A DNA stretch of 64,000 nucleotides from Mycolicibacterium alvei. Lineage in GTDB: Bacteria > Actinomycetota > Actinomycetes > Mycobacteriales > Mycobacteriaceae. The translations under genes were made by a program, and so were the position numbers. Of this stretch, positions 1 through 64,000 are shown piece by piece. Every line of letters starts with the position of its first letter. The first letter of the stretch is position 1. The stretch covers positions 4,712,001 to 4,776,000 of the forward strand of contig NZ_AP022565.1 in assembly GCF_010727325.1 (NCBI RefSeq), read 5' to 3'. The notes beneath the pieces are model-generated. The model was not told where the DNA came from and made no database searches. It saw nothing but the letters and a program-made list of their open reading frames with translations.

Positions 1-759
1 GTCGCCGACGAAGGTGCAGTTGTCCAGGCCGGGGGTCAGCTGAGCCAGCAGTGTCTGCTCACCGTTGCGCGGGTCGATCCGCAGCACCTGGCCGCTGGCC
101 ACCTGGGTGGAGACGATGTAGCCGTCGGCGTCGAACTTGACCGAGTCCGGTACCCCGAGCCCGCCGGCCACCACCTGAGGGGCGACCGGGCCTTTTTGGT
201 CAGGGTCGATCCGCCAGATCTCGTTGGCAGCCATCACCGGGAAGTAGAGCAGCCCGTCGGGGCCGACCTCCATGGCATTGGGGGAGGGCACGTTCTCCAA
301 CAGGATGCGCGGGGCGCCACCGGCGAGGTCGAATTCCATGAGCCGCCCGCCCTCGCGGCATTCGCCGACGAACAGCCGACCCTGGTCAAACGTGATGCCG
401 TTGGCCGAGGGGATGTCGTCGCGGAGCACGCGGGTGCGGCCGTCGACACTGCGCACGCTGACCCGGCCGTCCATCACCTCGGTGGCATACAGGTTGCCGT
501 CGGCGTCGAACGCGACGTCGTCCGGCGCGACGATGTCGCCCCCCTTGGCGCTGATGGCTTCCAGTCGCCCGGTCGTCAGGTCGAGGGCGCTGATCTGGCT
601 GCCGGTCACCTGTGCGATGTAGATCCGCCCGTCCGCGCCGGTGCGCAGGCCGTTCGCGCCGAAAAGCCGGCTGGACCCGGTGACCTGCTCCAGCGCCCAA
701 CTCCCGGCGACCGTGGGGTTTGCGGTGTACCTGGCGTCGGATACCGATAGGGCGCTCAT
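1..759 (-). CDS. SMP-30/gluconolactonase-like beta-propeller protein, 3' end cut by window edge
   Basis: The minus-strand frame is open from an ATG at 759 to the left edge (253 codons, no stop), so the C-terminus lies outside the window. Repeated beta-propeller blades are visible, each with a DG(N/R/Y)-(L/I)Y-type turn: ADGRIYIAQV, ADGNLYATEV, PDGLLYFPVM, ADGYIVSTQV. PSANGITFD and SPNAMEVGPDG fit the metal/active-site loops of the SMP-30/gluconolactonase/strictosidine synthase-like fold, which contains lactonases. It is divergent from a catabolic operon that includes a Baeyer-Villiger-type enzyme, so hydrolysis of a pathway lactone is an attractive inferred role. No signal peptide is visible; probably cytosolic. 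Confidence 0.8.
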   Translation of the reverse strand, partial: MSALSVSDARYTANPTVAGSWALEQVTGSSRLFGANGLRTGADGRIYIAQVTGSQISALDLTTGRLEAISAKGGDIVAPDDVAFDADGNLYATEVMDGRVSVRSVDGRTRVLRDDIPSANGITFDQGRLFVGECREGGRLMEFDLAGGAPRILLENVPSPNAMEVGPDGLLYFPVMAANEIWRIDPDQKGPVAPQVVAGGLGVPDSVKFDADGYIVSTQVASGQVLRIDPRNGEQTLLAQLTPGLDNCTFVGD

Positions 760-802
760 GACCTCGGACGTTAGCAAGTTCACGTAGTCCAGACAATAGC
801 GG

Positions 803-816
803 TCTGAATGTTCAGA
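803..816. promoter_or_regulatory. Inverted repeat, candidate operator
   Basis: TCTGAA-TG-TTCAGA, perfect 6-bp arms with a 2-nt spacer. It overlaps another pair, CAGAC at 790-794 and GTCTG at 802-806. It lies between the divergent SMP-30-like gene (start 759) and the SDR (start 913). Likely regulator binding site by position; regulator unknown. Confidence 0.35.
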
Positions 817-823
817 TCTCCCC

Positions 824-854
824 TTGACGGTGCATAAGTGCTGGGGAATAGTGT
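824..854 (+). promoter_or_regulatory. Candidate promoter of the catabolic operon
   Basis: TTGACG at 824-829 resembles a -35 box, and TAGTGT at 849-854 fits the actinobacterial -10 pattern TANNNT. The 19-nt spacing is slightly long. Two palindromes follow immediately downstream, which would place repressor sites over the start of the transcript. Inference from motif and position only. Confidence 0.3.
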
Positions 855-869
855 TCTCCAATATGGAGA
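855..869. promoter_or_regulatory. Palindrome TCTCCA-ATA-TGGAGA, candidate operator
   Basis: Perfect 6-bp arms around a 3-nt centre, directly downstream of the candidate -10 and 44 nt upstream of the SDR start. Position suits a repressor operator for the operon. Confidence 0.4.
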
Positions 870-878
870 TCATAATAT

Positions 879-892
879 TTTGTCCGGACAAA
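879..892. promoter_or_regulatory. Perfect 14-bp palindrome TTTGTCCGGACAAA, candidate TetR-type operator
   Basis: Both 7-bp arms match exactly with no spacer. Short palindromes of this style (TGTCCGGACA core) are typical of TetR-family regulators. It lies 20 nt upstream of the first operon gene. No regulator gene is encoded in the adjoining operon, so the cognate protein is elsewhere or beyond the left edge. Confidence 0.5.
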
Positions 893-912
893 TAGGTCGA
901 TAGGGGTTGCGC

Positions 913-1761
913 ATGGAGAGCTCCCTGAGCCTGGACGGCCGGGTCGTGGTGGTGTCGGGCGCCGGAGGTGGCGGCATCGGTACCACCGTCACGCGGATGG
1001 CGGCCGAGGCCGGGGCCACGGTCGTGGCGGTGAGCCGGTCGCAGGACAACCTCGACACGCACATTGCACCGTTGGCCGACAAGGGCCTGAACGTGGTGAC
1101 GGTGGCGGCCGACGCGTCGACGGATGAGGGCATCGCGACTGTGCTCGACGCGGCGCGGGCCGCCGAGGGCGTGCTGTACGGACTCGTCAACGTCGCCGGC
1201 GGCGCGGCCCCGTCGACCTGGATGCCGGCCACCCGGGTGTCGCGGGCGGACTGGCGCGAGCTGTTTGCCGCGAATCTCGAAACCATGTTCTTCATGAGCC
1301 AGGCGGTGGCCTCGGAGATCCGCGCGCAGGGCAATCCGGGCTCGATCGTGTCGGTCTCCTCGATCAGCGGAATGAACACCGCGCCGTATCACGTCGCCTA
1401 CGGCACCGCGAAGGCCGCGATTGTCGCGGCCACCAGAACCATGGCGGTCGAACTGGCGGATGCCGGCATCCGGGTCAATGCCGTCGCCCCCGGGGTGACC
1501 GAAACCGCCGCCTCGGCAACCTATGTCGACGCTGACCCCGAGCGTGACCAGCGGGCGATCGCGATGGGCCGGCGTGGCACGCCCGAGGAACAGGCCGGTG
1601 CCATCCTCTTTCTGCTCTCCGACCTGTCGAGCTACATCACCGGCCAGACCATCCTGGTCGACGGCGGACTCAACCTCCGCTGGACCCATCTCGGCGGTGA
1701 CAACACCTCGTTGTTCCTCAAGGACGAGACCTTCCGCGCGGCCATCAGGAGGCATGAGTGA
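913..1761 (+). CDS. Short-chain dehydrogenase/reductase, first gene of catabolic operon
   Basis: 282-residue NAD(P)-dependent SDR. The Rossmann glycine motif is SGAGGGGIG near the N-terminus, the catalytic Ser lies in SVSSISG, and YGTAKAAI supplies the Tyr-x3-Lys pair. ILVDGGLNL near the C-terminus is the usual SDR tail. The start is ATG 913, chosen over an in-frame TTG at 907 because AGGGG at 902-906 sits 6 nt upstream of the ATG. The stop overlaps the next start by 4 nt (GTGA), implying translational coupling with the Rieske oxygenase. Expected to oxidise an alcohol or reduce a ketone intermediate; substrate not deducible. Confidence 0.85.
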   Translation: MESSLSLDGRVVVVSGAGGGGIGTTVTRMAAEAGATVVAVSRSQDNLDTHIAPLADKGLNVVTVAADASTDEGIATVLDAARAAEGVLYGLVNVAGGAAPSTWMPATRVSRADWRELFAANLETMFFMSQAVASEIRAQGNPGSIVSVSSISGMNTAPYHVAYGTAKAAIVAATRTMAVELADAGIRVNAVAPGVTETAASATYVDADPERDQRAIAMGRRGTPEEQAGAILFLLSDLSSYITGQTILVDGGLNLRWTHLGGDNTSLFLKDETFRAAIRRHE

Positions 1762-3125
1762 CCGAAGAATTGACCGGCGAGCTTTCTTCCCCCATGACCA
1801 TCGGGGTCGACGCCTACATCTCACCGGAATACGCCCGCAACGAGCGGGATCGGCTGTGGCGCAAGGTGTGGCAGCAGGTGGGCCGCATCGAGGACCTGCC
1901 GGAGGTGGGCAGCTACCTCACCTACGACATCCTCGACGATTCGATCCTGGTGGTACGCACTGCCGCCGGCTCAACGGCCGAATCCTTTGCCGCCCATCAC
2001 AACGTGTGCATGCACCGCGGCCGGCGCCTGGTCGACACCCCGGCCGGCGCCAAGAGCGCCTGTGACCGGACCCGCAAATCGTTCATGTGCGGGTTCCATG
2101 GGTGGACCTACGATCTCCAGGGCGCCTGCACCCACATTCGGGAGCAGGACGACTGGCAGGGCACCTTGACCGCGGAGAACACTCATCTGGCCGGGGTCCG
2201 GGTCGACACCTGGGGCGGGTGGCTGTTCATCAACATGGACCCCGACTGTGAACCGTTGGCCGACTTCCTGTTTCCCGCCGCCAAGATCCTCGATCCGTTC
2301 GGCCTGGAGAACATGCGCTACAAGTGGCGCAAATGGTTGAAGTTCGACTGCAACTGGAAAGTCGCGATGGAGGCCTTCAACGAGACCTACCACGTGTTCA
2401 CCACCCACCCCGAGTTCAACAAGTTCGGTGAGTTCAAGGGTTGGGCCAAGGCGCAGGGCAAGCACTCCAACATCGGCTACGACGCGCCGAAGGACATGGA
2501 GGAGACCAAGTCCAAGATCCGCCTCGGCACCGGTGATCCGCGCATCTCCACCGCCGAGATGCAGGTCTACACCATGGAAGAGACCAACGCGACCACCACG
2601 CAGACCTTGGTGAACGCCGCCAAGCGCCTCGTCGACGAGCTGCCCGAGGGCACGCCGGCCGACAAGGTGCTCGAGCACTGGCTGTCCTCGGCGCGAGCCG
2701 ACGACGAGGCCCGCGGCGTGATCTGGCCGACCATCCCGCCCGATATTCTCGGGCAGAGCGGCACGGCGTGGCAGATCTTCCCGAACTTCCAGATCGGCCA
2801 GGGTCTGACCAGTGCCCTGTGCTACAGCGCCCGGCCTGACCCGAGCTACGACCCGGACAAGTGCATCTTCGAGGTGTCGGTGTTCGAGCTCTACCCCAAA
2901 GGTCAAGAGCCGCAGACTGAATGGGAATACACCCCGCCCGACAGTCCGAACTGGCGCTCGGTGCTGCCGCAGGACTTCTCGAACATGGCCGCCGTTCAGC
3001 AGGGCATGAAGTCGGCCGGTTTTCCGGGCACCAAACCGAATCCGTATCGCGAACGCAGCACCGTCAACCTGCACTACCAGCTTTCCAAGTACATGGGCAC
3101 GGGAGAGCCCACCGACATCCAGTGA
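1758..3125 (+). CDS. Rieske non-heme iron oxygenase, large (alpha) subunit type
   Basis: 455 residues, the normal length for ring-hydroxylating oxygenase alpha subunits. The [2Fe-2S] Rieske ligands are Cys84-x-His86 (CMHRG) and Cys111-x2-His114 (CGFHGW). The mononuclear iron site is in ETYHVFTTH (Glu209, His212, His217), in the usual E/D-x2-H-x4-H spacing. The GTG start at 1758 has AGGAGG 5 nt upstream and overlaps the SDR stop. No ferredoxin, reductase or beta subunit gene is adjacent, so electron transfer partners must come from elsewhere. Probably hydroxylates, demethylates or opens a ring substrate. Substrate unknown; family call firm. Confidence 0.9.
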   Translation: MTEELTGELSSPMTIGVDAYISPEYARNERDRLWRKVWQQVGRIEDLPEVGSYLTYDILDDSILVVRTAAGSTAESFAAHHNVCMHRGRRLVDTPAGAKSACDRTRKSFMCGFHGWTYDLQGACTHIREQDDWQGTLTAENTHLAGVRVDTWGGWLFINMDPDCEPLADFLFPAAKILDPFGLENMRYKWRKWLKFDCNWKVAMEAFNETYHVFTTHPEFNKFGEFKGWAKAQGKHSNIGYDAPKDMEETKSKIRLGTGDPRISTAEMQVYTMEETNATTTQTLVNAAKRLVDELPEGTPADKVLEHWLSSARADDEARGVIWPTIPPDILGQSGTAWQIFPNFQIGQGLTSALCYSARPDPSYDPDKCIFEVSVFELYPKGQEPQTEWEYTPPDSPNWRSVLPQDFSNMAAVQQGMKSAGFPGTKPNPYRERSTVNLHYQLSKYMGTGEPTDIQ

Positions 3126-3190
3126 TTTCGGTGCATTTAGCGGCGGTCAGCGCCGCCAGACGCACACAAATCGCCGACTAAGGAGCCGTA

Positions 3191-4363
3191 ATGAAAGTCA
3201 ATTTGGGTACCGGGGCGCAGAACTCCCACGACTGGGAGCGCGTACTCGCGGGTGACTTCAGCACCCCGCCGGCCACACCGGACTACGAGTGCGTGCAGGC
3301 AGCGCTGGCACTGGGCGACCTCGCCGAGCCGCTCGGCTTCGACGGGATCTGGTTCCCCGAGCATCACGGCACGCCATACGGCATGACGCCCAACCCGATT
3401 CAGGCTCTGACCTATTTCGCCGGACGGACCGAGCGGGTCAGCCTGGGTACCTTCGTGGCGGTCGTGCCGTGGTGGAACCCGATCCGGTTGGCCACCCAGA
3501 TCGCCTACCTCGACATCGTGTCCAAGGGCCGCTACACCACGATCGGCCTGGGCCGCGGGGTGTCCAAGGGTGAGTTCGCCGCCGTCGGCGTGCCGCGCGA
3601 GGAGAGCCGCGACCGCTTCAACGAGACGCTGGACATCCTCAAGCTGGCCTTCTCCGGCGAGCGGTTCTCCTACGAGGGCAAGATCTTCAGCTTCCCCGAG
3701 ATGTCGCTGCGCCCCGAGCCCATCAGCACCGACCTGTTCGACCGGATCTACAGTTCGTCCTCGACCGCGGAGTCTCTGGAGATCCTGTCCCGACGCGGCA
3801 TGGTGCCGCTGTTCGTCGGGAACAAGCCGATCACCGATGCCGGCGAGGAGGTGCGCAAGGTCAACACGTTCCGCGCCGAGGAGGGCCTGGGGCCGTGTCA
3901 GCCCAAGAACGTGATGTTCATGTACTGCGTGGGCTCCGAGGACGAGGTAGCGCAGACCGAGGAGTGGATCTGGACCGCCAACCGGGATGTCAACGTGCAC
4001 TACGGCTTTGCCGACGCGTCGAACTTCCAGGGTGTCAAGGGATATGAGGCCTACGCTGCCCGCGAAGCCAGTGCCACCGCGGTGCTGGCCTCGGAGGTCG
4101 GCAACCAGAAGAAGGGCGGCCCGCCCGGATACCACGCCTCCAACCTGCTGATCGGCACGCCCGAGACGGTGTTCACCAAGCTCAAGGCCGCGCAGGAGGC
4201 CTGCTCGTTCAGTGAGGTCACCATCGTCCCGCAGTTCGGCACCATGCCGTACGAGAAGGCGATGGAGTCCACCAAGCTGTTCGCCGCCGAGGTGCTGCCC
4301 GCGGTGCACGACATGCCCGCCCCGCTGCACGCCGCCGCGCTTCCGGAGAAGGCCAACGTATGA
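3191..4363 (+). CDS. LLM-class (bacterial luciferase-like) flavin-dependent oxidoreductase
   Basis: 390-residue TIM-barrel protein of the luciferase-like monooxygenase family. GFDGIWFPEHHG at about residues 50-61 is the typical luciferase signature, followed by VSLGTFVAVVPWWNPIRLA. RBS AAGGAG precedes ATG by 5 nt. The gene ends within the start of the Baeyer-Villiger-type gene (4-nt ATGA overlap). Family members use reduced FMN or F420; the cofactor cannot be decided here. In this operon it may be a monooxygenase acting on the same substrate as the Rieske enzyme or the flavoprotein. Confidence 0.85.
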   Translation: MKVNLGTGAQNSHDWERVLAGDFSTPPATPDYECVQAALALGDLAEPLGFDGIWFPEHHGTPYGMTPNPIQALTYFAGRTERVSLGTFVAVVPWWNPIRLATQIAYLDIVSKGRYTTIGLGRGVSKGEFAAVGVPREESRDRFNETLDILKLAFSGERFSYEGKIFSFPEMSLRPEPISTDLFDRIYSSSSTAESLEILSRRGMVPLFVGNKPITDAGEEVRKVNTFRAEEGLGPCQPKNVMFMYCVGSEDEVAQTEEWIWTANRDVNVHYGFADASNFQGVKGYEAYAAREASATAVLASEVGNQKKGGPPGYHASNLLIGTPETVFTKLKAAQEACSFSEVTIVPQFGTMPYEKAMESTKLFAAEVLPAVHDMPAPLHAAALPEKANV

Positions 4364-6213
4364 GTGAGGGCGGTTGCGGTCCCACCGACACCCCGGCAGA
4401 TTTCGACATCGACGCGATCCGGGAAAAATACGCCGCCGAGCGGGCCAAGCGGCTGCGGCCCGAGGGCGCCGACCAGTACCAGGAACTGGATGGTGAGTTC
4501 GCCGAGTTCTTCGAGGTCGACCCGTACACCACAGTGACCGAACGGGATCCGATCGTCGAAGACGCCGACGTCGTCATCCTCGGCGGTGGCTTCGCGGGCC
4601 TGCTGGCCGGGGCGTATCTGAAGAAGGCCGGCGTCGAGGGCATCCGCGTCATCGAGATGGCGGGTGACTTCGGCGGGGTGTGGTACTGGAACCGCTTCCC
4701 GGGCATCCAATGCGACAACGACGCCTACTGCTACGTCCCACTGCTCGAAGAACTCGACTTCATGCCGAGCAAGAAATTCGCCGACGGCGCCGAGATCTTC
4801 CAGCACTGCCGCAACATCGGCAAGCATTTCGGCCTGTACGACGGTGCCCTGTTCTCCACTCAGGTGCGTGAACTGCGGTGGGACGACGCGATTCAGCGCT
4901 GGCACATCAGCACCAACCGAGGCGATGAGATCCGGGCCCGGTTCGTCGTCATGGCGCAGGGCTCCTACAACGTCCCGAAGCTGCCCGGAATCCCTGGCAT
5001 CAACGACTACCGGGCTTCTGGTGGCCACGTGTTCCACTCCGCGCGTTGGGATTACGACTACACCGGCGGAGATGCCGACGGTGGCCTGGACAAGCTGGCC
5101 GACAAGCGCGTCGCCCTCGTCGGCACCGGCGCGACGGGCATCCAGTTGGTGCCGCACCTCGGCCGTGATGCCAAGGAGCTGTTCGTCTTCCAGCGGACTC
5201 CGTCGTCGGTCGACGCGCGCACCAACCCGGCCACCGATCCGGCCTGGGCCGCGTCGCTGCAGCCGGGTTGGCAGGAGGAGCGCAAGCGCAACTTCCACAA
5301 CTGGTCGCCGTTTGTCGGTGTGGTGTTCGGTGAGCCAGACCTGGTGTGTGACTTCTGGACCGAGCTCGGACGCAACCTGACCGCCCGGATCGCGGCCAGC
5401 GAGGACCCGGCGTCGGTGACCATCGAGCAGATCATGGCGTTCCGGGAAGAAGAAGACTTCAAGATCATGGAGCGGCTGCGCCGCCTGGTCGGCGACATCG
5501 TGGAGGATCCCGCGACTGCCGAGGCATTGAAGCCGTACTACCGCTTCATGTGTAAGCGGCCGACGTCCAGTGAGCACTATCTGGCCACGTTCAACCGCCC
5601 CAATGTGACCCTCGTCGACGTGTCGGCATCCAAGGGGGTCGAGCGGCTCACCGAGAAGGGGATCGTCGCCGACGGCGTCGAATACGAGGTCGACTGTGTG
5701 ATCTTCGCGAGCGGTTTCGAGATCTCCACCGAGATCAGCCGCCGGTTCGCGATCGACCGGATCGTGGGACGCGACGGACTGTCGCTGTTCGACCACTGGC
5801 AGAACGACTACAAGACCCTGCACGGAATGACCAGTCGCGGATTCCCCAACCAGTTCTTCATGGGCTTCATCCAGGGCGGCGTATCGGCCAACACCACGGC
5901 GATGTTCGAACAGCAGGCCAAGCACATCGCCTACCTCATCGCCGAGGCGCAGAACCGGGGTGCCACCACGGTCGAGCCCAGTCAGGAGGGCCAGGACGCC
6001 TGGGTCGCGACGGTCCGCGAACTGGCGATCGACAACTCGGCGTTCGAATTGTCCTGCACGCCCGGCTACTACAACAACGAGGGTCGCGGTGGCGCGGAAC
6101 GCAACGGCGCGTTCCTGGGTGATTTCTATTCGCCCGGGTTCTACGCCTTCGACGAGCTGATCGCGCAGTGGCGGGACAAGGGTGATCTCGACGGATTGGA
6201 GCTCACCACATGA
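4360..6213 (+). CDS. Baeyer-Villiger-type FAD/NADPH monooxygenase
   Basis: 617 residues with an extra N-terminal segment, as in steroid and large-ring ketone monooxygenases. The FAD Rossmann motif is ILGGGFAG (residues 73-80) and the NADPH motif VGTGATGIQ lies near 250. Between them GGHVFHSARWDY matches the BVMO fingerprint (F/G-x-G-x3-H-x3-W), with Ser in place of the first Phe. GGVWYWNRFPGIQCD is the conserved FAD-side segment. The family inserts oxygen next to a ketone to give an ester or lactone. The nearby SMP-30-like gene could hydrolyse that product. Starts by ATGA overlap and ends by ATGA overlap with the TauD gene. Confidence 0.85.
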   Translation: MSEGGCGPTDTPADFDIDAIREKYAAERAKRLRPEGADQYQELDGEFAEFFEVDPYTTVTERDPIVEDADVVILGGGFAGLLAGAYLKKAGVEGIRVIEMAGDFGGVWYWNRFPGIQCDNDAYCYVPLLEELDFMPSKKFADGAEIFQHCRNIGKHFGLYDGALFSTQVRELRWDDAIQRWHISTNRGDEIRARFVVMAQGSYNVPKLPGIPGINDYRASGGHVFHSARWDYDYTGGDADGGLDKLADKRVALVGTGATGIQLVPHLGRDAKELFVFQRTPSSVDARTNPATDPAWAASLQPGWQEERKRNFHNWSPFVGVVFGEPDLVCDFWTELGRNLTARIAASEDPASVTIEQIMAFREEEDFKIMERLRRLVGDIVEDPATAEALKPYYRFMCKRPTSSEHYLATFNRPNVTLVDVSASKGVERLTEKGIVADGVEYEVDCVIFASGFEISTEISRRFAIDRIVGRDGLSLFDHWQNDYKTLHGMTSRGFPNQFFMGFIQGGVSANTTAMFEQQAKHIAYLIAEAQNRGATTVEPSQEGQDAWVATVRELAIDNSAFELSCTPGYYNNEGRGGAERNGAFLGDFYSPGFYAFDELIAQWRDKGDLDGLELTT

Positions 6214-7052
6214 CGGTGACCACTGCACTTGATACCCGGGATATCAAGCCCCGCATCGGAACCGAGATCCGTGCCGACAAGGCGACGCTGCTCTCGGGCG
6301 AGTATGCCGGACAGATCCGGGAACTGCTCGAGCAGCGTGGGGTGCTGGTGTTCCCGCAGATCGGGTTCAGCGACGACGAACAGATCGCATTCACCGAAAC
6401 CCTCGGCACGTTCGCGCCCGAGCATCAGGGCGAGAAGCTCTACAAGGTCTCACTCGACACCGAGGTGAACAAGCAGGCCGATTATCTCAAGGGCTCGCTG
6501 TACTGGCACATCGACGGCACGATGAACGAGGTGCCGATCCTGGCCTCGCTGCTGCAGAGCGTGGCGCTGGGTAACCCCGAGGAAGGGGACACCGAGTTCT
6601 GCAACACCTACGCCGCCTACGACGACCTGTCCGATGACGACAAGGCCGATATCGAGGGGCTGCGGGTCATGCACTCGGCGTGGAACACGTTGTTCTACTA
6701 CGACCCCGAACCCAGTGCGAAGGCGCTGCGGCGCATGATGGCGATCGGTGATCGCGAGCTGCCGTTGGTGTGGACGCATCAGTCCGGCCGCAAATCGCTG
6801 GTACTGGGTGCCACCGCGCGCCACATCGTCGACGCCGACGGCCCGATCGACTTCCGCAAGAGCATCGAACTGCTGGTGCGGCTGCGAGATTGGGCGACAC
6901 AGCCCGATTTCACCTATCGGCACAAGTGGACCGTCGGCGACTTGGTGATCTGGGACAACACCGGAACCATGCACCGGGCCACGCCGTACGACCCGGCGTC
7001 GGGCCGGCTGTTGCAGCGCACCAAACTCGAGGGCGAGGAGCCCTTCGCTTGA
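6210..7052 (+). CDS. TauD/TfdA-family Fe(II)/2-oxoglutarate dioxygenase
   Basis: 280 residues. The facial triad is visible: WHIDGT gives His100 and Asp102, and NTGTMHRATP gives His255; an Arg near residue 270 (GRLLQRT) can bind 2-oxoglutarate. Family members hydroxylate unactivated carbons using 2-oxoglutarate and O2, sometimes causing ether or sulfonate cleavage. It is coupled by 4-nt overlaps to both neighbours. It provides a third distinct oxygenase type in one operon. Substrate unknown. Confidence 0.88.
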   Translation: MTVTTALDTRDIKPRIGTEIRADKATLLSGEYAGQIRELLEQRGVLVFPQIGFSDDEQIAFTETLGTFAPEHQGEKLYKVSLDTEVNKQADYLKGSLYWHIDGTMNEVPILASLLQSVALGNPEEGDTEFCNTYAAYDDLSDDDKADIEGLRVMHSAWNTLFYYDPEPSAKALRRMMAIGDRELPLVWTHQSGRKSLVLGATARHIVDADGPIDFRKSIELLVRLRDWATQPDFTYRHKWTVGDLVIWDNTGTMHRATPYDPASGRLLQRTKLEGEEPFA

Positions 7053-7969
7053 GCACTCTCAGATTCGACGATCGTGTCGCCATCATCACCGGCGGTGGCC
7101 GGGGGTTGGGCCGTGAATATGCTCTGCTGCTGGCATCGCGGGGCGCGAAGGTGGTCGTCAACGATCCGGGTGGCAGTCTCGCCGGCGACGGCGCTGATTC
7201 CGCGCCCGCACAAGATGTCGTCGACGAAATCACCTCGGCGGGTGGGGAAGCCATCGCCGTCACCGATTCGGTGGCCACTGCCGAGGGCGGTCGGGCCATC
7301 ATCGACACGGCCGTCGAGCGCTTCGGCCGCGTTGACATCCTGATCCACAACGCCGGTACGGTGCGCCGCGGCTCGCTCAAGGAGATGAGCTACGACGATT
7401 TCGAGGCGGTGCTCGACGTGCATCTGCGTGGCGCTTTTCACGTTGTGCGCCCCGCATTTCCACTCATGTGCGAGGCCGGCTACGGCCGGGTGGTGCTGAC
7501 CTCCTCGATCGGCGGGTTGTACGGCAACCACGAGGTGGCCAACTATGCCGCGGCCAAGGCCGGGATCCTGGGGCTGTGCAACGTGGTGGCGCTGGAGGGT
7601 GCCGCCGAAGGTGTCGCGTGCAATGCCATCGTGCCGGGCGCGGTGACCCGGATGGCCGAGGGTCTGGACACCTCGGCCTACCCGCCGATGGGCGCGGATC
7701 TGGTGGCACCGGCGGTGGGCTGGCTGGCCCACGAATCCTGTTCGGTCACAGGTGAATTTTTTGTGGCGATCGCCGGAAGGCTGGCCCGTGCGGTCGTCGC
7801 CGAATCTTCCGGGATGTACCAACCGTCATGGACCGTGGAGGAGGTCGGCGAGCAGATCGACCGCATCCGCGACGTCAGCGAGCCGGTGATCTTCCCGGTC
7901 GTCCCCGACGGGCATTCCGAACACATCCGCTACAGTTTTGGCCGGGCAGCGCAGGGGGTCACATCATGA
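7049..7969 (+). CDS. SDR, 17beta-HSD4/multifunctional-enzyme type
   Basis: 306 residues. The start is TTG at 7049, overlapping the TauD stop (TTGA); a longer in-frame extension exists only inside the upstream gene and was rejected. ITGGGRGLG is the cofactor motif, NAG is at HNAGTVRR, and Tyr/Lys are in ANYAAAKAG. The sequence NDPGGSLAGDG after the second beta strand is typical of the peroxisomal MFE-2-like SDR subfamily that oxidises 3-hydroxyacyl-CoA. This supports a beta-oxidation-like step, fitting the downstream CoA-transferase and acyl-CoA dehydrogenases. Confidence 0.85.
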   Translation: MSTLRFDDRVAIITGGGRGLGREYALLLASRGAKVVVNDPGGSLAGDGADSAPAQDVVDEITSAGGEAIAVTDSVATAEGGRAIIDTAVERFGRVDILIHNAGTVRRGSLKEMSYDDFEAVLDVHLRGAFHVVRPAFPLMCEAGYGRVVLTSSIGGLYGNHEVANYAAAKAGILGLCNVVALEGAAEGVACNAIVPGAVTRMAEGLDTSAYPPMGADLVAPAVGWLAHESCSVTGEFFVAIAGRLARAVVAESSGMYQPSWTVEEVGEQIDRIRDVSEPVIFPVVPDGHSEHIRYSFGRAAQGVTS

Positions 7970-9105
7970 CAACCGGTCCACTGCACGGGGTTCGGGTCAT
8001 CGACCTCACCGCGATGGTGATGGGGCCGTACTGCACGCAGATCATGGCCGACATGGGCGCCGACGTCGTCAAGGTCGAGACACCGGCGGGCGACAACACC
8101 CGCTACATCTCGGTCGGTCCCGCTCCCGGCATGAGCGGGGTGTTCGTCAACGTGAACCGCGGCAAGCGCAGCGTGGTACTGGATCTGCGATCGGAACAGG
8201 GCAAAGCAGACCTGCGTGCGTTGATCGCCGACGCCGACGTGTTCATCCATTCGATGCGGGCCAAGGCCATCGCCAAACTCGGGTTCGGTTACGACGACGT
8301 GGCGGCCATCAACCCGGGCATCGTCTACACCAACTGCTATGGCTATGGCCGGCGCGGCCCGGACGCCGACCGCCCCGCCTACGACGACACGATCCAGGCT
8401 GAGTGCGGATTGCCTGCCGTGCAACAGCAATTGACCGGTGAGGCCTCCTATGTGGGCACCATCATGGCCGACAAGGTGGCCGGGCTGACCGCCCTCTACG
8501 CGACCACGATGGCGCTGTTCCACCGGGAGCGCACCGGCGAGGGCCAGGAGGTCGAGGTCAGCATGTTCGAGACCATGGCCTCCTTCATGCTGGTCGAACA
8601 TGCCAACGGCGCCATGTTCGACCCCCCGCTGGGGCCTGCGGTGTACCCGCGGGCGGTCACCCCGAACCGCAGGCCGTATGAGACCAAGGACGGTCACATC
8701 GCGGCGTTGATCTACAACGACAAGCACTGGAACGCGTTCATCGATCGGGTGCAACCCAGCTGGAACAGCCCCGAATACGCCACTTTGGAGCAACGGGCCC
8801 GCCAGATCGACACCGTCTACGGCCTGCTGGCCCAGACGTTGAAGGATCGCACCACCGCGGAGTGGCTGGACCTATTCGCCGAGTTGGAGATTCCGGCGGC
8901 TCCCATGCTCACCCCCGATGAGCTCTTCGACAATGAGCATCTCAACGCGGTCGGTTTGTTCGAGACGGTGGACACCCCGCACGGCCGGGTGCGGATGCCG
9001 GGTGTGCCGACCTGGTTCTCCCGCACCCCCGGCCATATCGCCGGATATGCACCGGAACTGGGAGCCGACACCGATGCGGTACTTGCTGAGCTCGGCCCGC
9101 GATAG
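7966..9105 (+). CDS. Class III CoA-transferase (CaiB/BaiF family)
   Basis: 379 residues. The start is ATG 7966 (ATGA overlap with the SDR stop). GVRVIDLTAMVMGPYC and ADMGADVVKVE are the conserved N-terminal segments. The catalytic Asp is Asp169 in IMADKVAG, the same position as in formyl-CoA transferase. The family moves CoA between carboxylic acids through an aspartyl-CoA thioester. Since the operon has no acyl-CoA ligase, this is the likely entry of the pathway acid into CoA-bound metabolism. Confidence 0.9.
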   Translation: MTTGPLHGVRVIDLTAMVMGPYCTQIMADMGADVVKVETPAGDNTRYISVGPAPGMSGVFVNVNRGKRSVVLDLRSEQGKADLRALIADADVFIHSMRAKAIAKLGFGYDDVAAINPGIVYTNCYGYGRRGPDADRPAYDDTIQAECGLPAVQQQLTGEASYVGTIMADKVAGLTALYATTMALFHRERTGEGQEVEVSMFETMASFMLVEHANGAMFDPPLGPAVYPRAVTPNRRPYETKDGHIAALIYNDKHWNAFIDRVQPSWNSPEYATLEQRARQIDTVYGLLAQTLKDRTTAEWLDLFAELEIPAAPMLTPDELFDNEHLNAVGLFETVDTPHGRVRMPGVPTWFSRTPGHIAGYAPELGADTDAVLAELGPR

Positions 9106-9125
9106 ACGCGATAGAAAGGCCAGGA

Positions 9126-10280
9126 GTGGATTTCGATTTTGGTGAGGCGGCCGACACGCTGCGAGGTGAGCTGCGTGCGCTGATCGCCGATCAGGTGCCC
9201 GCCGACTTTCTCGGCGCGTTCACCGATGACCCCGCCGATCTGGCGGTGGCCCAGCAGTTCTGCCGGACCCTGGCGCAGCAGCACCTGCTGTGCAAGGCGT
9301 GGCCGGAGGAGTTCGGCGGCGGCGACGCCTCGGTGTGGGAGCAGACCGTGGTGCGCGAGGAGATGTGGGCGCACCACGAGCCACGTGGTGCGCAGTACAT
9401 GGGCGTCAACTGGGTGGGTCCGATCATCATGCGGCACGGCACCGAGGAGCAGCAGCGTAAGCACCTGCCGCCGATCGCCAACGGCGAAGTGATCTGGTGT
9501 CAGGGCTTTTCCGAGCCGGAGGCCGGCTCCGACCTGGCCTCGCTCCGCACGTTCGCCCGCCGGGAGGAAGACGGCTGGCGGGTCAACGGCCAGAAGATCT
9601 GGACCTCGTACGCCACCATGGCGCAGTGGATCTTCCTGTTGGCCCGCACCTCCAAAGGTGAGAAAAAGCAGCAGGGTATGACCATCTTCCTGGTGCCGAT
9701 GGATTCGCCGGGCATCACGGTGCGCCCGATCCGCACCATGATGGGCCCGCACCATCTCAACGAGGTGTTCTTCGACGACCTCAAGGTGACCGAGGCCGAT
9801 GTGCTCGGCACCGTGGACCAGGGCTGGTCGATGGTGCAGGACGTGGTGTCGTTCGAGCGCGTCGGCATCGCCCGCTACGCGCGCTGCGAGCGGCTGCTGC
9901 AGTCTGCCCCCGAGGTGCTCGGCGACAAGTGGGAACAGCTGCCCGCTGAGCTGCGTGGCCGGTGGACCCGGATGCTCACGCACTGCCGCCGGGCTCGGCT
10001 GATGGCCTACCGGGTGGTGTCGATGCAGGCGACCGGCCGGGTGAATCCCGGTGACTCCGCGGCCTATCGGATCGCGGTGACGCGGCTGGATCAGGAGAGT
10101 GCCGAGGTGCTGATGGAGATTGCCGCTGCCCTGCCTCGTGGGGGAAGCCCGGAGTCCGAGTACTTCCGCGCCGAGGTGGAAGACCACTGGCGGTACTCGC
10201 AGGCGTCCACGGTGTCCTCGGGCAGCATCGAGATGCAGCGCATCCTGCTGTCCCGCACCATGCTGGCCGGAAAGGCGTGA
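9126..10280 (+). CDS. Acyl-CoA dehydrogenase, large subunit of first pair
   Basis: 384 residues. GTG start at 9126 with AGGCCAGGA just upstream. FSEPEAGSDLASL is the conserved FAD/acyl-CoA segment and GQKIWTSYA follows. At the C-terminus SSGSIEMQRILLSR has Ser where MCAD-type enzymes carry the catalytic Glu, but SFERVGIA retains a Glu at the helix-G position used by LCAD-type enzymes. It is followed by a short acyl-CoA dehydrogenase gene, as in the heteromeric alpha2-beta2 FadE pairs of mycobacterial sterol catabolism. Likely desaturates a bulky acyl-CoA. Confidence 0.88.
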   Translation: MDFDFGEAADTLRGELRALIADQVPADFLGAFTDDPADLAVAQQFCRTLAQQHLLCKAWPEEFGGGDASVWEQTVVREEMWAHHEPRGAQYMGVNWVGPIIMRHGTEEQQRKHLPPIANGEVIWCQGFSEPEAGSDLASLRTFARREEDGWRVNGQKIWTSYATMAQWIFLLARTSKGEKKQQGMTIFLVPMDSPGITVRPIRTMMGPHHLNEVFFDDLKVTEADVLGTVDQGWSMVQDVVSFERVGIARYARCERLLQSAPEVLGDKWEQLPAELRGRWTRMLTHCRRARLMAYRVVSMQATGRVNPGDSAAYRIAVTRLDQESAEVLMEIAAALPRGGSPESEYFRAEVEDHWRYSQASTVSSGSIEMQRILLSRTMLAGKA

Positions 10281-10284
10281 CGCG

Positions 10285-11205
10285 ATGATTCTCGATCTCA
10301 ACGACGACGCCAAAGAGTTTGGCCGCCAAGCGCTCAAGGCCTTCGAGGCTGCCGGTGGTGACCAGCTGCTGGTCCAGGCCGACGCCAAACCCGACACCCG
10401 GGCCGGCTTGATCGCCCCCGTCCTGGAAAGCCTGGGGGTCTTCGAGCTCGAGCCGCGCGGCGATGAGGACTCACTGGAAGCCGCCGCCGCGGTGTGCCGC
10501 AGCGCCGGGTACTGGGCCCTGCCGTATCCGGTGGCCGAGCGGTTGGCACGTCCGGAGGGTCTCGACGTCGACGGCCTGATCGTCGTCGACGCCGACGCTC
10601 CCGAGGCGGCGCTGCAAGGTCTGGACAACCGATGGGCCGCAGTCACATTGGACGGTGGCCGCAGCACGGTATCCAAGTTCGGTGCATCCGGGCCGTCCTT
10701 CGCCACCGCCCTCGAACTCTCCGCGGTCGACAGTGCAGGGGCAGGGGATGTGGCGCTGGCCCTGACCCTGCCGTCGTGGACGCTGCTCGGCATGTTGGAC
10801 CGGGCCATCGACCTCACCGTCGCGCACGTCAGCCTCCGCAAGCAGTTCGGTCAGCCACTGTCGTCCTTCCAGGGGGTGCAGTTTCAGCTGACCGATGCCG
10901 AGGTGGAGCGCAGCGGCGTCGACATCCTGGCCAAGTACGCGCTGTGGAGCCTGACCACGAACCCTGCCGACGAGGCGATCAACGATGCCCTGGCGCTGCG
11001 ACTGGCCGCCATCGAGGCCGCCGAGGTGGTGTTCCGGGTATGCCATCAGTTGCACGGGGCAGTCGGCTTCTGCGATGAGACCGTGCTGTCCTGGCTGTCG
11101 CGCTACAGCCAGCCGTTGCGCCGCTTGCCATTCGGCGTATCCAAGACCCGCGACACCCTGACCGCCCGACTGGGCCGGCGTGGACTCACCGGGTTGTTTT
11201 CGTGA
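10285..11205 (+). CDS. Acyl-CoA dehydrogenase-like small subunit of first pair
   Basis: 306 residues, clearly shorter than the 380-residue norm. The ATG at 10285 follows the previous stop by 4 nt. SLRKQFGQPLSSFQ is the FAD-contacting Arg/Gln-Phe-Gly segment, and VCHQLHGAVGFCDET is the usual late helix. The Glu expected in helix G is absent (TLLGMLDRAIDL), consistent with the non-catalytic chain of a heterotetramer. Probable partner of the preceding large subunit; shares the active site and FAD. Confidence 0.82.
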   Translation: MILDLNDDAKEFGRQALKAFEAAGGDQLLVQADAKPDTRAGLIAPVLESLGVFELEPRGDEDSLEAAAAVCRSAGYWALPYPVAERLARPEGLDVDGLIVVDADAPEAALQGLDNRWAAVTLDGGRSTVSKFGASGPSFATALELSAVDSAGAGDVALALTLPSWTLLGMLDRAIDLTVAHVSLRKQFGQPLSSFQGVQFQLTDAEVERSGVDILAKYALWSLTTNPADEAINDALALRLAAIEAAEVVFRVCHQLHGAVGFCDETVLSWLSRYSQPLRRLPFGVSKTRDTLTARLGRRGLTGLFS

Positions 11206-12365
11206 GCGAACTCGACGACTTTCGGGCCACCGTGCGGGACTGGTGCGCCGCGCACGTCCCGAAAGACTGGCGCGCCAACCAGACCGGGGTCGGCGACGAC
11301 GAGTTCGCGTCTTTCCAGAAATCCTGGTTCGCCGAGCTACACACCGCCGGCTACGCCGTGCCGCACTGGCCCGCCGAATGGGGCGGCGGCATGTCGGTAC
11401 CTCAGCAGATCGTCCTGTACCAGGAACTGGCGGCCCACGATGCGCCCCGCCTGGTGTTGGCGTTCGTCGGGATCCACCATGCCGCCTCCACACTGTTGGC
11501 CGCAGGTACCGACGAACAACGTAGAAGGCATCTGCCGGCCATCCTCGACGGCGAGATCTGGGTGCAGGGTTTCTCCGAGCCGGAGGCCGGATCCGATCTG
11601 GCAGCACTGCGCACCACGGCCCGCGCCGATGGCGAGGACTTCATCGTCAACGGCCAGAAGCTTTGGGCCAGTGGCGCGTTACACGCCGACTGGTGTCTGC
11701 TGCTGGCCCGCACCGACCCGGATGCACCCAAGCGGCACGGCATCTCGTACTTCCTGATGGACATGACCACACCCGGCATCGACGTACGGCCGATCCGCAA
11801 TGCCGTGGGGGATTCCCACTTCTGCGAGATCTTCCTCAACGACGTGGCAGTGCCTGCGGCCAATCTGATCGGCCCGGTGAACAAGGGCTGGCAGGTCGCT
11901 CAGGCCACGCTCGGCGCCGAACGCGGCATGACCATGCTCGAGTTGTCCGAGCGGCTGGGCAATGCCGGCTTCACCTGGCTACTGGACGCTGCCCCGACCG
12001 ACGATCCGGTGGTGGCAGACCGGCTGGCGCAGTTCGAGATCGAACTGACCGGCCTGCGTCGTCTGTGCCGGGATCTGGTGGAGCGCACCGAGGCAGGGAA
12101 GGCCGGTCCGGCCGACGCCTCGATCGTCAAGCTCTACTACAGCGAGTTATTGCAGCGGATGACGGGCTTCGGTGCGGAGATCGGCGGTCTGCATTCCCAC
12201 ACCGTGCTCGCCAAACCGGCGTCCAGCGGCTGGGAGTCGGGCGCCTGGATGCTCGATTTCATCGGATCGTGGGAATGGACCATCCCCGGCGGGGCCAGCG
12301 AGATCCAGCGCACCATCATCGGTGAGCGCGGTCTGGGCCTGCCTCGAGAACCGAGTGCGGTGTGA
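11202..12365 (+). CDS. Acyl-CoA dehydrogenase, large subunit of second pair
   Basis: 387 residues. GTG start overlaps the upstream stop by 4 nt. FSEPEAGSDLAAL, GQKLWASGA and GGASEIQRTIIGERGLGLP are family hallmarks. The MCAD Glu position is Gly, while GAERGMTML carries a Glu at the helix-G position. Paired with the next, shorter gene. Two such pairs in one operon suggest two successive dehydrogenation steps or two chain lengths. Confidence 0.88.
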   Translation: MSELDDFRATVRDWCAAHVPKDWRANQTGVGDDEFASFQKSWFAELHTAGYAVPHWPAEWGGGMSVPQQIVLYQELAAHDAPRLVLAFVGIHHAASTLLAAGTDEQRRRHLPAILDGEIWVQGFSEPEAGSDLAALRTTARADGEDFIVNGQKLWASGALHADWCLLLARTDPDAPKRHGISYFLMDMTTPGIDVRPIRNAVGDSHFCEIFLNDVAVPAANLIGPVNKGWQVAQATLGAERGMTMLELSERLGNAGFTWLLDAAPTDDPVVADRLAQFEIELTGLRRLCRDLVERTEAGKAGPADASIVKLYYSELLQRMTGFGAEIGGLHSHTVLAKPASSGWESGAWMLDFIGSWEWTIPGGASEIQRTIIGERGLGLPREPSAV

Positions 12366-13399
12366 TGAGCGAATTTTCCGAGCTGCACGACGAACTGCGT
12401 TCGGTAGCGGCTGATCTGCTGGCCAAGGACACCGTCGACTGGCCACTGCTGGTCTCGGCGGGGTGGGTCGGACTGGACGCCCCCGAAGAGGCAGGCGGTG
12501 CCGGTGCGACGTTCGCTGAAGTAGCGGTGATCTGTGAAGAGATCGGCCGGGCTGCGGCGCCCACCAGCTACCTGGGCGGTGCAGTGCTGGCCATCTGTGC
12601 ACTGAATACGTTGCAATCCAATGACTCTCGCGGCGCGCTCCTACAGGACGTGGTGGCCGGAAACTCCCGCGCCGCACTCGCCCTGCCCGGGGCGGGTGAG
12701 CCGGCACCCTTCGAACTGGCCACCACCAGGCTGGGCTGGCGCGTCCACGGCCGGGCCGCCTTTGTGTCCGACGCGACCGGAGCTCGGCGGCTGCTGCTGC
12801 CTGCCCGTGACGCCGACGGCGTTGCGGTGCTCGTCGACGTGGCCGCCAATTCACCCGGGCTGACGGTCACCGAACAGCCGGTACTCGATGAGACCCGCAG
12901 ACTGGCCACCGTGACGGCCGAAGGTGTAGAGCTCGACGCCGACGCGGTGTGGCGATTCGACGGCGACCCCGAGGAGCAGGTGCGAAAGCTCACCGAACGG
13001 GCCGCGCTCGCGGTGGCCTGCGACAGCGTGGGCATCGCGCAGGCCATGCTCGACGCCACGGTGTCCTACACCGGGGTTCGCCAGCAGTTCGGCCGTCCGA
13101 TCGGCTCGTTCCAGGCCGTCAAGCACGCGTGCGCCGACATGCTGGTGCGGATCTCGGTGGCCCGTCAATTGGTGAACGCGGCCATCGAATCTCCGGAGCC
13201 TCGAGCAGTTTCGATGGCCAAGGCCTATGCCACCGAGGCGGCGGTCGAGGTGGCGGGCAAGGCCATGCAGTTGCACGGCGGTATCGGCTACACCTGGGAG
13301 AGCGGCGTGCACGTCTATCTCAAGCGGGCCGCGCTCAACCGTTCGCTGTTCGGCTCGCCCGCCGAACACCGCGGAAGGATCGCCCAGCGCTACCGATGA
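12365..13399 (+). CDS. Acyl-CoA dehydrogenase-like small subunit of second pair
   Basis: 344 residues from ATG 12365, which shares its A with the upstream TGA (TGATG). An in-frame GTG three bases earlier is possible. GVRQQFGRPIGSFQAVKHACADM is split across the conserved FAD and substrate helices, and MQLHGGIGYTWE matches the late ACAD motif. Shorter than a stand-alone ACAD and directly coupled to the large-chain gene, so probably the second chain of an alpha2-beta2 enzyme. Confidence 0.83.
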   Translation: MSEFSELHDELRSVAADLLAKDTVDWPLLVSAGWVGLDAPEEAGGAGATFAEVAVICEEIGRAAAPTSYLGGAVLAICALNTLQSNDSRGALLQDVVAGNSRAALALPGAGEPAPFELATTRLGWRVHGRAAFVSDATGARRLLLPARDADGVAVLVDVAANSPGLTVTEQPVLDETRRLATVTAEGVELDADAVWRFDGDPEEQVRKLTERAALAVACDSVGIAQAMLDATVSYTGVRQQFGRPIGSFQAVKHACADMLVRISVARQLVNAAIESPEPRAVSMAKAYATEAAVEVAGKAMQLHGGIGYTWESGVHVYLKRAALNRSLFGSPAEHRGRIAQRYR

Positions 13400-13468
13400 G
13401 CCGCGATGAGTTTTCCGCGCGGCAGTGGTCAGACCTAGCGACTGTCCATTGCATGAAGGAGAAATATC

Positions 13469-14242
13469 GTGGTTACCCGTCTGAGTGCCCCGCTGGGCGC
13501 CCCCAACTGGATCGACCTGACCACGTCCGACGTCGAGCGCGCCCAGCAGTTCTACGGTGCGGTGTTCGGCTGGACGTATGAGACCGGCGGCCCCGAGTAC
13601 GGCGGCTACGTCACTGCATCCGTCGACGGGCAGGTGGTGGCCGGTCTGATGCGCAATGACCCGCAGTGGAACGCCCCGGATGCGTGGACCACATACCTGC
13701 ACACCGCCGATGCCGACGCCACGGTGGCGGCGGCCATCGCGGCCGGCGGGAGTAACTGCGGTGGCGTGATGGACATCCCGGCCAAGGGCCGGATGGCGAT
13801 GATGACCGATACCGCCAACGGGTTCTTCGGCATCTGGCAGCCGGGCGGGCACGAGGGTTTCGCGGTGTTCAACGAGGCCGGGGCGCCGGTGTATCACCAG
13901 CTGACCACCAGCGACTACGCCAAGGCGTTGGACTTCTACCGGACGGTGTTCGGCTGGACCACCCAGGTGGTGTCGGACACCGACGAGTTCCGTTACAGCA
14001 CAGCTTCATTCGATGGCGAGGAATTGGTCGGTGTGATGGACGGTTCGTCGTTCATCCCCGACGGCGCGCCGTCGGATTGGGCCACGTTCTTCGGTGCCGA
14101 CGATGTGGACAAGACGATCGAGCTGGTTGTGGCCAATGGTGGCTCGGTGGTGCGCGCGGCCGAGGACACCCCGTACGGCAGGTTGGCCGCGGTGGCCGAT
14201 CCGACCGGTGCCGGGTTCAATCTGTCGTCACTGCAGGGCTGA
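13469..14242 (+). CDS. Tandem VOC (glyoxalase-like) domain protein, Rv0577/CFP32-like
   Basis: 257 residues made of two repeated VOC domains: LTTSDVERAQQFYGAVFGW near residue 16 and LTTSDYAKALDFYRTVFGW near residue 146. The layout and WNAPDAWTTYL-type segments recall the M. tuberculosis CFP32 family. GTG start at 13469 with AAGGAG 9 nt upstream. It is the last gene of the operon by position and is followed by a hairpin. VOC proteins include dioxygenases, isomerases and ligand binders; the metal site here is not obvious, so no reaction is assigned. Confidence 0.8.
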   Translation: MVTRLSAPLGAPNWIDLTTSDVERAQQFYGAVFGWTYETGGPEYGGYVTASVDGQVVAGLMRNDPQWNAPDAWTTYLHTADADATVAAAIAAGGSNCGGVMDIPAKGRMAMMTDTANGFFGIWQPGGHEGFAVFNEAGAPVYHQLTTSDYAKALDFYRTVFGWTTQVVSDTDEFRYSTASFDGEELVGVMDGSSFIPDGAPSDWATFFGADDVDKTIELVVANGGSVVRAAEDTPYGRLAAVADPTGAGFNLSSLQG

Positions 14243-14538
14243 GGGCGAAGTCGGCGACGCGGTCCTACCTGAGATTCAGGTGGGACCGCGGCCGGTTCGC
14301 GTCAGCTCAGCGGGCTCAGTTGTGGTGGCCGTATTCGCCGCCGGGCCCTGGGTTCAGTGCTTGCCGGGCGTGAATCCTTTCGCAGGAGTTTGCCGAAATG
14401 GGCCGAAATGGGTTGTCGGGACGGACCCATAACGGGGTTGCCTATTCGGGTAAAAGTGGCCAGCGCTGCGCCTAGCCTGGGTGGGAGTGAATGCTGCGCC
14501 GCGGGCAGGGCCGGTGGCAGAGAGGCGGGACCACTCCC
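14243..14538. other. Intergenic region between catabolic operon and thiocyanate hydrolase-like cluster
   Basis: No gene seen in these 296 bases. It holds the hairpin at 14258-14290, a short direct repeat of GCCGAAATGG around 14391-14412, and probably the promoter of the next cluster. An in-frame upward extension of the next gene to 14491 exists but has no family similarity that I recognise. Confidence 0.6.
14258..14290 (+). terminator. Hairpin after the catabolic operon
   Basis: CGCGGTCCTACCT pairs with AGGTGGGACCGCG around a 7-nt loop: 13 pairs including one T-G wobble, 16 nt after the last stop codon. There is no T-tract, as is common for mycobacterial terminators. Confidence 0.5.
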
Positions 14539-15378
14539 ATGGGGACAGCGGCTGAGCGTGCCGAAAGGCTCGAACTCATCTCCAGGCTGAAGACGACGTT
14601 CCAGGAAGACCCGGAATGGCCCATGCCGGACCAGGTCACCAGTGAACATTTCTGGGCCTACATGAAGACCTCGCACGATGTCGGCGGTGAACTGGACTTC
14701 CCGAAGGTCTACGAGAACAAGGAGGAGGAGCACTGGGAGCTGATGACGTATGTGCTCTGCGAAGTCCTTGGGTGGCAGGGGATCTGGGTTTCCGAGGAAC
14801 GGCGTCGGCTGGCCAACGTCGACGTCGGGCGACCTATCTACCTGGGGCTTCCGTACTACAGCCGTTGGCTGTGGTCGGTGGGTAGGTTGCTGATCGAGAA
14901 GAAGCACATCTCCTGGGGCGATCTGACCGACCGCCTGGCAGAGGTGCAGGCGCGGTATGTGGGCCAGTCGATGGGCACACATCCGGATGCCCAGCCCAAA
15001 TTCGAGGGTGACGGCTCGAAGGTGGTCCGCAACAAGCACCACATCGAGGCCGCCGGTATCGGCGATCCGCAGGTTTTTGCCGGCAAGGCCGATCCGGCGA
15101 AGTTCAAAGTCGGCGATCCGGTGGTGGTGCGGGACCTGCCGGCGATGTTCTACACCCGCACCCCGGAGTATGTGCGCGGTGCCGCCGGCGTGATCGCGGA
15201 GTACGCCTACGAAAGTCCCGCGCCGGAAGACGAGACCTGGAACATCGAGGACGCCAAGCCGGAGTGGTTCTACATCGTGCGTTTCAAGCAGACCGAGTTG
15301 TGGGGGGAGTCCTACACCGGTCCCGCGAACGACACCCTCCAGACCGAAATCCCCGAGCGCTGGCTAGCGCCGGCCTGA
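14539..15378 (+). CDS. Thiocyanate hydrolase/nitrile hydratase-like fused beta-alpha chain
   Basis: 279 residues from ATG 14539 (an upstream in-frame start at 14491 looks less likely). The N-terminal half (HDVGGELDFP, EEEHWELMTYVLCEVLGW, PYYSRWLW) resembles the thiocyanate hydrolase beta chain as I remember it. The C-terminal half (GIGDPQVF, FYTRTPEYVRGAAG, NDTLQTEIPERWL) resembles its alpha chain. In classical thiocyanate hydrolase these are separate proteins; here they are one, like the nitrile hydratase beta subunit. It should pack against the metal-binding chain encoded next to form the SCN- or nitrile hydrating enzyme. Confidence 0.82.
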   Translation: MGTAAERAERLELISRLKTTFQEDPEWPMPDQVTSEHFWAYMKTSHDVGGELDFPKVYENKEEEHWELMTYVLCEVLGWQGIWVSEERRRLANVDVGRPIYLGLPYYSRWLWSVGRLLIEKKHISWGDLTDRLAEVQARYVGQSMGTHPDAQPKFEGDGSKVVRNKHHIEAAGIGDPQVFAGKADPAKFKVGDPVVVRDLPAMFYTRTPEYVRGAAGVIAEYAYESPAPEDETWNIEDAKPEWFYIVRFKQTELWGESYTGPANDTLQTEIPERWLAPA

Positions 15379-15422
15379 CCGCATCTGCCAACCGACTTAC
15401 CCGGAGACGATAGGAACTGCTT

Positions 15423-16154
15423 ATGTCGGCACATGGGCACGATCACGATCACGACCACGCCCGCACCGTCAAACCGATGGTCGACGAGATCACCGAATTC
15501 GAGGTTCTCGAGATCGCCCTGCGTGAGTTGTGCATCGAAAAGGGCTTGTTCACCGCCGCGCAGCATCGCCACTTCACCGAGTTCGCCGAGCACATTGGTT
15601 CCACGCCGGCGGCTCGGCTGGTTGCCAAGTCCTGGCTGGACCCGAAGTTCAAGGCGCTGGCGTTGAGCGACCCGATCGCAGCCTGCAAGGAGGTCGGTGT
15701 CGACTGGCTCGAACCCACCGGGTTCGGTACGCCGAGCGATTTCGTGGCCTTCAAGATCCTCGAAGACACGCCGACGGTCCATCACGTCATCGTCTGTGCA
15801 CTGTGCTCCTGCTACCCGCGGCCGATTCTCGGAAACTCACCGGAGTGGTACCGGACCCCGAACTATCGGCGTCGTATTGTGCGCTGGCCTCGGCAGGTGC
15901 TGTCCGAATTCGGCCTCGAACTGCCCGACGGCGTCGAGGTGCGGGTGGAGGATTCCAACCAGAAGCATCGCTTCATGGTGATGCCGGTGCGGCCGGAGGG
16001 CACTGAGGGGTGGACTGAGGACCAGTTGGTCGAGATCCTCACCAGGGATTCGCTGATCGGCGTTGCGCTGCCCAAGCCGGGAGTGACGACCAACATCATC
16101 ACCAAGACTCGGTCGGCGAACAATCCGATCGCCGCTGCCGGGACCGCGCCGTGA
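15423..16154 (+). CDS. Thiocyanate hydrolase gamma/nitrile hydratase alpha-like metal-binding subunit
   Basis: 243 residues. The low-spin Co/Fe site is VCALCSCYPRP with Cys125, Cys128, Ser129 and Cys130. Known cobalt-type enzymes have Thr and iron-type have Ser at position 126, whereas this protein has Ala. SPEWYRTPNYRRRIVRWP and the His/Asp-rich N-terminus (GHDHDHDH) are closer to thiocyanate hydrolase gamma than to nitrile hydratase alpha. The His tail may help metal capture. The two outer Cys are normally oxidised to sulfinate/sulfenate. Expected reaction: hydration of SCN- (to COS and NH3) or of a nitrile. Confidence 0.85.
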   Translation: MSAHGHDHDHDHARTVKPMVDEITEFEVLEIALRELCIEKGLFTAAQHRHFTEFAEHIGSTPAARLVAKSWLDPKFKALALSDPIAACKEVGVDWLEPTGFGTPSDFVAFKILEDTPTVHHVIVCALCSCYPRPILGNSPEWYRTPNYRRRIVRWPRQVLSEFGLELPDGVEVRVEDSNQKHRFMVMPVRPEGTEGWTEDQLVEILTRDSLIGVALPKPGVTTNIITKTRSANNPIAAAGTAP

Positions 16155-16540
16155 GTGCTGCGCTGGGGGATTCCTCTCCAGAGGAGCGGGTAGGCAAGCC
16201 TATTGAGATCCTTGAGGAGATCAGCGGGAGCAACCAGGACTGGCCCGTGATGGCGGCCAAATATGGTGTGGAGAACCCGCTCCCGCCGTGGAAGACCAGC
16301 CTCGACGCGTTGTGCGATGCGCTCGACACTGCCTCGTGCGAAGTCGAAGACCTGGACTTCACCTTCAAGGACCGGCGCGACGAGGAAGACGAATTGTCGA
16401 CGACCCGGTACCAGAACCTTCCGTACCCGGAAAACCAGCTCGTTTCGCTGGCACATTCGCTGGTCGCCCGCGGTGTGATCGACGAAGCCGATTTGCGGCA
16501 ACGACTAGCCGAGATTCGCGCCCGACTGGAGGCCGAATAA
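16151..16540 (+). CDS. Small accessory/activator-like protein of the nitrile hydratase superfamily
   Basis: 129 residues, starting by ATGA-type overlap (GTGA) with the metal-binding subunit. YPENQLVSLAHSLVARGVID and LRQRLAEIRARLE resemble the helical N-terminal part of nitrile hydratase beta chains. Cobalt-type nitrile hydratases are followed by a protein of about this size that delivers the metal by subunit swapping. Similar function is inferred here from size, order and resemblance. It could alternatively be a third structural subunit. Confidence 0.6.
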   Translation: MSAALGDSSPEERVGKPIEILEEISGSNQDWPVMAAKYGVENPLPPWKTSLDALCDALDTASCEVEDLDFTFKDRRDEEDELSTTRYQNLPYPENQLVSLAHSLVARGVIDEADLRQRLAEIRARLEAE

Positions 16541-16554
16541 CCACGTCGGCGACT

Positions 16555-17019
16555 TCAGCGTGACTGGCTGAGCGCGAAGTCGGCGAAGTCGAAGCCGGGC
16601 ACCACCACGCAACTGACCAGGGCAGGCGCGTCGTCGCGAGGTTTGGCGCGCTGCCAGTGGCCGGGCGGCACGAGTAGCTGGGGTTGCTGGAGGGCAGTGA
16701 TATCCGGACCCAGCAGGTGCGTTGTGGCCGTGTCTCGTTCGGCTCCGATCTCCAGTAGCAGCGGGCTACCGCGATGGTGGAACCAGAGTTCGGCACTGCG
16801 GACGGTGTGCCAGGCCGACTGTTGGCCGGGCATCAGTAGGAACAGGATCGCGGTGCCGGCGCTGCGTGGTCCGGCATAGCCGGGCGGCAGCGACGACTGG
16901 CTCACCGTCAGTTCGCTGCGCCACGTTTCTCGGTACCACCCGCCCTCGGGGTGCGGGGCGAGGTCGAGTTGTTCGGCCCAGTCGGGAAGTTCGGTCACAC
17001 CCGATAGTCTCGTCGTCAT
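16555..17019 (-). CDS. DUF985/cupin_5 family protein
   Basis: 154 residues. DLAPHPEGGWYRETWRS near the N-terminus and SAWHTVRSAELWFHHRG in the middle are the signature segments of the DUF985 cupin family, which is structurally a cupin but without a settled reaction. The chosen ATG (17017-17019) shares the tetranucleotide CATG with the start of the divergent gene; an in-frame GTG seven codons later is an alternative. Cytosolic, monocistronic. Confidence 0.8.
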   Translation of the reverse strand: MTTRLSGVTELPDWAEQLDLAPHPEGGWYRETWRSELTVSQSSLPPGYAGPRSAGTAILFLLMPGQQSAWHTVRSAELWFHHRGSPLLLEIGAERDTATTHLLGPDITALQQPQLLVPPGHWQRAKPRDDAPALVSCVVVPGFDFADFALSQSR

Positions 17020-17461
17020 GGTTCGTCTGCGTCCAGGATGGCTGGTAGCCCTGTGTGCTGCGGTCCTGATGGTGGTCGCCTGGCTGCCGTGGCTGACCAC
17101 CAGCGCCCACGGCGGTGGCCGGGCCAATGCGATCGGTGGGGCAGTGGGAAGCATCGTGCTGCCTCGTGGTTTCGGCGCCGGGCAGCTGATCGTTTTGTTG
17201 GGTGCCGGGCTGATCGTGGCCGGTGCGATGGCCGGGCGCGGGTTGTCGCAGCGGTGGGCTTCGGCTGCGGGGCTGCTGATTTCGCTGGCTGTGGTGGCGC
17301 TGACGGTGTGGTACTACACGCTGAACGTCAAGGGGTCGGTCGCCGCGGGTTACGGGCTGTACGTCGGCGGTGCCATGGCGGTGCTGGCCGGGTTGTGTTC
17401 GGTGTGGTCGCTGTTGTCGACGTTTGGTCCGATGAGCGCTGGCGCGAAGAGTATGGGATAG
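17018..17461 (+). CDS. Small membrane protein, four predicted helices
   Basis: 147 residues with four hydrophobic segments: about 8-26 (LVALCAAVLMVVAWLPWL), 53-69, 83-100 and 111-134. Function unknown; comparable small mycobacterial membrane proteins are annotated as hypothetical. Its ATG (17018-17020) overlaps the divergent cupin start by two bases, so any promoter must lie inside the cupin coding region. The GNAT gene follows 3 nt after the stop. Confidence 0.7.
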   Translation: MVRLRPGWLVALCAAVLMVVAWLPWLTTSAHGGGRANAIGGAVGSIVLPRGFGAGQLIVLLGAGLIVAGAMAGRGLSQRWASAAGLLISLAVVALTVWYYTLNVKGSVAAGYGLYVGGAMAVLAGLCSVWSLLSTFGPMSAGAKSMG

Positions 17462-17464
17462 CGA

Positions 17465-18055
17465 ATGAGCGAGTTCGTCACGCCGGTGACGTTGACCGGG
17501 CAGCGTTGGGTGACGCTGGAGCCGTTGACGACGGGGCACATCGCTGAGATCGACGCGGTCGCCGCGGACGGCGAGTTGGGCTCGCTCTGGTACACGATGA
17601 CACCCCGGCCCGGTGGTGCCGCCGAGTGGGTGCAGCGCATATTCGAGCTGCGAGCTGCCGATCACGGCGTGACCTTCGTGGTGCGCAATCTCGAGGGCAG
17701 GCTGGTGGGGTCTTCCAGCTACCTGCACGTCGACGGGCCCAACCGGCGGCTGGAGATCGGGCATACCTGGTACACGGCTGCAGCTCGGCGCACCGGTATC
17801 AACGCCGAGACCAAACTGCTGATGCTCGGCCACGCCTTCGATGAGTTGAATTGTGTGGCAGTGGAATTCCGTACGCATTTCTTCAATTTCGCCAGTCGGG
17901 CGGCGATCGAACGGCTGGGCGCCAAGCTCGATGGGGTGCTGCGCAGCCACCAGCTGCTGCCGGACGGATCCCGTCGGGACACGGTCGTGTACTCGATCCT
18001 GGACATCGAATGGCCCGCGGTGCGCAACAACCTGGTGTTCCGGCTCGACCGTTAG
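17465..18055 (+). CDS. GNAT family N-acetyltransferase (RimJ/RimL type)
   Basis: 196 residues. RWVTLEPLTTGH opens the acetyl_transf_3 fold, GSSSYLHVDGPNRRLEIGHTW forms strands beta4-5, and NCVAVEFRTHFFNFASRAAIERLGAK is the acceptor/late acetyl-CoA region with the typical N-x-x-S-x-x-A-I-E-(R/K)-L-G motif. Acetylates a protein N-terminus or small molecule; target unknown. Probably co-transcribed with the small membrane protein. Converges tail-to-tail with the HxlR gene by 4 nt. Confidence 0.85.
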   Translation: MSEFVTPVTLTGQRWVTLEPLTTGHIAEIDAVAADGELGSLWYTMTPRPGGAAEWVQRIFELRAADHGVTFVVRNLEGRLVGSSSYLHVDGPNRRLEIGHTWYTAAARRTGINAETKLLMLGHAFDELNCVAVEFRTHFFNFASRAAIERLGAKLDGVLRSHQLLPDGSRRDTVVYSILDIEWPAVRNNLVFRLDR

Positions 18056-18963
18056 ACGACGGACACCGTGGCTCTGGTGAGCCGCTCACCGCACTGATCG
18101 CACTGCAGCGCCGGGGAGAAACCGTGTCCGCGGCCGGTGTGGGTGAGGATCACCGCAGGGCCCTCGGTGGAGGGGAAGGCTCGTTGTGCCCACGCCAGAG
18201 CTGTCACCAGAACGGGCAGGAACGCCGCACCTTTCTGGGTCAGCCGGTATTGCGGGTCTTCGTCGGCGGTGATGAGAATCTTGTTGTCCCGGAACGTCTG
18301 CAAGCGGTCGGCGGTCGACGCGGGTGGGGCGGACAGCGCCCGTTGAAAATCAGAGAACCGGGTGGTGCCGGTGAAGGCGGCGACCAGGATCGCGAACGCC
18401 CAGCGGTTACCCAGCACGCTCATGGTCTGGGGGAACAGTCCCGAAGGGGAGTCGCGTCGATCGTCGGAGGACCGGCGCCGCGTCGTCACCGTCGGCAGCG
18501 ACCGCTGCCAGCCCCCGCTCGGCCCCCACCCGGCAGTCACCTCGCCGGACGCCGTTGGGTCACCGCAACCCGCGCAGGTGAGGACCGGGGTGAAATCGGC
18601 GCCGCAGCGCAGGTGCCGCATCGCGGGCAGTGGCTCACGGTGCTCGGTCACCCAGTGGCGTTCCCACTCCCAGATGGATACCAGCACCGGCCACAGCGCT
18701 CCTCCGCGCGCGGTGATCAGGTATTCGTCACGCGGGGGTCGCTCCTGATAGCGATGACGGGCCAGCAACCCCTCCTCGGTCAGGGAGCCCAGGCGGTTGG
18801 TCAGCACCGAGTTGGAGATCGGCAGCCGGGCCTTGAATTGTCCGTAGCGGGTAGCGCCCAGCATGGCCTGCTGCATGACGAGCAGCGTCCATTCGTCACC
18901 GACCAGCCCCAGCATCTGTGCGACGGCGTTGGGGCCGCGGGCCGACGTTGGGGTGCTAGTCAC
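18052..18963 (-). CDS. HxlR-family regulator with two HxlR domains
   Basis: 303 residues from GTG 18963. Two copies of the HxlR winged helix are present: the first around LGLVGDEWTLLVMQQAMLG and ISNSVLTNRLGSLTEEGLL, the second around MSVLGNRWAFAILVAAFTG and STADRLQTFRDNKIL. Each domain ends near a short Cys cluster (LTCAGCGDP; LQCDQCGER) that could bind metal. Single-domain HxlR proteins act as dimers, so a fused pair may act as an internal dimer. It overlaps the carotenoid oxygenase stop by 8 nt and may regulate that operon. Confidence 0.83.
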   Translation of the reverse strand: MTSTPTSARGPNAVAQMLGLVGDEWTLLVMQQAMLGATRYGQFKARLPISNSVLTNRLGSLTEEGLLARHRYQERPPRDEYLITARGGALWPVLVSIWEWERHWVTEHREPLPAMRHLRCGADFTPVLTCAGCGDPTASGEVTAGWGPSGGWQRSLPTVTTRRRSSDDRRDSPSGLFPQTMSVLGNRWAFAILVAAFTGTTRFSDFQRALSAPPASTADRLQTFRDNKILITADEDPQYRLTQKGAAFLPVLVTALAWAQRAFPSTEGPAVILTHTGRGHGFSPALQCDQCGERLTRATVSVV

Positions 18964-20407
18964 GCACCAGCCATCGGCGCAGCTCGTCACCCGGCGCCCA
19001 GGTGGAGTGGGTTCCGCTGGAAACACGTTCCGGCAGAGCCAGTTTGCATACCGGTCCGTCAGCTACCCGCGCCGCGTCGAATATCAGGCAGTAGGACGCG
19101 TCGTCGTTCATGTCGGTGGTGATGGTCACCAGGTAGCCGTCGTCCTCGGCGGCGCTGCCCACGCGTGGCGCCATCGCGGTCTCGCTGCCGTACACGCCGT
19201 CCCCGAATTCGTAGCGCTCCTCGGATCCGGTGTGTAGGTCGTGGCGGACCAATCCGTCGAACAGGAACCAGCCTGGCTTACCCGTGGCGGCATAGGCGTA
19301 GCGGTAGTCACGTCCGGTGTAGCCGGGGTTGATCATGCCGAATTCGGTGATGCTGTCCGACAATTGCTCCTCACGGGTTTGGCCGGTGACGAGGTTGAAC
19401 CGCCATCGGTGCAGCCTGGTCTGCATCTTGTCCAGCGCCAGGGCCGGCACCGCGTTGCCCTGGAAGAACCCGTCGAGCACGATCTCGTCGCCGTCCTCGT
19501 AGGCATTGGTGAAGTGCAGCACGTAGGTGGTGTCGGCCTCGAACCACTTGACGTCGCCGGGTGCGCCGCGGCGGGGGAGCACCGCGAACCGGGACGGCAT
19601 GTCCCGGTGCAGCTTGGGCAGGTGCACGTTGCTCTTGAGGAACTCGGGATCCCAGAACAACGGAAAGTCGTTGAGAATTACATAGTTTTCGGTGAACGCC
19701 ATATCGTGGGGCATCCGGGGCCCGGGCAGTTCGACATCGACGTAGTGCGCCAGGCGGTTGTCGGAATCCACCACACCGTAGTGCATGAAGGGTGCCTGCT
19801 TGGCGTAGTTGAAGAACAGCAGTTCGCCGGTGGCGTCGTCGGCCTTGGGGTGCGCTGAGACGCCCCATTCGGCGGGAAAGTCTCCGCCCCAGTTTTCCTT
19901 GCCGAGTGTGTCGCCGGTGAACGGGTCGACGCGGTACAGATCGCCGCACTGGTAGAAGCTGGTGAGCGCGACGCCGCGGTGCACTGTCACATCGGTGCTG
20001 GAGGCATCCTTCATCAGGGTGCGCGCACCCCAGCCGTAGTCGCGCTGGGCCAGTTCGATCGGCTCGGCGATGCCCGGCCACAGCGGCCCGCCGGCCTCGA
20101 TCTCGGCCAACAGGCCATCGGTGCGGACGAACCTGTTGCGGTAGAACGCTTTTCCATCGCGGAACCCGACGATGTGCAGCATGCCGTCTCCATCGAACGG
20201 GTGGTAGGTCTGCAACGCCGGATGTAGTGGGTTCTCGGTATTGCGGAGGTAGACACCGTCGAGGTCGGTTGGGATTTCGCCCTCGATCACCCGCAGGTCG
20301 TCGGCATCCCATTCGGTGGTCTGTGGCCGCCACGCCCCCGTGCGGTAGGGATGGTCGTCGTCGTCAGGCAGGGTGGACAGGTACTTGGCCACGACTTCGG
20401 TGTTCAT
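18956..20407 (-). CDS. Carotenoid cleavage oxygenase family protein
   Basis: 483 residues from ATG 20407. GVYLRNTENPLHP and YHPFDGDGMLH are the family start motifs. Four iron-binding His are visible in SAHPKADD, MPHDMAFTENY, YVLHFTNAYED and SGTHSTWAPG. The family cleaves C=C bonds of carotenoids, apocarotenoids or lignostilbenes with O2. Substrate unclear. The start overlaps the stop of the upstream thiolase remnant (4 nt) and its end overlaps the HxlR gene, so the three form one minus-strand unit. Confidence 0.88.
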   Translation of the reverse strand: MNTEVVAKYLSTLPDDDDHPYRTGAWRPQTTEWDADDLRVIEGEIPTDLDGVYLRNTENPLHPALQTYHPFDGDGMLHIVGFRDGKAFYRNRFVRTDGLLAEIEAGGPLWPGIAEPIELAQRDYGWGARTLMKDASSTDVTVHRGVALTSFYQCGDLYRVDPFTGDTLGKENWGGDFPAEWGVSAHPKADDATGELLFFNYAKQAPFMHYGVVDSDNRLAHYVDVELPGPRMPHDMAFTENYVILNDFPLFWDPEFLKSNVHLPKLHRDMPSRFAVLPRRGAPGDVKWFEADTTYVLHFTNAYEDGDEIVLDGFFQGNAVPALALDKMQTRLHRWRFNLVTGQTREEQLSDSITEFGMINPGYTGRDYRYAYAATGKPGWFLFDGLVRHDLHTGSEERYEFGDGVYGSETAMAPRVGSAAEDDGYLVTITTDMNDDASYCLIFDAARVADGPVCKLALPERVSSGTHSTWAPGDELRRWLVRD

Positions 20408-20736
20408 TGCTGGGGTCCTCCTACGACGAAGCTGACGGTGGTGGCGGTGCTGCCGCCGAAGTTCAAGGTGCCGAACGTCTTTGCGCCCGCGACCTGGTAG
20501 GCCCACAGGTCGGGATGCACGGTGGCCGGCATGGCGCCGAGATGGGCCTGACCGGCGAACAGGTCGCCGAAGGCGTTTGCGACGTGGACGACGCCGATGC
20601 CGGCGGCGTCGACCCTGGCGCTCTTCAGGGTGTGGTCGACGACCTCGCGCGTGAGTCCGGCGAAGTCGACCTGCTCGCGGCTCAGATTGCGGGCGAAATC
20701 GCTTTGGTAGCCGCCGAGAATCCAGACGTCCTGCAT
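20404..20736 (-). pseudogene. Internally deleted thiolase (SCP-x/lipid-transfer type) remnant
   Basis: 110 codons. Residues 1 to about 78 match a thiolase N-terminus (VWILGGYQSDFARN, HVANAFGDLFAGQAHLGAMP). The rest (GAKTFGTLNFGGSTATTVSF) matches the extreme C-terminus of the same family. About 250-300 residues, including the nucleophilic Cys and the catalytic His/Cys motifs, are missing, with the frame kept; the junction is near 20500. It cannot be a working thiolase. The product could still be translated and couples to the carotenoid oxygenase start. Confidence 0.75.
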
Positions 20737-20785
20737 GCCGGGAAGGTACTACAACTAAGAGAGTGACTAAAGCGGTTCAAAAGAA

Positions 20786-20829
20786 AACGCCGTGGCGGGA
20801 ATCCGAGTTTGGATTCCCGCCACGGCGTT
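20786..20829 (-). terminator. Rho-independent terminator with 19-bp perfect stem
   Basis: The arms at 20786-20804 and 20811-20829 pair perfectly around GAGTTT. Read on the minus strand the stem is followed by CTTTTGAA after TTTTCTTTT-like bases, so it fits a classical terminator for the small exported protein gene at 20848-21084. Confidence 0.8.
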
Positions 20830-20847
20830 AGCCGTGGTTAAGCCGAC

Positions 20848-21084
20848 TCAGTCGTCGCCGTGTCCGTGGCCGTGTCCGTGGCCACGCCCGCGCCAGTTGT
20901 CGCCGTGCCAGGGGCGGACCCATCCGGGACCTTCGACGCATGCCTGTACGTAGCCGTAGGGCCCGCTCGCGCAGATGTCAGGGCCGGCAGACGCCGGAGC
21001 GGCACCTGCCACTGCGACACCGACCGGCACTGCCAACGCACCCAGCCCGACAGCAGCGGCCTTCATCAGTTTCGAACGGATCAT
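20848..21084 (-). CDS. Small exported protein with His/Gly-rich tail
   Basis: 78 residues. The start at 21084 is fixed by GGAGG 5 nt upstream; a longer frame to 21120 lacks this. A Sec signal peptide (MIRSKLMKAAAVGLGALAVP, hydrophobic core to about residue 28) ends at APASA-GP. The mature part has two Cys in ICASGPYGYVQACVEG (probable disulfide) and ends in RGRGHGHGHGHGDD, which could bind metal ions. Function unknown. The repeated GTCCGTGGCC-like DNA encodes the His-Gly tail. Confidence 0.75.
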   Translation of the reverse strand: MIRSKLMKAAAVGLGALAVPVGVAVAGAAPASAGPDICASGPYGYVQACVEGPGWVRPWHGDNWRGRGHGHGHGHGDD

Positions 21085-21455
21085 TTGCACCTCCGGGTTG
21101 TTTGCTGTGTTCAAGCTCAAGACCCCCGTCTGTAGATAACATTAGTGCATCTCATGATGTTCCTGGGAGTCGCCTGGGATGCCACGGTGCAGCCAATTTG
21201 CTCTCATCGAAGCCTTCCCGGTCAGGGCGTTGAATTCATTTGCCAACGGAAATAGGGTTCCGTGGCGTCACCCTCGAGTGTTGCCAGCTGGCCCGTGTGA
21301 CACGCGTGTCGCGTGGTGCGAACGGCGATGTCGACGAATTTTGCCGTAGTGGGACCAACCGGTCGATGATCCTGCCGAACGGATTGACCCAACGTGCGCC
21401 GTGATCCAGCGCCGGGCGGGAGCCGCTGCTCTCCCGCCCGGCGTTGGCGCGTGAC
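21085..21455. other. 371-base region with no gene seen
   Basis: Contains the probable promoter of the small exported protein, a lower-GC stretch around 21125-21250, and near its end a strong GC-rich hairpin (21406-21447). Open frames here have no family resemblance or ribosome binding site and look like chance. Confidence 0.6.
21406..21447 (-). terminator. GC-rich hairpin downstream of the DUF1326 gene
   Basis: CGCCGGGCGGGAG pairs perfectly with CTCCCGCCCGGCG around an 8-nt loop and extends outward by four more pairs with one wobble. It starts 9 nt after the DUF1326 stop. No T-tract follows. Confidence 0.5.
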
Positions 21456-22175
21456 TCAACAGCCGCAGGTGCAGAAGGACGACGGCTGTGCTTCCGTGTT
21501 CGCCTCACCCGCGCCCGCATCTTCAGACCCGGGACGCCAGTCGAACGGGAAGTGCTTGCTCGAGGCGCCGGTGTGCTCGTGCGACCATTCGAAGCCCACG
21601 GCGTTGTCTTTCTCGACCACGCCCCAGGTGGCGACCTGGCCCGGGCCGACCTCGGCGCCCGGCGCGTTGGTGGTGGTCACCCGGCGGTTCGGGTCGGCTG
21701 TCGGGCCGGTCAGGGCGTTCACCAGCAGGTCGACCTTGCCGGGAATCTCGGCGCGCCAGTAGGCAAGGTCGTCGGCGGCCTCGAAGCTGATTGGGGCGTA
21801 TTCGATGCCGCGCATCTCCTCGATCAAGCTGCCGAATTCGGCCGGCCAACCGCCTTCCGTGCCGGTGAAGATCCGCTCGAGCGCATCACGTTGGGCGGCG
21901 TCGCCCCTTTCGTCGATGTAGAACATCAACTTCATCGTCGCGTTCGGATCGCCGATCCACATGTTGCCGGCGAACTCGCCGAGGGCAATCACGCTGAGGC
22001 CCGCCAAATCGGTGTCACCGTAATGCCCTTCGCGGACGTGCCACGCCAAGGTGAACAGGCAATCGCCGTGCGTGGGCTCCTGGGCGAAGCTGCACGGGCA
22101 AGGCAACTTGCAGCTGCACACGTCGAACCATTCTCCGCGCAAATGCCAATCGACCTGCGTCGATGAAGTGGTCAT
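21456..22175 (-). CDS. DUF1326 domain protein with terminal cysteine clusters
   Basis: 239 residues from ATG 22175 (AAAGGAG 8 nt upstream). WHLRGEWFDVCSCKLPCPC is the DUF1326 signature, and the protein ends with SSFCTCGC, giving two Cys-rich clusters at opposite ends. No signal peptide. The biochemical role of DUF1326 is not established. The Cys content, the divergent rhodanese gene and CsoR/CstR-like palindromes in the shared promoter point to metal (copper) or reactive-sulfur handling; this is inference. Confidence 0.82.
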   Translation of the reverse strand: MTTSSTQVDWHLRGEWFDVCSCKLPCPCSFAQEPTHGDCLFTLAWHVREGHYGDTDLAGLSVIALGEFAGNMWIGDPNATMKLMFYIDERGDAAQRDALERIFTGTEGGWPAEFGSLIEEMRGIEYAPISFEAADDLAYWRAEIPGKVDLLVNALTGPTADPNRRVTTTNAPGAEVGPGQVATWGVVEKDNAVGFEWSHEHTGASSKHFPFDWRPGSEDAGAGEANTEAQPSSFCTCGC

Positions 22176-22195
22176 CGATTCCGCTCCTTTCGTTG

Positions 22196-22214
22196 AATAC
22201 CCCCAGGGGGTATT
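22196..22214. promoter_or_regulatory. Perfect palindrome, CsoR/CstR-like operator 1
   Basis: AATACCCCC-A-GGGGGTATT, 9-bp arms. This fits the ATACCCC...GGGGTAT type recognised by CsoR-family repressors (CsoR for Cu(I), CstR for persulfide). It lies 21 nt upstream of the DUF1326 start, next to its ribosome binding site, where binding would block that promoter. Confidence 0.7.
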
Positions 22215-22255
22215 GGGCGCGGCGAACGTAACACTCTCGAAGGCTGGAGCGCAAG

Positions 22256-22274
22256 TACCCCCTAGGGGTATCAT
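22256..22274. promoter_or_regulatory. CsoR/CstR-like operator 2 overlapping a leaderless promoter
   Basis: TACCCCCTAGGGGTA at 22256-22270 is a near-perfect palindrome of the same type as operator 1. Its right end overlaps TATCAT (22269-22274), a -10 candidate (TANNNT) placed 6 nt before the rhodanese ATG. The mRNA would therefore be leaderless and directly blocked by the bound repressor. Confidence 0.65.
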
Positions 22275-22280
22275 TTCGGC

Positions 22281-22718
22281 ATGTTCACAAGGATGTGCAT
22301 CGGTGCACTGGCGGTCGTTGGCTCCGTGTCGCTGGCGTCGTGTGGCTCACCGGCCGAGGCGCCGCCGGCCGCCTCCACTGGTGCCGCGGCAGTGAGCGTT
22401 GTGCCGCATCGACTGGTCGGACCTGATGAATTCGCGACTGCCATAGGCGAATCCGACCGGATGACGATCAACGTCCACGTGCCTTTCGAGGGCGATATCG
22501 CCGGTACGGACCTGTCGATTCCGTTCGATCGGATCGCCGAGCGGGCTGATCGGCTGCCCGCCGATCGTGGGGCCCCGATCGCGATCTACTGCCGAACCGG
22601 TCCCATGAGCGCGACGGCCGCCGAAGCGCTGAAATCGCTGGGCTATGCCGATGTGGTCGAACTCAAGGGTGGGATGAAGGCATGGCAGGCCAGTGGTCGG
22701 CCCCTGGTCGGAAACTGA
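22281..22718 (+). CDS. Rhodanese-domain lipoprotein
   Basis: 145 residues. Signal peptide with lipobox SLASC-G: Cys21 is the predicted lipidated residue, placing the protein outside the membrane. The rhodanese fold follows, with active-site loop YCRTGPMSA (Cys near residue 108) and the C-terminal VVELKGGMKAWQASGRPL typical of single-domain rhodaneses. Such proteins carry sulfane sulfur as a Cys persulfide. The CsoR/CstR-like operators upstream match regulation by reactive sulfur seen for CstR-controlled rhodaneses elsewhere. Confidence 0.87.
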   Translation: MFTRMCIGALAVVGSVSLASCGSPAEAPPAASTGAAAVSVVPHRLVGPDEFATAIGESDRMTINVHVPFEGDIAGTDLSIPFDRIAERADRLPADRGAPIAIYCRTGPMSATAAEALKSLGYADVVELKGGMKAWQASGRPLVGN

Positions 22719-22757
22719 GCACACGGCAACCCGCTGTGAACTGCGAAAAACAAAGAG

Positions 22758-22830
22758 TGCCCCCGGCAGGATTCGAACCTGCGACACCGGCTTTAGGAGA
22801 GCCGTGCTCTATCCCCTGAGCTACGGGGGC
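22758..22830 (-). tRNA. tRNA-Arg (anticodon CCT)
   Basis: Full cloverleaf on the minus strand: acceptor GCCCCCG/CGGGGGC, D-arm GCTCAGGGGATAGAGC, anticodon stem CGGCT/AGCCG with loop CTCCTAA, T-arm GCAGGTTCGAATCCTGC, discriminator A. The CCA is not encoded. Reads AGG, a rare codon in high-GC genomes. No integrase or flanking repeat is seen beside it. Confidence 0.95.
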
Positions 22831-23014
22831 TGGGGGCTGGGACCTACCGGAATAGGTGTCTAAAGCCCTAAGGGACGATTCATCGTAGTTGGCGAGCTCG
22901 AAATCCGTGGCATCGGGGCATGCTGTGGACGGTGCCGATCACGGTGGATTGAGCGCTTCAGCGTGCCGGCGGCAAGCCGGCAGATCGCTGAGCGCACCGC
23001 GTAGACCCTGGGGG

Positions 23015-23227
23015 TCAGACGCTGTTTGCGGCGGTGGGTCGCATGAACTGGCGGCGCACCTGCTTCTCGACAAACAGTGGGATGAAATCCCGGATCGGGC
23101 TGGTGTCGAATCGCCCGTGGGCGCGGTGGACCGCGGTAGCGATCTCCTCAGCCGTGGCGTAGGGAAAATCGTGGATCAGCCGACGTTCGATATCGTCCAG
23201 AACCGTTTCCTCAGCTACCTCGATCAC
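23015..23227 (-). CDS. Small three-helix-bundle type protein
   Basis: 70 residues from GTG 23227, with AGGAGA further upstream (about 13-nt spacing). The sequence (ERRLIHDFPYATAEEIATAV and HGRFDTSPIRDFIPLFVEK) is the short helical domain found in many mycobacterial small proteins annotated as three-helix bundle dimerisation domain. Function unknown; cytosolic. Confidence 0.7.
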   Translation of the reverse strand: MIEVAEETVLDDIERRLIHDFPYATAEEIATAVHRAHGRFDTSPIRDFIPLFVEKQVRRQFMRPTAANSV

Positions 23228-23350
23228 ATCTACCAGAATTCTCCTGAAGAGCTGTATGGGTCAAGTTTTCCGAGCTCAGCGGGCTTGTGATGCTTGTCGC
23301 GGCGGTGATCTGGTGTGGCGTCCGCGACACCGACCGGAGCTGTAGCCTGG

Positions 23351-23371
23351 TTGCTTATAGAAGCTAAGCAA
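23351..23371. promoter_or_regulatory. Inverted repeat upstream of GH79-like gene
   Basis: TTGCTTA (23351-23357) and TAAGCAA (23365-23371) form perfect 7-bp arms with a 7-nt spacer, ending 17 nt before the ATG of the GH79-like lipoprotein. Spacing suggests a dimeric regulator site rather than a terminator. Confidence 0.45.
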
Positions 23372-23388
23372 TTAGGCGGGTTTGTTTC

Positions 23389-24990
23389 ATGAAACTTGTA
23401 CACGCTGTCGGCGCGATCATGTCGGTGATCGCGGTCAGCGCTACGGCATGCGTCGCGTCGGAGAAAGCGAGTCAGGGAGCTGCCATGGACCTGCAAGGTT
23501 TACCGAAGGTCGGCACGGTGGATGAACGATTCCAGTCCTACAACATCGAAATGGCGGCGGTGACCGGTGCGGACTTCTGGAAGCCGTACGGCTCCGCACC
23601 CGCCGCCACCCCGGCCCCGCCGGGTGCGCCTGCGGGCATGGGTCCCGACCTGCTGGAGTACCGCCCGCCGCGTGATCTGGCCAACCCGCGGTTGCGCACG
23701 CTGGCTGCCGCCCTGGGCCCGGCCTATGTCCGGGTCAGCGGCACCTGGGCCAACTCCACCTACTTCGCCGACACCGATCACCCACCGGCCACGCCGCCGG
23801 AGGGTTTCAAGGGCGTGCTGACCCGCGACCAGTGGCGCGGTGTGGTCGACTTCGCCAACGCCACCGACGCCAGGATCGTGTCGTCGTTCGCGATCAGCCC
23901 CGGGACGCGCGACGCGGACGGACAGTGGACCCCTGAGCAGGCGCAACGCTGGCTCGATTACACCCGCTCGGTCGGCGGCGAGATCGCCGCCGCGGAGTTC
24001 ATGAACGAGCCCAACGCGGCCGCCATGGGTGGGGCGCCCGAGGGATACGACGCCGCGGCCTACGGCCGAGATTTCCAGGCGTTCAAGGCCTTCATCGACA
24101 AGGCCGATCCGAACATGACCATCCTGGGACCGGGGTCGGTCGGTGAAGCCCCCACGGGGTTCGGGTCGGGCACCGAGAATCTCGGTGAACTCCTCGGTGC
24201 CGCGGGGGCGATCTCCAGCGCGGACATGCTGGCCGCCGCCGGTCCCGGTGTCGACGGATTCTCCTACCGCCACTACAACGCCGGGTCACAGCGCTGCGCA
24301 TCGATGGGCCTGCCGCTGACCAATCCCGGCGAAGCGCTGTCGGCGGACTTTCTGAACCGCACCGGCGAAACACGGGCGTACTACGCCGGGCTGCGGGACC
24401 GCTTCGAGCCGGGCAAGCCGATGTGGCTGACTGAAGTGGCCGACGCCGCCTGCGGTGGAAATCCTTGGGCCGGAACATTTTTAGACAGCTTCCGGTACGC
24501 CGACCAGCTGGGATTGCTGGCCCGCGAAGGGGTCCAGGTGGTCATGCACAACACGCTGGAATCCAGTGACTACTCGCTGCTCGACGAGAACGACCTGACT
24601 CCGAAGCCCACCTACTGGACGGCGCTGCTGTGGCACCGGCTGATGGGATCCACCGTGCTCGATCCGGGAGTTCCCGCCGATAACGGGCTGCGGGTCTACG
24701 CGCACTGCCAACCCGACACCCCCGGCGGTGTCACCTTGCTCGCGATCAACACCGACCGCGACCACCGGCACACCCTGACCCTGCCGGACCAGGCCCAGCG
24801 CTACACCCTGACCGCCGATCCGCTCGACTCCAAGACCGTCAAACTCAACGGCACCGTGCTCGAACTGGGCCCCGGTGATTCGCTGCCGGAGCTGACGGGT
24901 ACCCCGACCGAGGCCGGCCAGATCGACCTGGATCCGGCCACCATCACGTTCCTGACCACTCCGGGCGCCGGCCACACCGCCTGCGAGTAG
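23389..24990 (+). CDS. GH79 (heparanase/beta-glucuronidase-like) glycoside hydrolase, probable lipoprotein
   Basis: 533 residues. N-terminal signal peptide with a possible lipobox SATAC (Cys21), so probably anchored outside the membrane. The TIM barrel has EFMNEPN with Glu207 as likely acid/base and LTEVADAACGG with Glu349 as likely nucleophile, spaced as in clan GH-A family 79. RVSGTWANSTYF near residue 115 is another GH79-like segment. A beta-sandwich C-terminal part follows the barrel. Retaining hydrolysis of a uronic-acid or related glycoside is inferred; the natural glycan is unknown. Confidence 0.75.
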   Translation: MKLVHAVGAIMSVIAVSATACVASEKASQGAAMDLQGLPKVGTVDERFQSYNIEMAAVTGADFWKPYGSAPAATPAPPGAPAGMGPDLLEYRPPRDLANPRLRTLAAALGPAYVRVSGTWANSTYFADTDHPPATPPEGFKGVLTRDQWRGVVDFANATDARIVSSFAISPGTRDADGQWTPEQAQRWLDYTRSVGGEIAAAEFMNEPNAAAMGGAPEGYDAAAYGRDFQAFKAFIDKADPNMTILGPGSVGEAPTGFGSGTENLGELLGAAGAISSADMLAAAGPGVDGFSYRHYNAGSQRCASMGLPLTNPGEALSADFLNRTGETRAYYAGLRDRFEPGKPMWLTEVADAACGGNPWAGTFLDSFRYADQLGLLAREGVQVVMHNTLESSDYSLLDENDLTPKPTYWTALLWHRLMGSTVLDPGVPADNGLRVYAHCQPDTPGGVTLLAINTDRDHRHTLTLPDQAQRYTLTADPLDSKTVKLNGTVLELGPGDSLPELTGTPTEAGQIDLDPATITFLTTPGAGHTACE

Positions 24991-25009
24991 CCACCACAGA
25001 AGGGTAGCC

Positions 25010-25804
25010 ATGTCTCGAAATCGTCTGGAAGACAAGAAGGTCATCATCACCGGCGCGGCAAGCGGCATCGGCCGGGCGGCCGCAGAGTTGATGGCCGCCG
25101 AAGGCGCCCGGGTGTTGATCGCCGATCTGGACGGCGATGCGGCCGCCGCGGCGGCCACCGAGATCGGCGACAACGCGGTCGGGATGGCGGTGGACGTGAT
25201 GGACGAGAGTTCGATCGCCACCATGGTCGACCGGGCCGTCGCCGAGTTCGGCGGAATCGACGTGCTGTGTAACCACGTCGGCGGCAGCAACCCGCACAAA
25301 GACCTTGACCTGCTGCGTCTGGACCTGGCCGAGTGGGACCGTGTCATGGCGCTCAACGCGCGTAGCACGGTCGTCGCGTCCAGGTTGGCGCTGCCGCACA
25401 TGATCGCCGCGGGCAGCGGCTCCATCATCAACACCGTCTCGATCGCCGGCCTGGCCGGCGACACCCTGCAGTGTGCATACGGCGCGGCCAAGGCTGCGGT
25501 GATCCGGCTCACCGCCTACATCGCCACCCAGTACGGGCGAAACGGGGTGCGCTGCAACGCAGTTGCCCCGGGTGCGATCATGACGCCGGCATTGCGTGAC
25601 AACCTGCCCGCCGCCATGGTCGACGAAATCCGCAGCCACAACGCCCTCGACCTGATCGGCGAACCCAGCGACATCGGCTGGGCCATGGTCTACCTGGCCT
25701 CCGACGAGTCCCGGTATATGAGCGGGCAGACCCTGGTGCTCGACGGCGGGCTGACTGCGCAGAGTCCGATCGCCCCGAGCCGGCGCGTGCTGCTCGATGA
25801 GTGA
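25010..25804 (+). CDS. Short-chain dehydrogenase/reductase
   Basis: 264 residues. ITGAASGIG cofactor motif, IADLDGD after beta2 (Asp suggests NAD preference), NHVGG replacing the usual NAG, Ser in NTVSIAG, and YGAAKAAV for Tyr/Lys. AGAAGGGTAGCC precedes the ATG and it follows the GH79-like gene by 19 nt, so the two may be co-transcribed; a sugar-related oxidation is possible but speculative. Confidence 0.85.
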   Translation: MSRNRLEDKKVIITGAASGIGRAAAELMAAEGARVLIADLDGDAAAAAATEIGDNAVGMAVDVMDESSIATMVDRAVAEFGGIDVLCNHVGGSNPHKDLDLLRLDLAEWDRVMALNARSTVVASRLALPHMIAAGSGSIINTVSIAGLAGDTLQCAYGAAKAAVIRLTAYIATQYGRNGVRCNAVAPGAIMTPALRDNLPAAMVDEIRSHNALDLIGEPSDIGWAMVYLASDESRYMSGQTLVLDGGLTAQSPIAPSRRVLLDE

Positions 25805-25822
25805 GCTTGCGCGCGGTCGGAA

Positions 25823-27598
25823 CTAGATGGGCATGCGGTAGCCGTAGTACTCGTGGTCCTCGTTGTATCCGCCGTGCCCCCATCCGATGGTGCGGAAATC
25901 GGCAACGAATTCGATGGCTTCGATCCATTTGACCTGTTTGAAGCCGAGTTCCAGTTCGTTGCGCAGCCGCAGCGGGGCACCGTGGGCCTCGCTGAGCGGC
26001 AGGCCGTTCATCTCGTAGGCGAGCAAGGCCATCGGTTCGCGCATGTGCTCGATGCGGTGGCAGTCGTAGTAGCGTCCGTGTCCGGGTTCGGCACCGTCGG
26101 CGAACGAGTAGAACACCACCCATTTGGCTTCCGGTAGCGGGTGCACCATGGCCAGGATGTCAGCCATCGCGACACCGCCCCACTTGGCCACACCGGACCA
26201 GCCCTGGATGCAGTAGTGCTGGGTGATCTGTTCATGTTTGGGCAGCGCCAACAAACCTTTGTAGGACAACTCAAGCGGAGTTTCCACTAACCCCTCGATG
26301 CGCAGCGTGTATTGCGACCAGCTGCCTTGCTGAAGCCGGCGGTAGTGCTCGGAATCGGGCAGTGTGCCGTTGGCCCACAGGTAGGGCGAGATGTCCTTGT
26401 CGGTGTACGACGCGCGCGGGTGGGTGCGTTCCATCGAGGCTTTGGCCCACCCCACGATGAAGCGGCCGGTGGTCTGCACCAGCCGGGGGTAACGGATGGT
26501 CACCGGTGAGGCGGCCAGCCACAGCGCGACGACCCCCGCAGCCGCCAGTCCGAATATCACTAGGGCCCAGTATGATTGGGTGTCTGTACCCAGCGCTATG
26601 TGGTTGAGGTTCTCCACCGCGCCGGTGGTGAACACCATGGTGACGTGGATCAGGATGAAAGTCACCATCCACAGCCACACGATGAAGTGCACGGTGCGGG
26701 CGACCTGCCGGTTGAGTGGTCCGCGGCCGGTGCCCAACCGGGCGGCGACAGCTGGTGCCTGCAGCAGGCCGGTCAGAAACGCCACCGGTGCGGCGATGAA
26801 CACGGTGGTGAAGTAGGCCAGCATCTGCAGCCCGTTGTAGGCGATGAACCCGTGGTTGGCGGGAAAATTCAGCGACGCGTATTGCACCGCGGTGGACAGT
26901 GCGTTTGGGAACACGTCCCAGGACTGGGGCACGATCCGCTGCCACTGCCCCGTGGTGAACAACAGCACATAGAACACCGCCCCGTTGAGCAACCACAACA
27001 GGTCGAAGCTGAAATGCCACCACCGTGCCAGCCCGATGGAGTGACGAAAACCCGGTATTCCCAACCATTTCGGTAGTGTCACCGCGTCGTCTTTGGAGGT
27101 CCAGACCCTCGGCGGATCGCTCTTGTCCATCCGGTCAGCGGGCACCTGGCCACGCATCCGCAACCACTCTGTGCCGGGGCGGCAGCCCGCGTTCAGGTAC
27201 AGCCGCGGATGGTCGGCCAGGATCTGCAACCCCGAGCGCAGGATGAACATCATGAACACGATGTTGAAGAAGTGCTGCCAGCGCAGCCAGGCCGGGAAAC
27301 CGCTATTCACTGCGGGCGCAAAGCTCGGCGAGCTGCCCGGGTAACGCGCGATGAAGTCCTGCATCCAGCCGTACTCGCGAAGTTGTTGGGCCACTGCGAC
27401 GACCAAGAGCAGCACCGCCACGCTGATGGGCAGCAGCCACAGGGCGCTGACCCAACGCCGGCCCAGCCGAACCGACGGGAAGCGGGCCGGGACTTGGGGG
27501 ATGCCGCCGCCGAACTGCAGTGGGTCGACGCGGTCTCCCCACGCGGGCCGTGGCGGGTGAGGATCCAACTGCGTCGCCGGCCGATTGTCGGTTGTCAT
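25823..27598 (-). CDS. Fusion of cytochrome b-like membrane domain and sulfite oxidase-type molybdopterin domain
   Basis: 591 residues from ATG 27598 (AGGAGG 9 nt upstream). The N-terminal ~400 residues have about six membrane helices with His in WLRWQHFFNIVF, LARWWHFSF and VHFIVWLWMVTFILIHV, suitable as heme ligands of a cytochrome b561/formate dehydrogenase gamma-like unit. The C-terminal ~190 residues are an oxidoreductase molybdopterin-binding domain; Cys463 in YCIQGWSG is the Mo ligand. This joins in one chain what MsrP and MsrQ-type systems split in two. Role: electron transfer between quinones and an oxidised or reduced sulfur/nitrogen substrate. Confidence 0.8.
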   Translation of the reverse strand: MTTDNRPATQLDPHPPRPAWGDRVDPLQFGGGIPQVPARFPSVRLGRRWVSALWLLPISVAVLLLVVAVAQQLREYGWMQDFIARYPGSSPSFAPAVNSGFPAWLRWQHFFNIVFMMFILRSGLQILADHPRLYLNAGCRPGTEWLRMRGQVPADRMDKSDPPRVWTSKDDAVTLPKWLGIPGFRHSIGLARWWHFSFDLLWLLNGAVFYVLLFTTGQWQRIVPQSWDVFPNALSTAVQYASLNFPANHGFIAYNGLQMLAYFTTVFIAAPVAFLTGLLQAPAVAARLGTGRGPLNRQVARTVHFIVWLWMVTFILIHVTMVFTTGAVENLNHIALGTDTQSYWALVIFGLAAAGVVALWLAASPVTIRYPRLVQTTGRFIVGWAKASMERTHPRASYTDKDISPYLWANGTLPDSEHYRRLQQGSWSQYTLRIEGLVETPLELSYKGLLALPKHEQITQHYCIQGWSGVAKWGGVAMADILAMVHPLPEAKWVVFYSFADGAEPGHGRYYDCHRIEHMREPMALLAYEMNGLPLSEAHGAPLRLRNELELGFKQVKWIEAIEFVADFRTIGWGHGGYNEDHEYYGYRMPI

Positions 27599-27749
27599 AT
27601 CCCGGACCTCCTGCCTACAGTCGCCCATACCGGCCGAGCATGTCTTTGCCCACCAGGATTGGTCGCAGGGTTTCGGCGGTCAGATCCAGTCAACCGATCG
27701 CCGATTTCACGGGATGTCCCTGCGTGTCAGGCACATGATCCGTCACCTC

Positions 27750-27767
27750 CCATACGTTCAGGTATGG
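27750..27767. promoter_or_regulatory. Inverted repeat CCATAC-N6-GTATGG
   Basis: Perfect 6-bp arms between the molybdo-fusion gene (start 27598) and the small exported protein (end 27830). Could be an operator for the fusion gene; regulator unknown. Confidence 0.3.
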
Positions 27768-27829
27768 TGCACCGCCAGCGTAGTGCTGTTAGCTGGATGT
27801 TCCCTGTGGCAAACCCGAGCGGGTGCCTG

Positions 27830-28093
27830 TTACCGCAGCGGCGGTACGTTGCCCCACGACCCGTAGGGGCCGTTGGACCCAATACCCATTCCGGGACTGA
27901 TACTGGGTGGCTCCGAGTACACCTGCGCGTTGCCGGGACTCTGGCACACCACAGAGCCGCCACTCTCGGTGCAGTTGGCGGCGGGTTCCGCGAAAGCGCT
28001 TGGCGCGAAAGCGATTCCCACCGCCGCGGCGGCGCCTGCCAACACCGATACCAGCGCAACCGGCATCATCGAGCGTCTGGACATTGTGTTCAC
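27830..28093 (-). CDS. Small exported protein of unknown function
   Basis: 87 residues from GTG 28093, chosen because AGGAG lies 8 nt upstream; ATG 28084 is an alternative. The signal peptide (RRSMMPVALVSVLAGAAAAV) ends at SAFA-EP. The mature part has two Cys (NCTESGGSVVCQSPG), likely a disulfide, and a Pro/Gly-rich tail (SISPGMGIGSNGPYGSW). No family recognised with certainty. Confidence 0.65.
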   Translation of the reverse strand: MNTMSRRSMMPVALVSVLAGAAAAVGIAFAPSAFAEPAANCTESGGSVVCQSPGNAQVYSEPPSISPGMGIGSNGPYGSWGNVPPLR

Positions 28094-28346
28094 GGTCCAC
28101 TCTCCTTCGTCGAGTTCGCCTCTGTACACCAGCATTCCCATCGGGAGCGCCGAAATCATTGGTGCTGGCCACCGACTCGAACCCGGCTAGCTGGTACGCA
28201 CCTCCCCAGGGGCGCTGCCGATTGCGCCCGGGGATCCCGCGGACTATCGCATTGGGCAACGCCGCGGTGCGACGAGGAGGAAAATGGTTCGAACCGGGGT
28301 ATCTCTACCTCAAACGAGAATGGGGGGCGGTCTGTGTGGGGGTGCG
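28094..28346. other. Divergent intergenic region
   Basis: 253 bases between the small exported protein and the response regulator. No RNA gene could be supported, though two TTCGA-containing stretches resemble T-arms. A frame from 28284 would extend the regulator N-terminus; I prefer the ATG at 28347. Confidence 0.5.
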
Positions 28347-29039
28347 ATGACCGACCCATCTGATGATCGGCCCGGCTCGACGACGACAGGAGCTGCCGAG
28401 CGGGTGATCGTGGCCGGAGACGACGTCCTGTTCCGCGAAGGATTGGCATGTCTTCTGCAGCATTGGGGTTTCCACGTTGTGGCGAAAGCCGGTCGAGTGG
28501 CCCAATTGCTGCCGCTGGTGCGCACGATCGCTCCCGAACTCGTGGTGATCAGTATTCCCGACCCGGCTGATCACCCAGACGAATACGAGGCGGCGCGGTT
28601 GATTCGTAGTGAGTTCCCCCGGGCAGGTGTGCTGGTGCTGTGCGCTCACGTCGAAGTTCAACACGCCATCGACGCGCTGTCGGGCGGCGGCGGGATCAGC
28701 TACCTGCTCAACAGTCGGGTCGCCGACCTTGCCGATTTCGTCGACATCCTCAAACGTATCGCCAAGGGCGCCTGCATCATTGGCCCGGCCGTCGCTCAAG
28801 CGCTGGTTGCTGCACGAGAGGATCAGGATCCGCTTTCCGCCCTCAGCGGACGCGAACACGAGGTCCTGCGACTGATGGCCGAAGGTCGTTCCAACGCAGG
28901 CATCGCCCGCCAGCTGTATCTGGCCGAAGGCACCATCGAAAAACATGTGCACAGCATCATGGCCAAGCTCGACATCGCCGAGACTCCAGATGATCATCGG
29001 CGGGTTCAGGCGGTTATCGCCTTCCTTCACGGCAGCTGA
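28347..29039 (+). CDS. Orphan LuxR/NarL-family regulator with degenerate receiver domain
   Basis: 230 residues. The receiver (about 20-140) keeps the acidic pair in VAGDDVLFREGL, but the phospho-acceptor position reads VVISIP (Ser instead of Asp) and the conserved Lys is replaced in SYLLNSRV (Asn). The C-terminal LuxR helix-turn-helix is intact: SGREHEVLRLMAEGRSNAGIARQLYLAEGTIEKHVHSI. It should bind DNA but not be switched by phosphorylation. No histidine kinase is adjacent. Target genes unknown; the divergent small exported protein is one candidate. Confidence 0.85.
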   Translation: MTDPSDDRPGSTTTGAAERVIVAGDDVLFREGLACLLQHWGFHVVAKAGRVAQLLPLVRTIAPELVVISIPDPADHPDEYEAARLIRSEFPRAGVLVLCAHVEVQHAIDALSGGGGISYLLNSRVADLADFVDILKRIAKGACIIGPAVAQALVAAREDQDPLSALSGREHEVLRLMAEGRSNAGIARQLYLAEGTIEKHVHSIMAKLDIAETPDDHRRVQAVIAFLHGS

Positions 29040-29175
29040 CCTGACGCGAACTATCGGGTGTCACACATCGTGGCTATTGCTCGCCGTCCTCCACGACAAC
29101 CTTGATCCGCTCGAGCGTCTTGCGCATATCCCGGAGGTTGCGGCGTTGGCGCGCGTCGGATGGGCCTCAATCCTG

Positions 29176-29880
29176 TTACCGCAAGGGCAGCTCGGCGAAG
29201 ATCGGCGTGGTGGGTGCGGCCGAACCGCTTCCGGGCTCGACCGTGAAGGCCAATGCCGATGCGTCGCCGAGGTTGGGTAGCACTGCGGTGGTCGACGGCG
29301 CCACGGCGGCGGAGTCCATCGTGCCCGCTGACTCCGGTCCGGCCTTGCGTAGCAGCCACATCTGATAGACGGTGCCGGATTCGGGAGGCGCGACACCGTT
29401 CATCACCAGGACGCCGGCGTTACGTTGACGGGAGAACACCACCGTTGCGGTACCGCCGGTGGGAATCTCGCCGGAGACGGTCCGCACGTCCGGCGCGGCG
29501 AAGACCTGTTCGGCGGCCGACGGCGTCGAAGCCGGCCGCATCGCGATGCCGATACCGATACCGGCGAGGGCCACCACGACGGCGGCCGCGGCGGCCAGCG
29601 CTGCCGTGCGCCACCGGGGCGGTTTCGGCCGTAGCTCGCGGACCGACACCGCGGCCAGCACCTGCTCACGAAGATGGGCCGGTGGTTCGAGCGCGGTGCC
29701 GGCCGCCAGCACGGCCATGGTTTCGCGGGTTTCCCGCACCTCGCCGGCGAACTGCACGACAATCTCGGGCGGAGCGGTGGCAAGGCGCCGTTCGATGTCG
29801 GCACGTTCGGCGTCGGATAGCGCGTGCAACGCAAACGGTGTGGCCAGCGTGATCAGTTCGGCATCCAGCGGGTCGGTCAT
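29176..29880 (-). CDS. rskA: Anti-sigma-K factor RskA
   Basis: 234 residues, near the 232 of M. tuberculosis RskA, which it resembles closely from memory. The N-terminal cytosolic anti-sigma domain is rich in [19 protein letters not shown] and ends near residue 85. One membrane helix ([20 protein letters not shown]) spans about 94-113, and the extracytoplasmic domain contains [20 protein letters not shown] and GTVYQMWLL. RskA binds SigK at the membrane; proteolysis releases it. ATG overlaps the sigK stop (ATGA), a coupling usual for sigma/anti-sigma pairs. Confidence 0.93.
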
Positions 29881-30440
29881 GCGGCCCCCAGACAGTTGCG
29901 CAGGCCGCGGATGGCATCGCGCATCCGGGACTTGACGGTGGCCAGGTTGGCGGTGAGGCGTTGGGATACCTGGCTATAGGTCAAACCCTGGTAGTAGGCC
30001 AGGTCGATGCACTCCCGTTGGACATCGGTGAGCGAGGACAGGCAGTCCGTCACCCGGCGCCGTTCGTCCTCGGTGATCACCGAATCGGCGACGTGATCGA
30101 CGGGCGGCTGCACGTTGCTCGCCCCATAGCGTGATTCCCGCTGACTGGCGGCCTGCTCGGTGCGTACCCGGTCCACCGCGCGCCGGTGTGCCAACGTCAT
30201 CAGCCAGGCCATCGGAGAGCCGGCTGCCGGGTCGTACCCGCCGGCGGAGCGCCACACCTGCAGGTAGATCTCCTGGGTGGTTTCCTCGCTGTATCCCGGG
30301 TCCCGCACCACCTTCGTGACCAGGCCGAACACCCGCGACTTGGTGTGGTCATAGAATTCGGCGAAAGCCTCGACGTCGCGTCGTGCGACCCGGCGCAGCA
30401 AAGCGTCGAGGTCGGTGGTCACGCACCGTAGCCTAGCCAT
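29877..30440 (-). CDS. sigK: ECF sigma factor SigK
   Basis: 187 residues from ATG 30440, the same length as M. tuberculosis SigK; a GTG at 30422 is an alternative start. Region 2 includes [16 protein letters not shown] and [14 protein letters not shown]; region 4 includes [20 protein letters not shown] and [19 protein letters not shown]. Held inactive by membrane RskA, encoded next. A promoter matching the SigK consensus lies at the head of this gene block (34526-34552), so the locus is probably self-activated. Confidence 0.93.
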
Positions 30441-30460
30441 CGGCGCCAGTGCGGTCACGG

Positions 30461-31240
30461 TTATCGATACTTCGGTGGCATCGGAATGAAGAATGAAGTG
30501 CGCGAGCAGTATTCGGTGAACCCCGGGCGCCCGGCCATGAACTTCTCGGTCAGCCGCGCCCCGGTCGCATATACCAGGAAGTACGTCATGAGCACCGGGG
30601 AGAGCACCGTCAGCAGCGACGGCCAGCCGCAGAGGGTCACCAGCCACAGCCCCCACCACACGCAACTGTCGCCGAAGTAGTTGGGGTGGCGGGTCCAGGC
30701 CCACAGGCCGCGGTCCATGATGGCACCCCGGTTGGCCGGGTCGGATGTGAACCGGCGCAGTTGGTGGTCACCGACCGCCTCGAACGCCAGCCCGACGAAC
30801 CAGATCGCCACCCCGGCAATCAGAACCGGCCGCAGCGCCGTAGGTGTCGGTCCCAGCGTCGAGGACAACTGCACCGGCAGGGAGACAAACCAGGTTGCGG
30901 CGGCCTGGATCCCGAACACCTTGCGCAGCACGCGGCCGGCCGAGTAGTCGCCGCCCAGAAGTTCTCGATAGCGCGGATCCTCACCCTTTCCCGCCGATTT
31001 GAGCACCATGTGCCAGGACAGCCGCCCGGCCCACAGGACGATCAGCGCCAACAGCAGCAGACGACGGAACAGATCGCCGGTGCCGAGCAGTGCGGACACC
31101 ACGGCGACGACGATGAACCCCACGCCCCAGGCCACGTCGACGACGTTGTACCGCCCGATCGCCCGGCCGATCAGAAACGTCGCTCCGTGCACGACGGCGA
31201 GCGCGGCAAGCGATGCCGCGGTGACGATCAGCAGATTCAT
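30461..31240 (-). CDS. DUF1295 membrane protein, Rv0446c-like
   Basis: 259 residues with about seven membrane helices. The C-terminal part LWAWTRHPNYFGDSCVWWG and RPGFTEYCSRTSFFIP match DUF1295, related to steroid 5-alpha-reductases and isoprenylcysteine methyltransferases. Starts by 4-nt overlap with the ufaA1 stop. Its place in the conserved SigK block beside a fatty-acid methyltransferase and an FAD enzyme suggests a lipid-modifying redox role; the reaction is unproven. Confidence 0.85.
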   Translation of the reverse strand: MNLLIVTAASLAALAVVHGATFLIGRAIGRYNVVDVAWGVGFIVVAVVSALLGTGDLFRRLLLLALIVLWAGRLSWHMVLKSAGKGEDPRYRELLGGDYSAGRVLRKVFGIQAAATWFVSLPVQLSSTLGPTPTALRPVLIAGVAIWFVGLAFEAVGDHQLRRFTSDPANRGAIMDRGLWAWTRHPNYFGDSCVWWGLWLVTLCGWPSLLTVLSPVLMTYFLVYATGARLTEKFMAGRPGFTEYCSRTSFFIPMPPKYR

Positions 31241-32505
31241 CGTGGACCCCCGGTCGCGGCAAACGTCCACTGGTAGACGTCGAGATAGCCTGAGCTGAAA
31301 CCCGCCTCGGAGTAGGCCAGATATAACTCCCACATCCGTTGGAAGACATCATCGAAACCGGACAGTGCCGGCGCCTGACGGCGTGAGACGAAGCGTTCGC
31401 GCCACAGCCGCAGCGTCTCGGCGTAATGCGGGCGCAGGGACAGCATGTCGACTGTGCGCAGCCGGGTCTCGCGTTCGGTGGCGTCGATGACCGCCTTGGT
31501 GGAGGGGAGCGATCCACCGGGGAAGATGTACTTCTGGATCCAGGTGAAGGTGTCTCGCGACGCGCGCATCCGGTCGTGCGGCATGGTGATAGTCTGGATC
31601 GCGACCCGTCCGCCCGGGTTGACCAGCCGGTCCAAGGTCTGAAAATAGTTGGGCCAGAACTGATATCCGACGGCCTCCATCATCTCGACCGAGATCACGG
31701 CGTCGTAGCGGCCGTCGACGTCGCGGTAGTCGAGCAGGTCGATCGCGACCCGATCGGACAGGCCCGCGGCGGCGACGCGTTCCCGCGCCAGCTGCTGTTG
31801 TTCGCCCGACAGGGTGACCGAACGGATCTGGGCACCGCGGGCAGCGGCCCGGATGCACAGCTCACCCCAGCCGGTGCCGATCTCCAGTACCCGGCTGCCC
31901 AGCCCGACGCCTGCGGTGTCGAGCAGCCGGTCGATCTTGTGCCGCTGAGCACCGGCCAGTTCCGCCGGGGTGGCGGGCAATCGGCCGAACAGTGCGCTGG
32001 AATATGTCATCGTCTCGTCGAGGAATTCGGCGAACAATTCATTGGACAGGTCGTAGTGGGCCGAGATGTTGCGCCGGGACTGTGCGGGGTCGTTGTATTG
32101 CGATCGCGGTGCCCGCGGCAGCACCAGACTTCGGAACCGTTGCAGCGGTGCGGGAACCAGCTCACCCATGGACCGGCAGAACTCGGTCAGCAGACCGACG
32201 AGGTCGGTGGAGCTCCACTCGCCGGCCATATAGGACTCGCCGAATCCGATCAGGCCGTGCCTGCCGATCCTGCGGGTCAGCGCCGCGGGGTGATGGATCA
32301 CCATGGTGGGCAGGGTCGGGTCGGCCGCCCCGACCACCGTTCCGTCGGGAAAGGCCAGCCGTACCGGCAGCGAGGCCGCGGCGCGCCGCAGCAAGTGATC
32401 GGCCACGACCCCGGCCAGTGCAGCCAGCGGTCCGCTCGGCAGGCGTCCCACATCGGGCCAGCGGTCCGTGTCGACGGTGCCCGGCGTCTCGATCTCAGTG
32501 CTCAC
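31237..32505 (-). CDS. ufaA1: Cyclopropane-fatty-acid synthase family SAM methyltransferase UfaA1
   Basis: 422 residues. The SAM-binding motif is VLEIGTGWGELCIRAA, followed by GVTLSGEQ-like SVTLSGEQQQLARE, and the CFAS signature SVEMMEAVGYQFWPNYF and YIFPGGSLPS. N-terminal SCP2-like extension as in full CFA synthases. The M. tuberculosis protein has been reported to methylate oleate toward tuberculostearate; I rely on memory for that. GTG start overlaps the DUF1365 stop by 11 nt. Acts on membrane phospholipid acyl chains. Confidence 0.88.
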   Translation of the reverse strand: MSTEIETPGTVDTDRWPDVGRLPSGPLAALAGVVADHLLRRAAASLPVRLAFPDGTVVGAADPTLPTMVIHHPAALTRRIGRHGLIGFGESYMAGEWSSTDLVGLLTEFCRSMGELVPAPLQRFRSLVLPRAPRSQYNDPAQSRRNISAHYDLSNELFAEFLDETMTYSSALFGRLPATPAELAGAQRHKIDRLLDTAGVGLGSRVLEIGTGWGELCIRAAARGAQIRSVTLSGEQQQLARERVAAAGLSDRVAIDLLDYRDVDGRYDAVISVEMMEAVGYQFWPNYFQTLDRLVNPGGRVAIQTITMPHDRMRASRDTFTWIQKYIFPGGSLPSTKAVIDATERETRLRTVDMLSLRPHYAETLRLWRERFVSRRQAPALSGFDDVFQRMWELYLAYSEAGFSSGYLDVYQWTFAATGGPR

Positions 32506-33223
32506 AGCGAGTTCCTTCGATTTCGGTGGGCCGCGGGATCACGGGAACCCCGCGCAGCCACAACCTGATTCCCTCGATCCGGATAGCGATGGCCCCGGCC
32601 AGTGGGGCCAGCGGCGCAGTCAGCTGAAGAAGAAGGAGCGCCCTGGCCGTCGCCGGCCTGCGGTCACCCCGCAAGATCGCGACGAATGTCGGCTGTCCTT
32701 CGCGGTGCAGGGAAACCGACACCGCCAGATGTTCGTCGGGTTCGGGAGCCCGCAGGAGGTAGTGCCCGTCGACGGCGTTGAACGGTGACACGTACAGGCG
32801 CTTGGATATTCGGGCGGGCCCGGGCGCGGGCAGCAGATAGGCGTGGCGGCGGCCGTAGGTGTTGTGTACCTCGGCGACCACGTAGCACAGCGTGCCGGCG
32901 GCATCGTGGCACCAGTACAGGCTCAGCGGGTTGAACACGTAGCCCAGCACCCTCGCCTGCAACAGGGCGGTGATCCGTCCGCCGCCCAGGTCGACCTCGT
33001 GCGATGCCAGGAACGCGTCGATGCGGTGCCGCAGTGAGTCTTTCGGTCCGCCCGAAAAGTGGTCGCGGGCATCGAACCGGGCGAACGGTCCGAGCCAGCG
33101 GGGCAGGCGTGGCATCCGGTCGAGATCGACGTACCAGCTGTAGCCGCGGTAGGTGAAGCGATGGTGCACGGGTGCCCGGCGAACATGAGTGATCCGGGTG
33201 CGGTACAGGGCGGGCGTCAGCAT
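32495..33223 (-). CDS. DUF1365 protein, Rv0448c-like
   Basis: 242 residues from ATG 33223. FTYRGYSWYVDLDRMP near the N-terminus, VLGYVFNPLSLYWCHD and EVHNTYGRRHAYLL are DUF1365 landmarks. The family is almost always found between an amine-oxidase-like FAD protein and a CFAS methyltransferase, as here, and is thought to help modify fatty acyl chains, but its activity is not established. Overlaps both neighbours (7 and 11 nt). Confidence 0.87.
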   Translation of the reverse strand: MLTPALYRTRITHVRRAPVHHRFTYRGYSWYVDLDRMPRLPRWLGPFARFDARDHFSGGPKDSLRHRIDAFLASHEVDLGGGRITALLQARVLGYVFNPLSLYWCHDAAGTLCYVVAEVHNTYGRRHAYLLPAPGPARISKRLYVSPFNAVDGHYLLRAPEPDEHLAVSVSLHREGQPTFVAILRGDRRPATARALLLLQLTAPLAPLAGAIAIRIEGIRLWLRGVPVIPRPTEIEGTRCEH

Positions 33224-34518
33224 GGCAGTGTCTCCGGAGCCGGGGCGCCGGCCCAGCTGGCACCCAGTCGCTGGGCGGCCCGCCATCCCGACACCGCGCC
33301 GTCCTCGTGGAATCCCCAGCCGTGGTAGGCGCCGGCGAACACCACCTGGTCATCGTTGAGGGTCGGCAGGAGCTGTTGAGCGGCAACCGATTCGGTGGTG
33401 TAGACCGGATGGCAGTAGACCATCTCGGCCAGCAGCGTCGACGGGTCCACCCGGTGGGCTCCGCCCAGCGTCACCAGGTAGCGATGATCCCCACCCAGCC
33501 GCATCAGCCGGGTGATGTCGTAGGTGACCGTGACTGCGCGATCAGTGGGATCGACCAGGTAGTTCCACGACGCCCGTGCCCCTCGGTGGCGTGGCAGTAC
33601 CGACTCGTCGGTATGCAGTTGAGCCTGGCTGAGGCTGTAGCGCAGGGCGCCGAGTATGCGTCGCTCGGCTTCGCTGGGGTGAGCCAGCATCAGCAGCGCC
33701 TGGTTGGGGTGCGTGGCGATGACCGCGGCGTCGAACCGGCGCGGGCTCTCACCCTCGACGGTCACCTGCACGCCGTCGGCACTCCGCCGCACAGATCGCA
33801 CCGGGGCGCTGGTGTGGGCCTCGTCCAGCCGGGACACGATCGCGTCGACGTAGGTGGCCGACCCGCCGAGGACGGTGCGCCACGTGGGCGAACCGAAGAC
33901 CGAGAGCATGCCGTGGTGCTGCAGGAAGACGAACAGGTAGCGAGCCGGATAGCTCAGCGCCTCACCCGGCGGACAGGACCAGACCGCAGCCACCAGCGGT
34001 GTCATGAACCGGTCGATGAAGTACCGGGAGAACCCGTGCCGCCGCACGAAGGCGCCCAACGTGTCCTCGTCGGCGCCGGGCGGGTGGTTCAGCAGATGTG
34101 TGGCCAGCCGGTGGAATCGGATGATCTCGCCCAGCATCAGCAGGTAACGGGGTCGGGCCAGGTTGGACCAGGTCGGGAACAGGCCGGCCACGCCGCGGGC
34201 ACCCGCGTATTCCAGGCCGCAACTGTCGTCGCGTACCGACATCGACATATCGGTGACCTGCGTACGGATCCCGAGTTCGTCGAACAGCCGACACAGGGTC
34301 GGATACGTCCGGGTGTTGTGCACCAGGAACGCCGTGTCGACGGCGACGGTGCCGCTGTCCTCGATGACGTGATGGGTGTGGGCGTGCCCGCCGAAACGGG
34401 TGTCGGCCTCCAGCAGCGTGACCCGGTCGCGCGCAGACAGGACGTACGCTGCGGTCAGGCCGGCGACGCCACTTCCGATCACGGCGATGGAACGCCCACC
34501 GGGATGAATGGTCTCCAC
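33217..34518 (-). CDS. NAD/FAD-dependent amine oxidase-like protein, Rv0449c-like, first gene of SigK operon
   Basis: 433 residues. The N-terminal dinucleotide-binding motif is AVIGSGVAGLTAAYVLS, followed by LLEADTRFGGHAHTHH; the C-terminal FAGAYHGWGFHEDGAVSGW closes the FAD site as in the phytoene desaturase/amine oxidase superfamily. The GTG start sits exactly 7 nt after the -10 of a SigK promoter, so the transcript would be leaderless. Functions with DUF1365 and UfaA1, probably in acyl-chain modification; substrate unproven. Confidence 0.87.
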   Translation of the reverse strand: METIHPGGRSIAVIGSGVAGLTAAYVLSARDRVTLLEADTRFGGHAHTHHVIEDSGTVAVDTAFLVHNTRTYPTLCRLFDELGIRTQVTDMSMSVRDDSCGLEYAGARGVAGLFPTWSNLARPRYLLMLGEIIRFHRLATHLLNHPPGADEDTLGAFVRRHGFSRYFIDRFMTPLVAAVWSCPPGEALSYPARYLFVFLQHHGMLSVFGSPTWRTVLGGSATYVDAIVSRLDEAHTSAPVRSVRRSADGVQVTVEGESPRRFDAAVIATHPNQALLMLAHPSEAERRILGALRYSLSQAQLHTDESVLPRHRGARASWNYLVDPTDRAVTVTYDITRLMRLGGDHRYLVTLGGAHRVDPSTLLAEMVYCHPVYTTESVAAQQLLPTLNDDQVVFAGAYHGWGFHEDGAVSGWRAAQRLGASWAGAPAPETLPC

Positions 34519-34525
34519 ATCCGGT

Positions 34526-34552
34526 ATTCGGAGCCGATCCGGGTCCGGATGG
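34526..34552 (-). promoter_or_regulatory. SigK-type promoter of the SigK operon
   Basis: On the minus strand CCATCC (34552-34547) is followed after 15 nt by CCGAAT (34531-34526). These match the -35 and -10 elements I remember for mycobacterial SigK. Seven bases separate the -10 from the GTG start of the first operon gene at 34518, predicting leaderless mRNA and positive autoregulation. Confidence 0.8.
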
Positions 34553-34560
34553 GTGAAGGG

Positions 34561-35376
34561 CTACCGAAGTTCGGCGATCACCTTTCCGAACGCCTCGGCG
34601 TGGGCGATCTGCACGATGATGTAGGTGATGCCGTACTTCTCCCGCAGACCGCGAATATGGTCGGCGATGGCGCCCACAGAACCGGACAGCACGCCGGGGT
34701 GGCGGAGGAGTTGTTCGTCGCTGAGCCCCGGCAGGAAATGACGCGGGACGTTCAGGATGGGCTTTTCGGTACCTGGTGCGGGCATCGCAGTGACGGCGAT
34801 GTTGAGCTCCAGCGCGTCGAATCGGTCGCCGGCGGCGTTGCGCAGGAAGGAGATTCGGTCGGCCAGCGGGTCACCGTCGACGTGATCGCCGCCGGTGAGG
34901 CCGACGATGTCGGCGGTCTGGGCGGCCACGGTCAGCAGCCGGTCGCCGTTGCCCGCGATGAGGATCGGGATGTCCGGTGCATGTTCGCGCAGGTACTCGG
35001 TGGTGTGGCGCAGATAGTCGATGCGGTCGCGCGCCCCGGGGAACGCAAGCTCGGCGGCCTCGAATTCCTCGCGCACGTAGCCGGCGCCGAGGCCCAGGTC
35101 GAATCGGCCGCCGGACAGATCCCGCAGGGCGGTGGCGTCGCGCGCCAGCAACGCCGGCTTGTAGAAGCCGGCATTGAGCACGAACGTCCCGACGCGCAGC
35201 GTGCTGGTCGCCGCGGCGATCGCGGTGAGCGTCGGGAACGGTGCGGGCGCCCCCAGATGGTCGGGCACGTTGAGCACGTCGAAGCCGAGGTCTTCGGCAC
35301 GGCGGGCCGCGTCGGCGACCTGAGACTGGGATTCGGCGACGCGCAGGCTGACACCGAAACGGAACTCGTTGGGCAT
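34561..35376 (-). CDS. LLM-class F420-type oxidoreductase
   Basis: 271 residues from ATG 35376 (a GTG codon directly before it is also possible). FGVSLRVAES, DVLNVPDHLG, GTFVLNAGFYKPALLARD and GRFDLGLGAGY follow the luciferase-like barrel used by F420-dependent enzymes (TIGR03621-type subgroup). Substrate unknown. 42 nt separate it from the SigK operon promoter region, and its own promoter would lie between it and mntH (17-nt gap), so it is likely co-transcribed with mntH. Confidence 0.83.
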   Translation of the reverse strand: MPNEFRFGVSLRVAESQSQVADAARRAEDLGFDVLNVPDHLGAPAPFPTLTAIAAATSTLRVGTFVLNAGFYKPALLARDATALRDLSGGRFDLGLGAGYVREEFEAAELAFPGARDRIDYLRHTTEYLREHAPDIPILIAGNGDRLLTVAAQTADIVGLTGGDHVDGDPLADRISFLRNAAGDRFDALELNIAVTAMPAPGTEKPILNVPRHFLPGLSDEQLLRHPGVLSGSVGAIADHIRGLREKYGITYIIVQIAHAEAFGKVIAELR

Positions 35377-35393
35377 CACCCGATGCTAATGAT

Positions 35394-36620
35394 TCAGCCG
35401 GTGACGGTCAGATAGATCAACACCACGTTGAGCACACTGATCAATCCGGCCACGACCCAACCGAGCGTCGTGGTGATGCGGTGGTTGACGTCCGCACCCA
35501 TCAGGGCTGGGTTACCGGTCAGGCGGATCAGCGGGATCAGCGCGAGCGGTATGCCGAACGAGAGCACGACCTGTGAGAGCACCAGGGCCCGGCTGGGGTC
35601 GACGCCGATGGCCAGGATGGCCAGGGCCGGAATCAGCGTGACCAGCCGACGGAGCAGCAGCGGATAGGAGCGACGCAGCAGGCCCTGCATGATCATCGCG
35701 CCCGCGTACGCACCGACCGAGGTGGACGCCAGGCCCGACGCCAGCAGTCCGATCGCGAACAGCAGCGCCACCGTCGGACCCAGGGTGTCGCGCACCGCGG
35801 CGTGGGCGCCCTCGATGGAATCGGTGTTGTCGCGTCCCTGCAGGTTGGTTGCGGCGACCAGCAACATGGCCAGGTTCACGGCGCCGGCGACCAGCATGGC
35901 CAGTCCGACGTCATAGCGGGTGACCCGAAGCAGTCGCCGCCGCGGGGCGCCCGGCTCGGGGTGGCCGTGGCGGTCGCGGGCCAGGCCGGAGTGCAGATAG
36001 ACCGCGTGCGGCATCACCGTGGCGCCGAGCATCGCGGTGGCCAGCAGCAGGCTTTCGGTGCCTTGGAACCGAGGAATCAGCCCCGCCGCGACCTCGGCCG
36101 CGGGGGGAGCCTCGACGAACAGGCTGGTGAGAAAGCCGATCGCGATGACCATCAGCAGTCCGGTGATCACCCGCTCGAACGCGCGCTGCCCACGACGGTT
36201 CTGCAGGCTGAGCAGCAGGAGCGACACCCCACCGGTGATCGCCCCGCCGAGCAGCAGCGGCAGATCGAACAGCAGATACAGAGCGATAGCCCCGCCCACA
36301 ACCTCGGCCAGATCGGTTGCGACGGCGACCAATTCGGCCTGTATCCAGTAGGCGATGCGGGTCGGGGTGCGGGTGTGGTCGGCCACCACCTCGGGAAGCG
36401 AGCGACCCGTGACCAAGCCGAGCTTGGCGGACAGGTATTGCACCAGCCCGGCCATGGCGTTGGCCACCACGATCACCCAGACCAGCAGATACCCGAACTG
36501 TGCGCCCGCACTGACGTTGGCGGCGACGTTGCCCGGATCGACATAGGCGATCGCGGCAACGAATGCCGGCCCGAGCAGCGTCCAACTCCGCGTCGTGCGT
36601 GCCTTGGTGTCCTCCAGCAA
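35394..36620 (-). CDS. mntH: Nramp-family Mn2+/H+ symporter MntH
   Basis: 408 residues, about eleven membrane helices. The Nramp metal-site motifs are present: YVDPGN in helix 1 and TVMPHAVYLHSG in helix 6. Start is TTG 36620 with GGAGA 9 nt upstream; no better ATG is available in frame. A DtxR-type half operator lies 37 nt upstream. Imports manganese (and possibly iron) across the cytoplasmic membrane. Position matches Rv0924c. Confidence 0.9.
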   Translation of the reverse strand: MLEDTKARTTRSWTLLGPAFVAAIAYVDPGNVAANVSAGAQFGYLLVWVIVVANAMAGLVQYLSAKLGLVTGRSLPEVVADHTRTPTRIAYWIQAELVAVATDLAEVVGGAIALYLLFDLPLLLGGAITGGVSLLLLSLQNRRGQRAFERVITGLLMVIAIGFLTSLFVEAPPAAEVAAGLIPRFQGTESLLLATAMLGATVMPHAVYLHSGLARDRHGHPEPGAPRRRLLRVTRYDVGLAMLVAGAVNLAMLLVAATNLQGRDNTDSIEGAHAAVRDTLGPTVALLFAIGLLASGLASTSVGAYAGAMIMQGLLRRSYPLLLRRLVTLIPALAILAIGVDPSRALVLSQVVLSFGIPLALIPLIRLTGNPALMGADVNHRITTTLGWVVAGLISVLNVVLIYLTVTG

Positions 36621-36657
36621 CTGCCCAGCTCTCCATCCGGGTATGCGAATAGAAAAG

Positions 36658-36676
36658 TTAGGTTAGCCGAAACCCG
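36658..36676. promoter_or_regulatory. DtxR-family (MntR/IdeR-like) operator candidate
   Basis: TTAGGTTAG at 36658-36666 is identical to one half of the mycobacterial iron/manganese box; the other half is degenerate (CGAAACCCG). It is placed upstream of mntH where a metal-sensing repressor would act. Confidence 0.5.
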
Positions 36677-36768
36677 CTGGCGGGGCCAACGTCGGGGGTG
36701 CTCAGCGGGGTGGCCGGCCCCTCCCGGTGAGACCTACCCGGCGGCTACCCGGATGGTCAGGCTTCTCC

Positions 36769-37560
36769 TCAGAGGTCAGGGATGGGTAGGTCGAGATTGG
36801 GCGCGTTCAGGCCGCCGTCGACCTCGAGTACCTTGCCGGTCAGGTAGCTACCGGCCGGGGAGGACAGGTACACCGCGGCCGCGGCGATGTCGGTCGGATC
36901 GCCCAGGCGGCGCAGTGGTGTGGCCTTCTCCATCGGGTCACGCAGCGCGTCATTGGACGCGACGATCTCCAGTGCCGAGGTGAGGATCGAGCCGGGGGCG
37001 ATGGCGTTGACGCGGATGCGTGGGCTCAGATCCACGGCCGACAGTCGGGTGTAGTGGGCGAGGGCGGCCTTCGCGGTGCCGTACGCGGCGAACCCCCGTC
37101 CGGCCAGACGCCCCACCGTGGAGGTGATGTTGATGATGCTGCCGCCGCCGGAATGCTCGAGCATCAGCGGCACTGCGGCACAGGTCAGCGCGTGCGCGGT
37201 CGACACATTGAAGGTGAAGGCGTCGCGCAGATCCTTGGTGGAGGTGTTCATCAGGGGTGCCGGCATGGTGCCGCCGACGTTGTTGACGACGATGTCTAGT
37301 TTGCCGAACGCTTCGATCGCGACGGCCGCGAGTTCGGCGGTGGCCTCGGGGTGGGCCAGGTCGGCGGCGACGACGTGGGCCCGCCGCCCGGTCGCGGCGA
37401 TCTGCTCGGCAACTTCGTCGAGTTGGGTCTGGGTACGAGCCGCGATGACGACGTCGGCACCGGCTTCCGCGAAGGCCAGGGCGGTAGCTGCGCCCAGTCC
37501 ACGGCCGGCCCCGGTGACAATCGCAACCTTGTCGTCCAGTCGGAATCTGTCCAGAATCAC
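36769..37560 (-). CDS. Short-chain dehydrogenase/reductase, Rv0927c-like
   Basis: 263 residues from GTG 37560, preferred because GGAG sits 5 nt upstream (the GTG at 37566 would overlap it). VTGAGRGLG cofactor motif, NNVGG, Ser in [15 protein letters not shown] for Tyr/Lys, and [11 protein letters not shown] near the end. A perfect KstR-consensus site lies 65 nt upstream, suggesting a role in sterol catabolism. Substrate not determined. Confidence 0.87.
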
Positions 37561-37624
37561 GCGCACTCCGTTCGCTTGCTCGGCGCCACGCTAGCAGGGT
37601 GAGCGGACCCGCGTCCGGTATTTC

Positions 37625-37638
37625 TGAAACACGTTCTA
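37625..37638. promoter_or_regulatory. KstR-type operator upstream of SDR
   Basis: TGAAACACGTTCTA matches the KstR consensus TNNAACNNGTTNNA at every fixed position. It lies between the SDR (start 37560, minus) and the unknown gene at 37746 (plus), so either or both may be controlled. Confidence 0.65.
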
Positions 37639-37745
37639 GTTGTGCCGCGGTGCGCCACCGCGTGTCGTGGAGTGTGCACAAAGCCGTCCGCGCAGGCGGT
37701 GGCGGGCGCACAATTGAGGGGTCAATTCAACGTGGGGAGCCCGCG

Positions 37746-38222
37746 ATGACCGAGCAGCGTTATGACTTCTTCGGCGATGTCTTCGCGCGGTATTTCAGCC
37801 CCACGATCGGTCGGTACCCCTCTACGGCGGGCAGCCTCGTCCATCGCCTGCTCGCGTCTACCGACGAGGTGCAGGACCGGTTGGCCCAAGCCCGTCTCGC
37901 GGCCTGCGCGTGGGGTGAGGAGGAGGCCGGTTCCTCGGGCCACCTGCATCCGTCGTCCGAACTGTTCGTCTTCACCCAGTGCGGTCTGATGTACGGCGCG
38001 CGTTTCGCCGACGCCCGTCACGGGTTGTACTACCTGGCCACTCCGCACCTTGTGTTCGACGCGTTCGTCGACCAGATCGAGCACACTCCGCGGCGTCCGG
38101 GGGCGGTGGCGGCGGTGGATCGCCGCTGCAGCCACGATCTCGAATCGGCCCATCCGATGGATGCCGCGTTGCGCCGCCTGCTGGATGAGCACGAGGCCTT
38201 GCGCGTCGACGTTCCTGTCTAG
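37746..38222 (+). CDS. Conserved-looking protein of unknown function
   Basis: 158 residues from ATG 37746 (GGGGAG 8 nt upstream). No family recognised. It is soluble, without signal peptide or membrane helix, with GSSGHLHPSSELFVFTQCG in the middle and an acidic/His-containing C-terminal helix region. It is transcribed away from the SDR across the KstR-like site, so a link to sterol-responsive expression is possible. Confidence 0.6.
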   Translation: MTEQRYDFFGDVFARYFSPTIGRYPSTAGSLVHRLLASTDEVQDRLAQARLAACAWGEEEAGSSGHLHPSSELFVFTQCGLMYGARFADARHGLYYLATPHLVFDAFVDQIEHTPRRPGAVAAVDRRCSHDLESAHPMDAALRRLLDEHEALRVDVPV

Positions 38223-38374
38223 CGGCGCTCCGCAGGGGTTGATGTTAACGCTGTGTTTCGGCGACGTGTGCTGTGCATTACCCCGTATGCGTTCGGTATG
38301 AGTCTGTCGGACAACGGATTTCGACGACTTACGTTTAGTCCACTTCACCGAAACCGAAGGGCGGGCTGAACCCA

Positions 38375-38698
38375 GTGAAACGGAACTCGAAATGCTTGTG
38401 GGCCGCAGCTGTCGGACTGTGTGGGCTCGGGATGGCGTTGGCCGCGCCGGCTGCTGCCGCACCCACGGAGTCGACGGCGAGCCAAACCATCAGTGAACTC
38501 GAAAGCCGGGGCTTCCGGGTGATCTTGAGCAAGGTCGGCGCCAGGGCTATTGATGACTGCACGGTAAGCGCAGTGCGCCAGGGTCATTCGGTCATCGCAC
38601 CGCAAGTGCCGGCCGGTGCGGCCGGTATCACCTCGTTCAACCCGGGGCAGAATCTGCAGTACACCACGGTGTATGTGGATCTGGACTGCCGGCGCTGA
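38375..38698 (+). CDS. Small exported two-cysteine protein (paralogue of 44728-45021)
   Basis: 107 residues from GTG 38375. Signal peptide with cleavage after APAAA-APTES. Mature region follows the pattern APTE-x2-A-x-QT...L-x3-G(F/Y)-x-VI...CTV-x2-VRQG...VYVDLDC, with two Cys probably disulfide-linked. The same pattern occurs on the other strand at 44728-45021. Family is common in mycobacteria but uncharacterised. It ends 1 nt before the Ku stop on the opposite strand. Confidence 0.7.
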   Translation: MKRNSKCLWAAAVGLCGLGMALAAPAAAAPTESTASQTISELESRGFRVILSKVGARAIDDCTVSAVRQGHSVIAPQVPAGAAGITSFNPGQNLQYTTVYVDLDCRR

Positions 38699-38699
38699 A

Positions 38700-39518
38700 C
38701 TACTTCTTGGCGGGCTTTTTCGCTGTGCTGCCACGCGCCTTCACGCTGGCCTCCAGTTTGGCCAGCAGATCTGAGACATCCTCGGTCTCGTCGAGCGCGG
38801 TCGGCTGCTCTTCGACCGAGAAGGCTTCTCCACCTTCGAGTTTGGCCTGGACGAGTTCGTTCATTTGATCCTGATAGTCGTCCCGGAACTGATCGGGCTT
38901 GAAGTCATCGGTCATCGACTCGACCACCTGACCGGCCATCTTCAACTCGGCCGGTTTGATCTCGACCTCCTTGTCCAGCACGGGGAAGTCGGGATCGCGG
39001 ATCTCGTCGGGCCACAGCAGGGTGTGGATCACCATGACGTTGCGCTTACTGAAATCCTTGACGCGCAGGGCTGCCAGCCGCGTCTTGTTGCGCAATGAGA
39101 AGTGCACGATGGCCACGCGTTCGGTTTCTGCGAGCGTCTTGGCCAACAGCACGTAGGACTTGGATGACTTGGAGTCGGGCTCCAGGAAATAGCTCTTGTC
39201 GTACATCAACGGGTCGAGTTGGTCGGCCGGGATGAACTCGACGACTTCGATCTCGCGGCTGCGTTCCTCGGGCAGCGTGGCAATGTCCTCATCGGTGATC
39301 ACCACCATCTGCCCGTCGTCTGATTCGAAGGCCTTGTTGATGTCTCGGAACTCGACGACCTCGCCACACACTTCACAGACCCGCTTGTAGCGGATGCGCC
39401 CGTTGTCCTTGGCGTGGACCTGGTGGAACTTGATGTCGTGGTCCTCGGTGGCGCTGTAGACCTTGACCGGCACGTTCACCAGGCCGAAGGCGATCGAACC
39501 CTTCCAGATGGATCGCAT
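38700..39518 (-). CDS. ku: Ku DNA end-binding protein of bacterial NHEJ
   Basis: 272 residues from ATG 39518. MRSIWKGSIAFGLVNVPVKVY is the bacterial Ku start, with HQVHAKDNGRIRYKRVCEVCG and LPEERSREIEVVEF in the ring-forming core. The C-terminal Lys/Ala tail (ARGSTAKKPAKK) is short. Ku homodimers thread onto double-strand break ends and recruit LigD, which is encoded about 1.2 kb away on the other strand, separated by a PfkB gene. Confidence 0.95.
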   Translation of the reverse strand: MRSIWKGSIAFGLVNVPVKVYSATEDHDIKFHQVHAKDNGRIRYKRVCEVCGEVVEFRDINKAFESDDGQMVVITDEDIATLPEERSREIEVVEFIPADQLDPLMYDKSYFLEPDSKSSKSYVLLAKTLAETERVAIVHFSLRNKTRLAALRVKDFSKRNVMVIHTLLWPDEIRDPDFPVLDKEVEIKPAELKMAGQVVESMTDDFKPDQFRDDYQDQMNELVQAKLEGGEAFSVEEQPTALDETEDVSDLLAKLEASVKARGSTAKKPAKK

Positions 39519-39565
39519 AAGGCCAGTATGGCCCAGCGGGGCCGCGGATAAACGTTTCAGCACGC

Positions 39566-40489
39566 TCAGGACTGGGCTGCGGCGTCTCGGGTAGCACGAT
39601 CAGGCAGGTCCGCGCCGGGTCGGGCCACCGTCAACGCCGCTGACAGCGCAGCGGACCTCAGGACACCTTCGAGCGTTCCGGTGTCGATCCGGGAGAGGTA
39701 GCGACGGCGGTCCGCGCCGAGCAGGCCCAAGGACCACACCGCGTCGAGCAGGCCTGTCATGAAGGCGTCGCCGGCCCCGACGGTGTCCACCACCTGGACC
39801 GACCGTGCCGCGACCGACACCGAACCGGCGCGGCACACAGCGAACGCTCCGCACTCACCCGAGGTCACCGTGACGATCGACGGGCCGACCTCCAGCCACG
39901 CCCGGGCGATCTGTTCGGGGGAGTGGCGGGGGTCGAGCCAGCGCAGGTCTTCCTCGGAAACCTTGACGATGTCGGCACGTTCGACGAGTCGGTCGATGCG
40001 CCCGCGCGCAATGTCGTCGTCGCGGATCACGTCCGGGCGGATATTCGGGTCGAAGGTGAGGGTCGCGGACATACGGTAGGCGTCCAGCAGCGCGGCGGTG
40101 GCGCGGCACCCCGGTTCCAGTACGGTCGCAATCGATCCGGTGTGCACCAGCAGTGGGGTTGCCACCTCGGGTGTACCGGTCAGCTGCCAGTCGATGTCGA
40201 ACTGGTAGCGGGCCGATCCAGCGGCGGTGAGTGTGGCGATCGCGGTGGGTGTCCGTCCGGCGCTGGTGCTGCCCGAAACCAGTTGCACTCCAGAATGTTC
40301 CACGTACTCGACGATGCGTTTGCCACGGTCGTCGTCGGCAATGTGGGTGAGGAAGTCGACGCCGCGGCCCAGCCTGCCCAGGCCGACGGCGACATTGAGG
40401 GGACTGCCGCCGACGTACTCTCCGACGACGTTGCCATCCCGCTCGACGATGTCGATCAAGGCCTCGCCGATGACCAGGGCCCGGCTCAT
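39566..40489 (-). CDS. PfkB-family carbohydrate kinase (fructokinase-like)
   Basis: 307 residues from ATG 40489. VGEYVGGSPLNVAVGLGRLG and DDRGKRIVE form the substrate end; DTVGAGDAFMTGLL carries the catalytic Asp and anion hole. RPTPTAIATL-like segments suggest a fructokinase/ribokinase. An in-frame extension to 40657 would add a signal-peptide-like stretch that makes no sense for a kinase. It sits between ku and ligD; no link to repair is evident. Confidence 0.85.
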   Translation of the reverse strand: MSRALVIGEALIDIVERDGNVVGEYVGGSPLNVAVGLGRLGRGVDFLTHIADDDRGKRIVEYVEHSGVQLVSGSTSAGRTPTAIATLTAAGSARYQFDIDWQLTGTPEVATPLLVHTGSIATVLEPGCRATAALLDAYRMSATLTFDPNIRPDVIRDDDIARGRIDRLVERADIVKVSEEDLRWLDPRHSPEQIARAWLEVGPSIVTVTSGECGAFAVCRAGSVSVAARSVQVVDTVGAGDAFMTGLLDAVWSLGLLGADRRRYLSRIDTGTLEGVLRSAALSAALTVARPGADLPDRATRDAAAQS

Positions 40490-40716
40490 GGCTCCATGGT
40501 AGGTGGTTGGGCCAGAGCCGTCCGGCGACGAACCCCGCCGACCCGGTCGGGTTACGGCCGATGCCGCGGGTACCGGGCCAACGAGAACAGCCGTCGTGGG
40601 CAGCAATACGGCCGCCGCCAATCGCAAGAGCCCGCTGCGCACACTGGTCAACGCCATCTGGCCGTGCTCACCCGTCGACGGGGCCGGTGTCTTGGATGTG
40701 GGTATACGTTTGCCAC
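40490..40716. other. Divergent region between pfkB and ligD with signal-peptide-like frame
   Basis: 227 bases. On the minus strand a frame from ATG 40657 reads RSGLLRLAAAVLLPTTAVLV then GPVPAASAVTRPG, which looks like a Sec signal peptide, and continues in frame into pfkB. It may be a remnant of a lost exported-protein gene or chance. The ligD promoter must also lie here. Confidence 0.35.
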
Positions 40717-42996
40717 ATGGATGGCGTCACGGAGCGCTATGAGCGGGTTCGGCTGACGAACCCCGACAAAGTGCTGTATCCCGCCACCGGCACCACCAAA
40801 GCCGAGGTGTTCGACTACTACCTCGACATCGCCGAGGTGATGCTTCCCCACCTGGCCGGCCGCCCGGTAACCCGAAAGCGTTGGCCCAACGGGGTGGCGC
40901 AGACGTCGTTCTTCGAAAAGCAGTTGGCGTCTTCGGCTCCGAGTTGGCTGGAGCGCGGCAACATCGCGCACAAGTCCGGGACCACCACGTACCCGATCAT
41001 CAATACCCGCGAGGGTCTGGCCTGGATCGCCCAACAGGCCGCGCTGGAAGTGCATGTGCCGCAATGGCGGTTCTCCGCCGACGGCAGCCAGGGCCCGGCT
41101 ACCCGCATCGTGTTCGATCTGGATCCGGGTGAGGGCGTGACGATGCCGCAGCTGGGCGAGGTCGCCCAGGCGGTACGCGATCTCATGGATGACATCGGGC
41201 TGACGACGTACCCGTTGACCAGCGGCAGCAAGGGCCTGCATCTGTATGTGCCGCTGGCCGAACCGATCAGTTCTCGCGGTGCCTCGGTGCTGGCCAAGCG
41301 CGTGGCCCAACAACTCGAACAGTCGATGCCGACTCTGGTCACCGCCACCATGACCCGCAGCGTGCGGGCACAGAAGATATTTCTGGACTGGAGCCAGAAC
41401 AACGGCGCCAAGACCACGATCGCTCCGTACTCGCTGCGCGGGCGCGAGCACCCGACCGTCGCCGCGCCACGCACCTGGGACGAGATCGCCGACCCGGATC
41501 TGCGTCAACTGCGATTCGATGAGGTGTTGCAACGGGTTTACGATGACGGCGACCTGTTGGACGGCCTCGACGCGGACGCACCCCGGGGCGACAAACTCAC
41601 CACCTACCGCAGCATGCGGGATGCGGGCAAGACTCCCGAACCGGTGCCCCCGGATGTTCCGCCGACCGGAAACAACGACCGGTTCGTGATCCAGGAACAT
41701 CACGCCCGACGGCTGCATTATGACCTACGGCTGGAACGCGATGGCGTGCTGGTCAGTTGGGCGGTGCCCAAGAACCTTCCCGAGACCACCGCGGTGAATC
41801 ACCTTGCCGTGCATACCGAAGACCACCCGATCGAGTACCTGACCTTCCACGGCACGATTCCCAAGGGAGAGTATGGCGCCGGGGACATGGTCGTCTGGGA
41901 CACGGGCACCTACGAGGCGGAGAAGTTCCGGGTCAGCGACGACCCCGAGGCCCGCAACGGTGAGGTGATCTTCACCCTGAGCGGTGGGAAGATCGACGGC
42001 CGCTACGCACTGATCCAGACCGAGGGCAAGAACTGGCTGGCGCACCGGATGAAGGACCAGAAGTCGGCCACCCCCGAGCCCAAGGACTTCGCACCGATGC
42101 TGTCCACCGAGGGGTCCGTCGCGAAACTCACGGCCGGCCAGTGGGCGTTCGAGGGAAAATGGGACGGCTACCGGCTGCTGGTGGAAGCCGATCATGGCCG
42201 CCTGCAACTGCGTTCGCGCAGCGGGCGCGACGTCACCGCCGAGTACCCCCAGTTGGAGGTGCTGGCCGCCGATCTCGCCGACCATCACGTGGTGCTCGAC
42301 GGCGAGGTGGTGGCACTCGACGACTCCGGGGTGCCCAGCTTCGGCGCGATGCAGAACCGGGCCCGCTCCACCCGCGTCGAATTCTGGGCGTTCGACATCC
42401 TGTGGCTCGACGGCCGCTCCCTGTTGCGCGCCAAGTACTCCGACCGGCGAAAGGTGCTGGGCGCGTTGGCTGCCGGCGGTGGTCTGATCGTGCCCGAACC
42501 GCTGCCCGGGGACGGCCAGGAAGCCATGGAGCATGCCCGCGAGCACCGGTTCGAAGGCGTCGTCGCCAAGAAGCGCGACTCGACCTATCAACCGGGCCGA
42601 CGGTCGGCGTCCTGGATCAAGGACAAAATCTGGAACACCCAGGAGGCGGTGATCGGCGGCTGGCGTCAGGGGGAGGGCGGGCGCACCAGCGGCATCGGTG
42701 CGCTGCTGCTCGGTGTCCCGGGCCCCAACGGACTTCAGTTCGCCGGCCGGGTCGGCACCGGGTTCACCGAGAAGGAACTGGCCAGGCTGAAGGACATGCT
42801 GGCGCCGCTGCACACCGAGGAATCTCCCTTCGGCCAGCCGTTGCCGAAGCTCGACGCCAAAGGGGTCACGTTCGTGCGGCCGGAACTGGTGGGGGAGGTG
42901 CGCTACAGCGAGCGCACCGCCGATCACCGGTTGCGCCAGCCGAGTTGGCGCGGGCTGCGGCCGGACAAGTCGCCGGAGGACGTGGTGTGGGAATAA
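40717..42996 (+). CDS. ligD: ATP-dependent DNA ligase D (multifunctional NHEJ enzyme)
   Basis: 759 residues from ATG 40717, the length of M. tuberculosis LigD. Order: polymerase/primase domain (1-290; catalytic IVFDLDPGEG with Asp134/Asp136), 3'-phosphoesterase (about 325-450; HHARRLHYDLRLERDG and PKGEYGAGDM), then ligase (about 465-759; EGKWDGYR with the adenylated Lys481, DGEVVALD, SWIKDK). It fills, trims and seals broken DNA ends held by Ku. An upstream frame to 40507 is unlikely. Confidence 0.96.
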   Translation: MDGVTERYERVRLTNPDKVLYPATGTTKAEVFDYYLDIAEVMLPHLAGRPVTRKRWPNGVAQTSFFEKQLASSAPSWLERGNIAHKSGTTTYPIINTREGLAWIAQQAALEVHVPQWRFSADGSQGPATRIVFDLDPGEGVTMPQLGEVAQAVRDLMDDIGLTTYPLTSGSKGLHLYVPLAEPISSRGASVLAKRVAQQLEQSMPTLVTATMTRSVRAQKIFLDWSQNNGAKTTIAPYSLRGREHPTVAAPRTWDEIADPDLRQLRFDEVLQRVYDDGDLLDGLDADAPRGDKLTTYRSMRDAGKTPEPVPPDVPPTGNNDRFVIQEHHARRLHYDLRLERDGVLVSWAVPKNLPETTAVNHLAVHTEDHPIEYLTFHGTIPKGEYGAGDMVVWDTGTYEAEKFRVSDDPEARNGEVIFTLSGGKIDGRYALIQTEGKNWLAHRMKDQKSATPEPKDFAPMLSTEGSVAKLTAGQWAFEGKWDGYRLLVEADHGRLQLRSRSGRDVTAEYPQLEVLAADLADHHVVLDGEVVALDDSGVPSFGAMQNRARSTRVEFWAFDILWLDGRSLLRAKYSDRRKVLGALAAGGGLIVPEPLPGDGQEAMEHAREHRFEGVVAKKRDSTYQPGRRSASWIKDKIWNTQEAVIGGWRQGEGGRTSGIGALLLGVPGPNGLQFAGRVGTGFTEKELARLKDMLAPLHTEESPFGQPLPKLDAKGVTFVRPELVGEVRYSERTADHRLRQPSWRGLRPDKSPEDVVWE

Positions 42997-43026
42997 CTCC
43001 AGGCCGGGAGTTGCCGTCGTCGACTC

Positions 43027-43500
43027 TCAGCGGGCCGAGGCGACGGCTTCGTTCAACCCCCGGGTCGCCAGTTCGTCGGCCAACTCGTTGTCGGCGATGC
43101 CCGAGTGGCCCTTTACCCAGAACCACTCGACCTGGTGCCGTGCGCAGGCAGCCTGCAGCCGCTGCCATAGGTCGACGTTCTTCACCGGCTGCTTCGCAGC
43201 CGTCAGCCAGCCGTTGCGTTCCCAGCCGAAAACCCACTTGGTGATGCCGTTGCGGACATAGGTGCTGTCGGTGTGGAGATGCACCACCACCGGTCTCGTG
43301 AGCGCCTCGAGCGCCATGATCGGCGCCATCAACTCCATGCGGTTGTTGCTGGTTTCGCCGGGCTCGCCGCCGCACATCTCGCGGACGTGTTCACGGTGGC
43401 GCAGCACCGCACCCCAGCCACCGGGGCCCGGATTTGGTCGGCACCCGCCGTCGGTATGGACGACAACGACCGCGGTGGTCAGGTCTCCGGCGTCGGTCAT
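43027..43500 (-). CDS. rnhA: Ribonuclease HI
   Basis: 157 residues from ATG 43500. Active-site carboxylates: [16 protein letters not shown] (Asp), NRMELMA (Glu), HTDSTYV (Asp) and [10 protein letters not shown] (Asp), with WVKGHSG supplying the conserved His. Degrades RNA of RNA/DNA hybrids in the cytosol. Single-domain length. Converges with ligD. Confidence 0.93.
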
Positions 43501-43548
43501 GCGCTGAGGATAGGGAACTGCTTCGTGCGGGCGGCGACCCGACACACG

Positions 43549-44187
43549 TCAATGACGCACAGTCGCCGAGATCACGGCTGTGTGCACCGATATGCCGAGG
43601 TCGCGGTGCCGCACCGTGGTGATCCGGCGCCCAGGCTGTACCGCGTCCTTGACCGGAGCGGTGTGGTCGCCGAAGAACGCGGCGCTCGCGTCGATGTCGT
43701 CGACGACGTACGTGATTCCCCAGAGCTTCGAGGCACCCTCACTGGCCGTCTCCGGCGAGCCGACGACCTCGATGATCACCTCTCCGAAGCGGAAGAAAAC
43801 CTGACGCATCCGTCGTCCGCCGAGTTCGGTGTCCCGTTCCCGGCGCGGTTCCACGCCGATGGCCGCCATTGAGGCGATCGTGCGGTCCAGGTCAGGGGAC
43901 AGCAACACGATGTGGTCGATTGCGGTGACACCGTTCGGGTGGGTGGCCGGTGGTGCGGTGACGGCATCCGATCGCGTGGTGTGGACACCGTCGAGGACGT
44001 CGAAGATGCCGTCTGTGGGCAGGTCACCCAACGACCACCCGATGATGCCGGTACCGCGGTCGCGCCCGACCAGCCGGATGCGAACCGAACCCACCCGGCA
44101 GACGGCATCGGAGTCGACGGAAAATCCCGCTCGCGTCCAGGCGTCCGGCGGGTCAGCGACTTCGAGCTCGTCGACGGTGACGGTCAT
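43549..44187 (-). CDS. VOC/glyoxalase-like domain protein
   Basis: 212 residues. VTAIDHIVLLSPDLDRTIASMAAIGVEP begins the main VOC domain, with RMRQVFFRFGEVIIEVVG following; the N-terminal 90 residues look like a degenerate first copy. Function unknown; metal ligands are incomplete (His of IDHIV and Glu of VIIEVV present). Confidence 0.75.
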   Translation of the reverse strand: MTVTVDELEVADPPDAWTRAGFSVDSDAVCRVGSVRIRLVGRDRGTGIIGWSLGDLPTDGIFDVLDGVHTTRSDAVTAPPATHPNGVTAIDHIVLLSPDLDRTIASMAAIGVEPRRERDTELGGRRMRQVFFRFGEVIIEVVGSPETASEGASKLWGITYVVDDIDASAAFFGDHTAPVKDAVQPGRRITTVRHRDLGISVHTAVISATVRH

Positions 44188-44229
44188 GGACGTGGAATCT
44201 ATCCGTCCCGCCGATCCGCTGTGCGGACC

Positions 44230-44556
44230 TCAGTCGGACGGCTGGCCGGCCTCAGCTATCCGCCGCTGCGCTTCGGCCGGCGAGATGCGCAGCCGCCTGG
44301 CGAGCACCGCGGCCGGGTCGAACCGCGGTGGCGCCGCGGTGTTGGTGGCGACCATCCGCCCGAGGAGCCGTTGTTGAGCGGTCGCCAGCCGTTTCTCGCC
44401 GGCGTCGAGCCGGCTCAAAACCTCGTGGAGCTCCGCCCGTGTCAGGGCATGTACCGACAGCGCGTCGATCTCTTTGCAGGCGGCGCTCAGGTGCTCGAGC
44501 GCATCGCCGATGATCGTCCGCTCGATGTCCCTCTCGGAAACCAATATCGAACTCAT
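44230..44556 (-). CDS. DUF222-like short protein (possible 13E12-family fragment)
   Basis: 108 residues from ATG 44556. ALTRAELHEVLSRLDAGEKR and LARRLRISPAEAQRRIAEAG resemble the N-terminal DUF222 part of mycobacterial 13E12-repeat HNH proteins, but the remaining domain and the HNH nuclease are absent. It may be a stand-alone DUF222 protein or a decayed copy. No partner gene remains nearby. Confidence 0.6.
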   Translation of the reverse strand: MSSILVSERDIERTIIGDALEHLSAACKEIDALSVHALTRAELHEVLSRLDAGEKRLATAQQRLLGRMVATNTAAPPRFDPAAVLARRLRISPAEAQRRIAEAGQPSD

Positions 44557-44617
44557 GTTCGGTACCGTACGCCGACCCCCCGACAAGCCCGGCACTCGTG
44601 CGACGCCCGGCCCAAAA

Positions 44618-44649
44618 CAATCGGCCGCACAATTTTCTGCGGCCGATTG
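44618..44649 (-). terminator. Terminator of small exported protein gene
   Basis: CAATCGGCCGCA pairs perfectly with TGCGGCCGATTG around CAATTTTC. Read on the minus strand it is followed by TTTTGGG. It lies 79 nt beyond the stop at 44728. Confidence 0.65.
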
Positions 44650-44727
44650 CGGGTGCCGAATATCCACCAAACCGGCCGAATCCGATTCGGCGTCTCCGGC
44701 AAATAGGTGCTCTGCTTTATTCCCACC

Positions 44728-45021
44728 TCAGCAGGAGACGTCGACGTATGCCGTCTTTGAAATGACGGTGGTATTGATCGAACTTCCGCCCCTGGAGTCG
44801 TTGGTGGCGATGGTCGGCCCCTGGCGCACGCCGAGCACGGTGCAGTTGGCTAGTGGCGCCGCCCCGGTGCGGTTGACGATGACGTGATAGCCGCTGGTTT
44901 GCAGGCTTTTCACGGTCTGTTCGGCCGACTGCTCGGTCGGCGCGGCAGCGGCGACACCCCCGAGAAATGTGCCTGCCGCCAGCACGCCGGCGGCCAATGT
45001 GGCGATGGAATATGACTTCAT
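44728..45021 (-). CDS. Small exported two-cysteine protein (paralogue of 38375-38698)
   Basis: 97 residues from ATG 45021 (GGAGGG upstream). Signal peptide (TLAAGVLAAGTFLGGVAAAA) then APTEQSAEQT, VIVNRTGAAPLANCTVLGVRQG and a final YVDVSC. It shares with 38375-38698 the mature N-terminus, the CTV-x2-VRQG block and the terminal YVD-x-C, so the two are paralogues. Function unknown; exported, probably with one disulfide. Confidence 0.72.
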   Translation of the reverse strand: MKSYSIATLAAGVLAAGTFLGGVAAAAPTEQSAEQTVKSLQTSGYHVIVNRTGAAPLANCTVLGVRQGPTIATNDSRGGSSINTTVISKTAYVDVSC

Positions 45022-45143
45022 TTCCCAACCCTCCGTTGCAGGCGACACCGGAAGTCCCACTACTTCTGGATGCTGTCTATTACGTTCCAATTGGGAATCG
45101 AGTTCGAAAATTCCACAATTCTCAGCTGAAAATGCGGAATTTC

Positions 45144-45767
45144 TCAGGGTCGGGGCGGTGTCGGGCCGGTTTCGGTTGACCTCTCCTCGACGGTGACCCG
45201 CAGTCGCGGCTTGTGCTCGGCATCTGAGCTGTCCATGCGATCCCACACCGCATCCACCAGGGGTGCCAGCAGCATCTCGCCCATCTGTCGCACCAGGACG
45301 GCCAGGACCTGGGTCGACTCGCGACGTCTGGTTGATGCGCGCCCCGACTTCCGCAGCGTATTGACCTCCCGCGCGGTCAGGCCGACGAGGGCGTCGAGCA
45401 GATGCAGATTCTCGCCGGACGGGTCCAGCAACGCGCGGCGCACGTAGTTGACCACCGGGGGGTTCGCTTCCAGCATGGTGTGCACGGCCGCGTCCCGGGC
45501 GGCGGTGAGATCAGCCGGCCCGCCGATGTCGGGAACCTCGGACAGCGCCGAGGCGAAGTGATCCACCACCAACTGGTCGACGGCATCGCGCAACCCGGCC
45601 TTGGTCTTGTAGTGGTGCTGTACCAGGCCGAGTGTGACACCGGCTTCGGAGGCGATGGCGCGCAACGAAATTCGGTCTTGTCCGTACTTCGAATACAGAT
45701 CCAGTGCGGCATTGCGAATGCGGGCCTTCGGCGTGAGGTCCTCCGGTGTGGCCCGGGGGTTGACCAT
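45144..45767 (-). CDS. TetR-family transcriptional regulator
   Basis: 207 residues from ATG 45767 (GGAGGAG 6 nt upstream). The helix-turn-helix is in YGQDRISLRAIASEAGVTLGLVQHHYKTKAGL; the C-terminal ligand domain is unassigned. A perfect inverted repeat lies between it and the divergent acyl-CoA dehydrogenase gene. Likely represses itself and that gene, with an acyl-CoA as plausible ligand; inference from context. Confidence 0.88.
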   Translation of the reverse strand: MVNPRATPEDLTPKARIRNAALDLYSKYGQDRISLRAIASEAGVTLGLVQHHYKTKAGLRDAVDQLVVDHFASALSEVPDIGGPADLTAARDAAVHTMLEANPPVVNYVRRALLDPSGENLHLLDALVGLTAREVNTLRKSGRASTRRRESTQVLAVLVRQMGEMLLAPLVDAVWDRMDSSDAEHKPRLRVTVEERSTETGPTPPRP

Positions 45768-45798
45768 GGCGCACTCCTCCGGTACATCTGACTTTGTG

Positions 45799-45816
45799 AC
45801 GATACGGTTGTATCGT
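45799..45816. promoter_or_regulatory. TetR operator candidate
   Basis: ACGATAC-GGTT-GTATCGT, perfect 7-bp arms, centred in the 84-nt divergent region between the TetR gene and the acyl-CoA dehydrogenase gene. Typical size and place for a TetR-family site. Confidence 0.7.
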
Positions 45817-45851
45817 AATCGGTGCGATGTGACCAAGATGGGGTAGCGACG

Positions 45852-47015
45852 ATGTCTGATCTCTTCCCGGACTACCGGGCCTCCTGGGAGACCGACCAGC
45901 ATCGTGAGCTGCGACGGCATGCGGCGGAGTTCTTCCGCAGGGAGGCCACGCCCAACCAGGAGCGCTGGGCTCGAAACCACCAGGTCGACCGGGAATTCTG
46001 GAACAAGCTCGGCGACGCCGGACTGTTGGGACTGGACCTGCCGGAGGAGTATGGCGGTGCCGGCGGGGACTTCGGATTCTCAGCGGTCGTCGCCGAGGAA
46101 CTGGCTCTCGCTCACGATTCGGCCTCGGGCTGGGTGGTGCATTCCCCGATCGTCGCGCACTACATCGGCGCCTACGCCAATGCCGAGCAGAAGCAGCGCT
46201 GGATGCCGAAGATCATCAGCGGTGAGGCCGTACTGGCGATCGCGATGACCGAGCCCGGCACCGGATCGGATCTGCAAGCGGTGCGTACGACGGCCGTGCG
46301 CGACGGCGACGACTACGTCATCAACGGATCGAAGACGTTCATCTCCAATGGAACTCACTGCGACCTGCTGGTCATCGTTGCGAAGACCGACCCGGCGCAG
46401 GGCGCCGCGGGCATCTCGTTGATCGTGGCGGAGACCAGCGACCACCTACCGGGCTTCGAACGTGGCCGTGTGCTGGAGAAGGTGGGCCAGCACGGTCAGG
46501 ACACCCGTGAGCTGTTTTTCGCCGACATGCGGGTGCCGGTGCGGAATCTTCTCGGCGAACAAGAAGGGCTGGGCTTTTATCAGCTGATGGAACAGCTGGC
46601 TCGCGAACGGCTTGCCATCGCGTCGGTGTGCTCTGGGATGGCGGAGGCCGCGGTGTTGGAGGCGATCCGCTACACCAAAGAACGTGAGGCCTTCGGTAAG
46701 CCGCTGATCGGTTTCCAGCACAATCGGTTTGCCCTCGCCGAGCTCAAGGCCGAGGTCCTGTCGATCAAGACCACGGTCGATTATTGCGTGCAGTCCTATA
46801 TCGATGGGCGCATCGATCCGGCCACCGCATCGATGGCCAAGCTGATCGCGGCCGACAAGGGTGTCGCCGTCGTCGACCGCTGTGTGCAGTTCTTCGGCGG
46901 ATACGGCTACATGATGGAGTATCCGATCGGGCGTGCCTACGCGGCCGCAAGGGTCAACAAGATCTACGGCGGCACCAGTGAAATCATGAAAGAGATCATC
47001 AGTCGGTCCCTGTGA
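45852..47015 (+). CDS. Acyl-CoA dehydrogenase controlled by adjacent TetR
   Basis: 387 residues from ATG 45852. AMTEPGTGSDLQAVRTTA, GSKTFISNG, KEREAFGKPLIGFQ and YGGTSEIMKEIISRSL are family motifs. Position of the MCAD catalytic Glu is Gly, while RERLAIASV has a Glu at the LCAD-type site. FAD flavoenzyme, probably beta-oxidation of a branched or long acyl-CoA. Full stand-alone length, unlike the paired subunits at the left of the window. Confidence 0.88.
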   Translation: MSDLFPDYRASWETDQHRELRRHAAEFFRREATPNQERWARNHQVDREFWNKLGDAGLLGLDLPEEYGGAGGDFGFSAVVAEELALAHDSASGWVVHSPIVAHYIGAYANAEQKQRWMPKIISGEAVLAIAMTEPGTGSDLQAVRTTAVRDGDDYVINGSKTFISNGTHCDLLVIVAKTDPAQGAAGISLIVAETSDHLPGFERGRVLEKVGQHGQDTRELFFADMRVPVRNLLGEQEGLGFYQLMEQLARERLAIASVCSGMAEAAVLEAIRYTKEREAFGKPLIGFQHNRFALAELKAEVLSIKTTVDYCVQSYIDGRIDPATASMAKLIAADKGVAVVDRCVQFFGGYGYMMEYPIGRAYAAARVNKIYGGTSEIMKEIISRSL

Positions 47016-47041
47016 TGGCTGGGCTGTGACATCGTTGAAGG

Positions 47042-47446
47042 ATGAGTGGTGACGGGTACAGCGTCGACGACGACGACCAGTTGACGCAGGAGGACACCCT
47101 GCTCGATCGGGGTGTCGACGACTTGCTCGATGAGGGTTATTCGCCGCCCGATCGCTGGCGGGAACCGCGTGACCACGAGACGTTCGATGAGCTGCTGGCC
47201 GAGGAAGAGCCTGATCCCGCCATGCAACTCGACGAGCCCGACTATCTCGACGAGCAGGGCGGCGAGGACGAGGTCGGCGACCTACGGTCGGGTCGCCTGG
47301 TGGCCCCCAATGCGGGCTTCGGCGCGGACGACGAGGCAGAGCTGCTCGGGACCGACGTCGGTATCGATGGTGGTGCGGCCTCTGCTGAAGAGGCCGCGGT
47401 CCACATCATCCCGGCGTCGGCGCCCGATGGTGGTCTGTCGTTCTGA
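47042..47446 (+). CDS. DUF5709 acidic protein
   Basis: 134 residues, strongly acidic. SVDDDDQLTQEDTLLDRGVD and EGYSPPDRW at the start and NAGFGADDEAELLGTDVGIDGG near the end fit the actinobacterial DUF5709 family. Likely disordered; function unknown. 26 nt after the acyl-CoA dehydrogenase gene. Confidence 0.8.
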   Translation: MSGDGYSVDDDDQLTQEDTLLDRGVDDLLDEGYSPPDRWREPRDHETFDELLAEEEPDPAMQLDEPDYLDEQGGEDEVGDLRSGRLVAPNAGFGADDEAELLGTDVGIDGGAASAEEAAVHIIPASAPDGGLSF

Positions 47447-47539
47447 CCTGGCCGCCGCTTTCGACACCGGGGCCGTGGATCGTTGTGGGGTACGACCCGG
47501 GCGTGGAAAACGACGCAGGAATGCCCCGCGGGCGCAGGC

Positions 47540-48403
47540 TCAGACCTTGGCGATGACGTTCTCGGCGAACTTCTCCAGATGGCGGATCTTGCGGTCGAGC
47601 GGCTCGGGGTCGTCGCCCATGATGTAGGGCAGGCGGAAGCCCACGATCACATCGGTGACACCCTTGTCCTCGAGTCGTTTGATGCCGTCGGGCGTATACG
47701 CATCAGCCGAGATCACGTGGACTTCAAACGGCCCCGTCCGACCTTCCTCCACCCGAATCTCGTTGAGTCGCTTCAGGAGGACGTCGAGGTCGTCGGTGCC
47801 GCCGCCGTGCATCCAGCCGTCGTTGCGGGCCGCGCGGCGCAGGGCGGCTTCGGCGTGCCCGCCGACGAGGATGGACACCGGCTTCGACGGTGCCGGGGTC
47901 ATCTTGGTCTTGGGGATGTCGTAGAACTCGCCGTGGTACTCGAAGTAGTCACCGCTGGTCAGTCCGCGGATGATGTCGATGCACTCGTCCATGCGCTTGC
48001 CGCGCCGTGCGAACGGCACGCCCATCAACTCGTAGTCCTCGGGCCAGGGGCTGGTGCCGACGCCGAGCCCGAGTCGGTTGTCGAACAGCGCGTTGAGCGA
48101 GCCGACCTGCTTGGCCACCAGGGCGGGCGGACGGATCGGCAGCTTGAGCACGAAGAAGTTGAACTTCAGCGTGGTGGTGACGGCGCACAGGGCCGAGGCC
48201 ATCACGAAGGCTTCGACGAAGGGCTTGCCGTCCAGGAACTCCCGGTTGCCGTCGGGGGTGTACGGGTACTTCGAATCGGAGTCGAAGGGGTAGGCGACGC
48301 TGTCGGCGATCGTCATGGCGTGATAGCCGGCCGCTTCGGCCGCCTGGGCCAGCGGGATGTAGTAGGTGGGATCGGTCATGGCTTCGGCATAGGTGAACCG
48401 CAT
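47540..48403 (-). CDS. LLM-class F420-type oxidoreductase, KstR-controlled (Rv0940c-like)
   Basis: 287 residues from ATG 48403. TYYIPLAQAAEAAGYHAMTI, FNFFVLKLPIRPPALVAKQ and LGVGTSPWPEDYELMGVPF fit F420-dependent luciferase-like enzymes. A perfect KstR palindrome begins 10 nt upstream and overlaps a -10 (TAGTGT) that is 7 nt from the ATG, so the mRNA should be leaderless and sterol-inducible. Role probably in sterol catabolism; substrate unknown. Confidence 0.85.
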   Translation of the reverse strand: MRFTYAEAMTDPTYYIPLAQAAEAAGYHAMTIADSVAYPFDSDSKYPYTPDGNREFLDGKPFVEAFVMASALCAVTTTLKFNFFVLKLPIRPPALVAKQVGSLNALFDNRLGLGVGTSPWPEDYELMGVPFARRGKRMDECIDIIRGLTSGDYFEYHGEFYDIPKTKMTPAPSKPVSILVGGHAEAALRRAARNDGWMHGGGTDDLDVLLKRLNEIRVEEGRTGPFEVHVISADAYTPDGIKRLEDKGVTDVIVGFRLPYIMGDDPEPLDRKIRHLEKFAENVIAKV

Positions 48404-48412
48404 GGCGTACAC

Positions 48413-48430
48413 ACTAGAACGTGTTCTAGT
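48413..48430. promoter_or_regulatory. KstR-type operator
   Basis: ACTAGAAC-GT-GTTCTAGT, 8-bp perfect arms; the core TAGAACGTGTTCTA fits the KstR consensus TNNAACNNGTTNNA exactly. It overlaps the predicted -10 of the minus-strand LLM gene and lies 34 nt upstream of the MFS gene. Confidence 0.82.
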
Positions 48431-48464
48431 TCTATGGGGTCGATCGGGCGGGCATGATGACCGG

Positions 48465-49640
48465 GTGCCTTCATGGCTGACCCGCAACGTCCGGGTCTTG
48501 TCGGCGGTGTCCTTCCTGCAGGACACCGCGAGTGAACTGCTCTACCCGCTGCTGCCGATCTACTTGACAACCGTGCTCGGTGCCCCGCCCGCGGTGGTCG
48601 GCGCGGTGGAGGGCGCCGCCGAAGGCGCCGCCGCGATGACCAAACTGGCCGCGGGCCCGCTCGGCGACCGATTCTCCAAGCGGCCCCTGATCGCCACCGG
48701 CTACGGCATGGCGGCCCTGGGCAAGGTCATGGTCGCCGCCGCCGGGGGGTGGTCCGGTGTGCTCGCAGGTCGCGTGGTGGACCGGCTGGGCAAGGGGGTT
48801 CGCGGTGCGCCGCGTGATGCTCTCCTGGTCGCCGACATCGATGCCGCCGCCCGCGGCCGTGTGTTCGGGTTCCACCGCGCGATGGACACATTCGGGGCGG
48901 TCGTCGGTCCGCTGTTGGGTCTGGCCGCCTATGAACTGCTCGACCATCAGATCGCGCCACTGCTCTGGGTGGCCGTGGTACCCGCCGTGCTCAGCGTCGC
49001 CCTGGTGTTCCTGGTTGCCGAACAACGTCGCACCCAGCCACGCACGGAGCGCCAGCCGGTGTTCGCCCGGGTGCGCGACCTACCGGGCCGGTTCTGGCGG
49101 GTGACAGCCGTGCTGGTGGCATTCGGCCTGGTGAATTTCCCCGACGCGCTGCTGTTGTTGCGGCTCAACGAGATCGGCTTCTCGGTCGTCGAGGTGATCC
49201 TGGCCTACGTCACCTACAACGCGGTGTACGCAGTCTCCAGTTTCCCGGCCGGGCTGCTGGCCGACCGGATCGGCCGCCTGCCGGTGTTCGGTATCGGCCT
49301 GGTGTTCTTCGCGATCGGCTACGCCGGGCTGGGGTTGACGACCGATCCGCTGACGGCCTGGCTGCTGATCGGGGCCTACGGCCTGTTCACCGGCTGCACC
49401 GACGGGGTCAGCAAGGCCTGGGTGTCCTCGCTCGTCGGCTCCGACCTACAGGGAAGTGCGCAGGGAGTGTTCCAGGGGCTCAGTGGTTTTGCCGTGCTGG
49501 GCGCCGGGGTGTGGGCCGGGCTGGCATGGACTGCGATTCCAGGTCAGCCCGGCCAACTGCCGCTGTTGGTCTCCGGGATGTGTGGTGCGGTGTTCGCGGT
49601 CGGGTTGCTCGGCCGCTCGGTGCTTACCCGGCGGCGCTGA
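48465..49640 (+). CDS. MFS transporter
   Basis: 391 residues from GTG 48465. Twelve membrane helices; the cytoplasmic loop motifs GPLGDRFSKRPLIATGYG and DRLGKGVRGAPRDALLVADI identify an MFS permease of the drug/metabolite type. Ligand unknown. Shares its upstream region, and perhaps KstR control, with the divergent LLM gene. Its last 17 nt overlap the convergent AurF gene. Confidence 0.85.
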   Translation: MPSWLTRNVRVLSAVSFLQDTASELLYPLLPIYLTTVLGAPPAVVGAVEGAAEGAAAMTKLAAGPLGDRFSKRPLIATGYGMAALGKVMVAAAGGWSGVLAGRVVDRLGKGVRGAPRDALLVADIDAAARGRVFGFHRAMDTFGAVVGPLLGLAAYELLDHQIAPLLWVAVVPAVLSVALVFLVAEQRRTQPRTERQPVFARVRDLPGRFWRVTAVLVAFGLVNFPDALLLLRLNEIGFSVVEVILAYVTYNAVYAVSSFPAGLLADRIGRLPVFGIGLVFFAIGYAGLGLTTDPLTAWLLIGAYGLFTGCTDGVSKAWVSSLVGSDLQGSAQGVFQGLSGFAVLGAGVWAGLAWTAIPGQPGQLPLLVSGMCGAVFAVGLLGRSVLTRRR

Positions 49641-50904
49641 TTTCCGACCCGTCGGCGCCGTCCAGTTCGAAGGGCGGTTCGCCGACGCCGGCGATGGAGT
49701 GCGTGCCCTGCGAGGTGCGCTCGGTGATGCGGGCGTCGACGGTTCGGGTGCCGATGGTCAGGCGAACGGGCCCAGAGGCGACCGTGCTCGGTGCATCGAG
49801 AATCGTTCCGCGCCAGTGGTAGTGGCCGTCGATCGGATCCAGGTGCCCGGTCAGCCGCACATGCACCCGGCGATCGCCGTCACCGTTGTCGAGGATCGCG
49901 AACCCGTCGTACACCTCTTCGGTGACACCGGTCCCGGAAATCTCGGGAGTACCCGCTGCGGTGGTGAGGCCACGCGGTGCCTTCGCCGGAAGGAAGCCGG
50001 AGCGACGCCACATCCGCCGCCCGATGCGTCCCATCAGCCCGACCTCTTCGAGGAACGCGGCCAGTGGGGCGAATCCCGAGATCTGCACCTCGCGACGGTG
50101 TGCGCTGGCCCGGGCCATCCGGCGCGCGGCGCGGGCGTTCAGGCCGACGCGCGCGTACTGCACCTTGTTGGTGAACAGATAGCGGAAGAAGTACCCGCCG
50201 ACTCCGTTGAGGTTGGCCACCCACACTCGCTGGTACCAGCGCATCGACGGTGTGCGCCCGCGCAGTCCGTCACGCGCGAACTGGATGTGGCGGGACTCCT
50301 CGGTGACGTGAATGCGCATCAGGCGCTGCACCATCGGCTGCAACTCAGGGTCGTCCATCATCTGCCGCTGCAGCGAGTCGAAGATCTCCTCACCGATCAG
50401 CGCGGCCACCCACAGCACCGAGCCGCGGAAGAAGAACGGCAGCGAGTTGATGATCATGCGCTGGTACAACCGCGGCCGTACCGGTTTGGCGCCGATCTTG
50501 TCGATGGCCTTACCGAACATGACCATGTGACGGGTCTCGTCGCCGAGTTCGGTGAGCTCGTAGTGCGTGGAATTCGACGTGGGGTCCTGGTGCATCATCT
50601 TGCGCAGCAGTGCCTGGTTGAGGATGTTCTCGAACCAGATGCCCGCCGAGAGGGTGTTGGCCAGCTCCTCGCGTGAGAGTTCGATCTGCTCTTGGCGGGA
50701 CATGCTGTCCCACAATGGGGTTCCGTACAGCGACACGATCGTCGGCGGCAGGAAGAACTTGTCCGGATCGATCGGCGCCTGCCAGTCGATGTCGACCACC
50801 GGCGCGTAAGACTTGCGAACCGAACCCTTGAGCAGACGTTCGGAGAACGCGTCCCGCCGCGCCGCGTTGGCCGAGCCACCGCCGGGTCTGATCGAAGTTG
50901 TCAC
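49624..50904 (-). CDS. AurF-like diiron oxygenase fused to DUF4873
   Basis: 426 residues from GTG 50904. Residues ~30-290 are a helical AurF-type (p-aminobenzoate N-oxygenase) domain with iron-ligand motifs ENILNQALLRKM, DETRHMVMF and ESRHIQFAR. The C-terminal ~95 residues (EVYDGFAILD, VRLTGHLDPIDGHYHWRG, GVGEPPFEL) match DUF4873, otherwise seen attached to flavin monooxygenases. Non-heme diiron N- or C-oxygenation is expected; substrate unknown. Confidence 0.83.
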   Translation of the reverse strand: MTTSIRPGGGSANAARRDAFSERLLKGSVRKSYAPVVDIDWQAPIDPDKFFLPPTIVSLYGTPLWDSMSRQEQIELSREELANTLSAGIWFENILNQALLRKMMHQDPTSNSTHYELTELGDETRHMVMFGKAIDKIGAKPVRPRLYQRMIINSLPFFFRGSVLWVAALIGEEIFDSLQRQMMDDPELQPMVQRLMRIHVTEESRHIQFARDGLRGRTPSMRWYQRVWVANLNGVGGYFFRYLFTNKVQYARVGLNARAARRMARASAHRREVQISGFAPLAAFLEEVGLMGRIGRRMWRRSGFLPAKAPRGLTTAAGTPEISGTGVTEEVYDGFAILDNGDGDRRVHVRLTGHLDPIDGHYHWRGTILDAPSTVASGPVRLTIGTRTVDARITERTSQGTHSIAGVGEPPFELDGADGSEISAAG

Positions 50905-51028
50905 CGTTGACGTTCCCTTCGTTTGTGGTCCTACTCACTTCGACGGTAGGTACCGACAATGCGTGATGTCAATACCCCGGGTACCGGATACTTGGGGTCC
51001 CCGGTTTCGGTTCGGTTAACCTTCGACA

Positions 51029-51787
51029 GTGCGTCGCATCCATGTCATCGGAATCGGGGCCGGTGATCCGGACTTCGTCACGGCTCAGGCTGTTTCCGCG
51101 CTCAATGACACGCAGGTGTTCTTCGCGATGGACAAGGGTCCGCGCCGTGGTGCGGCGGACGACCTGGTCGCGGTGCGCAAGCTGATCTGCGATCGCTTTA
51201 TTACCCAGCCCGGCTACCGCTTCGTCGAATTGGTCGATCCGCCGCGCGCCGCGGCCGGCGACGCGCCGGGCTATCGCCAGGCCGTGGCGGACTGGCATGT
51301 CGAGCGGTCCCGGATCTGGGCGGCGGCCATCGAAACCGAACTCGGTCCTGACGGCGTCGGGGCCTTTCTGGCCTGGGGGGATCCGTCGCTGTACGACAGC
51401 ACGCTGCGGATCCTGGAGATGGTGGGCCAGCACGTCGATTTCGAGTACGACGTCATCCCCGGCATCACCGCAATCCAGGTGCTGACCGCCCGGCATCGCA
51501 TCCCGCTCAACGACGTCGGCGAACCGGTGCTGATCACCACCGGGCGTCAGTTGCGTGAGCACGGGCTGACCGGAAGTGCCGTGGTGATGCTGGATGCGGA
51601 CTGCTCATTTCAGCAGTGCCCACCGCAGACCCGCATCTGGTGGGGTGCCTATCTGGGCACCCCCGACGAGTTGCTCTATGCCGGAACCATCGGCGAGATC
51701 GGCGACGAAATCGTCGCCGCGCGTACCGAAGCGCGAACACGCCATGGCTGGATCATGGACACGTACCTGCTGCGCTCGGCAGACTAG
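51029..51787 (+). CDS. cobF: Precorrin-6A synthase (deacetylating) CobF
   Basis: 252 residues from GTG 51029. IHVIGIGAGDPDFVTAQAVSAL is the SAM methyltransferase N-terminus of the cobalamin family; LAWGDPSLYDSTLRI and DVIPGITAIQVLTARH are the substrate loops specific to CobF. Methylates C-1 of precorrin-5 with loss of acetate in aerobic cobalamin synthesis. As I recall this gene is missing at the equivalent place in M. tuberculosis, between Rv0943c and Rv0944. No cobalamin riboswitch is visible upstream. Confidence 0.9.
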   Translation: MRRIHVIGIGAGDPDFVTAQAVSALNDTQVFFAMDKGPRRGAADDLVAVRKLICDRFITQPGYRFVELVDPPRAAAGDAPGYRQAVADWHVERSRIWAAAIETELGPDGVGAFLAWGDPSLYDSTLRILEMVGQHVDFEYDVIPGITAIQVLTARHRIPLNDVGEPVLITTGRQLREHGLTGSAVVMLDADCSFQQCPPQTRIWWGAYLGTPDELLYAGTIGEIGDEIVAARTEARTRHGWIMDTYLLRSAD

Positions 51788-51793
51788 ACCGCC

Positions 51794-52177
51794 ATGAGCT
51801 CATTTCTCCTGCGCGCCGCGATAACCGGATTCGCGCTCTGGGTGGTCACTCTCGTCGTGCCGGGGATTTCCTTCGTCGGTGGTGACTCGACCATCGCCAG
51901 GGTCGGCATCGTCTTCGTCGTCGCGGTGGTCTTCGGTCTGGTCAACGCGTTCGTCAAGCCGATTGTGCAGATCCTGTCGATCCCGCTCTACATCCTCACC
52001 CTCGGCCTGATCCATATCGTGATCAATGCGCTGATGCTGTGGATCACCTCGTGGATTACCGACAACACCACCGGCTGGGGTCTGCACATCGACCAGTTCT
52101 GGTGGACCGCCATCTGGGCGGCAATCGTGCTGTCGCTGGTGAGCTGGCTGTTGTCGTTCGTCAAGGCGCTCGCCTAG
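51794..52177 (+). CDS. Phage-holin-4 family (YvlD-like) membrane protein
   Basis: 127 residues, four membrane helices. GLVNAFVKPIVQILSIPLYI and LGLIHIVINALMLWI are the hallmark of the PF04020 family. Not a phage remnant; such proteins are common chromosomal membrane proteins of unknown function. Starts 6 nt after cobF and precedes the Fpg-like gene by 14 nt. Confidence 0.82.
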   Translation: MSSFLLRAAITGFALWVVTLVVPGISFVGGDSTIARVGIVFVVAVVFGLVNAFVKPIVQILSIPLYILTLGLIHIVINALMLWITSWITDNTTGWGLHIDQFWWTAIWAAIVLSLVSWLLSFVKALA

Positions 52178-52191
52178 TACACACTGGAGCC

Positions 52192-53043
52192 ATGCCTGAG
52201 CTGCCCGAAGTCGAGGCGTTGGCCGATCATCTGCGCCGGCATGCGACCGGCCGGGTGGTCACCCGGATCGACGTGTCCGCGTTGTCGGTGCTCAAAACGT
52301 TCGATCCGCCGACGACGGCGTTGCACGGCCAGACCGTCACCGGCGCGAACCGCTGGGGCAAGTACCTCGGCCTGGAGGTGGGCCCCTGGCATCTGATCAC
52401 GCATCTGTCCCGGGCGGGTTGGTTGCGTTGGTCGGACAAGCTGGCGACGACGCCGCTCAAGCCGGGCAAGGGGCCGATCGCGCTGCGCGTGCATCTGGAC
52501 GGGGAGGGTTTCGACCTGACCGAGGCCGGGACGCAGAAGCGGTTGGCGGTCTGGATCGTCGCCGATCCGCTCGACGTCGCGCAGATCGCCTCGCTGGGAC
52601 CCGATGCGCTGTCGCTGGATTCGGCCGGGCTGGCTGGTGTACTGGCCGGGCAGGGCGGACGGATCAAGACCGTGATCACCGATCAGAAGGTGATCGCCGG
52701 CATCGGCAACGCCTATAGCGACGAGATCCTGCACGTGGCCAAGCTGTCGCCGTTCGCGACCGCGGGCAAGCTCACCGATGCCCAACTGGGCGCCCTGCAC
52801 GACTCGATGATCTCGGTGCTCACCGATGCGGTGACCCGGTCCGTGGGGCAGCAGGCCGCGACGCTCAAGGGGGAGAAGCGGTCCGGTCTGCGGGTGCATG
52901 CCCGCACCGGCTTGCCGTGCCCGGTGTGCGGGGACACGGTGCGGGAGGTGTCGTTCGCCGACAAGTCCTTCCAGTACTGCCCAACGTGTCAGACCGGGGG
53001 CAAGGTGCTGGCCGATCGGCGGATGTCGCGACTGCTCAAGTAG
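52192..53043 (+). CDS. Fpg/Nei-family DNA glycosylase-like protein (Rv0944-like)
   Basis: 283 residues from ATG 52192. Starts MPELPEVEAL with the catalytic Pro2 and Glu3; GRIKTVITDQKVIAGIGNAYSDEILH is the helix-two-turn-helix; CPVCGDTVREVSF...YCPTCQ is the C-terminal zinc finger. Full set of catalytic features, so base-excision repair activity is likely, though the M. tuberculosis counterpart is described as incomplete. Confidence 0.9.
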   Translation: MPELPEVEALADHLRRHATGRVVTRIDVSALSVLKTFDPPTTALHGQTVTGANRWGKYLGLEVGPWHLITHLSRAGWLRWSDKLATTPLKPGKGPIALRVHLDGEGFDLTEAGTQKRLAVWIVADPLDVAQIASLGPDALSLDSAGLAGVLAGQGGRIKTVITDQKVIAGIGNAYSDEILHVAKLSPFATAGKLTDAQLGALHDSMISVLTDAVTRSVGQQAATLKGEKRSGLRVHARTGLPCPVCGDTVREVSFADKSFQYCPTCQTGGKVLADRRMSRLLK

Positions 53044-53085
53044 ACCGCGTTTTTGGCAGTTGTCTAACTCGGTTATCCTGCAGCG

Positions 53086-53835
53086 ATGACCCGTCAGAAG
53101 ATCCTCATCACCGGTGCCAGCTCCGGACTGGGCGCGGGCATGGCCCGGCAATTCGCGGCCAAAGGTCGGGACCTGGCGCTGTGTGCCCGCCGCACCGAGC
53201 GCCTCGATGAGCTCAAGGCCGAGCTGGCCGGCCGGCACCCTCACGTCAAGGTCGCGGTCGCCGCGCTGGACGTGAATGACCACGAGGCCGTGCCGCGGGT
53301 GTTCGGCGAGCTGTCCGAGGAACTCGGCGGCATCGACCGCGTGATCGTCAACGCCGGCATCGGCAAGGGCTGGCCGCTGGGCGAGGGCAAGCCGTGGGCC
53401 AACAAGGCCACCATCGAGACCAACCTGATCGCCGGTCTGGTGCAGATCGAGACGGCGCTGGAGATGTTCAAGAAAGCCGGCAGCGGTCACCTGGTGTTGA
53501 TCTCGTCGGTGCTGGGCAACACCGGTGTGCCCGGCGGCAAAGCCGCCTACTGCGCGTCGAAGGCCGGCATGACCTCGCTGGGCGAATCGCTGCGGGCCGA
53601 GTACGACAAGGGTCCGATCCGGGTGACCGTCATCGAGCCGGGCTACATCGAGTCGGAGATGACCGCCAAATCGGCGACCACGATGTTGATGGTGGACAAC
53701 GAGACCGGTGTGCGCGCGATGGTCGAGGCCATCGAGAAGGAGAAGGGCCGGGCCGTGGTGCCGCGCTGGCCGTGGGCACCGCTGACCCAGGTGATGCGGT
53801 TGCTGCCGCCGAAGTACACGAAGCGTTTCGCCTGA
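53086..53835 (+). CDS. Short-chain dehydrogenase/reductase, Rv0945-like
   Basis: 249 residues. ITGASSGLGAGMARQFA cofactor motif, CARRTERLDELKAEL (Arg-rich, NADP-type), NAGIGKG, Ser in ISSVLGN and YCASKAGM for Tyr/Lys. Role unknown. Conserved in order between the Fpg-like gene and pgi. Confidence 0.87.
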   Translation: MTRQKILITGASSGLGAGMARQFAAKGRDLALCARRTERLDELKAELAGRHPHVKVAVAALDVNDHEAVPRVFGELSEELGGIDRVIVNAGIGKGWPLGEGKPWANKATIETNLIAGLVQIETALEMFKKAGSGHLVLISSVLGNTGVPGGKAAYCASKAGMTSLGESLRAEYDKGPIRVTVIEPGYIESEMTAKSATTMLMVDNETGVRAMVEAIEKEKGRAVVPRWPWAPLTQVMRLLPPKYTKRFA

Positions 53836-54040
53836 GGGCTATCGTTACGCATCGCGTTGCGGTCAGCATTGAGCATATTTTGATGGCTACGGGCCAGATT
53901 GGTTCATGGCTCAGAAGGTGACGGCACAGAAGGAACCGCTGCTCACCCCCCGTGGCTGGTGTGGTTGACGTGGTGTCAATGCCTCAGCAGTGAGGTGACC
54001 ATGTGTTTCGACTCCCGGCGGTCGTGGGTAACCCACCGTC

Positions 54041-54403
54041 ATGACCACAAAATTGATTGCCTCGATGCTCTTTGCAGGCGCTGCGGCAGGTGCTGTCGCC
54101 TTTGGCCCCGTGGCCATGGCTGAGCCTGCTCCGCCGCCGTGTGTCAATGCCGATGGCTCGGCGTGCTCCGACCTGGGCACCGCCGGACCCGGTGGCGCCA
54201 CCGGTCAGATTCCCGGTGGTCCCGGTGGGACCGCAGGCCCGGGTGGTGCCAGCGGTGTGATCCCTGGCGGACCGGGCGGGGCCGCGGGACCCGAGGGGGC
54301 CACCGGCTCCATCCCGGGCGGTCCGGGCGGCACAGCCGGCCCCGGCGGAGCCAGTGGCTGCATCCCCAACGTGGGCTGCGCGACGGTCCCCGGGATGCGC
54401 TAG
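54041..54403 (+). CDS. Exported glycine-rich protein with 17-residue repeats
   Basis: 120 residues. Signal peptide cleaved after VAMA-EP. After a short Cys-containing segment ([11 protein letters not shown]) come three full and one partial 17-residue repeats of the form [17 protein letters not shown], then a Cys-containing tail. Surface or secreted; structural role is plausible but unknown. The stop TAG shares bases with the stop of pgi on the other strand (CTAG). Confidence 0.78.
54179..54364 (+). repeat. 51-bp tandem repeat encoding 17-residue Gly/Pro units
   Basis: Units at 54179-54229, 54230-54280, 54281-54331 and a partial one to about 54364. Variable positions are mainly the 1st, 5th, 8th and 10th residues. 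Likely to vary in copy number between strains. Confidence 0.8.
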
Positions 54404-56049
54404 GCCGACCGCCCGCGCTCGACGCGGTACCGCCGCACCAGCGCATCGGTCGACGAGTCCGACTGCTCGCCGGGTGATTCCGATTCGGTGATCACCGGCA
54501 GCAGCGCCTTGGCTTGGGTCTTACCCAGCTCGACACCCCATTGGTCGAAGGAGTCGATCCCCCACACTGCTCCTTCGGTGAACACCTGGTGTTCGTAGAG
54601 GGCGATGAGCTGGCCCACCACCGACGGCGTCAACCTGGTCGCCAGGATTGACGTCGTCGGCCGGTTTCCGGGCATCACCTTGTGCGGCACCACGGTGGGT
54701 GGAGTTCCTTCTGCCGCAATGGCTTCGGCAGTTTTGCCGAACGCCAGCACCTGGGTCTGGGCGAAGAAGTTGCTCATCAGCAGATCGTGCATGCTGCCGG
54801 TGCCGTCGGCGGTGGGCAGATCGTCGGTGGGCTGGGAGAACCCGATGAAGTCGGCCGGCACCAGCCGGGTGCCCTGGTGCAGCAGCTGATAGAAGGCGTG
54901 CTGCCCGTTGGTTCCCGGCTCGCCCCAGAAGATCTCACCGGTGTCGGTGGTGACGGCGCTGCCGTCGGCCCGCACCGACTTGCCGTTGGACTCCATCGTC
55001 AACTGCTGCAGATACGCCGCGAACCGGGACAGGTCGTTGGAGTACGGCAGTACCGCACGCGATTGTGCCCCAAAGAAATTCGAGTACCACAGGCCGATCA
55101 GTCCCAGCAGCGCCGGAGCATTCTCGGACAGCGGCGCGGTACGGAAGTGCTCGTCGACGAGATGAAAACCGGACAGGAACTCGGCGAACCGTTCGCGGCC
55201 GATCACCGCCATCACCGACAGCCCGATCGCCGAGTCCACCGAGTATCGGCCACCGACCCAGTCCCAGAACCCGAACATGTTGTCGGTGTCGATGCCGAAC
55301 TCCTGCACCAGCTTCGCGTTGGTGGACACCGCCACGAAATGCTTGGCCACCGCGTCCTCGCCGAGCGCATCGACCAGCCAGCGGCGCGCGGCCGTGGCAT
55401 TGGTCAGCGTCTCGAGAGTGGAAAACGTCTTGGAGGCGACGATGAAAAGCGTTGTGGCCGGGTCTAAATCGGCCAGCGTCGCCACCAGGTCGGCGGGGTC
55501 GACGTTGGATACGAAGCGGGCGCTGATCCCGGCGTCGGCGTAATGGCGCAGCGCGTCGTAGACCATCACCGGGCCCAGATCGGAACCGCCGATACCGATG
55601 TTGACCACGGTCGTGATGCGCTCGCCGGTGGCACCGGACCACTTGCCGCTGCGTAGCCGGTCGGTGAACCCGCCCATCCGATCGAGAACCTCGTGCACAT
55701 CGGCCACCACGTCCTGCCCGTCAACGGTCAACGACGCGTCAGCAGGCAACCGCAGCGCGGTGTGCAGCACCGCGCGGTCCTCGGAGGTATTGATGTGTTC
55801 CCCGGAGAACATCGCGTCGCGGCGGGCTTCCAACCCTGCGGCGCGGGCCAGATCGGCCAGCAATTCCAGAGTCTGACGGGTGACGCGGTGCTTGCTGTAG
55901 TCGATGTAGAGATCGCCGACGGTCAATACCAGCTCGGTTCCGCGGGCCGGATCCTCGGCGAAAAGCTCCGTCAGATGGATGTCGCGGATGTCGTCGTAGT
56001 GCTTGGACAAAGCCTGCCAGGCCGGGGTTGCGGTGATGTCAGCACTCAT
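54400..56049 (-). CDS. pgi: Glucose-6-phosphate isomerase
   Basis: 549 residues from ATG 56049. [20 protein letters not shown] is the sugar-phosphate binding segment, [15 protein letters not shown] the first and [16 protein letters not shown] the second PGI signature; [19 protein letters not shown] carries catalytic residues. Interconverts glucose-6-phosphate and fructose-6-phosphate in the cytosol. Position equals Rv0946c. Confidence 0.96.
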
Positions 56050-56099
56050 TCTGTCGACCTTAATGCGGGACTCGAAGCGAAGGCGTACATGATGGATGT

Positions 56100-57548
56100 A
56101 TGGCCATTGAAGACTTGATTGCATCCGTGCCCACGGGTCTGTGGATCGGTGGTGAGGAACGTCAGGCCGCATCGACGTTCAACGTGCTCGACCCGAGCGA
56201 CGATCAGGTGTTGGCCGCCGTGGCCGACGCGACCGCCGCCGACGCCGTCGCCGCATTGGACGCCGCATGTGCGGTCCAGGCCGAATGGGCCGCAACCGCC
56301 CCGCGTAAACGAGGCGAGATCCTTCGCTCGGTGTTCGAGAAGATCACCGAACGCGCCGACGACATCGCCGCGCTGATGACTCTGGAGATGGGCAAGATCG
56401 TCGCCGAGAGCAAGGGCGAGGTCGCCTACGGCGCCGAGTTCTTCCGTTGGTTCTCCGAAGAAGCCGTGCGCATCGCCGGTCGTTACACCCCGGCACCGGC
56501 GGGCACCGGTCGAATCCTGGTCACCAAGCAGGCCGTCGGCCCGTGCTACGCGATCACGCCGTGGAATTTCCCGCTGGCCATGGGCACTCGCAAGATGGGG
56601 CCCGCCTTCGCCGCGGGCTGCACCATGATCGTCAAACCCGCGCAGGAAACTCCGCTGACGATGTTGTTGCTGGCCAAGCTGATGGATGAGGCCGGCTTGC
56701 CCAAGGGAGTGCTGTCGGTGCTGCCGACCAGTAACCCGGGTGCGGTGAGCACCGCGCTGATCGACGACGGTCGGCTGCGCAAGCTCACCTTCACGGGCTC
56801 GACCGGGGTGGGCAAGGCGCTGGTGAAGCAATCGGCCGACAAGCTGCTGCGCACGTCGATGGAGTTGGGCGGCAATGCTCCGTTCATCGTGTTCGACGAT
56901 GCCGACGTGGACGCGGCGGTCGACGGCGCGATCCTGGCCAAGATGCGCAACGGGGGAGAGGCGTGCACCGCCGCCAACCGCTTCCACGTGGCGAACTCGG
57001 TGCGCGAAGAGTTCACCGAGAAGCTCGTCAAGCGGATGAGCGAGTTCACCCTCGGCAAGGGCATCGACCCCGCGTCGACGTTGGGCCCGCTCGTCAATTC
57101 CAAGCAGGTTGCCACGGTCACCGAGCTCGTCTCTGACGCGGTATCGAAAGGTGCGACCGTTGCCGTCGGCGGCGTCGCTCCCGGCGGTCCCGGCAACTTC
57201 TACCCGGCCACGGTGCTGACCGATGTGCCCGCCGACGCCCGCATCCTCAAGGAGGAGATCTTCGGCCCGGTCGCCCCCATCACCGGGTTCGACACCGAGG
57301 ATGAGGGTGTGGCCGCCGCGAACAACACCGAATACGGCTTGGCTGCTTACGTTTACACCCAGTCGCTGGACCGGGCGTTGCGGGTGGCCGACGGTATCGA
57401 ATCCGGCATGGTCGGCATCAACCGCGGTGTCATCTCCGATGCGGCCGCCCCGTTCGGCGGCATCAAGGAGTCGGGATTCGGTCGCGAGGGCGGGTCCGAG
57501 GGCATCGAGGAGTACCTCGACACGAAATATATTGCGCTGACGAACTAG
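56100..57548 (+). CDS. NAD(P)-dependent aldehyde dehydrogenase, succinate-semialdehyde dehydrogenase-like
   Basis: 482 residues. [34 protein letters not shown], catalytic Glu in MELGGNAPF and catalytic Cys in [11 protein letters not shown] are all intact, and [15 protein letters not shown] is typical of GabD-type enzymes. Oxidises a semialdehyde, probably succinate semialdehyde, to the acid. Divergent from pgi with 50 nt between. Confidence 0.88.
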
Positions 57549-57555
57549 TCCTCAG

Positions 57556-57615
57556 CGCGAGCAGACGCCAAAGTCCCCCGACACGCCGGTGTCGGGGGAC
57601 TTTGACGTCTGCTCG
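57556..57615. terminator. 27-bp near-perfect hairpin
   Basis: GCGAGCAGACG plus CAAAGTCCCCCGACAC pair with the mirror arm around a GCCG loop; the only mismatch is C57567/A57604. It begins 8 nt after the aldehyde dehydrogenase stop. Probable terminator, and possibly a dispersed mycobacterial hairpin repeat. Confidence 0.7.
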
Positions 57616-57659
57616 CCGGGGATAGTCTTGGCGTTCAACACAAGACGGGAGGGCATGAC

Positions 57660-59711
57660 GTGACTGCGGCGCCAGTCCGTGCTCCCAGTCGGCGTCTGCG
57701 TGCCTCCATCCGGCGTGACATCCCGGCACTCGACGGAATCCGCGCGATCGCGGTGGCCCTGGTGCTGGCAGGTCACGGCGGGGTGCCCGGTGTGGCCGGA
57801 GGTTTCATCGGCGTCGACGTCTTCTTCGTGCTCAGCGGATTTCTGATCACCTCGCTGCTGCTCGACGAGTTCCGACGCACCGAACGCATCGACCTCAAAG
57901 GCTTCTGGATCCGCCGCGCGAAGCGTCTGCTGCCGGCGATGGTGCTGATGACCTTGGCCGTGGTGATCACCCGGCCCCTGTTCCCCTCCGATGCGGTGAC
58001 CTCACTGCGCGAAGACGCGGTCGGGGCGTTCTTCTGGATGGCCAACTGGGTGTTCGTCGCCGCGGACACCGACTACTTCAGCCAGGGCGCCACGCCCTCA
58101 CCGTTGCAGCACACCTGGTCGCTGGCGGTCGAAGAGCAGTACTACCTGCTCTGGCCACTGCTGGTGCTGGGTGCCGCGCTGCTGGTGCGGCGTTTCACGA
58201 CGGACCGTCCGCACCCCCGTTTGATTGGCGCGACCCGCGCCGTGGTCTTCGTGCTGGCGGTGCTCGGCGTCATCGGCTCGGCTGTCGCAGCGATCCTGCT
58301 GTCCGGCGACGCCGCAGAACTCAACCGCGTGTACTTCGGTACCGACACCCGCGCGCAGGCGCTGTTGATCGGCGCGGCGGCCGCGGCGCTGCTCGTGCGC
58401 GACTGGTCGGCGCTCACCGTGTCGGGCACGCTGATCCGGACCCGGTGGCGGCGCTGGGTGGCCTGGACATTGCCGGTGATCGGGATCGCGGTGCTGGCGT
58501 TGGCAGCGCACCTGGCGACCGGGAGCGCCGACGAATTCCAGCACGGGCTGTTGATCGTGGTGGCCGTCGGCGCCGTGCTCGTCGTCGCCCCCGTCGCACT
58601 GGATCAGGACGGCTACGTCGCCCGCGCGCTGGCGTGGTTCCCGCTGGTGACGTTGGGCGTCATCTCCTATGGCGTCTACCTATGGCACTGGCCCATCTTC
58701 CTGATCCTCAACGGCGAGCGCACCGGCCTGGAGGGCTGGTCGCTGCTGGCGTTGCGGTGCGCGGTGACGATCGCGGTGTCGTGGGTGTCGTGGTGGGCGA
58801 TCGAGCAGCCGATCCGGCACTGGCGCCCCGAACATGTCCCGATGCTCCGACTGTCGGCGGCCACGGTCGCCACCGCCGCGGTGGTGACGATGACGGTCGT
58901 TCCGGTCGGCGTCCCGACCCGGCCCGCGGGCCCGGACGTGATGGCGGCCGCCGCGTCCGAGCAGGACATCGGCGCGGAGCGGGCCGTCGCGGTGGGACCG
59001 CCGCCTGCACTGCCTCCCGGCACACGGAAGGTCGCGGTGTTCGGCGACTCGGTGGCATGGACGTTGATGCGCTATCTGCCCGACACACCGGGTTTTCACT
59101 TCAGCGACTACACGACCATCGGCTGCGGCATCGCCCGCGGCGGGCCGTACCGGTCGGCCGGGGAGACGCTGAACCAGAAGCCGGAGTGCGATTCCTGGCC
59201 GGAGCGCTGGGCCCAGCGGCTCGCCCATGACCGGCCGGACACCGTACTGCTGATGATCGGGCGCTGGGAGGTTGTGGACCGGACCTGGCACGGGCGGTGG
59301 ATGCACGTCGGCAACGACGCCTACGACGCCTATCTCAAAGGTGAGCTGCAGCGCGCGTTGGACATCCTCAGCTCGACCGGGGCCCGGGTCGTGGTGACCA
59401 CGGCGCCCTACAACCGACGCGGCGAGCGGTCGGACGGGACGCTCTACCCCGAGGATCAGCCGGGCCGGGTGCAGGCCTGGAACACCATGCTGCGCAGTGT
59501 GGCCGGGCCACGGCCCAACGTGTCGGTGCTGGATTTCAACGCCAAGCTCAACCCGGACGGCAAGTACACCGCGAAGATCAACGGCGTCCGGATCCGCAGC
59601 GACGGCGTGCACCCGACGTCCGAGGCGGTCCAGTGGTTGACGCCGTGGCTGCTGGACTCGCTCAAGACGCCGGCCCAACCGGTCAAACCCGCCAAGCCGG
59701 CGGGCCGATAG
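57660..59711 (+). CDS. Acyltransferase-3/SGNH O-acyltransferase (OafA type)
   Basis: 683 residues from GTG 57660 (GGGAGGG upstream). N-terminal acyltransferase_3 domain: IPALDGIRAIAVALVLAGHG, GGFIGVDVFFVLSGFLIT, about ten membrane helices to residue 410. C-terminal periplasmic SGNH domain: VFGDSVAWTL with catalytic Ser and DGVHPTSEAV with Asp/His. Such fusions transfer acetyl or other acyl groups onto envelope glycans or lipids. The acceptor is unknown. Confidence 0.9.
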   Translation: MTAAPVRAPSRRLRASIRRDIPALDGIRAIAVALVLAGHGGVPGVAGGFIGVDVFFVLSGFLITSLLLDEFRRTERIDLKGFWIRRAKRLLPAMVLMTLAVVITRPLFPSDAVTSLREDAVGAFFWMANWVFVAADTDYFSQGATPSPLQHTWSLAVEEQYYLLWPLLVLGAALLVRRFTTDRPHPRLIGATRAVVFVLAVLGVIGSAVAAILLSGDAAELNRVYFGTDTRAQALLIGAAAAALLVRDWSALTVSGTLIRTRWRRWVAWTLPVIGIAVLALAAHLATGSADEFQHGLLIVVAVGAVLVVAPVALDQDGYVARALAWFPLVTLGVISYGVYLWHWPIFLILNGERTGLEGWSLLALRCAVTIAVSWVSWWAIEQPIRHWRPEHVPMLRLSAATVATAAVVTMTVVPVGVPTRPAGPDVMAAAASEQDIGAERAVAVGPPPALPPGTRKVAVFGDSVAWTLMRYLPDTPGFHFSDYTTIGCGIARGGPYRSAGETLNQKPECDSWPERWAQRLAHDRPDTVLLMIGRWEVVDRTWHGRWMHVGNDAYDAYLKGELQRALDILSSTGARVVVTTAPYNRRGERSDGTLYPEDQPGRVQAWNTMLRSVAGPRPNVSVLDFNAKLNPDGKYTAKINGVRIRSDGVHPTSEAVQWLTPWLLDSLKTPAQPVKPAKPAGR

Positions 59712-59714
59712 GGC

Positions 59715-60026
59715 CTAGTGGCCCAGCCGGCCGCGGCCGAGCTGCAGCAGCAGGATCGCCAGGTCCTTGCCCTCGGGACCGAGCGCGCTGTACCGCTCGA
59801 TCACCTGCATCTCGCGGCTGTGCACCAGGCGGGTACCGCCGGAGGCCATCCGGGCCTTGCCGATCAGCTTGGAGACCTCGGCGCGGCGTTGGACCGCGGC
59901 AAGGATGGTGGCATCGAGTTCGTCTATCTCCCGGCGCAGGTCATCGATCTCAGGCACAACCCGATCGTCCCAGTCGGCCCGTGCCAGCGCAAAACTGTCC
60001 CCGCCCAGCGGTAAGTTTGACGGCAA
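59715..60026 (-). CDS. aroQ: AroQ-class chorismate mutase (intracellular)
   Basis: 103 residues from TTG 60026, supported by GGAGG 11 nt upstream; GTG 60035 is also in frame but too close to it. VPEIDDLRREIDELDATILA, RRAEVSKLIGKARM, GGTRLVHSREM and ERYSALGPEGKDLAILLLQLGRG resemble Rv0948c closely. Converts chorismate to prephenate; this class works in complex with DAHP synthase. Divergent from uvrD1 with starts virtually overlapping. Confidence 0.9.
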   Translation of the reverse strand: MPSNLPLGGDSFALARADWDDRVVPEIDDLRREIDELDATILAAVQRRAEVSKLIGKARMASGGTRLVHSREMQVIERYSALGPEGKDLAILLLQLGRGRLGH

Positions 60027-60027
60027 G

Positions 60028-62352
60028 ATGACCACTTCCTCCGTCGCCTCCGAAATCGACCAACTCCTTGACGGTCTGAACCCCCAGCAGCGCCAGGCGG
60101 TGCGCCACGTTGGGTCGCCGTTGCTGATCGTCGCGGGCGCCGGGTCGGGGAAGACGGCCGTGCTGACCAGGCGTATCGCCTATCTGCTGGCGGCGCGTGA
60201 AGTCGGGGTGGGGCAGATCCTGGCCATAACGTTCACCAACAAGGCCGCCGCCGAGATGCGGGAACGTGTGGTCGGATTGGTAGGGCCCAGAGCCCGCAAC
60301 ATGTGGGTGTCGACGTTTCACTCGACCTGCGTGCGCATCCTGCGTAACCAGGCTTCGCTGCTGCCGGGGCTGAACTCCAATTTCTCGATCTACGATTCGG
60401 ACGATTCCCGGCGCCTGCTGATGATGATCGGCAAGGACATGGGGCTGGACACCAAGCGGTATTCGCCTCGGCTGCTGGCCAATGGCATCTCGAACCTGAA
60501 GAACGAGCTGATCGGGCCCGAGCAGGCAGTGGCTGAGGCCTCGGAAGCCGCCGAGGAGATGGCCGGCATCGTCGCCCAGGTCTACGGCGAGTATCAGCGC
60601 AGGCTGCGCGCGGCCAATGCGCTGGACTTCGACGATCTGATCGGCGAGACGGTCGGCATCCTGCAGGCCTTCCCACAGATCGCCCAGTACTACCGGCGCC
60701 GGTTCCGCCACATCCTGGTCGACGAGTACCAGGACACCAACCACGCGCAGTATGTGTTGGTGCGCGAGTTGGTGGGGCACCACCTCGACGAGACCGACGG
60801 CGTGGCAGCGTCGGAGCTGTGCGTGGTGGGTGACGCCGATCAGTCCATCTACGCATTCCGCGGTGCGACGATCCGCAACATCGAGGACTTCGAACGCGAC
60901 TACCCGGACGCGACGACGATCCTGCTGGAACAGAACTACCGCTCCACCCAGACCATCCTGAACGCGGCCAACTCGGTGATCGCCCGCAACACGGGCCGCC
61001 GGGAGAAGCGGCTGTGGACCGAGGAAGGCGAGGGTGAGCTGATCGTCGGCTATGTCGCCGACAACGAACATGACGAGGCCCGGTTCGTGGCCCAGGAGAT
61101 CGACTCCCTGGCCGACAGCGCAGGCCTGAAATATTCGGACGTCGCGGTGTTCTACCGCACCAACAACTCCTCGCGCGCGCTGGAGGAAGTGTTCATCCGC
61201 GCGGGCATCCCGTACAAGGTCGTCGGTGGGGTGCGGTTCTACGAGCGCCGCGAGATCCGCGACATCGTCGCCTATCTGCGGGTGCTGGACAATCCGGGTG
61301 ACTCGGTGAGCATGCGTCGCATCCTCAACACCCCCCGCCGCGGCATCGGTGACCGGGCCGAGGCCTGCGTCGCGGTGTACGCCGAGAACACCGGCGCCAC
61401 CTTCAACGATGCGCTGCAGGCTGCCGCCGAGGGCCGGGTGCCGATGCTGAACACCCGCTCGGAGAAGGCCATCGCCTCGTTTGTCCAGATGCTGGACCAG
61501 CTGCGCGGCAAGCTCGATGACGAACTGGGAGATCTGGTCGAGAGCGTGCTCGAGCGCACCGGCTACCGCCGTGAGCTGGAAGCCTCCAGCGATCCGCAGG
61601 ACCTGGCCCGGTTGGACAACCTCAACGAATTGGTCAGCGTCGCACACGAATTCAGCACCGACCTGGCCAACGCCCGGGCCCTGGCCGAACAGGGTGAGGG
61701 TGAGCCCGTCGACGAGGACATTCCCGACACCGGGGTGCTGGCCCAGTTCCTGGAGCGGGTGTCGCTGGTGGCCGACGCCGACGAGATCCCCGAAGACGGT
61801 GCGGGCGTGGTGACGATGATGACCCTGCACACGGCCAAGGGCCTGGAGTTTCCGGCTGTGTTCGTCACCGGCTGGGAGGACGGCATGTTTCCGCACATGC
61901 GAGCTCTGGGCGATCCGAACGAGTTGTCCGAGGAACGCCGGTTGGCCTACGTCGGCATCACCCGGGCCCGTCAGCGGCTGTATTTGTCGCGGGCCAAGGT
62001 GCGATCGTCGTGGGGCCAACCCATGCTCAATCCGGAATCGCGGTTCCTGCGCGAGATTCCGGAGGACCTGATCAACTGGCGGCGCGTCGAACAGCCGTCG
62101 TCGATGAGTGCGCCGGTGGGCAACGCCGGCCGCTATGGCACCCCGCGCCCGTCGCCGTCACGGCCCGCGCCGGCCCGCAACCGTGCGGTGATCACGCTGG
62201 AGCCCGGCGACCGGGTCACCCATGACAAGTACGGACTGGGCCGCGTCGAGGAAGTATCGGGTGTAGGTGAATCAGCGATGTCACTGATCGACTTCGGCAG
62301 TGCCGGCCGGGTCAAGCTGATGCACAACCACGCGCCGGTGCAGAAGCTCTGA
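60028..62352 (+). CDS. uvrD1: ATP-dependent DNA helicase UvrD1 (PcrA-like)
   Basis: 774 residues from ATG 60028 (a longer frame to 59767 is rejected). LNPQQRQAVRHV (Q motif), GAGSGKT (Walker A, 37-43), VDEYQDTNHAQY (Walker B), VVGDADQSIYAFRGA, LEQNYRST, and LAYVGITRARQRLY for later motifs. The C-terminal 50 residues (GDRVTHDKYGLGRVEEVSG) form the Tudor-like domain that binds RNA polymerase; the M. tuberculosis protein also binds Ku. Acts in excision repair and end-joining. Confidence 0.95.
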   Translation: MTTSSVASEIDQLLDGLNPQQRQAVRHVGSPLLIVAGAGSGKTAVLTRRIAYLLAAREVGVGQILAITFTNKAAAEMRERVVGLVGPRARNMWVSTFHSTCVRILRNQASLLPGLNSNFSIYDSDDSRRLLMMIGKDMGLDTKRYSPRLLANGISNLKNELIGPEQAVAEASEAAEEMAGIVAQVYGEYQRRLRAANALDFDDLIGETVGILQAFPQIAQYYRRRFRHILVDEYQDTNHAQYVLVRELVGHHLDETDGVAASELCVVGDADQSIYAFRGATIRNIEDFERDYPDATTILLEQNYRSTQTILNAANSVIARNTGRREKRLWTEEGEGELIVGYVADNEHDEARFVAQEIDSLADSAGLKYSDVAVFYRTNNSSRALEEVFIRAGIPYKVVGGVRFYERREIRDIVAYLRVLDNPGDSVSMRRILNTPRRGIGDRAEACVAVYAENTGATFNDALQAAAEGRVPMLNTRSEKAIASFVQMLDQLRGKLDDELGDLVESVLERTGYRRELEASSDPQDLARLDNLNELVSVAHEFSTDLANARALAEQGEGEPVDEDIPDTGVLAQFLERVSLVADADEIPEDGAGVVTMMTLHTAKGLEFPAVFVTGWEDGMFPHMRALGDPNELSEERRLAYVGITRARQRLYLSRAKVRSSWGQPMLNPESRFLREIPEDLINWRRVEQPSSMSAPVGNAGRYGTPRPSPSRPAPARNRAVITLEPGDRVTHDKYGLGRVEEVSGVGESAMSLIDFGSAGRVKLMHNHAPVQKL

Positions 62353-62478
62353 AGCTCGCAGCGTGTGCGATTGCGCCGCACGCAACACCCCGAGTTCTAC
62401 GTCAGGGCTGCGACTCATCACTCTTCACGACCCTGATGTCGATCTCGGTGCAAGCCCGGTTACGGGTCAAGTTCTAGG

Positions 62479-62498
62479 GGCGCCCGCTAGCGGGCGCC
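62479..62498. terminator. Perfect 20-bp palindrome between convergent genes
   Basis: GGCGCCCGCT/AGCGGGCGCC, no loop bases in the symmetric form; it ends at the stop codon of the minus-strand membrane protein. Likely hairpin terminator for that operon; no T-tract. Confidence 0.5.
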
Positions 62499-63067
62499 TA
62501 TCGGCGTGCGCTCCAACGCCCGGTCGAGGGCAACACCGTGAAGAGAATGGCGGCCAGGGGGAGGGCCGGCATCGCGTAGACGACGGGATGCAGTTGGGCC
62601 CCGGCGATGAACAGGCTGGCGAAGATCAGCAGGCTGATGACCGCGCCGACGACGACCAGGAGTCGGCCCATCCGGTGCCGCAGCAACAGTGCGATGAGTC
62701 CTCCGATGGTTGCTGCAGCTGAGATCGCCGCCAGGAAACCGATGGCTACGCAGAACAATCGGTCGGTGCGCCACCAGCCGGAGATCAGATCGGTCGCGAT
62801 GACGCCGGTGGCCCAGCCGCTGAGGATGGCCAATGCGGCCGCCACGATCGCCGTACGCGGGTTGGTACCCGCCGGGGAGTGCGGGATGATCACCGGCCGG
62901 GCGCGGGGCACATACGTTGTGCTGGCGTCGTCGTCACGGCCTATCAGGCCGGTCTGTGGCTCGGCGCCGGCCGCGGTGGGAATGGCGCCGGTGGGATGAC
63001 GCCGGATGATGCGGGTGCGGTCGTCGTCTTCGGGGTGATCGGCTGGTATCAGACCCTCGTCGCTCAC
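62498..63067 (-). CDS. Membrane protein with cytosolic N-terminal region
   Basis: 189 residues from GTG 63067, which abuts the stop of the M23 gene. The first ~70 residues are soluble (DHPEDDDRTRIIRRHPTGAI); then about four membrane helices from residue 72 (TAIVAAALAILSGWATGVI) to the end. No enzymatic motif recognised. Likely co-transcribed with the M23 endopeptidase gene and possibly connected with envelope function. Confidence 0.72.
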   Translation of the reverse strand: MSDEGLIPADHPEDDDRTRIIRRHPTGAIPTAAGAEPQTGLIGRDDDASTTYVPRARPVIIPHSPAGTNPRTAIVAAALAILSGWATGVIATDLISGWWRTDRLFCVAIGFLAAISAAATIGGLIALLLRHRMGRLLVVVGAVISLLIFASLFIAGAQLHPVVYAMPALPLAAILFTVLPSTGRWSARR

Positions 63068-64000
63068 TCAGCCAACATAGCTGCCGAGGCTGATGCCTCG
63101 CTTCGACAGCCACGGCACCGGATCGATGCGGCTGCTGCCGTTCTGCAGAACCTCGAAATGCAGGTGGGGGCCGGTGGAGTAGCCCCGATTTCCGACGGTG
63201 GCGATCTGATCGCCGGCCATCACCCGGTCGCCCACGCTGACGAGCCACGTGTTGATGTGCCCGTAGAGCGTGACGGTGCCGTCGGAATGGCGCAGTTTGA
63301 CCCACGCGCCGTAACCGGCGGTCGGACCCGAGGCGATGACTACGCCGTCGGAGACTGCCACGATCGGGGTGCCGATCGGGCTCGCGAGGTCGATGCCTGC
63401 GTGCAGTACGCCCCAGCGGTAGCCGAAGTTCGAGGTCCAGACGTAACCCTTGGTGGGCATGACGAACAGCGGGCGTGACAGCCGCGCTTCGCGCTCGGCA
63501 CGTTCCTGGGCGAAGGCGGCGGCTTTCGTGATCTCTTCGGCGTGCACCGAGGTGTCGGCGGTCGAGGCGACCGTGACGATCTGCATGCCGTCCACCGAGC
63601 CAGTGACCGAGGCGCCTTCGATGTGGCTGCCCTCGGAGGCCAGGATCGTGTCGTCAGCGTTGATCTCGGTGGGGTTACTCAGCGAATAGGCGCCGGCGGC
63701 GGTCGCACCCGCGGCCATGGCGGCGATCATCAGGCGGCTCTTGACGGCCCCGGCGGGTTCCTTGCGGTGGGCACCGCGCCCGCCCGAGATGTTGATCACG
63801 TCGGTGGCGGCGATCCCGTCGCTCACGTCGGTATGGCTGTCCCGGTACGCGTAACGGGAGCTGCGGTCACTTCTGGCCTCCGGGCGGAAGCGGGAGGGGA
63901 CCGCGAGACGGACGGGCACCAGATCGTCGGTGTCGTCCATATCGTCGAGTTCGGGGGCGAAGATCACGCCGGGTTCTTCGTTGTCCGATCCGCGATGAGC
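63068..64000 (-). CDS. M23 (LytM-type) metallo-endopeptidase, 5' end outside window
   Basis: The frame is open through the right edge (311 codons seen). A GTG at 63967 could be a start, but upstream codons keep the acidic character of the N-terminus, so the gene is taken as partial. A membrane helix at about LMIAAMAAGATAAGAYSLS anchors an outer domain. M23 motifs: HAGIDLASPIGTPI (His, Asp) and GPHLHFEVL (His-x-His). Likely cleaves or binds peptidoglycan cross-bridges. Resembles Rv0950c. Confidence 0.88.
   Translation of the reverse strand, partial: AHRGSDNEEPGVIFAPELDDMDDTDDLVPVRLAVPSRFRPEARSDRSSRYAYRDSHTDVSDGIAATDVINISGGRGAHRKEPAGAVKSRLMIAAMAAGATAAGAYSLSNPTEINADDTILASEGSHIEGASVTGSVDGMQIVTVASTADTSVHAEEITKAAAFAQERAEREARLSRPLFVMPTKGYVWTSNFGYRWGVLHAGIDLASPIGTPIVAVSDGVVIASGPTAGYGAWVKLRHSDGTVTLYGHINTWLVSVGDRVMAGDQIATVGNRGYSTGPHLHFEVLQNGSSRIDPVPWLSKRGISLGSYVG

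Follow-up and report, generated by a model that had tools for sequence, protein, structure and literature searches.

What does a mycobacterium degrade with a gene cluster that places four types of oxygenase beside a CoA-transferase and paired acyl-CoA dehydrogenases, and do these genes serve one pathway? The question is raised by the first 14,242 nucleotides of a 64,000-nucleotide stretch of the Mycolicibacterium alvei genome (contig NZ_AP022565.1, positions 4,712,001 to 4,776,000), the whole of which is called the window here. A preliminary description from the letters alone had read them as a complete catabolic operon for a cyclic ketone, terpenoid or steroid-like compound.

Organisation of the locus

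Pfam assignments confirmed the gene content proposed earlier: two short-chain dehydrogenases (SDRs), a Rieske oxygenase alpha subunit, a luciferase-like flavin monooxygenase (LLM), a FAD/NAD flavoprotein with an FMO-like match, a TauD protein, a class III CoA-transferase, two large/small acyl-CoA dehydrogenase (ACAD) pairs, a VOC protein and a divergent SMP-30-like gene. The plus strand carries in sequence SDR1 (907..1761, start at 907 or 913), the Rieske non-haem iron oxygenase alpha subunit of 455 aa (1758..3125), the LLM (3191..4363), an N-terminally extended type I Baeyer-Villiger monooxygenase (BVMO)-like flavoprotein of 617 aa (4360..6213), an accessory TauD/TfdA-family 2-oxoglutarate dioxygenase (6210..7052), SDR2, an extended SDR similar to PRK07791 but under the cut-off of that model (7049..7969), the CaiB/BaiF-type CoA-transferase (7966..9105, likely start ATG 7966), ACAD large subunit 1 (9126..10280), small subunit 1 (10285..11205, likely start ATG 10285), large subunit 2 (11202..12365, assigned by family matches), small subunit 2 (12362..13399) and a VOC/glyoxalase protein (13469..14242). 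Stop/start overlaps had been noticed over most of the cluster, and seven of the 11 junctions from SDR1 to the VOC gene are indeed 4-base overlaps, the others being gaps of 65, 20, 4 and 69 bases.

On the minus strand a putative lactonase, an SMP-30/SGL-type beta-propeller protein of 537 aa, begins at position 759 (start chosen by us), reaches position 1 and continues to contig position 4711146. The divergent operon extends past the window edge with four further genes on the same strand: downstream a GntR-UTRA regulator with matches to both domains (contig 4710400-4711137), then CoA ligase 1 (4708795-4710393), SDR3 (4708007-4708792) and CoA ligase 2 (4706541-4708010). The AMP-binding domains of the two ligases scored 238 and 235.5 bits. 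The reported lack of a CoA ligase was thus an effect of the window edge. No ferredoxin/reductase is encoded among the genes of both operons, as had been stated. The pathway cannot be called complete, since hydratase, thiolase, flavin reductase and Rieske reductase genes were not seen among the operon genes of M. alvei. A foreign island was dismissed; the GC content of 63.5-67.4 % over positions 1-16000 resembles the remainder of the window. Nitrile hydratase genes at 14491-16540 were rejected as cluster members, with 0 of 80 related loci having them, in flanks of 10 kb that barely span that far.

Conservation among mycobacteria

A search for the gene set in other genomes, as the preliminary description proposed, showed that 320 of the 395 genomes sampled from the genus (completeness at least 95 %, top 3-4 first-look candidates per genome scored) have a BVMO orthologue. 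Searches of 119 genomes with up to 10-16 scored candidates agreed for the shared genomes. Gene order is conserved in 80 loci, all of Mycobacteriaceae, chosen as the best BVMO matches of at least 583 confirmed. In these 80, SDR1, Rieske, BVMO and SDR2 genes were called in 79, 80, 80 and 79 loci, and therefore the grouping is not due to chance. The CoA-transferase is present in 74 loci. The ACAD pairs are not universal (large-subunit family and small subunit 1 in 38 loci each, small subunit 2 in 36). LLM (17/80), TauD (9/80) and VOC (4/80) are therefore not core genes; the VOC gene, confined to the closest relatives, was rejected as core gene and probably lies outside the core of the cluster. 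A Cupin_5 gene directly follows the VOC gene in two loci (L009 and L043). Rieske matches occurred in 909 plasmid records, with annotation examined for 5 among the 25 matches listed. M. tuberculosis is not known to carry this BVMO.

Palindromes and regulation

The palindrome TWGTCYRGACWA has exactly two occurrences in the 6.0 Mb genome. Both lie in the region that separates the divergent operons: the operator-like sites TAGTCCAGACAA at 785..796 and, 95 bases further, TTGTCCGGACAA at 880..891. Between them lies a promoter-like stretch on the plus strand (TTGAC-N-AATAGT, 824..852), the pattern of which recurs in 68 of 74 intergenic regions. Palindromes are positioned at operon heads for 2/2 sites in M. 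alvei, 128/128 in the 80 loci and 15/15 in nine further cluster-bearing mycobacterial genomes. In two genomes with a split cluster (G068 and G021), each half has retained one palindrome. A single match in a 4.0 Mb genome without Rieske or BVMO orthologue (G002) is located inside a reading frame with cluster genes absent around it and was taken as chance.

The divergent operon encodes GntR and UTRA domains, and the palindrome is conserved at the promoters putatively controlled. The conserved synteny, the palindromes shared by both operons and the genomes with a split cluster all argue for a joint function and support one co-regulated catabolic unit. The earlier grouping of BVMO, divergent lactonase-like gene, CoA activation and ACADs in one unit is upheld. 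The GntR protein would repress both operons until its UTRA domain binds a pathway intermediate. Judged from gene content and distribution, the locus appears to be a dedicated and widespread catabolic regulon of mycobacteria.

Enzyme families

For the BVMO, the best NCBIfam model was PtlE (NF045818; 674.4 bits, under the curated cut-off of 1100), while the nearest entries in a PDB search were 5mq6 and phenylacetone, steroid and cyclohexanone monooxygenases. Residues 220-231 are flanked by two GxGxx[G/A] Rossmann motifs, GGGFAG at 75 and GTGATG at 255. Within these residues, SGGHVFHSARWD at 220 agrees with the fingerprint FxGxxxHxxxW[P/D] in G, H, W and D, the first F being S. Two such motifs flanking the fingerprint are listed for type I BVMOs in the accessible text of PMC9836352. 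The enzyme would turn ketones into esters or lactones. The LLM matched the Bac_luciferase domain with 175.8 bits (gathering cut-off 27.9); by sequence profile and predicted fold its nearest relatives appear to be luciferase and RslO1, the structure prediction being of moderate quality (pLDDT 70.6; below 50 in three of the five models). The Rieske alpha subunit contains NWKVAMEAFNETYHVFTTH with Glu at the bridging position, presumably as in carnitine oxygenase. In TauD, H100, D102, H255 and R266 are invariant among nine aligned sequences.

The SMP-30 protein passed the Pfam cut-offs of SGL (67.8 over 26.3 bits) and Vgb_lyase (57.6 over 50). Its sole NCBIfam match listed was ScyD/ScyE (109.4 bits, over the cut-off of 80), and in a profile search against the PDB, gluconolactonase (33.5 bits) came far behind designed and kinase NHL propellers; its role as lactonase, which would involve a bound divalent metal, is assumed. 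The CoA-transferase (CoA_transf_3, 382.6 bits, cut-off 23.3) has the Asp of the conserved ADK motif, which we take to be catalytic. Cyclohexanecarboxylate-CoA ligase was the second-best NCBIfam model of CoA ligase 1 (333.9 bits, cut-off 792). In genomes of the same order, a lyase family occurs near the cluster copies, and one member (in G094) is nearest to the C-C lyase of the itaconate pathway (155 bits, cut-off 375), a hint that the pathway may end in a methyl-branched acid.

Alternation of the LLM and a thiamine-diphosphate enzyme

Four oxygenases in one fixed pathway had been suggested; this found no support, for the LLM alternates with a thiamine-diphosphate (ThDP) enzyme and TauD is optional. 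The 320 BVMO-bearing genomes comprise 107 with LLM and 213 with ThDP enzyme, none with both, against 71 expected under independence, and none with neither. M. aurum is of the LLM type and M. vanbaalenii of the ThDP type. Both genes are missing from 72 of the 75 genomes without BVMO. At locus level, in the best 80 of at least 583, 17 have the LLM, 56 the ThDP enzyme, none both and seven neither (three short contigs and four Mycolicibacter). In Mycolicibacter-like genomes, the cluster is divided and the ThDP gene lies far away, in its other half. A ThDP gene elsewhere in the M. alvei genome was ruled out, the best match having 29 % identity. The LLM gene stands between Rieske and BVMO genes in 17 of 17 loci carrying it; the ThDP gene is usually followed by an aldehyde dehydrogenase gene, a family also present together with the LLM in one locus (L050). 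In Rhodococcus sp. USK13, ThDP enzyme and aldehyde dehydrogenase are accompanied by an annotated LLM (336 aa) that adjoins SMP-30 and does not belong to this LLM family; the exclusivity described here therefore refers to mycobacteria and to this LLM family. A tree obtained by quick search without bootstrap showed five changes between LLM and ThDP enzyme, four of them forced by well-supported branches. Only four to five independent switches thus lie beneath the 320/320 pattern, and the sign test gave p 0.125, with 0.05 out of reach for so few pairs.

We tentatively propose that the LLM is a one-protein, O2-dependent, non-orthologous substitute for the combination of ThDP enzyme and aldehyde dehydrogenase, and that the exchange took place several times inside a single conserved regulon of mycobacteria for the degradation of an alicyclic natural product; the chances for this proposal are slightly below even. 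Alternatively, the two enzymes could serve different substrates, with two ecotypes that supply a shared BVMO core from different compounds. Such a division would suit two proteins unrelated in fold and cofactor family, and the accessory genes do differ between LLM-type and ThDP-type loci. However, it would have to accommodate the complete lack of genomes with both or neither, the occurrence of both variants with BVMOs at least 75 % identical to that of the window (7 loci with LLM, 41 with ThDP enzyme) and less than 75 % identical (10 and 15), and the GntR regulator and palindromes that LLM-type and ThDP-type loci alike carry. We consider it unlikely.

Proposed pathway

As a whole, including the equivalence of LLM and ThDP enzyme and the control by GntR, the data are probably best explained, by a small measure, by a regulon for the catabolism of an alicyclic compound via two C-C cleavages followed by CoA-dependent β-oxidation. 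The substrate may be alicyclic, methyl-branched and perhaps terpenoid-like, the latter idea resting mainly on distant relatives. Abscisic acid was considered and kept as a guess; neither the genome announcement PMC12509608 nor the accessible text of PMC7996341 names genes for it. The Rieske enzyme would hydroxylate the substrate, with an optional additional hydroxylation by TauD, and SDR1 would form the ring ketone. Oxygen insertion by the BVMO would yield a lactone, to be opened by SMP-30. The LLM may cleave a second carbonyl-adjacent C-C bond with FMNH2 and O2 in a Baeyer-Villiger-type reaction, converting an acyloin, a 1,2-dione or a similar carbonyl directly to an acid. In other species, the ThDP enzyme would perform the same cleavage to an aldehyde, and the aldehyde dehydrogenase would oxidize it to the same acid. 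Either the two CoA ligases or the CoA-transferase would convert the acids to acyl-CoAs, which the heteromeric ACADs and SDR2 would then shorten; hydratase and thiolase would be supplied from other regions of the genome.

An α-oxidation would assign other roles to the same proteins: TauD hydroxylates C2 of an acyl-CoA, the ThDP enzyme acts as 2-hydroxyacyl-CoA lyase and splits the product into formyl-CoA and an aldehyde, from which the aldehyde dehydrogenase makes the shortened acid, and the LLM oxidizes an equivalent carbonyl. CoA ligases are encoded at the locus, an actinobacterial 2-hydroxyisobutyryl-CoA lyase is described in the accessible text of PMC7176365, and 2-hydroxyacyl-CoA lyase/oxalyl-CoA decarboxylase is among the nearest PDB matches of the ThDP enzyme. 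Yet acetolactate synthase outscored the lyase, in NCBIfam models (258 vs 172.6 bits for NF058623, cut-off 600) and, ranking first, in the profile search (220 vs 212 bits), and the required TauD is rare (4/17 LLM loci, 3/56 ThDP loci and 2/7 with neither). This route is somewhat less likely still than separate substrates.

A steroid or bile-acid cluster for side-chain or ring catabolism is improbable. Heteromeric ACADs would be in line with it, as would a match of CoA ligase 2 to steroid-24-oyl-CoA synthetase, which was not the best match and remained at 227.7 bits under a cut-off of 750. But the locus encodes a GntR regulator of its own, and the KstR core motif TnnAACnnGTTnnA (PMC1995591, accessible text) occurred in 0 of 74 intergenic regions; its two matches in the window, at 37625 and 48415, lie outside this locus. 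On regulatory grounds, the earlier suggestion of a steroid-like substrate found no support. Biosynthesis of a pentalenolactone-like lactone, for which PtlE as best model of the BVMO and PtlD as second NCBIfam match of TauD could speak, is very improbable, as both scores are far under their cut-offs (674 of 1100 and 69 of 550), a scan of proteins inside the cluster and next to it showed no terpene synthase family, and CoA ligases, CoA-transferase and ACADs point to degradation.

With the catabolic regulon for an alicyclic compound as preferred reading, the substrate would tell about the diet of most mycobacteria outside the host; the key gene is present in most sampled genomes. With the either/or pair it can be tested directly whether two unrelated chemistries, flavin peroxide and thiamine ylide, are functionally equivalent, and the palindrome, being specific to the locus, would allow the inducer to be sought with a simple reporter.

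Comparison with known systems

The cluster had been described as without match to a known one, and in titles and abstract openings of the open-access literature, among the matches listed, we likewise found neither this gene order in a described pathway nor an assigned substrate. In the camphor pathway of Pseudomonas putida, diketocamphane monooxygenases (type II, LLM) and OTEMO (type I) act in sequence, and CoA activation is involved; our proposal resembles it in these features. PtlE of pentalenolactone biosynthesis is nearest to the BVMO, but PtlE and PtlD scores are under both curated cut-offs and the neighbours here are catabolic. The 2-hydroxyisobutyryl-CoA lyase cluster (PMC7176365) likewise unites GntR, CoA ligase, aldehyde dehydrogenase and ThDP lyase; according to the accessible text it has no BVMO or ACAD genes, and the ThDP enzyme of the relatives is far under the lyase cut-off. 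The KstR cholesterol regulon (PMC1995591, accessible text) is also mycobacterial and has palindromic sites, often between divergent genes, but differs in regulator family and site. For the degradation of 9,10-anthraquinone by Sphingobium sp. AntQ-1, the accessible part of PMC9836352 proposes an LLM with a hydrolase and a type I BVMO with a lactone hydrolase. That system, from Sphingobium and not Mycobacterium, acts on an aromatic substrate, uses another type of lactone hydrolase and is described there without a Rieske-SDR-CoA-transferase-ACAD block, yet it shares with our proposal two Baeyer-Villiger-type oxygenases in one pathway, LLM (type II) and FAD-dependent (type I), with a hydrolase for each.

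Gene arrangement of the locus

In the 6.0 Mb mycobacterial genome of Mycolicibacterium alvei, the plus-strand genes are arranged in the order SDR1, Rieske oxygenase, luciferase-like flavin monooxygenase (LLM), BVMO, TauD, SDR2, class III CoA-transferase, two large/small ACAD pairs and VOC, with 4-base overlaps at 7 of 11 junctions. The SMP-30 gene starts at about position 759 and is divergent from this operon; beyond the window edge, genes for a GntR-UTRA regulator, a CoA ligase, SDR3 and a second CoA ligase lie on the same strand. The catabolic gene set of the preliminary description was confirmed, and the locus was enlarged beyond the window. The reported lack of a CoA ligase was a window-edge effect, since both ligase genes of the divergent operon sit past the boundary, while the absence of ferredoxin and reductase genes holds across both operons. 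The interpretation as a complete pathway for a cyclic ketone, terpenoid or steroid-like compound is partly supported. Immediately 3' of the VOC gene are nitrile hydratase-type genes (14491-16540; beta, alpha and a beta-N-like third gene), the alpha chain carrying the motif CALCSC in place of the usual CTLCSC or CSLCSC; they were present in none of the best 80 of at least 583 related loci, within their flanks. Ku-like and LigD-like genes, named from reading the sequence alone, are close together at 38700-42996.

Conservation in Mycobacteriaceae

At least 583 matches were confirmed in a BVMO search of genome contigs, and the analysis used the best 80, all Mycobacteriaceae; 71 of these loci exceeded 21 kb, and genes were called with our own gene caller. 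The nearest named matches of the window BVMO include, among those listed, M. porcinum (94 %) and M. senegalense (93 %). Within these best 80 of at least 583 loci, chosen by BVMO match, BVMO and Rieske genes were present in 80, SDR1 and SDR2 in 79 each, the CoA-transferase in 74, SMP-30, GntR and CoA ligase 1 in 72 each, SDR3 in 69, CoA ligase 2 in 51, the ACAD large subunits in 38, LLM in 17, TauD in 9 and VOC in 4. By these counts, the core is SMP-30/GntR/CoA ligase opposite SDR1-Rieske-BVMO-SDR2-CoA-transferase. A BVMO orthologue (E <= 1e-240; a count of BVMO alone, not of the whole cluster) was found in 320 of 395 sampled genomes of the genus with a completeness of at least 95 %. In the close relative M. 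porcinum, a TauD match spans just the last 79 residues (L010:11833-12069), apparently the remnant of a natural loss.

Two alternative enzymes

Most of the best 80 of at least 583 loci encode a 570-aa thiamine-diphosphate (ThDP) enzyme in place of the LLM: 17 had the LLM, always between Rieske and BVMO genes, 56 the ThDP enzyme, none both and seven neither (three short contigs and four Mycolicibacter loci, the ThDP gene being located elsewhere in related Mycolicibacter genomes). An aldehyde dehydrogenase (ALDH) gene directly followed the ThDP gene in 54 of 56 loci. Genome-wide, the LLM was present in 108 and the ThDP enzyme in 215 of the 395 genomes. Among the 320 BVMO-bearing genomes, 107 had only the LLM and 213 only the ThDP enzyme; none had both, with 71 expected under independence, and none had neither. 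The 75 genomes without BVMO comprised one with LLM, two with ThDP enzyme and 72 with neither. A set of 119 genomes, with more candidates scored per genome, agreed (LLM 18, ThDP 39, no overlap). The 320/320 pattern is inflated by relatedness; switches between the variants are few, though consistent. A quick tree built from five core proteins requires at least five changes of the label, four of these forced by well-supported branches, and all four independent pairs point in the same direction, their small number limiting the sign test to p = 0.125. An exact pair of alternative enzymes in a genus-wide locus is the result worth keeping. One locus (L050) has the LLM together with the ALDH family. 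BVMO identity to the window was at least 75 % in 48 of the 73 LLM or ThDP loci and lower in 25 and did not track the variant, a pattern that would suit an exchange of the BVMO gene itself.

Bacterial luciferase and RslO1, which perform BV-type oxidations of carbonyls, are the closest matches of the LLM both in the sequence-profile comparison and with its AlphaFold model, whose quality is moderate (pLDDT 70.6). Against the PDB, the ThDP enzyme matched acetolactate synthase, oxalyl-CoA decarboxylase and 2-hydroxyacyl-CoA lyase to about the same degree, and it stayed below every curated cut-off among the 25 models listed. Usually, ThDP enzymes bind the metal with a GDG...NN motif. Sixty family members conserve DS...VD instead (L049:18019-19731), thus the chemistry may be unusual. 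Both routes could cleave a C-C bond beside a carbonyl and form an acid, the ThDP enzyme via an aldehyde that the ALDH would convert, the LLM by direct insertion of oxygen. Each variant occurs with BVMOs on either side of 75 % identity to the window BVMO, which argues for a shared substrate. The SMP-30 protein scored over the cut-offs of Pfam SGL, Vgb_lyase and NCBIfam ScyD/ScyE; in profile comparison with the PDB, designed and kinase propellers matched far better than gluconolactonase (33.5 bits). A lactonase role for it is a guess, drawn from its fold family and its location facing the BVMO gene.

Palindromes and regulation

The intergenic regions of the divergent promoter have two palindromes in common. 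The pattern TWGTCYRGACWA matched the M. alvei genome exactly twice, at 785-796 and 880-891, both at this locus; its reversed control matched once. The best 80 of at least 583 loci (1.67 Mb) contained 128 exact sites, every one at the plus-operon head and seven overlapping a called SMP-30 or SDR1 start; 55 loci had two, 18 one and seven none. Over 18 chosen genomes the reversed control gave 20 matches, about one per genome, therefore single matches can be chance. In nine cluster-bearing mycobacterial genomes, 15 of 15 sites were at cluster heads. The palindrome was absent from six genomes without BVMO orthologue; the one match in G002 lies within a reading frame. The cluster-bearing genomes G103 and G111, of the same order, had none, thus the site is not shared as far as those genomes. 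The GntR regulator is the putative binder. The KstR core motif (PMC1995591) matched none of 74 intergenic regions.

In three Mycolicibacter-like genomes (G068, G021, G016; L141-L144) the cluster is divided into two distant halves: GntR-SMP-30 facing CoA-transferase-ACADs-ThDP enzyme, and SDR1-Rieske-BVMO-TauD-SDR2-ALDH, the latter read completely in G068 only. G068 and G021 carry one palindrome on each half and none elsewhere, about 3.3 Mb apart on the contig (about 1.7 Mb the opposite way if circular); G016 has a single exact match, at the SMP-30 half.

Related clusters and precedents

Plasmid pUSK13_1 of Rhodococcus sp. USK13 carries SMP-30-SDR1-Rieske-BVMO-SDR2-ThDP-ALDH-TauD; an ABC transporter with a peptide-type annotation lies nearby, as do a CoA ligase and ACADs, and an annotated LLM of a different family is also present. 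The 864 kb linear plasmid NZ_AP022607.1 of M. branderi has a ThDP-ALDH-Rieske-BVMO-SDR2-CoA-transferase variant; one palindrome match lies upstream of its ThDP gene, and P450 and mycofactocin-coupled SDR genes are nearby. On a plasmid of Sphingobium RAC03, relatives of Rieske (63 %) and TauD lie amid ACADs, CoA-transferases and a CoA ester lyase; BVMO and SMP-30 are absent from the annotated 37 kb. One exact palindrome match there (L115:12311-12322), flanked by a CoA-transferase gene and a second Rieske gene, may be a chance hit or point to a shared regulator. The large same-order genomes G094, G103 and G111, at a guess probably Rhodococcus, have CoA ester lyase and transferase module genes near the cluster. 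The G094 lyase is nearest to RipC, the C-C lyase of the itaconate pathway (155 bits; cut-off 375), a hint that a methyl-branched acid may be an end product; a terpenoid-like substrate would fit weakly. In G103 and G111 (L104-L112), two close and one distant relative of the window Rieske gene occur within 34-57 kb; G103 has two BVMO orthologues, G111 one.

Titles and abstract openings of the open-access literature yielded no description of this gene order among the matches listed. As a precedent, the anthraquinone pathway of Sphingobium AntQ-1 comes closest; there, a type I BVMO and an LLM, each paired with a hydrolase, are proposed to work jointly (PMC9836352).
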